Shown here: positions 1 to 33,121 of the stretch, piece by piece | Numbering within the stretch: position 1 is the stretch's first letter | How the letters are laid out: every line of letters starts with the position of its first letter | NCBI GenBank assembly: GCA_017447875.1 | Contig: JAFSMP010000031.1 | Location: 1 to 33,121 of the forward strand | From: Paludibacteraceae bacterium | GTDB taxonomy: Bacteria; Bacteroidota; Bacteroidia; Bacteroidales; Paludibacteraceae | Reading direction: 5' to 3' | Length of the DNA: 33,121 bases | The notes under the pieces: model-generated | What the model saw: only the letters and a program-made list of their open reading frames with translations | What the model was told of the DNA's origin: nothing | The model's database searches: none | Position numbers and translations under genes: made by a program

Positions 1-219
1 ATCATGATTTCCGTACAGGGACAAGATTATTTCTTGTCGTACAATCGTGTGCCTTGGATGAAGGATGCAACCATCAATGAAGTACTGGATGTTCGTATGA
101 GCGGTAATAATGCTATCGAATGGCCTAAGCTGGATGTTGATCTGGAAGTGGAGTCTCTGCGCCATCCTGAGCGCTATCCGCTTTTGATTAAGCGAAATGA
201 GGTGGACTATGTCTCCTAA
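1..219 (+). CDS. DUF2442 domain protein, 5' end outside the window
   Basis: The visible 72 codons end with the pattern 'IEWP...DVDLEVESLRHPE' that I associate with DUF2442, a small domain of unknown function often found near toxin-antitoxin or mobile genes. An ATG lies at 4, but the second copy at 3158 shows in-frame coding before this methionine (MINDRGI), so the true start is most likely upstream of the window. Bases 1-72 match 3197-3268 at 64 of 72 positions, so the window holds a complete-looking and a truncated paralogue. The stop at 217-219 is followed 19 bases later by a small peptide gene on the same strand. Function is unknown; the family call rests on memory of the motif. Confidence 0.6.
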   Translation: MMISVQGQDYFLSYNRVPWMKDATINEVLDVRMSGNNAIEWPKLDVDLEVESLRHPERYPLLIKRNEVDYVS

Positions 220-238
220 TTTTAAAACTATGTAAATT

Positions 239-370
239 ATGAAAAAGATGTATAAACAACCTATTGTAGAGCAAGCCGAAATGCTGCCGCAGGGCGTAAT
301 CTGCACGAGCGGTACTTACGGAGGCCCGTCCGAGGAGGCTGGTGGAGGAGAGACCATCGAGTTACCCTAA
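239..370 (+). CDS. 43-residue peptide of the MKKxYxxPxVE type
   Basis: ATG at 239 opens 43 codons ending TAA at 368-370. The product starts MKKMYKQPIVEQAE and ends in a Gly/Glu-rich tail (CTSGTYGGPSEEAGGGE) with one cysteine. Bacteroidales genomes contain many very small ORFs that begin MKK-x-Y-x-x-P and have no assigned role; this fits that class. There is no hydrophobic signal segment and no recognisable protease site. It follows the DUF2442 gene by 19 bases, so the two may share a transcript, and a strong 15-bp hairpin at 401-434 lies just after its stop. It is too short for database-free assignment; codon use and spacing make it plausible but not certain. Confidence 0.5.
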   Translation: MKKMYKQPIVEQAEMLPQGVICTSGTYGGPSEEAGGGETIELP

Positions 371-400
371 CGGAATCTTTCCGCCCTTGAGGCGACAAGA

Positions 401-434
401 CTTACCAACCTCGCAATTCTGCGGGGTTGGTAAG
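401..434 (+). terminator. 15-bp inverted repeat after the peptide gene
   Basis: Arms 401-415 and 420-434 pair over 15 positions (one G-T pair) around the loop ATTC. No T-run follows, so it is either a weak terminator, an mRNA-stabilising hairpin, or the left boundary of the transposase unit that starts just after it. Confidence 0.5.
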
Positions 435-442
435 GTATTATA

Positions 443-495
443 GCGGCCGCAAAAATGCGACCGAAAGGCGCAATACTTAAAATGTAAGAGAGATA
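443..495 (+). repeat. REP-like element A, upstream of the RAYT gene
   Basis: A small hairpin CGCA-AAAA-TGCG (448-459) is followed by CCGAAAGGCGCAATAC and a purine-rich GAGAGATA that runs straight into the transposase ATG. The CCGAAAGGC core is shared with elements at 904, 1617 and 3261. In this copy the first hairpin has different arm sequence but the same AAAA loop, as expected for a conserved structure. The element supplies the translation initiation region of the transposase. Confidence 0.65.
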
Positions 496-1611
496 ATGGA
501 AAAAGCAACGAAGATATATAAGACACCGGAAGGATGGCGGAGGGAAGTAGATACTACGCGGCATCATAGGGAGAAACGATGGAATTATAAGACATCCGGT
601 ATATATCATTTTACGTTGAATGTGGCAGAGAGATTTCCTTTATTCGGGCATATAGAAGGAGAAAAGCCGGAGACGGCAACCATGAAAATCAATGATATGG
701 GATATGAGGTATGGAAACTCATATATGGATTACCGGAATTCTATGCTCCGAAGGGATATAAGCTAAAAATAATAGCAGCGCAGATAATGCCCGATCATAT
801 ACATATCGTCCTGCATGTAAAAGACGAGATACCACAGAGCATAGGGATGGTCATCAGGGGGCTGAAAGCGGCATGCACGAAAATCTATAAAAGCGAGTAT
901 ATGAGCGGCGATAAAAATATCGCCGAAAGGCGCAATACAGGGAGAGATATGGAACCTTTTGCTCGCATTTTTGCAAGCACGGGAAGTATATGGGAGAAGG
1001 ATATAGCCCGATACCACGAAAGGATACTACATAAGGGCGCGAGCCTGCAGGTGCTTATCGACTATGTAAAAGATAACCCACGAAGATATGCCATCAAGAA
1101 GGCAAACCCGGAGTTGTTTAAGATCAAGCAGCAGACGGAGATAGGAGGCGGGATGTACACGACGCTGGGAAACATGTTCCTTGCGGAAAATCCGATGAAG
1201 CGGGTATTGCAATGCTCACGCACGATGACAGAGGACGAGATAAGAGCGAAGAAGGAGGACTGTTTGGCAGAGGCAGCTAACGGGACGATATTTGTAAGTG
1301 CGGCTATTTCTCCAGGAGAGAAGCAGATATGCCGCTCGTTGCGGGAAGCCGGATGTCGATTGATTATTCTTTTGGAGAATGGTTTTCCTAAGCCGGAAGA
1401 TCCACACTATGCATATTATAAACCGAGCGGAGTATATTTCGAAGCCTGCGCGAAAGAGCAACTATTACTGGTAGAGCCGGAAGAGACGTTGTTTGAGCGA
1501 GCAGAGATAGAGGCGACAGTATATGCGAAGGCCGGAGAGATACCACACAGTACGAAACGATACCGCTTCCTGGCGCTTAATGCGCTGGCAAAGGAGATAG
1601 CGGAGGCATAA
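496..1611 (+). CDS. REP-associated tyrosine transposase (Y1, HUH) with extra C-terminal domain
   Basis: This is a Y1-type HUH transposase of the IS200/RAYT group, which cuts single-stranded DNA at hairpins and mobilises REP elements. The HUH motif is visible as MPDHIHIVLHV (H101, H103). The likely catalytic tyrosine is Y190 in the DYVKDNPRR segment, which is the typical Bacteroidales form. Residues about 137-160 are encoded by a REP-like element (copy B) lying inside the gene. Residues about 240-371 form a second domain (GTIFVSAAISPGEKQ, then LIILLENGFPKP) that resembles the small Rossmann-like, DprA-related proteins found near such transposases; that match is from memory. REP-like hairpins sit immediately before (A) and after (C) the gene, in the same orientation, as expected for recognition ends. 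The first ATG at 496 is used. Confidence 0.85.
   Translation: MEKATKIYKTPEGWRREVDTTRHHREKRWNYKTSGIYHFTLNVAERFPLFGHIEGEKPETATMKINDMGYEVWKLIYGLPEFYAPKGYKLKIIAAQIMPDHIHIVLHVKDEIPQSIGMVIRGLKAACTKIYKSEYMSGDKNIAERRNTGRDMEPFARIFASTGSIWEKDIARYHERILHKGASLQVLIDYVKDNPRRYAIKKANPELFKIKQQTEIGGGMYTTLGNMFLAENPMKRVLQCSRTMTEDEIRAKKEDCLAEAANGTIFVSAAISPGEKQICRSLREAGCRLIILLENGFPKPEDPHYAYYKPSGVYFEACAKEQLLLVEPEETLFERAEIEATVYAKAGEIPHSTKRYRFLALNALAKEIAEA
904..978 (+). repeat. REP-like element B, inside the RAYT gene, with an inverted partner
   Basis: The first stem is GGCGATA AAAA TATCGCC (perfect 7 bp). It is followed by CGCC GAAA GGCG (perfect 4 bp with a GAAA loop) and CAATAC. At 961-978 the sequence GCTCGCA TTTT TGCAAGC is a reverse-oriented stem of the same design (T4 instead of A4 loop, one G-T pair). 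The two together resemble a BIME-type pair of inverted REPs. It is translated in frame as part of the transposase. Confidence 0.65.
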
Positions 1612-1616
1612 GAACT

Positions 1617-1689
1617 ATGCGGCGATAAGAATATCGCCGAAAGGCACAATACCGGGAAGGAGAGAGGGACGATAACGAAAAACCCTGCC
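1617..1689 (+). repeat. REP-like element C, downstream of the RAYT gene
   Basis: The stem GGCGATA AGAA TATCGCC is followed by GCC GAAA GGC and a conserved tail. Positions 1637-1689 match 3267-3319 at 52 of 53 bases. The tail contains GGAGAGAGGG, then GAAAAACCCTGCC, which in copy D becomes the left arm of an intrinsic terminator. Here the right arm (GGGAGGGG) is imperfect, so the terminator seems decayed. Confidence 0.7.
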
Positions 1690-1768
1690 AATCGGGAGGG
1701 GTTGTTGGTTTCTATTGGAGGTGGTATAAGTATAGTTTTAGTCAAAAAAACTACAGAGACGTCCGTAA

Positions 1769-1798
1769 TGGTCGCGAGATGGTCGCGGTGTGGTCGCG
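1769..1798. repeat. Three direct TGGTCGCG repeats with exact 11-bp spacing
   Basis: TGGTCGCG occurs at 1769, 1780 and 1791. The spacing is one helical turn, so a protein binding in tandem on one face of DNA is possible. The origin is unknown. Confidence 0.75.
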
Positions 1799-1816
1799 GG
1801 AGTCCCTGCTATAACT

Positions 1817-1848
1817 CATCAAAGGCAGCTTCCCCGCTGCCTTTGATG
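1817..1848 (+). terminator. Perfect 13-bp hairpin, terminator-like
   Basis: CATCAAAGGCAGC (1817-1829) pairs perfectly with 1836-1848 across the loop TTCCCC. No long T-run follows (TGTTTGATAG), so it is called terminator-like only. It lies between the transposase and the ATPase promoter. Confidence 0.5.
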
Positions 1849-1939
1849 TGTTTGATAGCCCAAAATGACCGAAAAAGTGTAAGAATATATGCAAATCGGG
1901 ACTTGAACTCCCTAATTGCATAAAATTTTCTATAAAAGA

Positions 1940-1971
1940 TTTGCATATTTCGAAAAAAAGTAGTACCTTTG
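1940..1971 (+). promoter_or_regulatory. Bacteroidetes-type promoter for the ATPase gene
   Basis: TTTG (1940-1943), a 20-bp spacer, then TACCTTTG (1964-1971) match the -33/-7 consensus of Bacteroidetes. The start codon at 1998 follows 26 bases later. This placement excludes the TTG start at 1941, which would lie inside the promoter. Confidence 0.75.
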
Positions 1972-1997
1972 CAACCGAAATTTGTAAACGGTATGTT

Positions 1998-3170
1998 ATG
2001 GCTACTTCAACGTTGTATATTGAGCGTCAGATGGAGTCTCTTCTAAAAGAGGCGGCGCAATATTTTTCGGTAATATCGGTGACAGGTCCTCGTCAGTCCG
2101 GCAAATCAACTTTGCTTAAGCATCTTTTTCCGGAATACAGACAATATAGTATGAAAGATCTGCATGTGCGTGCTTTCGCAGAGCAGGATCCTGTTGCATT
2201 TCTAAATCAACACCCGGAGGGTATGTTTATTGACGAGGTGCAAAAGGTACCTATTCTTTTAGATTACATACAGGGTATAGTAGATAATCATCCTGAGCGC
2301 AGATTCTTTTTGACAGGGAGTAGTAATCTTGAATTGCTAAAAGGTTTGACGGAATCCTTGCCCGGTCGTGCGGGTGTATATGAGTTGTTACCGATGTCTT
2401 TGGAAGAGCAAATCGCTGCCCCAAAAGCGCCCAATGAGCAGATGTATGACGGTTTATACCCGGCTGTGTGTGCAGGCAAGAATATTGCACGCTTGTTCTA
2501 TCCGAGTTACGTGAAGACTTATTTGGAGAAAGATGTGCATGACTTGCTGAAGATAAAAGACCAAATGCAGTTCATGAAATTCATGAAACTATGTGCGGCG
2601 CGGATAGGTTCTTTGTTTAACGCAACTGAGATAGGAAATGAAATAGGAGTAGATAAAAAGACGGTTAGTCATTGGCTGTCGGTGTTGCAGGCATCGTATT
2701 TGATAACACTGTTACCTCCGTATTATGAAAATATATCCAAACGCGTTGTTAAAACTCCCAAAATCTATTTCAATGATCCTGGGTTGGCCTGCTATTTATT
2801 AGATATAGAATCTCCGCAACAATTGGCATTGGATAAGATGCGCGGGGCTATTTTTGAGAATATGATAGTTATGGAATGCCTCAAGCATCGCTTTAATCAA
2901 GGTAAGGAAGGAAATGTGTTTTTCTATCGCGATAGTAACCAGAACGAAGTGGATATATTGCTGAAGGAAGAGGGAAAATTGGTAGCTATCGAGGTAAAAT
3001 CCGCGATGACATATCAGCCTGATTTTGATAAAAACCTGCGTAAATTGAATGAATGGACAAGTACACCGATAAAGCATAGGGTAGTCGTATATACTGGAGA
3101 TTTTGAAAATTCAGCAGGAGATATATGGGTGTTGAATTATAACCATGTGTCTAAATTATGGGAGAAATAG
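1998..3170 (+). CDS. AAA_14 / DUF4143 ATP-binding protein
   Basis: This is a 390-residue P-loop ATPase of the AAA_14-DUF4143 family, widespread in bacteria and archaea and without an agreed function; members are common in accessory regions. Walker A is GPRQSGKST (residues 30-38), Walker B GMFIDEVQK (75-83), and the sensor segment FFLTGSSN (103-110). The DUF4143 part follows, with a winged-helix-like stretch around TEIGNEIGVDKKTVSHWL. Near the C-terminus NEVDILL and then AIEVKSA form a D...ExK pattern as in PD-(D/E)XK nuclease folds. The ATG at 1998 is chosen because the promoter lies at 1940-1971. Its stop overlaps the start of a broken DUF2442 copy by 13 bases, so the ATPase and DUF2442 genes were probably translationally coupled. 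The gene is AT-richer than the flanking housekeeping genes. Confidence 0.85.
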   Translation: MATSTLYIERQMESLLKEAAQYFSVISVTGPRQSGKSTLLKHLFPEYRQYSMKDLHVRAFAEQDPVAFLNQHPEGMFIDEVQKVPILLDYIQGIVDNHPERRFFLTGSSNLELLKGLTESLPGRAGVYELLPMSLEEQIAAPKAPNEQMYDGLYPAVCAGKNIARLFYPSYVKTYLEKDVHDLLKIKDQMQFMKFMKLCAARIGSLFNATEIGNEIGVDKKTVSHWLSVLQASYLITLLPPYYENISKRVVKTPKIYFNDPGLACYLLDIESPQQLALDKMRGAIFENMIVMECLKHRFNQGKEGNVFFYRDSNQNEVDILLKEEGKLVAIEVKSAMTYQPDFDKNLRKLNEWTSTPIKHRVVVYTGDFENSAGDIWVLNYNHVSKLWEK

Positions 3171-3268
3171 AAATATTGATGATTAATGACCGGGGAATCA
3201 TGATTTCCGTACAAGGGCAGGATTACTTCTTGTCGTCCAATCGTGTGCCTTGGATGAGAGATGCGACC
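3158..3268 (+). pseudogene. Truncated second copy of the DUF2442 gene
   Basis: ATG at 3158 overlaps the ATPase stop and opens a frame whose residues after MINDRGI match the N-terminal part of the DUF2442 protein at the window start (VQGQDYFLS, NRVPWM, DAT). Similarity at DNA level ends exactly where a REP-like element begins (GATGCGACC, 3260-3268). The frame then runs on as REP-encoded sequence and lacks the IEWP...DVDL half of the domain. Insertion of, or recombination at, a REP element is the simplest explanation. Confidence 0.7.
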
Positions 3269-3319
3269 GAAAGGCACAATACCGGGAAGGAGAGAGGGAC
3301 GATAATGAAAAACCCTGCC
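3261..3319 (+). repeat. REP-like element D, at the break of the DUF2442 copy
   Basis: GCGACC GAAA GGC followed by ACAATACCGGG and the purine-rich tail; 3267-3319 equals 1637-1689 except for one base. It lacks the first AAAA-loop stem; that side is replaced by DUF2442 sequence. The tail merges into the terminator at 3308-3337. Confidence 0.65.
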
Positions 3320-3337
3320 GAGGTGGCAGGGTTTTTT
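3308..3337. terminator. Intrinsic terminator, usable in both directions
   Basis: CCCTGCC (3313-3319), loop GAGGT, GGCAGGG (3325-3331), flanked by A5 on the left and T6 on the right. It lies between the plus-strand accessory block and the minus-strand secG, which ends 18 bases away, so it can end transcripts from both sides. Its left arm belongs to the REP-like element, so the element carries its own terminator. Confidence 0.85.
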
Positions 3338-3354
3338 CGTGTGGAAAGCGAGGA

Positions 3355-3669
3355 TTATTCGCCTTGCTCAGGAAGCTCAGCAGCCGGAGCAGCAGCCGGA
3401 GCCTCGTCTACTACGATAGCGGACTCGTCCGAAGCTGCAACCTGTTGACCGGCATTGAAGCCGACAGCAGCGATGCTGAAGAAAACGATAAGGGCGATGA
3501 GCGTCCAGGTAGCTTTCTCCAAGAAGTCTGCCGTACGGGGAGCACCCATCACTTGGTTGCCGCTCGCGAAACCGGCAGCCAAACCACCGCCTTTGCTATT
3601 CTGCACCAAAACAAGCAGGATGAGCAAGATAGCAGCGATGACACTTAAAATAGTAATTAGTACGTACAT
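3355..3669 (-). CDS. secG: Preprotein translocase subunit SecG
   Basis: The 104-residue protein has the SecG pattern: a first transmembrane helix (about residues 3-23, ITILSVIAAILLILLVLVQ), the conserved cytosolic QNSKGGGLAAGFASGNQ loop, and a second helix (about 53-72). SecG is the accessory subunit of the SecYEG channel in the inner membrane. The C-terminal tail (about residues 77-104) is rich in Ala, Pro and Glu, which is usual for Bacteroidetes SecG. The gene has its own promoter at 3834-3865. The order sigma-54 activator, lptE, secG is one I recognise from Bacteroidales. A 164-base leader contains repeats described separately. Confidence 0.95.
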   Translation of the reverse strand: MYVLITILSVIAAILLILLVLVQNSKGGGLAAGFASGNQVMGAPRTADFLEKATWTLIALIVFFSIAAVGFNAGQQVAASDESAIVVDEAPAAAPAAELPEQGE

Positions 3670-3675
3670 AATATA

Positions 3676-3703
3676 AATTTTAAATTTAAAATTTCAAATT
3701 TAT
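3676..3703. repeat. Heptamer tandem repeat in the secG leader
   Basis: Four 7-bp units: AATTTTA, AATTTAA, AATTTCA, AATTTAT. It abuts the GACC-hairpin array. Confidence 0.75.
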
Positions 3704-3771
3704 GACCGGCTTCGCCTATAGGACCGTTTCACTGTAGGACCGCTTCGCTGTAAGACCGGCTTCGCCTGTTA
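3704..3771. repeat. GACC-hairpin array 1 (four units), secG leader
   Basis: Units start at 3704, 3722, 3738 and 3754 and are 18, 16, 16 and 18 bp long. Each is GACC + small hairpin + TRTAR or TGTTA. The hairpins are GGC-TTC-GCC, GT-TTC-AC, GC-TTC-GC and GGC-TTC-GCC. The longer units are exactly those with the 3-bp stem, so length follows stem length. GACGAAAATCG follows and recurs at 3819. Confidence 0.8.
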
Positions 3772-3833
3772 GACGAAAATCGCTTAATGTGGATTTTTTT
3801 CTCGAGCATATAGCTCTCGACGAAAATCGGGTG

Positions 3834-3865
3834 CAAAGGTACTGCTTTTTTCTGACATACGCAAA
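3834..3865 (-). promoter_or_regulatory. Promoter of secG
   Basis: On the minus strand TTTG (3862-3865), 20 bp, TACCTTTG (3834-3841). It lies between the lptE stop and the secG leader, so secG need not depend on lptE transcription. Confidence 0.8.
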
Positions 3866-3880
3866 TTTTTTTGCAAAAAA

Positions 3881-4444
3881 CTACCATTTTGCTACCGTAT
3901 CATTGTATATGTTCTCGGCAATTTCCTTTACGATCGTGGCGCATAACTCATCTTGCACATCGCTGAGCAGTTTGGCGGCATCGAAGGTTTGGTACGCCGA
4001 ATAAGTCTTGTCGAAGGACTCTTCGGGGTTGACATTGTTGGTGAAATGTACCTGCACACGGATGGTCAGTTTGCTCTCGGACGCGTAACTGTCCACGGAG
4101 ATAGCTCCTTGCGTGAGGTCATATCCGATGATGGCCCCTTCTACCTCCAGGTCACCGCCTTTGCGCAGTATCTGCAGACGCGTCTGCCGCGCATAGAGGT
4201 CGCGTATCGTTTCCGTGAGCGAACTGGAGAGGGTAGGATTGACCATCGGCGCGTTATTCGGGAAATCCGCCACGGAAATAGAGTGGGTGGTCTGGTAGTT
4301 GATGTTTGCGCCGTTGAACTTGTAGCTGATACTGCAAGATATAGCGCAAAGCACTATGACCGCTATCGCTGTAAGACCGGCGATAAATCGCCTGTAGGAC
4401 CGCTTCGCTGTTAGACCGCTATCGCTGTTAGATTTATAGACCAT
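3881..4444 (-). CDS. lptE: LptE-like LPS-assembly lipoprotein
   Basis: The 187-residue protein is a lipoprotein of the Bacteroidetes LptE family, which plugs the LptD barrel and helps place LPS in the outer membrane. The signal segment is IAGLTAIAVIVLCAISC, with the lipidated cysteine near residue 37, followed by YKFNGANINY and the SISVADFPNNAP stretch typical of this family. The start ATG (4442-4444) overlaps the last codons of the sigma-54 activator by 11 bases, so the two are translationally coupled. The first ~29 residues (SNSDSGLTAKRSYRR and on) are encoded by a four-unit GACC-hairpin array; no other good start lies between it and the lipobox. The gene therefore seems to have acquired the n-region of its signal peptide from a repeat. 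Confidence 0.85.
   Translation of the reverse strand: MVYKSNSDSGLTAKRSYRRFIAGLTAIAVIVLCAISCSISYKFNGANINYQTTHSISVADFPNNAPMVNPTLSSSLTETIRDLYARQTRLQILRKGGDLEVEGAIIGYDLTQGAISVDSYASESKLTIRVQVHFTNNVNPEESFDKTYSAYQTFDAAKLLSDVQDELCATIVKEIAENIYNDTVAKW
4358..4430. repeat. GACC-hairpin array 2 (four units), inside lptE
   Basis: Units start at 4358, 4375, 4398 and 4414. Hairpins are GC-TATC-GC, GGCGAT-AA-ATCGCC (perfect 6-bp stem in a 23-bp unit), GC-TTC-GC and GC-TATC-GC, each framed by GACC and TGTWR. It encodes about residues 5-29 of LptE on the other strand. Confidence 0.8.
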
Positions 4445-5627
4445 ACTCTTTGATTTTACGATATAGGGTTCTTTCGGACAAACCGACTTTTTCTGCGGCT
4501 ACTTTGCGGTTACCGCCGGAGATCTCGAGTGCGCGTTTGATACGCTCTTTCTCGCCGTCTTCGATTCGGAGGGAGGATTCTTCCACGGGAAGGATATCCT
4601 CGGCCTCGCGGGTGGAGGTTTCGATAGCGGGCGCTTTTTCGAGATCTCGAGATGTCGAGATATCGAGATGTCGAACAGGAGGCTCGTCAAGATGACGATC
4701 GTTACTCAAGAGTGCCCGCAACTCCTCAATCTCCTTGCGGTTCTGCATGACCATATTATAGAGGATGCCGAGTTCGTGGGAATAGTCCTTGCCGGTGTCC
4801 TGCGAGGGATTGCGCAGCACGATCTCCTGGCGGTTCTCCTCATGCGGCAGGTATTTGCGGAGTGTGTCGGCATTGATCTGATGGTCCATCTCGATGACTG
4901 CCATCTGTTCGGCAAGGTTCTTGAGTTGTCGTATGTTACCGCGCCAGTAGGAGTTTTGCAAGAGCCGTGTCGCCTCTTCGTTAAGGGAGAGAGGCGGCAT
5001 CTGGTAGCGGTTGCAGAAGTCGGTAGCGAACTTACGGAAGAGCAGCGGGATGTCCTCTTTGCGCTCGCGCAGGGCGGGCACGCGTATCTCAACCGTGTTC
5101 AGACGATAATAGAGGTCCTCGCGGAAACGTCCGTCATCGATCGCCTGGCGCATGTTGAGGTTGGTAGCTGCTACTACGCGGACGTTGGTCTTACGCACCG
5201 TACTGGAACCCATGCGCAGGTATTCGCCGGTCTCCAGCACACGGAGCAGACGCACTTGCGTCTGAAGAGGCAGTTCGCCTACCTCGTCCAAGAAGAGGGT
5301 TCCGCCGTCAGCGATCTCGAAATAGCCTTTGTGCTCGGCTTTGGCATCGGTGAAGGCTCCTTTCTCATGTCCGAACAGTTCGGAGTCGATCGTTCCTTCG
5401 GGGATAGCACCGCAGTTAACGGCAAAATACGGTCCGTGTTTGCGGGCGGAGAAGGCATGAATGATCTTCGGGAAATGCTCTTTACCGACACCGGACTCAC
5501 CGGTGATGAGCACGCTGAGATCGGTGCGAGCCACCTGGACCGCAATTTCTATATTTCTATTGAGCAGCGGACTCTGACCGATGATACCGAAGCGCTGCTT
5601 GATGGCTAATAAATCCTGCTGTGTCAT
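4434..5627 (-). CDS. Sigma-54 activator (AAA+ with Fis-type HTH)
   Basis: This 397-residue protein activates RpoN-dependent promoters. It has no receiver domain: the AAA+ module starts almost at once. Motifs are Walker A GESGVGKE, the sigma-54-contact loop GAFTDA (the commonest form is GAFTGA), Walker B GGTLFLDEVGELP, the VVAATN sensor and the arginine-containing FREDLYYRLN. A linker of about 90 residues precedes a C-terminal Fis-type HTH (ISGGNRKVAAEKVGLSERTLYRK). The linker contains an 8-bp repeat array encoding about residues 318-329. ATG 5625-5627 is chosen; the longer frame would be read through heptamer repeats and the promoter. It is followed by lptE and secG, which suggests an envelope-linked role. 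Confidence 0.9.
   Translation of the reverse strand: MTQQDLLAIKQRFGIIGQSPLLNRNIEIAVQVARTDLSVLITGESGVGKEHFPKIIHAFSARKHGPYFAVNCGAIPEGTIDSELFGHEKGAFTDAKAEHKGYFEIADGGTLFLDEVGELPLQTQVRLLRVLETGEYLRMGSSTVRKTNVRVVAATNLNMRQAIDDGRFREDLYYRLNTVEIRVPALRERKEDIPLLFRKFATDFCNRYQMPPLSLNEEATRLLQNSYWRGNIRQLKNLAEQMAVIEMDHQINADTLRKYLPHEENRQEIVLRNPSQDTGKDYSHELGILYNMVMQNRKEIEELRALLSNDRHLDEPPVRHLDISTSRDLEKAPAIETSTREAEDILPVEESSLRIEDGEKERIKRALEISGGNRKVAAEKVGLSERTLYRKIKEYGL
4640..4674. repeat. Octamer tandem repeat inside the sigma-54 activator
   Basis: CGAGATCT, CGAGATGT, CGAGATAT, CGAGATGT, then CGA. The unit is CGAGATNT, four times. It lies in the linker between AAA+ and HTH and is translated as RHLDISTSRDLE. Confidence 0.85.
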
Positions 5628-5648
5628 AAAAATGCACAAAATAACATG

Positions 5649-5680
5649 CAAAAGTACAAAAAATAGTTGAAAGTGGAAAG
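5649..5680 (-). promoter_or_regulatory. Putative promoter of the sigma-54 activator operon
   Basis: On the minus strand CTTT (5677-5680), 20 bp, TACTTTTG (5649-5656), 21 bases before the chosen ATG. The -33 element falls within the GTGGAAA heptamer array, so array length could affect promoter strength. Confidence 0.5.
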
Positions 5681-5693
5681 TGGAAAGTGGAAA
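5666..5693. repeat. Heptamer tandem repeat upstream of the sigma-54 activator
   Basis: GTTGAAA followed by three GTGGAAA units, exact 7-bp period. Confidence 0.85.
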
Positions 5694-5747
5694 GACGTGC
5701 ATTTTTTAACAAAAATGCGCACTTTTTGCTGATTTTTCTCGCGCGCA

Positions 5748-5779
5748 CTTGCGTATATCAATTATTTGTTGTATCTTTG
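5748..5779 (+). promoter_or_regulatory. Promoter of the wza-wzc-topB run
   Basis: CTTG (5748-5751), 20 bp, TATCTTTG (5772-5779); the ATG at 5809 follows 29 bases later. Confidence 0.7.
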
Positions 5780-5808
5780 CACGCTTATTTTGAAATTATA
5801 GATTGAAT

Positions 5809-6600
5809 ATGCATAATACGATTCAAAAAATTATGATGGTAAGTTTCTGCGCGATGCTGATCGCCAGCTGTACGACGCAGAAGCAGATGACTTATCTGGC
5901 TAACGCGCAGCCGGATAGGGCAGATTCCATCAATATGTCTTTCCGCGCTCAATCGGAGTTGATTATCCGTAATGGCGATGCCTTGACGATCTTCGTGTCG
6001 GCCTTGGATCAGGAGGCGGTGGTGCCGTACAACTTGCCGATGGTGGTATATGCCAAGCCGGGTGAGCAGACGCTGTCCACCACTCCGGCCTTGCAGTACT
6101 ATATCGTAGACGAGAACGGCGATATTGATTTTCCGGTATTGGGTAAGGTGCATGTAGCGGGACTGAAGCGTACGGAAGTGCAGGAGATGTTGAAGAAACA
6201 GCTGGAGGCACAGATATTGAATCCGCTGGTGATGGTGAATATCGCCGGAGCGAAAGTGTCGGTGATGGGTGAGGTGGCTCGTCCGGGTACGATAGGCATG
6301 ACGAACGGACGTATGACGATCCTGGATGCGCTGGCAGCAGCCGGAGACATGACGCCTTACGGCCGCCGGGACAATGTGCTGGTGACGCGTGAGAAGGACG
6401 GTAAGTTGGAGATCGGTCGTCTGAACCTGCGCAGTACGGACATTTATACCTCGCCGTATTATTTCTTGCAGCAGAATGACGTGGTGTATGTGTCACCGAA
6501 CAAAGTACGTGCGGTGAGCAGTACGAATGCCGGTCTTTGGGTCAGCGTAGTAGGAACATTAGCCAGTACGGCGGCTGTCATAGTAACTATAGTGAAGTGA
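5809..6600 (+). CDS. Wza-like polysaccharide export lipoprotein
   Basis: The 263-residue protein belongs to the polysaccharide biosynthesis/export family (Wza/GfcE type), which forms the outer-membrane exit for capsule or exopolysaccharide. A lipoprotein signal is visible (CAMLIASC, Cys21). The export domain starts around residue 50 (LIIRNGDALTIFVSA) and continues as IVDENGDIDFPVLGKVHVAGL. An SLBB-like domain follows (VSVMGEVARPGTIGM, TILDALAAAGD). A hydrophobic segment at about 238-260 ends the protein, typical of Bacteroidetes members. ATG 5809 is preferred over the TTG at 5803. The next gene, a Wzc-like kinase, starts two bases after its stop, so they form one unit. Confidence 0.9.
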   Translation: MHNTIQKIMMVSFCAMLIASCTTQKQMTYLANAQPDRADSINMSFRAQSELIIRNGDALTIFVSALDQEAVVPYNLPMVVYAKPGEQTLSTTPALQYYIVDENGDIDFPVLGKVHVAGLKRTEVQEMLKKQLEAQILNPLVMVNIAGAKVSVMGEVARPGTIGMTNGRMTILDALAAAGDMTPYGRRDNVLVTREKDGKLEIGRLNLRSTDIYTSPYYFLQQNDVVYVSPNKVRAVSSTNAGLWVSVVGTLASTAAVIVTIVK

Positions 6601-6601
6601 T

Positions 6602-8887
6602 ATGAATCAGAATAATCAAAACGAGATAGATGTGCGCAAGATCGTGCGCGTGGTGCTGGAGCATTGGTGGTGGTTTGTCATCGGTGTCGTCTTCTTTGTG
6701 TTGATGGGTTCGTTGTATTACCTGCGCAAGAATAAGGTGTGGACGACGGACACAACGATTATGTTACGTAAGAGCGATATGGCCGGAGACCAGTTCAACG
6801 CGTTGGCGATGATAGGTCTCGGAAGTAATTCGATGGCAGATGACGAGGTGCAGGTGTTGTCGTCGCGCGGAATGATGTACCAATCGCTGGATGCCCTGAA
6901 TCTATGGGAGTATAACTATGTCCGGGACGGGTTGCGCTGGAAAGGCGAGTTTCGTTCGCCGGCGATGAAGATTGATTATATCGCGTTAACGAAAAAGGCG
7001 AAGGAGCGTCCGTTCTCCGTGACGGTCAAGCCGACTAAGTCGGGTTATAAAGTGAAGTCGAAGATGGGCTTTTTCCGGCGCAAGACGACGCGCGTGAAAG
7101 ACCTGAGTGCACCGATAGAGACGGTAGCCGGTACCATCATGATTCATCCGAATCGTCCGCTGAGTCCGGATACGACCTATCGCGTGATCCATATGGTACG
7201 TGAGTTGGTGGTGGCCGACTATATGCGCATGCTGAATGTGCGGTTGCACAAGAAGGAGTCGAACATCATTCATATGAGCATCACTTCTCCGATGCCGGAG
7301 CGCGACAAAGTATTGCTGTACCAGCTCATCGAGCAGTATAACATGAATGCGATGACGGACAAGAACCTGATTGCATCGAACACTGCGCAGTTTATCGAGG
7401 AGCGTCTGAACCTCATTACCGGTGAGTTATCGGAGGCGGAACAGGCGTTGTCGGATTACAAGGAGCAGAACCATATCGCGGATATGAAGACGCAGGCACA
7501 GCTTTTCCTGCATGCCAGCAGTGCCGAGGAACGGGCGATGGCGGAGTTGGAGACGCAGTTGAGCCTGGTGAATTACGTGGATGAGTTCTTGCGCGATGAT
7601 ACGAAGCGGCATAACCTCATTCCTGCCAATATCGGAATCACGGACGCCTCGTTGGGATCGAGCCTGTCGGAGTATAACGCGCTGCTGCTGCAACGTATGC
7701 GTATCCAGCGTACGGCTACGGAGAGTAACCCGGTTCTTGAGCAACTGGATATGCAGTTGGCCTCTATGCGGCAGAACATCATCGCTACGATCAGTTCGGT
7801 GCGTGAGAGCCTGAAGATACGTCAGACCCAGTTGCAGATGCAGGATGACAAGTATAACCGTCAAATCAAGGATGCGCCGAAGCAGGAGCGCGAGTATGTA
7901 CGCGTAGTGCGTGACCAGAAACTGAAGGAGCAGCTCTATCTCTATCTCTACGAGAAACGCGAGGAGAATGCGCTGATGTTGGCAGCCACATCGACGCCTG
8001 CGAAAGTGCTGAATATGCCGCAACGCGATGTGAAGAGCGGTCGTCCGAAACTGACTAGCCTGCTGGCTGTATGCCTGTTCTTGGGTCTTGCTTTCCCGGC
8101 CGGTTTGCTTTATCTGCTGATCCTTTTCTACGATAAGATCGACGACAAGAAGGAATACGAGCGTCGGATTAACGCACCGGTATTGGGTGCGCTGGTGGAG
8201 AACTCGCGTAATGCGCATATCGCTATTCATGAAGGCGAGTCGACCGTCTCGGCAGAGTTGTTCCGCTTGATACGAACGAACCTCCGATTTGTGATTCCTG
8301 CGGAGACGAAGTCACCGGTGATCTTAGTTACCTCGTGTATCAATGGAGAGGGTAAGTCGTATGTGTCTACGAACACCGCCTTGTCGCTGGCGATATTGGG
8401 TAAGAAAGTGGTGCTGGTGGGTTTGGATATCCGCAAGCCGATGCTGTCTATCTATTTCAACCTCAACACCAAAGGTCACCTGACCGATTATCTGGCAGAG
8501 CCGGAGACGGAGGTGGACGATATCATCATCCCGAGCGGTGAGCATAAGAACCTCGATCTCATTCCTTGCGGCACGATTCCGCCGAACCCGTCGGAGTTGT
8601 TGCAGAACGGTCGTCTGGATAAGCTGTTCGCCGAGTTGCGCAAGCGCTACGACTATATCATCGTAGATACGGCGCCGGTGGAGATGGTGAGCGATACCTT
8701 CCTGCTGGATCGCCTGGCCGATATGACGATCTTCGTTTGCCGCTACAAATATACTCCGTCGGAGATGATCGACCGTATCAATGAGATGATCGAGCAGAAG
8801 CGGATGCATAACGTAGCCGGTGTACTCAACGGTGTCAAAGGCCTTAAAGCCGGATACGGCTACGGGTACGGTGCTCAAAAAGACTAA
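6602..8887 (+). CDS. Wzc-like polysaccharide co-polymerase / tyrosine autokinase
   Basis: The 761-residue inner-membrane protein controls polymerisation and export of surface polysaccharide together with Wza. It has an N-terminal helix (about 20-41, WWWFVIGVVFFVLMGSLYYL), a long periplasmic Wzz/coiled-coil region, and a second helix at about 490-510. The cytosolic BY-kinase domain has Walker A NGEGKSYVSTN (about residue 580), the Walker A' segment VLVGLDIRKP and Walker B YIIVDTAPV. The C-terminus has a short tyrosine cluster (GYGYGYG), the usual autophosphorylation site. No glycosyltransferase, flippase or polymerase gene lies nearby, so this is a pair detached from its biosynthesis cluster. 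topB starts five bases after its stop. Confidence 0.9.
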   Translation: MNQNNQNEIDVRKIVRVVLEHWWWFVIGVVFFVLMGSLYYLRKNKVWTTDTTIMLRKSDMAGDQFNALAMIGLGSNSMADDEVQVLSSRGMMYQSLDALNLWEYNYVRDGLRWKGEFRSPAMKIDYIALTKKAKERPFSVTVKPTKSGYKVKSKMGFFRRKTTRVKDLSAPIETVAGTIMIHPNRPLSPDTTYRVIHMVRELVVADYMRMLNVRLHKKESNIIHMSITSPMPERDKVLLYQLIEQYNMNAMTDKNLIASNTAQFIEERLNLITGELSEAEQALSDYKEQNHIADMKTQAQLFLHASSAEERAMAELETQLSLVNYVDEFLRDDTKRHNLIPANIGITDASLGSSLSEYNALLLQRMRIQRTATESNPVLEQLDMQLASMRQNIIATISSVRESLKIRQTQLQMQDDKYNRQIKDAPKQEREYVRVVRDQKLKEQLYLYLYEKREENALMLAATSTPAKVLNMPQRDVKSGRPKLTSLLAVCLFLGLAFPAGLLYLLILFYDKIDDKKEYERRINAPVLGALVENSRNAHIAIHEGESTVSAELFRLIRTNLRFVIPAETKSPVILVTSCINGEGKSYVSTNTALSLAILGKKVVLVGLDIRKPMLSIYFNLNTKGHLTDYLAEPETEVDDIIIPSGEHKNLDLIPCGTIPPNPSELLQNGRLDKLFAELRKRYDYIIVDTAPVEMVSDTFLLDRLADMTIFVCRYKYTPSEMIDRINEMIEQKRMHNVAGVLNGVKGLKAGYGYGYGAQKD

Positions 8888-8892
8888 CTCTC

Positions 8893-10845
8893 ATGATCGT
8901 TTGTGTAGCAGAGAAACCGTCGGTGGGCGAGTATATCGCCCGGGTGCTGGGTGCTAACCAGCGCAAGAACGGTTATTTCGAGGGGAACGGGTATCAGGTG
9001 ACCTGGACCTTCGGACATCTCTGCGCACTGCTGGATCCGCAGGAATATACGGAGCAGTGGAAAGGGTGGAACCTGAGTACACTGCCGATGATCCCGCCGC
9101 GTTTCTCCATCAAGGTACATGGAGACGAAGGCGTGCATAAGCAGTTCAATGTGATCAAAGCGCTGATCGAGCAAGCCGATGAGGTGATTAACTGCGGTGA
9201 TGCCGGTCAGGAAGGAGAGTTGATCCAGCGCTGGGTCTATCAGCAGGCGGGATGTAAGTGTCCCGTGAAGCGCTTATGGGTCAGTTCCTTGACCGAAGAA
9301 GCCATCCGCGAGGGTTTTCAGACATTAAAAGATCAATCGGAGTACCAGCACTTGTATGAGGCGGGTATGATGCGAGCTATCGGCGATTGGTTGCTGGGCA
9401 TGAACGCCACGCGCGCATATACAATAAGGTACGCGCGAGGGACAGGACGTGACCGGCAGGTGCTTTCCGTGGGACGTGTGCAGACACCGACCTTGGCCTT
9501 GGTGGTCAAACGTCAGGCGGAGATAGAGCATTTTGTGCCGAAGACCTATTGGGAACTGAAGACGAACTATCGTGATACGTTGTTCAGTGCGCAGATTCCG
9601 GTGGTGACGGTTGCCCCCGATGAAACGGGGGAAACCCCAGACGGAAGGGGGACCATCACCAGCGAAGAGCAGGGACAGGCACTCGTAGACAGCATCAAAG
9701 ACCTGCCGCTGACCATCACTTCGGTAGAGAAGAAGAAAGGGCTGGAGTATGCGCCCAAACTGTATGACCTGACCTCGCTGCAAGTCGATTGCAATAAGAA
9801 ATATTCGTTCTCTGCCGAGCAGACGCTGCAACTCATCCAATCGCTGTACGAGAAACGCGTGACGACCTATCCGCGTGTAGATACGACGTACCTGAGCGAT
9901 GACATCTACCCGAAAGTACCGGCTACGCTGGCGGGTATCAAGGATTATTATCCGCAAGTGGCACCGCTGATCGGGGCGAAGTTACCGAAGTCGAAGAAGG
10001 TGTTTGACAACAAGAAAGTGACCGACCACCATGCCATCATCCCTACCGGACAACGACCGGAAGGACTGACGGCGGACGAGAAGAAGGTGTTTGACCTTGT
10101 GGCGCTGCATTTCATTGCGGCTTTCTATCCCGAATGCGAGGTGAGCAACACCACCGTGCTGGCTAAAGCCGGTGAGATCGACTTCAAGGTGACGGGTAGG
10201 GAAGTACTTAAACCCGGATGGCGGGCGGTGTTCGGGAATGAGCGTTCGCAGGGCGAACTCAATGATGAGAATGATGCGAATGATGAATCCTCCAAGTCCC
10301 TGCCGGCTTTTGTGAAAGGCGAGAGCGGTTCGCATGAACCCGTGCTCAAAGAGAAGACGACCACGCCGCCGAAGTACTACACCGAGGCCACGCTGCTGCG
10401 GGCGATGGAGACGGCGGGTAAAACGGTGGAGAATGATGAGTTGCGGGAGGCAATGAAGGAGAACGGTATCGGTCGTCCTTCCACCCGTGCGGCCATCATC
10501 GAGAAACTGTACCAACGCAAGTATATACAGAAGCAGGGCAAGAGCCTCCGGGCTACCGAGACCGGTATCAACCTCATTCATATGATCATCTCTCCGCTGC
10601 TCAAGTCGGCGGAACTGACCGGTCTATGGGAGAAGAAACTGCGTGAGATCGAACGCGGTGAATATCAGGCCATGGATTTCCTGAATGAACTCAAGCAGAT
10701 GACGTCCGACGTGGTACGGGATGTGAAGACTAACAAAGCAGGTATGTTGTGTCCCGTTTGCCGGCAAGGTCTCATCATCCGTGGTAACACCCGTTACGGT
10801 TGTTCCCGATGGAGAGAAGGATGCAATTATGCTGAAGCATTCTAA
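8893..10845 (+). CDS. topB: DNA topoisomerase III
   Basis: This 650-residue type IA topoisomerase relaxes and decatenates DNA by cutting one strand. The N-terminal Toprim domain is clear (VAEKPSVGEYIARVLGA; the acidic motif DAGQEGELIQRW). The catalytic tyrosine is Y326 in TTYPRVDT. The ENGIGRPSTRAAIIEKL segment lies in the central domain. The C-terminus carries a four-cysteine zinc-ribbon-like segment (CPVC...C...C). Two places look inserted: residues about 241-253 (PDETGETPDGRG) come from a GC-rich double hairpin, and NDENDANDE comes from three near-identical 9-bp units at about 10260. The gene follows wzc by five bases, an unusual partner; co-transcription is inferred. Confidence 0.95.
   Translation: MIVCVAEKPSVGEYIARVLGANQRKNGYFEGNGYQVTWTFGHLCALLDPQEYTEQWKGWNLSTLPMIPPRFSIKVHGDEGVHKQFNVIKALIEQADEVINCGDAGQEGELIQRWVYQQAGCKCPVKRLWVSSLTEEAIREGFQTLKDQSEYQHLYEAGMMRAIGDWLLGMNATRAYTIRYARGTGRDRQVLSVGRVQTPTLALVVKRQAEIEHFVPKTYWELKTNYRDTLFSAQIPVVTVAPDETGETPDGRGTITSEEQGQALVDSIKDLPLTITSVEKKKGLEYAPKLYDLTSLQVDCNKKYSFSAEQTLQLIQSLYEKRVTTYPRVDTTYLSDDIYPKVPATLAGIKDYYPQVAPLIGAKLPKSKKVFDNKKVTDHHAIIPTGQRPEGLTADEKKVFDLVALHFIAAFYPECEVSNTTVLAKAGEIDFKVTGREVLKPGWRAVFGNERSQGELNDENDANDESSKSLPAFVKGESGSHEPVLKEKTTTPPKYYTEATLLRAMETAGKTVENDELREAMKENGIGRPSTRAAIIEKLYQRKYIQKQGKSLRATETGINLIHMIISPLLKSAELTGLWEKKLREIERGEYQAMDFLNELKQMTSDVVRDVKTNKAGMLCPVCRQGLIIRGNTRYGCSRWREGCNYAEAF
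9614..9651. repeat. GC-rich double hairpin inside topB
   Basis: CCCCCG ATGAAA CGGGGG (perfect 6-bp stem), then AAA, then CCCC AGACGGAA GGGG. It encodes a Pro/Gly/Asp-rich loop in a region where topoisomerase III proteins vary. It looks like another read-through palindromic insertion; only one copy is in the window. Confidence 0.5.
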
Positions 10846-10872
10846 TTTAAGATTTAAGATTTTAGATTTGCA
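10845..10872. repeat. Heptamer tandem repeat after topB
   Basis: ATTTAAG, ATTTAAG, ATTTTAG, ATTTGCA: 7-bp period, starting at the topB stop codon. Confidence 0.7.
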
Positions 10873-10927
10873 AAGTCAAAATGACAAAAATAGGGCTATG
10901 TGCACTTTTTTCGTCAAAAAATACACA

Positions 10928-10980
10928 TTTGTGTGTGTTTTTTTTTGTACCTTTGCCGCCGATTTGTAGCGTATATACGC
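10928..10980 (+). promoter_or_regulatory. Promoter region of the susC operon, with 12-bp palindrome
   Basis: TACCTTTG at 10948-10955 is a good -7 element. TTTG at 10928-10931 stands 16 bp upstream, which is shorter than the 20 bp of the other promoters here, so the promoter may need an activator. GCGTATATACGC (10969-10980) is a perfect palindrome close to the expected transcript start and could be an operator. The susC ATG is at 11037. Confidence 0.5.
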
Positions 10981-11036
10981 GCGTTTAATGAGGAATAAAC
11001 AATTTAACTTTTTATCAATACAAACAAAATCTCTTT

Positions 11037-14000
11037 ATGAAACTGAATTTTAGTATGTTTCGTACCATGATGCTGGCGGCCTTGCTTTTAACAGGTATGG
11101 CTGTTGAGGCGCGTGTGATTAGCGGAACAGTAAAAGACCAGACAGGCGAGACGATTATCTCCGCTTCGGTGGTCGTGAAGGGTACCTCGATCGGTACAGT
11201 GACGGATTTTGACGGTAATTATACCCTCGAAGTTCCGGATGATGCCAAAGAACTTGTGTTCTCCTACATCGGTATGAAGACGCAAGAGGTGGCGATCTCG
11301 GGCGACGTGCTGAATGTCGTACTGAGTGAGAACAGCGAAGTGCTGGAAGAAGTGGTGGTAACCGGTTACGGTACGACCAAGAAACGCGACTTGGTAACAT
11401 CGGTGGCATCTGTAGGTGCAGACCAGATCAAGGACATCCCGGTAGCCAGTGCTGCAGAGGCACTGCAAGGTAAGTTGGCCGGTGTATCGGTTGTAGCGAC
11501 CGAAGGTGATCCCGATGCGGATGTGAAAATTCGTGTCCGTGGCGGTACTTCGCTGACGCAGAGCAGTGAGCCGTTGTACATCGTGGACGGTATGGAGGTA
11601 AGTTCGATCTCCGACATTCCTATTTCGGATATTCAGTCTTACGACGTGTTGAAGGACGCAGCAGCAACCGCTATCTACGGTGCGAAAGGTGCAAACGGCG
11701 TTATCATTGTTACGACCAAGGATGTGGATAACAAGATGGACGATAAATTCCAATTCCATTTCGACTATACCGGTTATATGGGTTGGAAGGAGATGGCTAA
11801 GAAATACAAGATGCTGGATGTGGATGATTTCATCCTGATGCAGTACGAATATGCGCACTACAAGGCTAAAGGAAATGCCGCAAGTATCGCTACGAACTTT
11901 AACCAATATTTTGATCCTGTTTATGCCGAAACGCAGGATAAATCGAAAGTGATGTCCATCCCTGAGATTCAGGAGTATTGGCATGGTCAGAAAGTTACGG
12001 ATTGGCAGGATGAGACGTTCGGATATCATGGTCTGAATAGTAACCATAACTTCACGTTGAGCGGAGGTAATAAGTTGGCTTCTTTTGCACTCTCTTATAC
12101 CCGTATTGATGACGAAGGAATTATGTACGGTTCGGATTATAACCGTAACAACCTGAGCTTCAAGTCTAAATTCAAACCGATCAAAGACTTGACACTCAGT
12201 TTTACAGCTCGTTATTCCAATACCGAGATTATCGGTGCCGGAACCAATACCGCTCAAGATGCCGGTTCGAAGACGGAGAGCCGTGTGCGTAACGCCATTG
12301 CTTATTCGCCGATTGAATTGTTTGCGAAAGATAATGTAGCCGGTTTGGATGATTATGAGTCTTTCGGTTCGCTCTATGACCCGATCACCACAATCAAGCA
12401 TAACTATCGTAAGAAAAAAGACGATAAATATACCCTTCAGGGTTACATCAGCTACAAGTTCTTGAAGATGTTTACCATCAAGAGTGAGTTGGGTTATGAG
12501 GGACGTGACCAGAGCCAGGATCGCTACTACGGTCCGACAACGTATTACTCCCGTGCCGGAGATGGATTCACCTATGCAGAAGGTGTCGGTTACGGTCATG
12601 TGATTTGTACCGATGAGAAGACCAAACATTTCAAGAATACCAACACGTTTGAGTTCAAAAAGAAATGGGGCAATGAGCATGATCTGGATATTTTGGTTGG
12701 TCAGGAGTTGCAGATTCAAAAAGGCGAACTCCGTACAACCAACGGATATGGATATGATTCGAGCCTGACGGGTGAAAAGGTATTTAATTATATCGGTTCG
12801 GCGAAAGCATATACCGCTAAGTCCTATGTCAATCCGACGGATAACATGCTTTCGTTCTTCCTCCGCGCGAATTATATCCTGTTCAATCGCTATTATTTCA
12901 CCGCTACTTTCCGTGCTGATGCTTCCACGCGTTTTGCAAAGGGTAATCAATGGGGTTATTTCCCGTCCGGAGCTATTGCATGGCGTATCATTGACGAACC
13001 GTGGATGGAACCGGCGCAATCGGTGATGTCTAACTTCAAGTTGCGTGTCTCCTATGGTTCTGTAGGAAACAACAACGTGGATCTGGGTTATCTGCGTTCG
13101 GAGTATTTGGCAACATCGGCAGCCTACAGCGGCCTGTTTGATACCAAGTTGGCGGATGGCGGTGCGGATGTTATTGCTGCTAACCAGAACCTCAAGTGGG
13201 AGACCACTATCACTCGTGACCTTGGTCTCGACTTCGGTTTCTTCAACGAGCGCTTGTCCGGTACCTTGGATTTGTATTGGAATAATACGAAAGACCTGAT
13301 CTTGAAATATGCCTTAGGAGGTCTGGGTGGTTATAACTACCAGTACCGTAATATCGGTTCGACGGACAACAAGGGTGTCGAGTTCTCTGTCAACGGCGTA
13401 ATCCTCGACAAGAAAAGCGAGAGCCTGAGTTACGGTTTAACCGTAAACGCCAATATTTCGCATAATGTGAATAAGGTGAAGGACCTGGGTGGTATGGACG
13501 AATATAAGGTTTCTGCACAATGCTTCTCGTCCAACTATAACAATACGGACTACGAGTTCAAGTTGCGTCCGGGTGATAAGGTGGGTAATATCTGGGGTTA
13601 TCAGACCGCCGGTTATTATACTCCTGCGGATTTCGTTTCGTACAACCCGAATAATAACCGTTGGTATGATGCAAGCGGCAAACCGGTTAGTACAATCCTT
13701 GGCGAGGCTCGTCCGGGTATGGTGAAAATCGTTGACCAGAATGGTGACGGCGTGATCAACGATGAAGACCGCGTTATTTTGGGTAATACGCAGCCGATCG
13801 TTCAAGGTGGCTTCGGTCTGAGCTTCAATATCGGTGGTGATGCTTGGGGTAAATTCGATGTAAGTACGCAGTTTACCTACAGCATCGGTAATAAGGTGTT
13901 GAACCTGTCGGCTCTGGACTACGGAACAATCTTCGACAAATCCAAACTGCGTAACAATACCGCAGATGTAAAGTTCGGTTCCCGTTACACCTTGTTTAAC

Positions 14001-14417
14001 GCAGATGGTACCTATATTCCTGCCGGATATGCAACAGATGCTTCCGGTCAGATTTCGGGTGCGGAATATGCAGCGATGGCAGCCGCTATCGACAGCCATA
14101 ATGCGAACGCCAAGACGGCTAACCCGATCAGCGACAACATAGCGTTGACAGACAAATATGTAGAGGATGCATCCTTCCTGCGTATGTCTTCTTTGACAGT
14201 AGGCTATTCGCTGCCGGATCGCTGGATCAAGAAAGCGTATATTCAGAAATTGCGTATCTTCTTCTCCGGCTCCAACCTGTTCTGCGTATCGAAGTACAGC
14301 GGTTCAGATCCGGAGGTGGATACCCGTTCGAAAATCAATCCGCTGGCAACAGGCGTGGACTTCTCGGCATTCCCGAAGAATCGTTCGTTTAACTTCGGTC
14401 TTAACCTTTCTTTCTAA
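11037..14417 (+). CDS. SusC-like TonB-dependent outer-membrane receptor
   Basis: This 1126-residue barrel imports oligosaccharides across the outer membrane with TonB energy. After a signal peptide (about 1-25) comes a carboxypeptidase-regulatory-like domain (VISGTVKDQTGETIISASVVVKG), then a TonB-box-like EEVVVTGYG, then the plug (VRGGTSLTQSSEPLYIVDGM, DAAATAIYGAKGANGVIIVTTK). The remainder is beta-barrel, ending in the aromatic strand FNFGLNLSF. The EF-hand-like DQNGDGVINDED near residue 900 is common in SusC proteins. It is followed after 31 bases by SusD. The linked pectate lyase and polygalacturonase suggest homogalacturonan fragments as substrate. No dedicated regulator (HTCS, ECF sigma, SusR) is visible within the window. 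Confidence 0.97.
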   Translation: MKLNFSMFRTMMLAALLLTGMAVEARVISGTVKDQTGETIISASVVVKGTSIGTVTDFDGNYTLEVPDDAKELVFSYIGMKTQEVAISGDVLNVVLSENSEVLEEVVVTGYGTTKKRDLVTSVASVGADQIKDIPVASAAEALQGKLAGVSVVATEGDPDADVKIRVRGGTSLTQSSEPLYIVDGMEVSSISDIPISDIQSYDVLKDAAATAIYGAKGANGVIIVTTKDVDNKMDDKFQFHFDYTGYMGWKEMAKKYKMLDVDDFILMQYEYAHYKAKGNAASIATNFNQYFDPVYAETQDKSKVMSIPEIQEYWHGQKVTDWQDETFGYHGLNSNHNFTLSGGNKLASFALSYTRIDDEGIMYGSDYNRNNLSFKSKFKPIKDLTLSFTARYSNTEIIGAGTNTAQDAGSKTESRVRNAIAYSPIELFAKDNVAGLDDYESFGSLYDPITTIKHNYRKKKDDKYTLQGYISYKFLKMFTIKSELGYEGRDQSQDRYYGPTTYYSRAGDGFTYAEGVGYGHVICTDEKTKHFKNTNTFEFKKKWGNEHDLDILVGQELQIQKGELRTTNGYGYDSSLTGEKVFNYIGSAKAYTAKSYVNPTDNMLSFFLRANYILFNRYYFTATFRADASTRFAKGNQWGYFPSGAIAWRIIDEPWMEPAQSVMSNFKLRVSYGSVGNNNVDLGYLRSEYLATSAAYSGLFDTKLADGGADVIAANQNLKWETTITRDLGLDFGFFNERLSGTLDLYWNNTKDLILKYALGGLGGYNYQYRNIGSTDNKGVEFSVNGVILDKKSESLSYGLTVNANISHNVNKVKDLGGMDEYKVSAQCFSSNYNNTDYEFKLRPGDKVGNIWGYQTAGYYTPADFVSYNPNNNRWYDASGKPVSTILGEARPGMVKIVDQNGDGVINDEDRVILGNTQPIVQGGFGLSFNIGGDAWGKFDVSTQFTYSIGNKVLNLSALDYGTIFDKSKLRNNTADVKFGSRYTLFNADGTYIPAGYATDASGQISGAEYAAMAAAIDSHNANAKTANPISDNIALTDKYVEDASFLRMSSLTVGYSLPDRWIKKAYIQKLRIFFSGSNLFCVSKYSGSDPEVDTRSKINPLATGVDFSAFPKNRSFNFGLNLSF

Positions 14418-14448
14418 TCAATCGTCAGACACCTAAAAACAAAAGAAT

Positions 14449-16389
14449 ATGAAAAAGTATATTTATATAACATTAGTAGCTACAGGCATAGCGCTTATGG
14501 GCTGTGATTTCTTTGATTCGAAATCGCCCTCGGCGATGGACGCGGCGTCTGTGTTCTCCAATGAGACCTATGCTGAGCAAGTGATAGCAGGCGTGTACGA
14601 GAATTTCGGTCAGGATAAGTCGTACCGAAACCGTCTGGCGTGCGGTTATATGGGTATGGATACCGATGTGGAGCACGGAACCAAGAACTCCGGTACGGCC
14701 GATTGGAATATCTATGCAATGACGCCAACCAGCGCAGATCTATCAACGTCGAATGGTAAGGACCCGTGGGGATACCTCAATTCGTCTATTGAGCGTTGCA
14801 ATAATATCATTGAGGGTCTGGAGGAGCATGCAGATTTGGAAATCCCCAAGATGCAATATCTGTTGGGTGAGGCGTATTTCCTCCGCTCGTTCTGCTATCT
14901 GGAGATGGTCAAACTGTGGGGAGATGTACCTGCCCGCTTTAAGTCTATCTCAAAGGATCCGGAAGGTCTGAATATCCCGAAGTCCGATCGTACGGATGTG
15001 TTGAGCCATCTGCGCGATGACTTTAAAAGAGCAGCAGAGTTGCTGCCGTGGTCTAAAGACTGTCCGGGTACCGCAAAGAACAGTACCTGCCGTCCAAGCA
15101 AAGCCGCTGCGTATGCAATGCTTGCCCGTATGGACCTGATGTATGCCGGCAAGGGTGTTCGTCCCGCTACTTGGCGTGACCAGACGGAGTTCCTCGTATC
15201 GGATGCAAGTTTGCGTGCTGAACTCAACACCGAAGTAATGTGGGCTTGTGCGCAGATTCTGAAGAATGGCGACGAGGATGTCAAATTCCAGGCTAACTAC
15301 GAAGATATCTTCAAGAAGATATGTGCTGATGAGACCAATTATTACAACTCCGAGGTCATCTGGGAGATCCCGTTTGCAGATGGTTCCCGTGGTCAGGTAC
15401 TCCAGTATAACTGCACGAAAATGGATAAAGCGCTTGGCGGTTTGAAGAATAACGAAGGCGGTTCGAGCAACTCGGCTGTGGGTATTGTTCCGACGCTTTA
15501 TTATGACTTTGAATCGGACGATGTTCGCCGCGATGTGACTATGGCACGTTATATCTGGATATATGATGACGGTAAGGAATTTAATAGTGACCCCGAGAAA
15601 GTAAGAAATGCCTTCCCCGGTGTGGATGTGGATAATCATGAGAAATTCCTGTATCAGAAACGCGCTATGGTGGATAGTTGGTACGGTAATAAATACCGCG
15701 TAGAGTGGATGAAACGTAACCGTACAGGTAACGATGACGGTATTAACTTCCCAATCATCCGTTATGCAGACGTGCTCTTGATGGCCGCTGAGGCTTCGAT
15801 TGGTGGTATCGGTTCAGACATGCCGACGAACACCTATAGCATCGATGGTAACGCATGTTATAATAGAGTACGTACGCGTGCGAAAGCAAGTTCCAAAACC
15901 CTTAGTGGCATGAAGGATATTCAAGAGGAGCGCAAATTGGAATTCACCGGTGAGTATCTGCGTAAATACGATTTGATGCGCTGGGGTATTCTCAAAGAGA
16001 CACTGATGGAAGCACACGCTCGTCTGGAGTTGATGAACGCTCACTCGGGAGAGTTCTCGGAATTGCAGGATACGATCTACTACCACTATAAATATGTGGG
16101 CGATGAGTATAGTTTTGCGGCAGGTATCAAAGGTTTCGTGATTGATTCCGTATATGGTCTCAACAAGGGAGAACTCGGAACTCCGCCTTATACATTGACG
16201 GGAGGATTGAAAGGATCTTTGTATGCAAGCGAATCGAATGGTCGTGTACTTGCACCGGATAATTACATGCTCTTCGACCGCGATTATCCGGAGCGCCTGA
16301 ATGGACGTCAGTACTGGCCGATCTTCGCGGTGAACATCGGTCAATCGAACGGAACGCTTTGGAATGACTACGATTATGTCGCTCGCTAA
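14449..16389 (+). CDS. SusD/RagB-like surface glycan-binding lipoprotein
   Basis: The 646-residue protein is the lid and binding partner of the preceding SusC. It has a lipoprotein signal with Cys19 (GIALMGC), an N-terminal TPR-rich SusD part (SSIERCNNIIEGL, LGEAYFLRSFCYLEMVKLWGDVP) and the C-terminal RagB part (FPIIRYADVLLMAAEA, ERKLEFTGEYLRKYDLMRWG). These are the family's signature segments. The stop overlaps the start of the pectate lyase by 14 bases, so binding protein and enzyme are made together. Confidence 0.96.
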   Translation: MKKYIYITLVATGIALMGCDFFDSKSPSAMDAASVFSNETYAEQVIAGVYENFGQDKSYRNRLACGYMGMDTDVEHGTKNSGTADWNIYAMTPTSADLSTSNGKDPWGYLNSSIERCNNIIEGLEEHADLEIPKMQYLLGEAYFLRSFCYLEMVKLWGDVPARFKSISKDPEGLNIPKSDRTDVLSHLRDDFKRAAELLPWSKDCPGTAKNSTCRPSKAAAYAMLARMDLMYAGKGVRPATWRDQTEFLVSDASLRAELNTEVMWACAQILKNGDEDVKFQANYEDIFKKICADETNYYNSEVIWEIPFADGSRGQVLQYNCTKMDKALGGLKNNEGGSSNSAVGIVPTLYYDFESDDVRRDVTMARYIWIYDDGKEFNSDPEKVRNAFPGVDVDNHEKFLYQKRAMVDSWYGNKYRVEWMKRNRTGNDDGINFPIIRYADVLLMAAEASIGGIGSDMPTNTYSIDGNACYNRVRTRAKASSKTLSGMKDIQEERKLEFTGEYLRKYDLMRWGILKETLMEAHARLELMNAHSGEFSELQDTIYYHYKYVGDEYSFAAGIKGFVIDSVYGLNKGELGTPPYTLTGGLKGSLYASESNGRVLAPDNYMLFDRDYPERLNGRQYWPIFAVNIGQSNGTLWNDYDYVAR

Positions 16390-17827
16390 GACATATCTGC
16401 TATGCTTGTTGGCAATCATTGCGGTAGCATGTAAGAAAAAAGATAAGCAGCAACCTGATGAGCCGGCTATCAACTCGTACCCCGAGTTGGTAGCGGCTTG
16501 TCAGCATATAGAGGGCGGCGGAGCCGCAGTGACGGGCGGTGACGGAGGTACCGTGTATCGCGTCAGCCGTCTTGACGATGCCATGAATCCCAATACGGGA
16601 TTGCCGATGGCAGGCACACTCCGCTATGCGGTCACGCAACTTGGTCCAAGACGGGTGATATTCACCCAATCCGGCACAATCCACTTGGAGCGTGAATTGC
16701 GTATCAAGAACGGTAGCCTGACCATAGACGGTCAGTCGGCACCCGGTGAGGGTATCTGTATCGCCGATTATCCGCTGGTCATCAATGCGGATAATGTGAT
16801 TGTACGTTTTATACGTGTCCGTCTGGGGGATGTGAGCAATACGGAATCGGATGCCGTTTCTGTCAATGACTCGAAAGGCGTTGTGCTCGATCACCTCAGT
16901 TGCTCGTGGTCGGTGGACGAGTGCGTGAGTTGCTACGGCAATACGGATTTTACGATGCAGTATTGCATTGTGTCCGAGTCACTCAAGAACTCTGTACACG
17001 GCAAAGGCAGTCACGGATACGGCGGGATCTGGGGCGGTACGAACGCTTCGTTCCATCATAACCTGTTGGCGCACCATGACAGCCGTAATCCGCGTTTCGA
17101 CCACTCGTACGTGAACAACACCTGCTTCGGACCGGTTGACTACGTCAATAATGTGGTCTATAACTGGGGTGGTAATTCAACATACGGAGGCGAAGGTTAC
17201 GATCAGGTACGTAAGATCAATATGATCAATAATTACTACAAAAACGGTCCTGCGACGAGAGCTAAAAACCGGTTGGTGGATCCGACGGTCAGTTGTTCGT
17301 TCTGCTCCGACAAGCACACACTGATACCGGGTAAGTTCTGGTTGGAAGGCAATTATATGTACGGCAGTGAGGTGGTGACCAATGATAACTGGCAAGGTTC
17401 GACCCAAAAAGGCAGTAATGTGAAGGCATCTGCCCGTTGGACGGAAGGACTGACGCTGCTCAAGAAAGAACAGACGGCAGTACAGGCCTACGAAACAGTG
17501 CTTGCTAAAGCAGGATGCTCGCTCGTGCGCGATATCATTGATACGCGTATAGTCAGCGAAGTACGCAACGGCAATTATACCTACGAGGGTTCCAACGGTT
17601 CCACCGGTGGACTGATTGATACACAGTCTGACGTAGGCGGTTGGCCGGTACTGAACAACGGCACTGCTCCTGCCGATTCGGACTACGACGGTATGCCGGA
17701 CGAATGGGAAAAGAATTATGGCTTGGATCCCAATGATGCATCGGATGCCAAGACGGTGACTTTGGTAACAGGGCATACCAATTTGGATGTATATATGTGC
17801 CACAAAGTAGCAAATTTATACGAATAA
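16376..17827 (+). CDS. Surface-anchored pectate lyase-like protein (PL1 type)
   Basis: The 483-residue protein has a lipoprotein signal ending at Cys19 (LLAIIAVAC followed by KKKD), so it is probably exposed on the cell surface. The body is a right-handed beta-helix of the pectate lyase type: GTLRYAV, the SLTIDGQ and IVRFIRVRLGD rungs, the SWSVDE calcium-site segment, and RNPR (R237-R240) at the expected catalytic arginine region. It would cleave polygalacturonate by beta-elimination. A C-terminal DSDYDGMPDEWE segment is a calcium-binding repeat common in Bacteroides lyases. The ATG at 16376 is chosen over 16364 because it gives a normal lipoprotein signal. Third gene of the susC-susD operon. 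Confidence 0.88.
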   Translation: MSLAKTYLLCLLAIIAVACKKKDKQQPDEPAINSYPELVAACQHIEGGGAAVTGGDGGTVYRVSRLDDAMNPNTGLPMAGTLRYAVTQLGPRRVIFTQSGTIHLERELRIKNGSLTIDGQSAPGEGICIADYPLVINADNVIVRFIRVRLGDVSNTESDAVSVNDSKGVVLDHLSCSWSVDECVSCYGNTDFTMQYCIVSESLKNSVHGKGSHGYGGIWGGTNASFHHNLLAHHDSRNPRFDHSYVNNTCFGPVDYVNNVVYNWGGNSTYGGEGYDQVRKINMINNYYKNGPATRAKNRLVDPTVSCSFCSDKHTLIPGKFWLEGNYMYGSEVVTNDNWQGSTQKGSNVKASARWTEGLTLLKKEQTAVQAYETVLAKAGCSLVRDIIDTRIVSEVRNGNYTYEGSNGSTGGLIDTQSDVGGWPVLNNGTAPADSDYDGMPDEWEKNYGLDPNDASDAKTVTLVTGHTNLDVYMCHKVANLYE

Positions 17828-17869
17828 TACCCCTCTGCATAAAAAATTTACATTTTTTGTCAATAAATA

Positions 17870-17901
17870 CTTGTTTATATCCTAAAAATGTAGTAACTTT
17901 G
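17870..17901 (+). promoter_or_regulatory. Promoter of the small secreted protein gene
   Basis: CTTG (17870-17873), 20 bp, TAACTTTG (17894-17901). It gives the downstream gene its own transcript, separate from the lyase. Confidence 0.7.
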
Positions 17902-17961
17902 CAGCGGATTTGTGAAATATTTTTAGTTAACCCTAATATTAACAATTAAAAACTCAACATT

Positions 17962-18693
17962 ATGAAGAAATTTTTCCTCTTCGCAGCTGCTGTTGCAACT
18001 GCAATGACAATCAACGCACAGAAAGTAGTTGTGCTGAACGAGGTAGCTAACTACATCGATTTCCAGGCGCTTAGCGTTTCGGATCCGGCTATGACTTCTT
18101 CTGTTGTTACCAGTACTGCTCCGTACCAGCTGGCTAACGGTTCGAAACTCGTAGGTTTCCAGAAATCGGACGGTACTGAGGCTGAGAACAAATGGAATGT
18201 AAAAGAGGCATACAACACGACTATGCCGACTCCGACATGGGATGGCGTTGACTCGCTGAAGGCAGGTACGATGTTCCGTGCAGCTTCGGGTACAACGATT
18301 GAACTCGGTGCATTCCAGACCAAAGCAGAGGGCAAACTCGTTGTTTACTATCAGCCGAACGGCGATAGCGAGCGCGGTGTAGAGGTTTATGTTTATGGCG
18401 AATCGGTAACCGGTAAAGACTTGACCGGTAGCGGTGTAAAGATCGACGGTATCCGTCCGGCTTATGCTGGTGAGATCACTCTCGCAGCAGGTAGCTATGA
18501 CGCAGGTGACGTTGTTATCAAAACCGTCGTTAACACCAGCAACATCTTCGGTGTACGTATCGAAGCACTTGGTGCAGAGCAAGGTATCAACAACACCAAC
18601 GCTTCTGTTAAGGCTGAGAAGTTCTTCCGTAACGGTCAGCTCATCATCCGCAAGAACGGTGTAGAGTACAACGCTATCGGCGCACAACTCTAA
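17962..18693 (+). CDS. Secreted protein with short T9SS-like C-terminal tail
   Basis: A standard signal peptide (MKKFFLFAAAVATAMTINAQ) without a lipobox starts this 243-residue protein. The body is beta-rich with no catalytic motif I can name and resembles a carbohydrate-binding jelly roll in composition only. The C-terminus, AEKFFRNGQLIIRKNG then YNAIGAQL, matches the pattern Bacteroidales use at the end of many type IX-secreted proteins (NGQ, I-I, G, YN-x-x-G). It lies between a pectate lyase and a polygalacturonase, so a pectin-binding or presenting role is plausible. Alanine and threonine codons favour GCT, GCA and ACT more than in neighbouring genes, which may point to high expression. 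Function is not assigned. Confidence 0.75.
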   Translation: MKKFFLFAAAVATAMTINAQKVVVLNEVANYIDFQALSVSDPAMTSSVVTSTAPYQLANGSKLVGFQKSDGTEAENKWNVKEAYNTTMPTPTWDGVDSLKAGTMFRAASGTTIELGAFQTKAEGKLVVYYQPNGDSERGVEVYVYGESVTGKDLTGSGVKIDGIRPAYAGEITLAAGSYDAGDVVIKTVVNTSNIFGVRIEALGAEQGINNTNASVKAEKFFRNGQLIIRKNGVEYNAIGAQL

Positions 18694-18709
18694 TCCTCCT
18701 CATGGACAT

Positions 18710-18742
18710 AAAAAATGCTCGCAGCACTGCGAGCATTTTTTT
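18710..18742. terminator. Bidirectional intrinsic terminator
   Basis: A6 + TGCTCGCAG, loop CA, CTGCGAGCA + T7: a long perfect hairpin with A-run and T-run. It ends the small secreted protein gene on the plus strand and the GH28 gene on the minus strand. Confidence 0.92.
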
Positions 18743-18756
18743 ATTGCCTGTCTGTC

Positions 18757-20250
18757 TCACTCCAGCGGTTGACCGTTCCATATGATGCCCTTGGCGTGCT
18801 TGATGGAGTGTTCTTTCTGCGGGGTCATGATGCAGTTCTTAAATTGGATGTCCTCTGCGAATTCAATCGTCATGCCTTCGCGTGTGCCGTACCAGTTAAC
18901 GCCGTCAAAGAGGATGGTATGTACCGGCAGACCTTTCAGACCCACCATATCGACCGCTTTCTTGGCATTGACGCTGGTGATATTGCGGAAAGTGAAGTTA
19001 CTCCACTCGGGATAGAACTTACTCTTGTCATCCGTGTCCGTAGCACCACGTCCACCGGCCGAACGATCAGCATAACCCGATTGGAAGAGGAAAGCGGCTT
19101 CGCGGATATCCTTCATCGTGATGTTATAGCAGTAGATGTCCTGACATACACCGCCACGACCCGGAGCTGATTTGAAACGGCAACCGATATCCGTACCATC
19201 GAACATGCAGTCTTTGACAATCAGACGTACCATGCCACCGCAGAACTCCGAACCGATGACGAAACCACCGTGTGCACGATAGACCGTGTCGTTGGTGATG
19301 AGGAAATCGCGTTGCGGACCGGCTTCTACACCTTTCTCGCCTACACCGCCTTTCATACATATACCATCGTCACCGGCACTTACGTGACAACCTGCGATCA
19401 GGGCCACTTGTACGTTACCCGGGTCCATCGCATCGCCGTTCTGTGCCCACCACGGACAGTCGATGGTCACGTTCTCAATGATGAGGTTCTGGATACGCGT
19501 AGGCACGAGGTGGAACTTCGGACTGTTACGCAGCGTCACACCTTCTACAACCAGATTCTTCGTGTCCGTGATATTCACCAGATGCGGACGCATCTTCTCT
19601 TGGATCTCCGGCGTAGCAGCGATATTGGGGATGCCGAGTTCCGGCTTGAGGTTGAACGGATACCAGAGACGATACGTCTTGTCGTCTTGCTTCAGTGTGC
19701 CGCCTAAACTCAATGCCTCGTCCCAGAACTCCTGTGCACCACCGCGAACCAGTTTCTTCTCTTTGATAGGACGCCAGATAAAGCCCTGACCGTCAATCAC
19801 GCCTTTACCGGTGATACCTACGTTCTCCAGCTTGGAACCATAGATAAGCGCGTGGCATTTCTTGCTTCCATCGCGCAGATTGTCATTTTTTTGAACATAC
19901 AACTCTTTGTTCTCCGAACCCAAGATGGTCGCACCTTTGCTTAAATGCAAGTCGATGTTACTCCTCATCTGAATAGGACCGGTTTTCCATACGCCGCGCG
20001 GCACAATGACATGTCCGCCGCCTTGATTACTCAGTTCTTTGATGGCTTTGTTGAAAGCCTCCGTGCAATCGGTTTTGCCGTCAGGTACAGCGCCGTATTG
20101 CGCGATATTAACGGACGTCGCCGGGAACTTCACTTCTTGTACGCGCTCGATCTCAATCGGCAGATTCACATAATAGTGATCGTACTTACTTTGTGCGCTG
20201 AGGCTCAGCACCGCGCCCAATAGCAGGGCGGAGAGAAGGACTTTTTTCAT
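18757..20250 (-). CDS. Polygalacturonase (glycoside hydrolase family 28)
   Basis: The 497-residue secreted or periplasmic enzyme hydrolyses homogalacturonan. A signal peptide (LLSALLLGAVLSLSAQ) is present without a lipobox. GH28 landmarks are all visible: NIAQYGAVPDGKTDCTEAFNKAI near residue 48, the acidic triad in NGDAMD (271-276) and GDD (293-295), the catalytic-site histidine HGG (327-329), and the RFKSAPGRGG stretch. No T9SS tail is present, so a periplasmic site is more likely. It converges on the PUL from the other strand and completes a lyase-plus-hydrolase set for pectin. I see no clear promoter in the 45 bases before it, so it may be read from the FAD gene or from a site inside it. 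Confidence 0.95.
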   Translation of the reverse strand: MKKVLLSALLLGAVLSLSAQSKYDHYYVNLPIEIERVQEVKFPATSVNIAQYGAVPDGKTDCTEAFNKAIKELSNQGGGHVIVPRGVWKTGPIQMRSNIDLHLSKGATILGSENKELYVQKNDNLRDGSKKCHALIYGSKLENVGITGKGVIDGQGFIWRPIKEKKLVRGGAQEFWDEALSLGGTLKQDDKTYRLWYPFNLKPELGIPNIAATPEIQEKMRPHLVNITDTKNLVVEGVTLRNSPKFHLVPTRIQNLIIENVTIDCPWWAQNGDAMDPGNVQVALIAGCHVSAGDDGICMKGGVGEKGVEAGPQRDFLITNDTVYRAHGGFVIGSEFCGGMVRLIVKDCMFDGTDIGCRFKSAPGRGGVCQDIYCYNITMKDIREAAFLFQSGYADRSAGGRGATDTDDKSKFYPEWSNFTFRNITSVNAKKAVDMVGLKGLPVHTILFDGVNWYGTREGMTIEFAEDIQFKNCIMTPQKEHSIKHAKGIIWNGQPLE

Positions 20251-20262
20251 GATAAAATAATT

Positions 20263-20297
20263 TTTAATTCCTAATTCGTAATTTTTAATTCACAATT
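20263..20297. repeat. Heptamer tandem repeat before the polygalacturonase gene
   Basis: Five 7-bp units: TTTAATT, CCTAATT, CGTAATT, TTTAATT, CACAATT. It reaches into the stop codon of the FAD oxidoreductase gene. Confidence 0.75.
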
Positions 20298-21870
20298 ATT
20301 GTGCCAACTCGACAATCTTGAGAGCCGCGTTGATGCCGTCCAGGGCGGAACTGGTGATACCGCCTGCGTATCCGGCTCCTTCGCCGCAAGGGTAGAGCAG
20401 GGGCGTACTCACCGATTGTAGGGTTTCCGGATCACGGGGGATACGCACCGCACTGCTGCTGCGACTCTCGACGCCTACGATCACTGCTTCATTGGTCAGG
20501 AAGCCCGGGTACTTACGGTCGAAATCCCGAAAACCCTGTTGCAGCCGTGCCCCTATATGCGCCGGTAACCACTGGTCCAAACGGCTTGAGACGATGCCCG
20601 GTAAGTAACTGCATGCCGGCAGGTCCTTGCTTGCTTTCCCCTCTACAAAATCTTTCAGCCGCTGTGCCGGAGCTTGGGCTTGCGGGCCTCCGTGCTCAAA
20701 TGCCATGCGTTCCAATTCCTCTTGGTACGCTAATCCGCGAAGCGGATCCTCTCCGGGGATGTCCTCCGGGTTGATCTGTACCACCATTCCGCTGTTGGCA
20801 TAAGGACTATTGCGATGACTCGCACTCATTCCATTGACGACGCAACTGCCCGCGTCGCTTCCTGCCGGCACGATATGTCCGCCGGGACACATACAGAACG
20901 AATAGACTCCTCGTCCATCGACTTGCGTCACCAAACTATACGACGCATTGCCGAGGTATTTGATGATGTTTTCGTGATCTCGTGATCTCGTGATCTCGTG
21001 ATCTCGACCCTTGAAATACATCAATTTATTGATGAGCGCCTGCGGATGCTCCGCCCGCACACCCATCGCAAAACCTTTCGTCTCTAACTTCACCCCTTCT
21101 TTGGCTAACATCCGATAGGTATCGTGCGCGGAATGGCCAATGGCCAATATCGTTGGCTGCGCCAACGATGGACCGGCTTCGCCTGACAGACCGTTACACT
21201 GACAGACCGTTTCACTGTTAGACCGTTTCACTGTTAGACTTTTAAGGCTATCAATCTTTGTCTCAAAGTGGATCTCTCCGCCATGCGTGAGGATACACTC
21301 GCGCATGTTCTTGATGATGGAAGGCAACTTATCGCTACCGATATGGGCATGGGCTTCGTACAATACCGTGTCCGGTGCACCGAAATAATGGAAAATCTCC
21401 ATCACGCGCTGCATGTTACCGCGTTTCTTGGATCGCGAGAAGAGTTTGCCGTCCGAGAACGTACCGGCTCCTCCTTCACCGAAGCAGTAGTTCGACTCCG
21501 GATTGAGCCCCTCGTTCCTATTGAGCAATGCGATATCGCGTTTTCGTTCACTCACTTCCTTGCCCCGCTCGTAGATAATCGGCTTGATTCCATGTTCTAT
21601 CAGAGTCAACGCTGCAAAAAGCCCTGCCGGACCTGCACCGATAATCACCGTCTGTCGCTTTGCCTCATGTACATCCTGATACACCGGCGGAGCATAGAGC
21701 GGGATAGGGGCATCCTTGGCGATCGGCTTACCTTGGTCATCTATTAAAACGGTAAGATGCACGCGCAACTCTCGCTGCCGTGCATCTACTGAACGTTTCA
21801 CCACCCGCCATTGTTGCTCCATCGCATGAGCCTCCCGCGGGGATACGATATATTGTCGGTTATTTTCCAA
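20296..21870 (-). CDS. FAD-dependent oxidoreductase
   Basis: This 524-residue flavoprotein has a Rossmann FAD site ([17 protein letters not shown], about residues 75-91) after an N-terminal domain ([15 protein letters not shown]). The [15 protein letters not shown] segment and the C-terminal [19 protein letters not shown] are typical of the conserved, uncharacterised bacterial family annotated as NAD(P)/FAD-dependent oxidoreductase. Substrate unknown. The start is the TTG at 21868-21870: an in-frame stop lies three codons upstream and the next ATG would remove 16 conserved-looking residues. It overlaps the recA 3' end by 11 bases. Two repeat arrays are read in frame: GACC-hairpins (residues about 212-240) and CGTGATCT octamers (about 288-299). 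Confidence 0.88.
20973..21007. repeat. Octamer tandem repeat inside the FAD oxidoreductase gene
   Basis: CGTGATCT four times without mismatch, then CGA. It encodes [12 protein letters not shown]. The unit differs by one base from CGAGATCT in the sigma-54 activator array at 4640. Confidence 0.9.
21149..21236. repeat. GACC-hairpin array 3, inside the FAD oxidoreductase gene
   Basis: A perfect 9-bp hairpin ATCGTTGGC TGC GCCAACGAT (21149-21169) leads into four units at 21171, 21189, 21205 and 21221. Their hairpins are GGC-TTC-GCC, GT-TAC-AC, GT-TTC-AC and GT-TTC-AC. All units carry GACC and TGACA or TGTTA ends. Confidence 0.82.
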
Positions 21871-22900
21871 TCTTATTTAAGATAGCTTCGAGACCAAGTT
21901 CTTTCACTTTCTCTCCGATCTTAACCTCCAACTCTTCGCACAACTCCGGATTATCTGCCAGAACCTCTTTCACTTTGTCGCGTCCCTGACCGAGTTTGGT
22001 GTCGCCGTAACTGAAGAACGAACCGCTTTTCTTAATCACCTCGGCAGCCACTGCGAAATCGAGAATCTCACCGATACGCGAGATACCTTCGTTGAACATC
22101 AGATCGAACTCGGCTTTCTTGAACGGAGGAGCGACTTTGTTCTTCACTACCTTCACGCGCACTTGGTTACCCTTGATCTGCTCGCCGTCTTTGATCTGAC
22201 CCGTACGACGGATATCCAGACGCACCGATGCGTAGAACTTCAACGCATTACCACCGGTGGTCGTCTCCGGATTACCGAACATCACACCGATCTTCTCGCG
22301 CAACTGGTTGATGAAGATAACGGTCGTGCCGGTCTTGTTCACCGAAGCCGTCATCTTACGCAAAGCCTGCGACATCAGACGTGCCTGCAGTCCCACTTTG
22401 TTATCACCCATATCTCCGGTGATCTCTGCTTTCGGCGTCAGCGCCGCTACGGAGTCGATAACAATCAGGTCCACCGCTGCCGAACGAATCAACTCATCGG
22501 CAATCTCCAGAGCCTGCTCTCCGCTGTCCGGCTGTGCAATCAGCAGTTCGCCGATGTTCACACCCAGTTTCTCGGCATAGAAACGGTCGAAAGCATGCTC
22601 GGCATCGATGATAGCTGCGATACCGCCTGCCTTCTGCACCTCCGCCATCGCGTGGATAGCCAGCGTCGTCTTACCCGAGGACTCCGGACCGTAGATCTCG
22701 ATGATACGTCCCTTCGGGTAACCGCCTACGCCCAAGGCGTAATTGAGTCCCAGACTGCCGGTCGGGATAACCGGTACATTCTCGATATTCTCGTCACCGA
22801 GTTTCATGATGGCTCCCTTACCAAACTCTTTGTCGATCTTTGCCATCGCTGCCTGCAGCGCTTTCAGCTTGTCTGCCGATGGTGTCACTTTTTCTGCCAT
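21860..22900 (-). CDS. recA: Recombinase RecA
   Basis: The 346-residue protein is the strand-exchange recombinase for homologous recombination and SOS signalling. Walker A is GPESSGKTT (71-79), Walker B lies in [15 protein letters not shown], and the L2/Q-loop region is [30 protein letters not shown]. Length and start fit the family. A promoter lies at 22927-22958. The FAD gene begins inside its last codons, so the two are translationally coupled. I see no LexA box, and Bacteroidales often lack the classical SOS operator. Confidence 0.99.
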
Positions 22901-22926
22901 ACTATTGTTGTTTTATAATTACGCTG

Positions 22927-22958
22927 CAAAGGTACAAAAAAAAAAGCACATACACAAG
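22927..22958 (-). promoter_or_regulatory. Promoter of recA
   Basis: On the minus strand CTTG (22955-22958), 20 bp, TACCTTTG (22927-22934), 26 bases before the ATG. Confidence 0.8.
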
Positions 22959-23018
22959 AATTTAATAAATTTTTTATTAAATTAATCGTATGAACTTAGT
23001 GAATTAAGAAGTATGTGC

Positions 23019-23654
23019 TCACTTTTTTTCAAAAAATCTGCAATATTGTGTCAATCCGCATTGTTCGCACTTGGGCTTGCGGGCTTGGCAGATATACCGG
23101 CCGTGCAGTAGTAGCCAGTGATGGGCCTTGGGAATGATGCCTTTCGGGATATATTGTACCAGCGCTTTCTCCGTTTGCAGCGGGTTCTTGCTGTTCGTCG
23201 TGAGACCTAACCGTTCGCTGACTCGGAAGATATGGGTGTCGACCGCCATGGTGGGTTGGTTCCAGATAACCGCGCAGACCACGTTCGCCGTCTTGCGACC
23301 GACGCCTTGAAGGGTCTGTAAGTCTTCGATATTATCGGGTACTTGCCCGTTGTAGGCCTCGACAAGCCGCTGCGCCATCTGCACCAAGTGTTCCGCTTTA
23401 CTGCGCGGATAACTGACCGACTTCACATATTCGAACACCTCGTCGCTCGTTGCCTGAGCCAAAACTTGCGGTGTGGGGTAGGCTGCAAACAAAGCAGGCG
23501 TCACCATATTGACCCGCTTATCCGTGCATTGTGCGGACAGCATCACGGCAATGAGGCATTGGAAAGGGTTGGCAAACACCAGCTCACTCTCTGCCACCGG
23601 CATGTTCGCTTCGAACCAAGCCAATATGTTCTCAAATCGCTGTTTGGTTCTCAT
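23019..23654 (-). CDS. nth: Endonuclease III (DNA glycosylase/AP lyase)
   Basis: The 211-residue enzyme removes oxidised pyrimidines and nicks at AP sites in base excision repair. The helix-hairpin-helix is LQGVGRKTANVV with catalytic K121; catalytic D139 is in AVDTHIFRV. Cysteines 189, 196, 199 and 205 (C-x6-C-x2-C-x5-C) bind the [4Fe-4S] cluster. Its start overlaps the DUF4924 gene by 23 bases, so it is the last gene of the rplY-pth run. Confidence 0.97.
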   Translation of the reverse strand: MRTKQRFENILAWFEANMPVAESELVFANPFQCLIAVMLSAQCTDKRVNMVTPALFAAYPTPQVLAQATSDEVFEYVKSVSYPRSKAEHLVQMAQRLVEAYNGQVPDNIEDLQTLQGVGRKTANVVCAVIWNQPTMAVDTHIFRVSERLGLTTNSKNPLQTEKALVQYIPKGIIPKAHHWLLLHGRYICQARKPKCEQCGLTQYCRFFEKK

Positions 23655-24102
23655 GATAGGTGCGACTTAAAAATTGTAATATAGGTGTCACCTGTTGTTG
23701 CACCGAAGCGGTCTCCGGCGTGATCTCGCGTTGCTGCAACCGCAACAGCATGATCTGGTAAAGCAGCAGCAGGCATGCCTCGATGTCCGACATCGTCGGA
23801 CGGTCGGTCTTGGCCTTCAGCAGATTCAGACTCGGCTGCAGACGGATGATCGCTGCGCGGTATAGTGCATCCTCGTTAAGAATCTCCGCATGTAAGTCCT
23901 CCAACTCTGCCAAGGCATTCTGCGCCAGTTGCAGATGACCGGACTCCACAATCCCTTCGCGATGCATCATCTCATTCAACTCATGCAACTCCGGCGTGGC
24001 GTCTGCATGTTGCGGAAACGCCCGCAAGTAGTCCTCCATCTGCCATAAGTATAGAATATATTCCGCTATGTTGTCTTTCTTGGATTTCATCATTTGCATC
24101 AT
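23632..24102 (-). CDS. DUF4924 family protein
   Basis: The 156-residue, mostly helical protein begins KSKKDNIAEYILYLWQMED, which I recognise as the DUF4924 opening, a Bacteroidetes-specific family without known function. It has no signal peptide or membrane helix. The start overlaps the S4 protein's stop by four bases (ATGA), and its end overlaps nth by 23 bases, so it is embedded in a translationally coupled chain. Confidence 0.75.
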   Translation of the reverse strand: MMQMMKSKKDNIAEYILYLWQMEDYLRAFPQHADATPELHELNEMMHREGIVESGHLQLAQNALAELEDLHAEILNEDALYRAAIIRLQPSLNLLKAKTDRPTMSDIEACLLLLYQIMLLRLQQREITPETASVQQQVTPILQFLSRTYHENQTAI

Positions 24103-24518
24103 TCAATCATTTCATCATTCCAATCGTCGCTCTCGTCTAAATAGTTGTCGGACATGAAAACTTCTATGTCTCTGCGATCCTTCTTCGTCGGTCTTCCCAT
24201 ACCTCTGTCGCGACCGCCGTTGCCTGCCATCCGTGCCAACTCGAGTATCTCCAGTTGTTGCGGCGACGTGCAGTCTTGCAGGTACTCCGGCACCAGTTTG
24301 GCGCCTAACCGGTTCTCCGTCAACTGCAGTATTTTATAGGTGTACGTGATCGGACCCTTGCGCACGTTGAACGTGTCGCCGATATGGAACGTGCGGCTGG
24401 GTTTGAGTTGCACGCCATTCATACTGATACGCCCGTTCTTGCAGGCATCGGCAGCAATAGAGCGCGTCTTATAGATACGCATGGCCCATAGAAACTTATC
24501 TACGCGAACTTCACTCAT
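24099..24518 (-). CDS. S4-domain RNA-binding protein (Hsp15 family)
   Basis: The 139-residue protein opens with an S4 domain (VRVDKFLWAMRIYKTRSIAADACKNGRISMNG). Hsp15-type proteins bind 50S subunits carrying stalled peptidyl-tRNA, which fits a transcript also encoding Pth and L25. A basic and acidic tail (GRPTKKDRRDIEVF, then DESDDWNDE) follows. It overlaps the transferase gene by eight bases and the DUF4924 gene by four. Confidence 0.88.
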   Translation of the reverse strand: MSEVRVDKFLWAMRIYKTRSIAADACKNGRISMNGVQLKPSRTFHIGDTFNVRKGPITYTYKILQLTENRLGAKLVPEYLQDCTSPQQLEILELARMAGNGGRDRGMGRPTKKDRRDIEVFMSDNYLDESDDWNDEMIE

Positions 24519-26457
24519 GGGTCAATCGGTTGTTGATCATTCGGTATATATACTGCTGAACGTACGCTTTGAGGTATTGCACCATCTCTTCCGGTGCCTG
24601 ATCTGCCGGAAGCGGTTGTTGCAGCAACGGGTCGCACCGGTAATTATACAACGCCGTCACTTGTTTTCCGTCAAACTGCATCAACAGACTGTCACTCATG
24701 ATTTGATAGACAGGGTTGTTGTAACAAACGGCATAGTTATGCGTTTTGGAGGTGGTCAGTGCATCTTCACCGAAGGCAAAATAAGGCGCTTCATAACCCA
24801 CCGCTCCCAATACGGAAGGCATAATATCCGTTTGGCTGACGATGTCATGCCGTTGTTCGGCAGGCAACAACGCCGGGCAATAGAAAACCACCGGCACGCG
24901 ATATTGTCCCAAAGCATTCGTGTAGGTAGGGGTACATAGTTGGTTGGTATGATCGGCTGTGATGACGAAGAGGGTATGGTCGAACCAAGGCTGCGTACGG
25001 GCGTAAGCGAAGAACTGCCGCATGGCATTATCGCTATAACCGATACACTGATGGAGCGGTTGCGAACCCTGCGGGAAGACGCCTTCGTATTGCTCGGGTA
25101 CACGGAAAGGATGATGACTCGACGCGGTGAAGACTGCCGTCATGAAGGGCTCTGGTATCGTGCTCATCGTGCGACCGTAGAACTGCAAGAAAGGTTCATC
25201 CCAGATAGCCCAAGTGCCGTCAAAATCCCGTTTGGCATCGGGATACTCGTCCATGCCGTAGTACTTCTGGAAACCGGCACTGCGAGCGTAGGCCTGAAAA
25301 CCCATACTGCCGTTCGGCGCACCGTGGAAGAAAGCGGTGGTATACCCCTCTCTGCGCAAACAGTCAGCGATGGACGAGACGGCATTGGTTGAGTAGGGGG
25401 TTACCACATAGGGGTTGATGAGCATCGGGATAGACGAGAGCACCGACGGCATGGCGTCAATGGACTTGCGTCCGGACGCAAAACTGTACTCCCAGGTGAC
25501 GCTTTGCGCCAAGAGGGAATCCAAGAAAGGCGTGAAACCTTTACCCTCATTGTAAAAACCGATATGCTCCGAAGCAAAAGACTCCAGGATGAACACCACT
25601 ACATTAAACCCTTCAGCTTTCACCTTTAACTCTTTCTCTCCTTCATTCTTATGCCACGGCGTCATGATCGTCTCCAACGCTTCCAACTCAAAATACTTCG
25701 GGTCGGTATAGGTACTGCCTTCCGACGAACGCATGATACTGAACGGCGTATTGAGCACCAGGATGGTCTCCTGTGGCCTGTTGGTGTATTGAAGCGCATT
25801 GCTCAGCGTGATAGGACGGGTATATTTACCGAAACCGCCCCGGATTCCGATGACAATGAAATAGACCGTCACTACAAAGAGGAGCGTCTCGAAGATATAA
25901 TATCCTACAGCGTTAGCGGTCTTACAGTGAAACGGTTTTACAGTGTCAACGGTTTTATAGCGAAGCGGTCTATATAGCCACACAAAAGCCGTCATAAGCG
26001 CCAAAGCGAAGAACGTGACGTACCAGTATTGGACGACGCCTTGCATAAAGATACCGAGTAAGTTACCGTCGTTCTGGAACTCGTCGAAGAAAGTGATGGT
26101 CGTACGGCGGTCGGTGAAACGTACATACACCATATCTATGCTGTTCGCCGCCAAACCGATGAGGTTCGGGATCAAAAAGAAATACTTAGCCACCGATTGA
26201 TAAACCTCATTCTGCCGCCATGACATCGGTAACGGAAGAAGCATCAACAGCAGATAAACCGAACTGAGATACAGTACAGCGGTGAGGTCAAAACGAAAAC
26301 CTCCCCATAGCATCTCCATCAGATGCGAGAACGAAACATCGGGAAAGAGGTCCGGACTCACCCAATAGAAGAATAAACGCGACAGCGTGTAGGCTGCCAA
26401 AATCAACAGGATATTATATGCCGCACACACCCATGGGTGATTCCAAAAACGCTTCAT
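24511..26457 (-). CDS. Sulfatase-fold membrane transferase (LTA synthase-like)
   Basis: The 648-residue protein has about five N-terminal transmembrane helices and a large extracytoplasmic sulfatase/alkaline-phosphatase-fold domain from about residue 275. Metal-site and nucleophile regions are VVVFILESFASEHIGF, SGRKSIDAMPSVLSS and ITADHTN. The family transfers phosphoglycerol, phosphoethanolamine or related groups to surface glycans; in a Gram-negative Bacteroidales the target may be LPS, capsule or membrane glycans. Residues about 163-184 (LRYKTVDTVKPFHCKTANAV) are encoded by a GACC-hairpin array and lie in the loop between two membrane helices, a place that tolerates insertions. It starts one base after the pth stop. 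Confidence 0.88.
   Translation of the reverse strand: MKRFWNHPWVCAAYNILLILAAYTLSRLFFYWVSPDLFPDVSFSHLMEMLWGGFRFDLTAVLYLSSVYLLLMLLPLPMSWRQNEVYQSVAKYFFLIPNLIGLAANSIDMVYVRFTDRRTTITFFDEFQNDGNLLGIFMQGVVQYWYVTFFALALMTAFVWLYRPLRYKTVDTVKPFHCKTANAVGYYIFETLLFVVTVYFIVIGIRGGFGKYTRPITLSNALQYTNRPQETILVLNTPFSIMRSSEGSTYTDPKYFELEALETIMTPWHKNEGEKELKVKAEGFNVVVFILESFASEHIGFYNEGKGFTPFLDSLLAQSVTWEYSFASGRKSIDAMPSVLSSIPMLINPYVVTPYSTNAVSSIADCLRREGYTTAFFHGAPNGSMGFQAYARSAGFQKYYGMDEYPDAKRDFDGTWAIWDEPFLQFYGRTMSTIPEPFMTAVFTASSHHPFRVPEQYEGVFPQGSQPLHQCIGYSDNAMRQFFAYARTQPWFDHTLFVITADHTNQLCTPTYTNALGQYRVPVVFYCPALLPAEQRHDIVSQTDIMPSVLGAVGYEAPYFAFGEDALTTSKTHNYAVCYNNPVYQIMSDSLLMQFDGKQVTALYNYRCDPLLQQPLPADQAPEEMVQYLKAYVQQYIYRMINNRLTHE
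25905..25970. repeat. GACC-hairpin array 4 (four units), inside the transferase gene
   Basis: Read on the gene strand the units begin GACCGCTTCGC, AACCGTTGACAC, AACCGTTTCAC and GACCGCTAACGC, each ending TRTAA or TGTAG; lengths are 16-17 bp. Hairpin arms are GC/GC, GT/AC, GT/AC and GC/GC. Two units have AACC in place of GACC. Confidence 0.8.
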
Positions 26458-26458
26458 G

Positions 26459-27022
26459 TCATTTATTGCTAAACTGGTTCATAGTTCGGTCGATACCTTG
26501 CAGACAGAAACTCGGAATGATCTCTGTCGTCACCTTCAACCGCTCTTCAATCTGTTTCTTCTCCTCATCGGTCCACTCGCCCAGCACGAAGTTGATCTGC
26601 GTCCCGCGCGTGTACTCGTTCCCTATGCCAAAGCGCACCCGCGCGTACGCGTCCGTGCCTAACACCGATTGGATGTTACCCAGACCGTTGTGCCCGCCGT
26701 TGGAGCCTTGCTTGCGGATACGTATTGTTCCGAAAGGCAAGTTTAGGTCATCGACAAGTACCAACATGTTCTCCACCGGGATCTTCTCTTCCTTCAACCA
26801 GTACCGAACAGCGTTACCGCTCAGGTTCATGTAGGTCGAAGGTTTGAGCAACACCAACTCAGCGTTCTTCACCCGGCAGCGACCGATGAACCCGTACCGC
26901 TTGTCTTCCCACTTCACCTCCTTCGATGCCGCAAAAGCATCAATCATCATAAAACCGATGTTATGCCGCGTACCTGCGTACTCGTCACCGATATTGCCTA
27001 AACCGACTATTAGATATTTCAT
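26459..27022 (-). CDS. pth: Peptidyl-tRNA hydrolase
   Basis: The 187-residue enzyme recycles peptidyl-tRNA dropped from ribosomes. [11 protein letters not shown] and [10 protein letters not shown] carry the catalytic His20; the [12 protein letters not shown] segment and [12 protein letters not shown] are family signatures. The ATG at 27020-27022 is chosen: an upstream ATG at 27055 would add 11 residues encoded partly by a GACC unit. It lies 130 bases after rplY, a classic neighbour. Confidence 0.97.
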
Positions 27023-27034
27023 ACTTGGAATAAA

Positions 27035-27149
27035 GACCGTTTCACTAAAAGACAAAAGACAATGGACTGATTTACTATCGGTCGGGGCATTTCTGTCCTT
27101 AATCCTTTAGCGCAGCGGTCCATCGTCTTTCAGCGGCTATGCCGCGGTC
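27035..27149. repeat. GACC-hairpin units in both orientations between rplY and pth
   Basis: One forward unit GACCGTTTCACTAAAA (27035-27050). Two reversed units: 27105-27120 (hairpin GC-TGC-GC) and 27127-27149 (hairpin GCGGC-ATA-GCCGC on the reverse strand, a 5-bp stem in a 23-bp unit). The middle part is degenerate. This interval holds no gene. Confidence 0.7.
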
Positions 27150-27152
27150 TGA

Positions 27153-27710
27153 TTAAGCTTGTTTGCTCTGGCGTGTTGCCTTAACCTCAGCGACGCAAGC
27201 GTCAGCGGGGTTCACGAAGCACAGACCCTCTACCTTCACGTCAGCAACAGCGATCTTCTTACCCAGACCGAGCTCGGTAACATCGATATTGATGCGATCG
27301 GGGAATGCGGTGTAGATACCACAAGCTTTCAGTTTGCGCATGTTCTGAACCAGTTTACCACCGGCTTTAACACCTTCAGCAAGACCGTTCAGTTGGATAG
27401 GAATCTCTACTACAACCGGCTTCTTCTCATCTACTGCGAGGAAGTCAATGTGCAGCGTCTTACCATCGATCGGATGGAACTGCAACTCTTTAACGATAGC
27501 TTTGGTCTTGGTGTCACCAACCGTCAGGTCAACGATCTGGGTGTCCGGGCTGTAGATCAGCTTACGAACGTCAGCTGCTGCTACCGTGAAGGTCAGGTTC
27601 AAACCACAACCGTAAATGTTGCAAGGAATCAATTCCTCTGCGCGAAGAGCCTTTGCGGCCTTCTTTCCGTACTCGCTACGCGGAGTACCTACTAATGCGA
27701 ATTCTTTCAT
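27153..27710 (-). CDS. rplY: 50S ribosomal protein L25 (Ctc type)
   Basis: The 185-residue protein is the long (Ctc) form of L25, which binds 5S rRNA. The L25 beta-barrel (FALVGTPRSEYGKKAAKALRAEELIPCNIYG, pattern typical) covers about residues 1-90. The C-terminal TL5 domain (VVVEIPIQLNGLAEGVKAGGKL) follows. It precedes pth as in many bacteria. A small hairpin GTGTAT-TCC-ATACAC (27742-27756) lies in its leader. I found no separate promoter, so it may be read through from the tRNA-Gln promoter. Confidence 0.96.
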   Translation of the reverse strand: MKEFALVGTPRSEYGKKAAKALRAEELIPCNIYGCGLNLTFTVAAADVRKLIYSPDTQIVDLTVGDTKTKAIVKELQFHPIDGKTLHIDFLAVDEKKPVVVEIPIQLNGLAEGVKAGGKLVQNMRKLKACGIYTAFPDRINIDVTELGLGKKIAVADVKVEGLCFVNPADACVAEVKATRQSKQA

Positions 27711-27761
27711 TGTTTAAATGTTGTTTGTGTTACTTAATACCGTGTATTCCATACACATAAT

Positions 27762-27847
27762 AGTTTGATGTTGTTTGATGCTTAGCGTTTGATGTTGTTT
27801 GATATTGTTAACCTTCAAACTATCTCAAACCCTCAAACTTTCAAACT
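27762..27847. repeat. TTTGATG repeats facing TCAAAC repeats
   Basis: GTTTGATGTT-type units (27763-27810, about 10-bp period, four copies) are followed by CTCAAAC or TTCAAAC units (27814-27847, about 8-bp period, four copies). The GTTTGA and TCAAAC cores are complementary, so the whole stretch can fold in several registers. It lies in the rplY leader. Confidence 0.6.
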
Positions 27848-27869
27848 AAAGGCTGCCAACGCAGCCTTT
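27848..27869 (-). terminator. Hairpin after tRNA-Gln
   Basis: AAAGGCTGC, loop CAAC, GCAGCCTTT: perfect 9-bp stem three bases beyond the tRNA 3' end in the direction of transcription. The T-run is short, so read-through into rplY is possible. Confidence 0.7.
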
Positions 27870-27871
27870 TG

Positions 27872-27942
27872 TTGTCCACCGAGGAGTCGAACCTCGCTTC
27901 TCGGAACCAAAATCCGGTGTAATACCGATATACGAGTGGACA
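27872..27942 (-). tRNA. tRNA-Gln (anticodon UUG)
   Basis: On the minus strand the acceptor arms TGTCCAC / GTGGACA close a full cloverleaf. The D-arm is GTAT...TTAC with GG in the loop; the anticodon stem CGGA / TCCG has a 7-base loop TTTTGGT giving UUG; the T-arm CGAGG TTCGACT CCTCG is perfect. A U1-A72 end pair is characteristic of glutamine tRNA. CCA is not encoded. It is preceded by a strong promoter and followed by a hairpin. Confidence 0.92.
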
Positions 27943-27962
27943 GCACTTTTCAAAAAAGCGTG

Positions 27963-27994
27963 CAAAATTACTGCTTTTTTTTGACATACGCAAA
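27963..27994 (-). promoter_or_regulatory. Promoter of tRNA-Gln (and perhaps rplY)
   Basis: On the minus strand TTTG (27991-27994), 20 bp, TAATTTTG (27963-27970), 20 bases before the tRNA. Confidence 0.8.
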
Positions 27995-28022
27995 TATTTT
28001 TGCACTTTTTTTCGAAAAATCG

Positions 28023-29321
28023 TTATTTTGCTATCACAAGATAGTAATTCTTCTTCCCTTTTTGGAATAAAAGGTACTTTCCGTTCAGCAAATTAGCGTC
28101 CGTCAACGGAGTAGCCGGGTCTGTCAACTTCTCTTTGTTGAGACTGAAACCGTTCGCCTGAATCATCTTACGTGCCTCGCCTTTGCTCGGGAAGATATTC
28201 GTCTTCTCGGCTAGCAGATCCAACGGACCGATACCGGCTTTCAGATCCGCCATCGGGATCTCATATTGCTCCACACCGCTGAATACATCCAGGAAGGTGG
28301 CTTCGTCTAACGCGCGTAATGCGTCCGCAGTCGCGTTTCCGAATAATATATTACTTGCCTCTACCGCTGCATTATAGTCCGCTTCGCTATGTACCATACA
28401 GGTCACCTCTTTCGCCAAACGTTTCTGCAGCACGCGCAAGTGCGGAGCCTCTTCGTGTTCCTTAATCAGCGCCTCGATCTCTTCGCGGCTGAGGCTCGTG
28501 AAGATCTTGATATAGCGTTTGGCATCATCGTCGCTCACGTTCATCCAGAACTGGAAGAACTTATACGGACTCGTATATTTGCGGCTCAACCATACATTGC
28601 CGCTCTCGGTCTTACCGAACTTACCGCCGTCGGCCTTCGTGATCAGCGGACAAGTCAACGCGTACGCCTCGTTGCCGGTGATCTTCTTGATGAGCTCCGT
28701 ACCGGTGGTGATATTACCCCATTGGTCTGAACCTCCCATCTGCAACTTGCAGTTCTTATGCTCGTTCAGATATACGAAGTCATATCCCTGAAGCAACTGG
28801 TACGTGAACTCCGTGAACGACATGCCCTGACTAAACTCTCCGTTGAAGCGTTTCTTCACGCTGTCTTTCGCCATCATATAGTTCACCGTAATCAGCTTAC
28901 CGATGTTACGTGCGAAATCTAAGAAGGTATAGTCCTTCATCCAGTCGTAGTTGTTTACCAACTCAGCCGCATTCGGCTCGTTACTGTTGAAATCCAGGAA
29001 ATGCTCCAACTGCTCACGGATACATTGTACATTATGACGGAGAGTCTCTTCGGTCAGCAGGTTTCGCTCTGCGCTCTTGCCGGAAGGGTCACCGATCATA
29101 CCCGTCGCACCGCCTAACAGCGCAATCGGCTTATGGCCGCAAGCCTGCAGGTGACGCAACATCATGATACCGCACAAGTGACCGATATGCAGACTGTCCG
29201 CCGTCGGGTCAATACCCACATACGCGGTCGTCACCTCTTTCATCAATTGCTCTTCCGTACCCGGCATGATGTCCTGCAACATGCCTCTCCATTTCAGTTC
29301 TTCTACAAAATTTTTTGTCAT
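28023..29321 (-). CDS. tyrS: Tyrosyl-tRNA synthetase
   Basis: The 432-residue class I synthetase charges tRNA-Tyr. The HIGH motif is HIGH itself (45-48) in [13 protein letters not shown]. The KMSKS-equivalent is KFGKT in [13 protein letters not shown], the bacterial TyrRS form. The [11 protein letters not shown] segment binds tyrosine. A C-terminal S4 domain (from about residue 365, [24 protein letters not shown]) recognises the long variable arm. It has its own promoter and a 135-base leader with clear secondary structure. Confidence 0.98.
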
Positions 29322-29457
29322 ATATGTGTTTTTTTATATCTTTTCAGGGTCCCCAATGTAAACCAAGCCGTAGGCTGTTTGCGGTGGGGAGAGCGTAGCG
29401 TAATACGTAGCACTATACGAGGGCTGTGCCAGAAGTCGTGCGAGTATTAACGTAAGC
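29322..29457 (-). promoter_or_regulatory. Structured 5' leader of tyrS
   Basis: Two domains can be drawn. Upstream domain: 29444-29452 pairs with 29399-29406 (one bulge), enclosing GCAC/GTGC (29410-29413 with 29438-29441) and GGC-ACA-GCC (29422-29430). Downstream domain: GGGGA/TCCCC (29386-29390 with 29350-29354) encloses AGCC-TAC-GGCT (29366-29376). An aminoacyl-tRNA synthetase leader of this kind suggests regulation, but it has no T-box features that I can see. Confidence 0.45.
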
Positions 29458-29462
29458 GGGTG

Positions 29463-29494
29463 CAAAGGTACTGCTTTTTTGCGACATATGCAAG
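29463..29494 (-). promoter_or_regulatory. Promoter of tyrS
   Basis: On the minus strand CTTG (29491-29494), 20 bp, TACCTTTG (29463-29470). Confidence 0.8.
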
Positions 29495-29605
29495 AAAATT
29501 GTGATTTTGAGTGAAAAAAAATGAAATATGCAAGTTTATGCGCAATTTATACAAATATCCGCCAAGCGATAGTAACTTGGCGGATAAATAATGAAAAAGA
29601 ATGCC

Positions 29606-30124
29606 TTATTTGTTTGTAACTAACAAACTTATTGCAAATTCATCCAATTGCGAACTGGATATGCCGATGCGCATAGCCATCAGTTGTCTGCGACGATAGA
29701 GGGTACGTCTCTCCATGCGGAGCAAAGTGCATATTTCCAGATTGTCCATACCTATGCCGAGGAGGCAGAACACGAGCAGATCTAATTCCGTGAGTTGCGG
29801 GAACTGCTCTTTGATGGACGCTATTTGTGCAGAAAAAATGCCAAACAATTCTTCCCCCATCCGTTTAATATCTTCTTGCTGGTAGATAAATCGTGATACA
29901 ATATCTTCTCCGCTTTTGATACGCATTTCCGACTCTTCGGTCAAGACAATTTTTTCTTTTACCTTGTCCAGGAGTTTTTCTCTCCAGTCATTGAGCTCCC
30001 GTTCGGAGGAATTGTTTTTGCATTGAAGCCCTTTAACCTTTTGCGACAAAAACGCGATATAAAGAACTAACAATCCGATGGTTACTAATTCCAAGCCACA
30101 TGCTATTTCCAATATTTTCATCAT
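29606..30124 (-). CDS. Membrane-anchored helix-turn-helix protein
   Basis: The 172-residue protein starts with one transmembrane helix (about 8-27, ACGLELVTIGLLVLYIAFL). A charged, probably coiled-coil stretch (about 38-100) follows, then a C-terminal HTH (about 111-155: LTELDLLVFCLLGIGMDNLEICTLLRMERRTLYRRR). The HTH resembles the LuxR-like module at the end of Bacteroidetes TPR-membrane regulators, but the usual periplasmic TPRs are missing. It would place a DNA-binding domain at the inner face of the membrane. Its ATG overlaps the preceding gene's stop by four bases, so it is the third gene of a coupled operon. The gene is AT-richer than tyrS next to it. The specific function is unknown. 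Confidence 0.65.
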   Translation of the reverse strand: MMKILEIACGLELVTIGLLVLYIAFLSQKVKGLQCKNNSSERELNDWREKLLDKVKEKIVLTEESEMRIKSGEDIVSRFIYQQEDIKRMGEELFGIFSAQIASIKEQFPQLTELDLLVFCLLGIGMDNLEICTLLRMERRTLYRRRQLMAMRIGISSSQLDEFAISLLVTNK

Positions 30125-30612
30125 GATTTTTTCTGTTTGTAAAAATTGATTTTTGAAGATGTTTCCAGTCTGTTCATTCTGCTGACTAGTTCTTTGTACA
30201 ATTCATCACGGTATGTGCTGCATGACAAATTGTATGCGGCATCTGCCGCTCGCAACTGTATGTGCTTTCTCGGGAGATTGAAGGAACGTGTTATTTTTAT
30301 TTCGTCTATAGTGTCTATAGGAATAGACATTTCCATGAAGGTAAAAAACAGCAATTTCTCTTGTACATATAATCTATCCCCGATAATACGGTATTTGCAA
30401 CAGCTTACACTATATAAAACGATAGTAGCAGCAATGACTACAATCAGCCCTAATTCTATCTGCATTTCCCAATTTATTTCATAGGGGACCTTGAAACAAT
30501 AAACGTCAAGCAAATACTTTATAAGTTCAAATTCTACCCCTATCATAAAGAGGGACAAAAAGAGCAGAAAGGCTTCTTTTATAGAAAACTTATTGTCATA
30601 ATTTTTTATCAT
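30121..30612 (-). CDS. Two-helix membrane protein with PH-like domain
   Basis: The 163-residue protein has two hydrophobic helices (about 14-34 and 50-70), then a soluble part of about 90 residues with the bacterial PH (bPH) pattern: YRIIGDRLYVQ, MSIPIDTIDEIKIT, then a strand (HIQLRAAD) and a final helix (YRDELYKELVSRMNRL). bPH domains often sit on small membrane proteins of unknown role. It lies 12 bases after the lipoprotein gene and overlaps the HTH gene by four bases. The call is by motif shape and moderately sure. Confidence 0.6.
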   Translation of the reverse strand: MIKNYDNKFSIKEAFLLFLSLFMIGVEFELIKYLLDVYCFKVPYEINWEMQIELGLIVVIAATIVLYSVSCCKYRIIGDRLYVQEKLLFFTFMEMSIPIDTIDEIKITRSFNLPRKHIQLRAADAAYNLSCSTYRDELYKELVSRMNRLETSSKINFYKQKKS

Positions 30613-30624
30613 TGTATAAAGATT

Positions 30625-31557
30625 TTAATCCCATCTAAGAGCGACAAACCCAGAACAAATAGCAGCTCCCGCAATAGCGCCATGTACAGCTCCTACACCT
30701 GCAAATATAGCTCCAATTTTTCCGCCCCATTTAGCCCCTTTACAATCGGCTATCGCGAATGCAAGCACTTTTTCCCAGGAAGATAACGTATATGTTTCGT
30801 GGAAATTCTCAAATTCTGTTTCGTCCATATTATTTAAGTTCAAATAATGGCAATTTGCATTCCATGCTAATTCTCCCCATGCTTCCATATTTTCAGATTG
30901 TGACCAATAGTTAAATGAACCAGTCAGCACACTAAGCATAACTTCTAATCCTTCTCGCTCTTCTTCCGAGAGGCACAGAGGTTCGCATGTCACATAAATA
31001 TTTTCTACATAATCTTCAATATATGTACACAACTCCAACCAATTTGGATTATCAGTAAAATCAATATTATTAGAAAGTGTACTTGCATAATACTCAAAAA
31101 GGTTTTCTACGCTATGAAATGCTGAATCCATACCTGGACATTCATGTTCCTCTATATTTAATTGATTCTGTAAAGTTGTATACTCCAAAGGTGAAGATAT
31201 GCTTGTGTTGCCAAAAACATTAAAATCTACCCCATATACTGTACATGTAACATCATGGGTGGTTTGCAAAATTACATCCGAATAAGCAGCATATAAACTA
31301 TAAAAATTTTCATCGTCAATAGTTTCTACCACATAATCTAATGGATCAATTTCTTCGCATAATGCCAAACATTCATCAAGTAGATTATTATGCATTTCAC
31401 CATAATCCAAACTTACCTGCGGGAGTCTTCTCTGGGGCATTGTCGCATTGTCCACATCTTGTTTGACTAGTTCATTTGAACACGAAGTAAGCACACTAAC
31501 ATACATGACTGTACACAACAAAAAATGTACCATTTTGTTTTTAATTTTCTTTTTCAT
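30625..31557 (-). CDS. Lipoprotein with C-terminal glycine zipper, unknown function
   Basis: The 310-residue protein has a lipoprotein signal (VMYVSVLTSC, Cys26). The middle (about 50-265) is acidic, helical and unusually rich in cysteine, asparagine and aromatic residues; I do not recognise it. The last 40 residues switch to a small-residue segment with repeated G-x3-G spacing (GAKWGGKIGAIFAGVGAVHG, then AIAGAA). Such glycine zippers occur in membrane-inserting peptides, bacteriocins and some oligomeric outer-membrane proteins. First gene of a three-gene operon with a promoter at 31659-31690 and a 95-base leader. Low GC and odd composition suggest horizontal acquisition. A toxin-like or membrane-stress role is only a guess. 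Confidence 0.6.
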   Translation of the reverse strand: MKKKIKNKMVHFLLCTVMYVSVLTSCSNELVKQDVDNATMPQRRLPQVSLDYGEMHNNLLDECLALCEEIDPLDYVVETIDDENFYSLYAAYSDVILQTTHDVTCTVYGVDFNVFGNTSISSPLEYTTLQNQLNIEEHECPGMDSAFHSVENLFEYYASTLSNNIDFTDNPNWLELCTYIEDYVENIYVTCEPLCLSEEEREGLEVMLSVLTGSFNYWSQSENMEAWGELAWNANCHYLNLNNMDETEFENFHETYTLSSWEKVLAFAIADCKGAKWGGKIGAIFAGVGAVHGAIAGAAICSGFVALRWD

Positions 31558-31658
31558 AAAGATTTTTTTTGTAATTTTAATAATTGTTTAATTTTAACAT
31601 AGTTTAGCTAATGATTCTGACAAAAAATCAGGCCTGAGTTACTTGTCGAAATCCGATG

Positions 31659-31690
31659 CAAAATTACAATAAAAAAACGGAACCTGCAAA
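31659..31690 (-). promoter_or_regulatory. Promoter of the lipoprotein/PH/HTH operon
   Basis: On the minus strand TTTG (31687-31690), 20 bp, TAATTTTG (31659-31666). A perfect palindrome TCAGGCCTGA lies in the leader at 31628-31637 and could be an operator. Confidence 0.75.
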
Positions 31691-32020
31691 AAAATATATA
31701 CTAAAGGGCTTCTTTTAGCGTGTTGTAAAATGTTGATTTAGAGAGTATTGTGAAAATCACCGGAATAAAAATTACTAAAGCCTGTTGGCGAGTTACTAAA
31801 GTGCGCATATTTTGTTATGAAATAAGAAATATTGGATACGTAGAATAACGCCCATTGTGCACTCTTGTCGTGTTTTTACGACAATAACCAAAAAGCGCCA
31901 TGCCCTTCCGAGCATGACGCTTTATCAATGACTAGTTGCTATTCAATTCATCTTGAAGATAGCTATATACGTATCCGGAAGATTGGAAATATAAGCCTGT
32001 ATTGGGATTATTTATCTTCC
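31691..32020. other. Gene-free interval between operon promoter and SPFH gene
   Basis: No convincing gene. TACTAAAG occurs three times in the same direction (31699, 31773, 31794; the last two 21 bp apart). A 7-bp hairpin TTGTCGT GTTTTT ACGACAA lies at 31865-31884 and a terminator-like hairpin at 31890-31923. A 68-codon open frame at 31865-32071 runs through both hairpins and into the antisense of the SPFH gene and is not credited. Confidence 0.5.
31890..31923 (-). terminator. Terminator-like hairpin after the SPFH gene
   Basis: AAAGCG-x-CATGC pairs with GCATG-x-CGCTTT (one mismatch) and on the minus strand is followed by TTTTTGG. It lies about 100 bases after the SPFH stop. Confidence 0.6.
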
Positions 32021-32857
32021 TTACTTCGGGATATTGATCAACGGAGTTGCTGTACCCTGATATTGGGGTAACTTACCATCCCATTTCTCAATCCAGTCTT
32101 CCTGAATGATGAGTGTCGAAAGGGATGCCGAAATCGTGCGGTTGTAGTACGCCTCCGCGTCTGCCTTGATCTTCATCGCCTTCGCCTCACCTTCCGCCTT
32201 GGCTACCGCAATCTTTGCATTCGCCTCTGCCTGCTTCACCTCGTTCTCGGCCTTCAATGCAGCCTGAACAGCGGCATTCTTCGCATCAATCATCTGACGC
32301 AAGGACTCCGGAGGAGTAATCTGACTCGTGAACTCCGTCACCGTGAAGCCTTCCTTCGTCAGCGTCGAGTCCAGCATCACACGCACCTCTTTCTCAAACT
32401 TTGCACGACTCGCCATCAACTCGTCCGACGTGTAGTTGTTGGCCGCCACACGGTATGCGTCATAGATCACCGTCCGCATGTAGCCTTCCTGAATCTCCAC
32501 CAGATCCGTACGGTACTTGAAGAAGATATCCGTCGCTTTCTCGCGATTCAGGTAATATGCCATCGTCGGGTCCATCGTGAAGATAGCCGCGTCTTTGGTA
32601 TTCACCGTGAACGGCTTGTAATCTACACGCTGCACATAGATCGGATAGGTGTGAATTGCCGTAGTGATCGGGCAGTAGAACACATAACCCGTCACCGGCG
32701 AAGCCTTCAGCGTACCCTGCTCCGACAGCGATAACTTATTGAACTTGATTCCTACTTCCGAAGAATCCACGCGCGTGCAACGCACGCATGTTAAATTAAA
32801 TAGAATGAGTACCGCCAGGACTATTCCCAAACGTACCAAAAGTTTGTTATTATTCAT
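32021..32857 (-). CDS. Prohibitin-like SPFH protein
   Basis: The 278-residue protein has one N-terminal membrane helix (about 8-26, VRLGIVLAVLILFNLTCV), an SPFH/band-7 domain (DSSEVGIKFNKLS to TSQITPPESLRQMIDAK), then a long Ala/Glu/Lys coiled coil (AALKAENEVKQAEANAKIAVAK) that mediates ring assembly. Prohibitin homologues form membrane scaffolds and regulate proteases or lipid domains. The ATG at 32855-32857 is chosen over 32989 because a perfect promoter lies at 32877-32908. It is single-cistron with a terminator at 31890-31923. No FtsH or NfeD gene is adjacent. Confidence 0.92.
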   Translation of the reverse strand: MNNNKLLVRLGIVLAVLILFNLTCVRCTRVDSSEVGIKFNKLSLSEQGTLKASPVTGYVFYCPITTAIHTYPIYVQRVDYKPFTVNTKDAAIFTMDPTMAYYLNREKATDIFFKYRTDLVEIQEGYMRTVIYDAYRVAANNYTSDELMASRAKFEKEVRVMLDSTLTKEGFTVTEFTSQITPPESLRQMIDAKNAAVQAALKAENEVKQAEANAKIAVAKAEGEAKAMKIKADAEAYYNRTISASLSTLIIQEDWIEKWDGKLPQYQGTATPLINIPK

Positions 32858-32876
32858 AATTTCCAATGTTTTTCTG

Positions 32877-32908
32877 CAAAGGTACAACTTTTTTTTGATA
32901 TATGCAAG
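32877..32908 (-). promoter_or_regulatory. Promoter of the SPFH gene
   Basis: On the minus strand CTTG (32905-32908), 20 bp, TACCTTTG (32877-32884). Confidence 0.82.
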
Positions 32909-33027
32909 AAGGAAGTCGTTTTTTTTCTTAAAATTAGGTGTTTTTTGCTTTATGGGCACAAAAAAAGCGCACTTTTCGATGGAGGGCACTGAAAAACCCT
33001 CCTGAATAAGTTTAAATTAAGAAAATG

Positions 33028-33078
33028 GCACATATGTGTAAAAAAACTTGCATATGTGCTATTTTTTTTGTACCTTTG
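33028..33078 (+). promoter_or_regulatory. Promoter with inverted repeat for a gene leaving the window
   Basis: CTTG (33047-33050), 20 bp, TACCTTTG (33071-33078). GCACATATG (33028-33036) and CATATGTGC (33051-33059) form a perfect 9-bp inverted repeat around the -33 element, a possible operator. Confidence 0.72.
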
Positions 33079-33099
33079 TAGCATAATTGAGAAATAGTT

Positions 33100-33121
33100 A
33101 TGCTGAGCCAACAACCAACAC
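33100..33121 (+). CDS. Start of a gene cut by the window end
   Basis: ATG at 33100, 22 bases after the -7 element, followed by codons for MLSQQPT before the window ends. The start is credible because of the promoter. Seven residues are too few to name the product. Confidence 0.5.

Follow-up and report, generated by a model that had tools for sequence, protein, structure and literature searches.

Short hairpin units that begin with GACC recur along a 33,121-nucleotide stretch of DNA from a Paludibacteraceae bacterium (contig JAFSMP010000031.1, hereafter the window), some of them inside genes. What are these units, how widely do they occur, and how do the two arms of so many different stems come to match? 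Each unit has the form GACC-stem-loop-stem-TGTWR and a length of 16 to 23 bp, and about four hairpin units make an array (Table 1). An earlier note on this DNA had listed five such loci, four of which are four-unit arrays; the fifth, at 27035-27149, is no array, and by eye it holds one unit on the plus strand and two on the minus strand, head to head. The locus given there as 21149-21236 is an array at 21171-21236 with a separate palindrome before it, at 21149-21169. The array at 25905..25970 was missed by the strict filter of our parser and was read by eye. In an Rfam search of the window, only a tRNA at 27872-27942 passed, and no RNA family was found at the arrays.

Table 1. Arrays, single units, palindromes and neighboring or host genes in the window
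Feature	Position	Strand	Units or arms	Remarks
secG	3355-3669	-		Gene beside array 3704..3771
Edge palindrome H0	3673..3703	+	13 pairs, one mismatch, loop 3	Directly 5' of array 3704..3771
Four-unit array	3704..3771	+	GGCTTCGCC, GTTTCAC, GCTTCGC, GGCTTCGCC	Parsed by script; intergenic, starts 35 bp upstream of the secG start codon
LptE-family gene	3881..4444	-		PF04390, 4e-16; N-terminus is array 4358..4430
Imperfect palindrome	4341..4357	+	ATAGCGC-AAA-GCACTAT	Abuts array 4358..4430; by eye
Four-unit array	4358..4430	+	GCTATCGC, GGCGATAAATCGCC, GCTTCGC, GCTATCGC	Parsed by script; minus-strand reading encodes the signal-peptide-like LptE N-terminus MVYKSNSDSGLTAKRSYRRFIAGLTAIAVIVLCAISC
FAD-dependent protein gene (P0002)	20296..21870	-		PF21688, 5.5e-68; host of array 21171..21236
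Edge palindrome H0	21149..21169	+	ATCGTTGGC-TGC-GCCAACGAT	5' of array 21171..21236
Four-unit array	21171..21236	+	GGCTTCGCC, GTTACAC, GTTTCAC, GTTTCAC	Parsed by script; inside P0002 gene, antisense, in frame
Sulfatase-family membrane protein gene (P0003)	24511..26457	-		PF00884; host of array 25905..25970
Four-unit array	25905..25970	-	GCTTCGC, GTTGACAC, GTTTCAC, GCTAACGC	Units by eye; GACC on minus strand, units 2 and 3 begin AACC; in a loop of the sulfatase/LtaS-like protein, same strand as gene
Single degenerate unit	27035..27050	+	GACC-GTTTCAC-TAAAA	Between rplY and pth; by eye
Degenerate unit	27105..27120	-	GACC-GCTGCGC-TAAAG	By eye
Unit	27128..27149	-	GACC-GCGGCATAGCCGC-TGAAA	By eye

A genus-level family of hairpin arrays

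The arrays extend far beyond the window. A two-unit pattern matched 69 times in the bacterium's own genome (2.25 Mb) and its reversed form twice, and the 69 matches merge, by eye, into about 34 loci. The earlier note had claimed a real family with many genomic loci, to be given up for chance or a local duplication if the genome held no further arrays; the genome holds many, and with the arm co-variation described below, the counts against controls leave chance or one local duplication a negligible probability. Across 37 genomes of the genus, we found 689 pattern matches against 66 for the control, and in 24 genomes of other genera 16 against 139. The GACC arrays, short and palindromic, form a repeat family at the level of the genus in a group of gut bacteria. 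In a literature search over titles and the openings of abstracts, we recognized no paper as describing this family. Another hairpin family, ATTGAGC (genome G006), was considered and set aside, being a single locus among 61 genomes.

The form of the arrays was characterized in 148 arrays, a sample and not a census, drawn from the scan loci listed (80 of 116 by name), the own-genome loci and the window. Arrays less than 70 bp from a locus end were skipped, and 11 loci (L042, L054, L064, L082, L091, L109, L128, L130, L136, L144 and L145) were judged by eye to be unrelated repeats, including many GGACC-rich tandem coding repeats, and excluded. ORFs were called mechanically throughout, and arrays that share an orthologous locus do not count as independent. 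As parsed among the loci listed, 87 of the 148 arrays have four units (22 of 30 in the own genome), and four-unit arrays span 64-86 bp. The commonest unit, with a 7-nt core, is 16 bp long, which is not a multiple of 3, and accounts for 240 of 479 units. The positions within an array differ: 68 of the 87 four-unit arrays have a 7-nt core in third place, and 22, 39 and 26 have one in first, second and fourth place. This order, the prevailing size of four and the palindrome at one edge had all escaped the earlier note.

Arrays within genes

Among the loci listed, 109 of the 148 arrays lie inside ORFs as mechanically called, and 100 of these run antisense to their gene with an open frame; 9 are not antisense. 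The arrays occupy protein linkers and loops. Because the connectors occur in all three reading phases, the arrays encode no single peptide. In 23 four-unit intergenic arrays, antisense frames were open in 28 of 69 cases and sense frames in 11 of 69, and this ratio of about 2.5 to 1, set against 100 to 9 in genes, indicates that stop codons alone underpredict the strand bias.

One unit type, a 14-nt palindromic unit, is enriched at N-termini that resemble signal peptides. It occurs in 16 of 20 N-terminal arrays and in 3 of 128 others among the loci listed, and in 17 arrays it appears to encode the signal-peptide core, an assignment made partly by eye. Neither this subset nor the location of most arrays in ORFs, almost always antisense, was recognized in the earlier note.

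It is tempting to attribute the hairpins to selection on the structures themselves, for example on mRNA folds that time translation at domain borders or signal peptides. Arrays do stand at domain borders in XerC, a PcrB-deaminase fusion and CinA, and the pairing of stems is maintained through large changes in sequence. However, 39 of the 148 arrays lie between ORFs in mixed direction, array-free orthologues are common (for XerC, 27 of the best 30 loci have no array), and 320 of 479 units have cores of 7-8 nt, in which the stem has a median length of 2 bp. We consider this explanation improbable.

Co-variation and turnover of the stems

The arms of a unit co-vary strongly. Of 478 units, 450 (94%) form both outer pairs, whereas shuffling the 3' arms among units of the same length, 500 times, gave 327.7 on average and never more than 344; counting distinct cores, both pairs form in 128 of 155, against a shuffle maximum of 92. 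The earlier claim that the arms always match was right about co-variation and a little too strong in its "always."

Orthologous sites show how units change. As the earlier note had suggested, comparison with sister genomes is informative: arrays are present in some and absent in others, and related species have other units, other repeats or a plain linker at the same site. In 60 orthologous unit comparisons, not all of them independent, 19 units were identical, 15 differed in length with both stems kept, 8 carried two-sided compensated changes and 8 differed in the loop only. Three showed one-sided changes that still pair, one combined a two-sided with a one-sided change and still pairs, and 6 had a broken pair. 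Whole units turn over at orthologous sites. Recombination between arrays, or selection acting on structure, would also yield compensated changes and length swaps.

Might the co-variation be only apparent? Ordinary recombination through the TGTWRGACC linkers could swap whole units and keep arms together without any copying of hairpins. The 15 of 60 comparisons with changed length are compatible with such swaps, as is a linker that has changed across a genome, to TATTGGAC in G014 (29 matches). Yet recombination does not create new stem types, of which there are many (156 distinct cores), nor does it explain the edge palindrome, and as a full account we regard it as improbable.

A palindrome at one edge

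Many arrays have a further palindrome on one side. Among the loci listed, a palindrome score of at least 6 was reached at the left (5') edge of 42 of 147 arrays and at the right edge of none, while 673 places picked at random within these loci gave 5 (one of the 148 arrays was omitted because it shared its flank key with another). The edge palindrome is one-sided, and in 105 of the 147 arrays it is absent or weak (score below 6).

Part of the palindrome can be host sequence. At three sites, in three genes and read by eye, the outer arm consists of host codons and the inner arm is new. For the palindrome at 21149..21169, with arms assigned by eye, array-free orthologues align with the outer arm, which belongs to the coding sequence of the host (PTI), and the inner arm is found only in orthologues with GACC units. 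Alignment A1 comprises 22 P0002 matches out of 58. In XerC the edge palindrome overlaps conserved host residues, and some relatives already have part of an imperfect palindrome at C6 sites 1 and 4 (by eye), so in these places the palindrome was perfected, or the site chosen for it, and did not arise from nothing.

What moves and writes the arrays?

The resemblance of GACC to an enzyme-read tag beside each hairpin raises the possibility that the arrays are REP elements moved by a RAYT, an HUH Y1 transposase. A short tag adjoins the hairpin in REPs as well (PMC3733652), and the window has a RAYT-like gene at 496-1611 (NF047646, 3.7e-10, 39.8 bits against a cut-off of 80). The family is found at 1e-10 in 39 of 61 genus genomes and rises weakly with array count in a rank correlation (rho 0.32, p 0.056, 37 genomes). 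One RAYT-like gene, L390 in genome G036, has an array about 300 bp away. However, the repeat that flanks the gene in the window is another one (443-481, 905-943 and 1619-1657), and among 49 RAYT loci, some genes being counted twice, L390 is the only one with a GACC unit pair. Three genomes, G004, G026 and G035, have 28, 70 and 18 array matches and no RAYT match at 1e-10, although they are estimated to be 96, 83 and 73% complete, and head-to-tail fours inside genes differ from REP dimers. Searches with the Pfam family, with the window protein and of the flanks do not support a RAYT as the mover, which we consider improbable. No mobilizing enzyme was found for the GACC arrays.

We favor, at somewhat better than even odds (roughly 55%), a REP- or RPE-like palindromic repeat with no known mobilizer, whose stems would be written and kept by hairpin-templated synthesis. 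Arrays would spread into sites that tolerate extra sequence, whether in intergenic DNA, in signal peptides or in the linkers and loops of proteins. A growing strand could fold back over a loop of 3-4 nt and copy itself, changing both arms in one event, and a fold-back at the insertion edge may copy or perfect host DNA and leave the edge palindrome. The conserved TGTWRGACC linkers would allow exchange of whole units between arrays. Arrays open in the frame of the gene would survive, and some may have been co-opted as signal peptides. Between selection and copying through a hairpin, both offered in the earlier note, unit turnover at orthologous positions and the edge palindrome tilt the balance toward copying, short of proof; the four-unit size and the short third unit are left unaccounted for by fold-back. 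Loss of the hairpin nuclease SbcCD was rejected as a cause: array counts do not differ by SbcD (p 0.42). SbcD itself scored above its cut-off in 6 genomes of the genus, out of 37, and in 9 of the 24 from other genera.

A more far-reaching and clearly more tentative version of hairpin copying is that the process is active in the genus and writes arrays of near-fixed size into genes, so that linkers and even complete signal peptides may come from DNA fold-back synthesis and not from point mutation or coding duplication. The arrays are a natural and often repeated example of DNA that meets the demands of a palindrome and of protein coding at once. Should hairpin copying be confirmed, it would give bacteria a one-step route to linkers and signal peptides, and hundreds of units would be available for counting how often compensated changes originate by selection or by copying.

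Relation to known repeat systems

Very small repeats scattered through genomes include the small dispersed repeats of cyanobacteria. The TAACTGA heptamer is another tiny scattered repeat, also present in a few Bacteroidetes, but it is a fixed direct heptamer, reported as chiefly intergenic (PMC4679880). PARCELs are tandem coding repeats with dyad symmetry (PMC2996958); their 25-residue motif in variable number sets them apart, by description, from GACC units of 16-23 bp with a frame that shifts between units. Nematomorpha mitochondria retain inverted repeats in translated genes, but these are long (up to 284 bp) and are not described there as a dispersed family of hairpin units (PMC6649704).

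Perfect stems reportedly arise and are restored by template switching, both arms being made or repaired in one event, but the account concerns mutation in RNA genes and not a dispersed repeat family (PMC8794818). The edge palindromes of the GACC arrays are one-sided, three with a host outer arm and others partly pre-existing, and no ancestor-descendant pair was observed among them.

REPs share with the GACC arrays a tetranucleotide tag by a stem-loop and sub-families with complementary stem changes (PMC3733652). Their tag is GTAG or CGTC and ends a palindrome of 20-40 bp, whereas the GACC unit is most commonly 16 bp; REPs are mainly extragenic, whereas GACC arrays are mostly in ORFs, in head-to-tail fours, and the RAYT association of REPs was not found for them.

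Rickettsia palindromic elements (RPEs) are about 150 bp long, each with an ORF for a conserved peptide (PMC10969869), in contrast to about four short hairpins with free stems; an element of that length with a conserved peptide is not what the GACC arrays are. The end of RPEs is CGTC, and the tag of the GACC arrays, 64-86 bp for four units, is GACC. Unlike RPEs, a subset of the GACC arrays stands at signal-peptide-like N-termini. RPEs are nonetheless palindromic, dispersed and in frame within unrelated genes (PMC10969869), and the GACC arrays, too, are dispersed palindromic repeats in frame in genes; the analogy that the earlier note drew between the two is a good one on this point.

Presence and anatomy of the repeat family

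GACC arrays, head-to-tail runs of hairpin units of the form GACC-stem-loop-stem-TGTWR, are a real and unusual repeat family. Four of the five loci that the earlier note had claimed in the window stand as described, three recovered by parser and the one at 25905 by eye. The genome-wide pattern search that it had called for, using one unit plus the beginning of the next and the same pattern read backwards as control, gave 69 matches versus 2 in the 2.25-Mb genome that holds the window. Across 37 genomes of the genus there were 689 matches versus 66 for the control, ranging from 0 to 92 per genome, and across 24 genomes from other genera of the order, 16 versus 139. A stricter pattern of two successive units was searched in named genomes; among the matches listed (names for 80 of 116 loci), most are MAGs that carry the label Paludibacteraceae, Bacteroidales, or Bacteroidia, and ruminants are the source of many of them. 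This pattern also matched unrelated repeats, e.g., in Streptococcus and Clostridia, which were taken out of the set.

Co-variation was assessed on units collected without a pairing requirement, against 500 shuffles within the same length. The two outer pairs were present in 450 of 478 units (at most 344 in shuffles) and four outer pairs in 72 of 95 (at most 39), which upholds the earlier claim that the arms of a unit match, though not that they always do. The 240 seven-nucleotide cores (arms plus loop) carry outer arms GC/GC (171), GT/AC (37), AC/GT (19), or other combinations (13). By a second parser that required two outer pairs, exactly four units occur in 87 of the 148 arrays listed and in 22 of 30 in the window's own genome, where at least three exceptions (L001, L024, and L029) read as four units by eye. 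The hairpin positions are not equal: among the arrays listed, the third is usually shortest, with a 7-nt core in 68 of the 87 four-unit arrays.

Location relative to genes

Placement of the listed arrays by a mechanical ORF caller (orientation relative to the host gene)
Location	Orientation	Arrays
Inside ORF	antisense	77
ORF N-terminus	antisense	20
ORF C-terminus	antisense	3
Inside ORF	sense	6
ORF C-terminus	sense	3
Between ORFs		39

The antisense bias is strong and exceeds what stop codons predict. Within ORFs the TGTTA connector is never in its stop-giving phase (0/39, versus 88/267 in other phases), a result with some circularity, since an absence of stops is what defines an ORF; between ORFs the figure is 29/136. 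The hosts are ordinary genes. Pfam domains were found at 1e-5 in all six internal sense hosts, and matches in 8 of 10 internal antisense hosts drawn at random, including the FAD-dependent protein gene and a DUF4861 gene; Pfam searches of the other two (L251 and L255) gave no match. The LptE-family and sulfatase hosts of the window, XerC, and a PG_1098-like protein also have Pfam matches. At L153:3116-4351, a PcrB domain (21-245) is fused to a cytidine deaminase domain (270-412) with an array at the junction; the fusion may have been created or bridged by this array. By flanking DNA, five more loci share the site (L066, L099, L114, L120, and L149).

Most N-terminal arrays appear to encode signal peptides, as judged by hydropathy and reading; examples of the encoded peptide are MKKSNSDSGLTARRSNRLFIAGLTAIAVMLALPT (L102) and MVYKSNSDSGLTAKRSYRRFIAGLTAIAVIVLCAISC (LptE of the window). 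In these arrays, a 14-nt palindromic unit, mostly GGCnnnAAnnnGCC, codes for the beginning of the hydrophobic core. Among the arrays listed, a 14-nt unit of any type occurs in 16 of 20 at N-termini versus 3 of the 128 placed elsewhere. The Fisher p of 4e-15 is too small, because several of the 16 are mutual orthologues (e.g., L004/L124, L039/L073, and L069/L100). One of the three others, L009, is signal-peptide-like by eye, thus giving 17 such arrays among those listed; the other two have another 14-nt type. Three of the 20 N-terminal arrays (L061, L084, and L127) are not signal-peptide-like in appearance.

The same sites in relatives

Comparing orthologous loci in sister genomes, as the earlier note proposed, revealed arrays at the same site in some relatives and absent in others. 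By eye, among the best 30 orthologue loci of the FAD-dependent protein gene, GACC units occupy the loop in L183, L185, L191, L194, and L202, with one single reversed unit in L199; elsewhere many loops have other tandem repeats, often heptamer-like, and some plain sequence. At site 1 of the own genome's C6 region, arrays are present there and in 6 of 20 relatives (both anchors obtained in 19); in the remaining relatives the site has octamers, nonamers, or other repeats, or lacks repeats. At site 2, a palindrome of this type is also present in genome G069, with heptamers after it in place of GACC units. Arrays occur in 3 of the best 30 XerC loci (54 matches), where the between-anchor length is 84-96 nt with an array and 33-102 nt without (57 nt in 13/27). 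For the PG_1098-like gene, 6 of 30 loci contain GACC units. In 28 aligned sulfatase loci, the canonical array is present in the own genome only, with a degenerate remnant in G069. On sequence comparison, arrays replace native linker sequence, beyond merely lengthening it.

Heptamer-like repeats, species-specific in sequence, occupy the FAD-gene loop (by eye) in L184, L187, L188, L192, L193, L195-L198, L201, L206, and L209. Within coding sequence of the window lie octamer repeats TCGAGATG (4639-4674) and TCGTGATC (20972-21006); the TCGAGATG type occupies C6 site 1 of two sister species, G034 and G015.

Edge palindromes and turnover

Many arrays are abutted on their 5' side by a palindrome, called where a stem scoring at least 6 ends no more than 2 nt away from the first GACC. 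Among the arrays listed, it is present in 42 of 147 left flanks versus 5 of 673 random places, and right flanks tested likewise gave 0 of 147. Of 27 left palindromes scoring at least 7, 21 have a 3-4-nt loop. By eye, the FAD gene, C6 site 2, and the PG_1098-like gene each pair an outer arm of host codons with a new inner arm. On the other side, XerC is ambiguous, and by eye part of an imperfect palindrome is present at C6 sites 1 and 4 in some relatives without this array. One-sided polarity of this sort would be expected from a proposed folding back of the GACC strand.

Listed arrays with matching flanks form 22 groups. In 60 unit comparisons between four-unit arrays, some dependent because of groups of three, 19 units were identical, 8 differed in the loop only, and 6 had a broken pair; stems were kept through 15 length changes and 8 two-sided compensated changes, and 3 one-sided changes and 1 two-sided plus one-sided change were still paired. 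Selection on hairpin structure and recombination between arrays are possible alternatives to the proposed hairpin copying and may also act in addition to it. In G014, the linker TATTGGAC with free stems, a derived hairpin family, has 29 matches (e.g., C14:147806-147857) versus 0-2 in the other 60 genomes, so a linker is able to change across a whole genome.

Relation to known elements

Movement of the arrays by RAYT was tested three ways, and support is lacking. The window has a RAYT-like gene (496-1611, 371 aa); a 39-nt REP-like repeat of its own lies before (443-481), inside (905-943), and after it (1619-1657), with a partial copy downstream at 3266-3282, and a number of RAYT-like genes in the genus have flanking direct repeats of their own. 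Among 49 RAYT loci, a single GACC array (L390:998-1082, G036) lies ∼300 bp from a RAYT-like gene. SbcD scored above the cut-off in just 6 of 37 genus genomes. In kind, GACC arrays are akin to RPE and REP elements, yet fail some defining tests of both.
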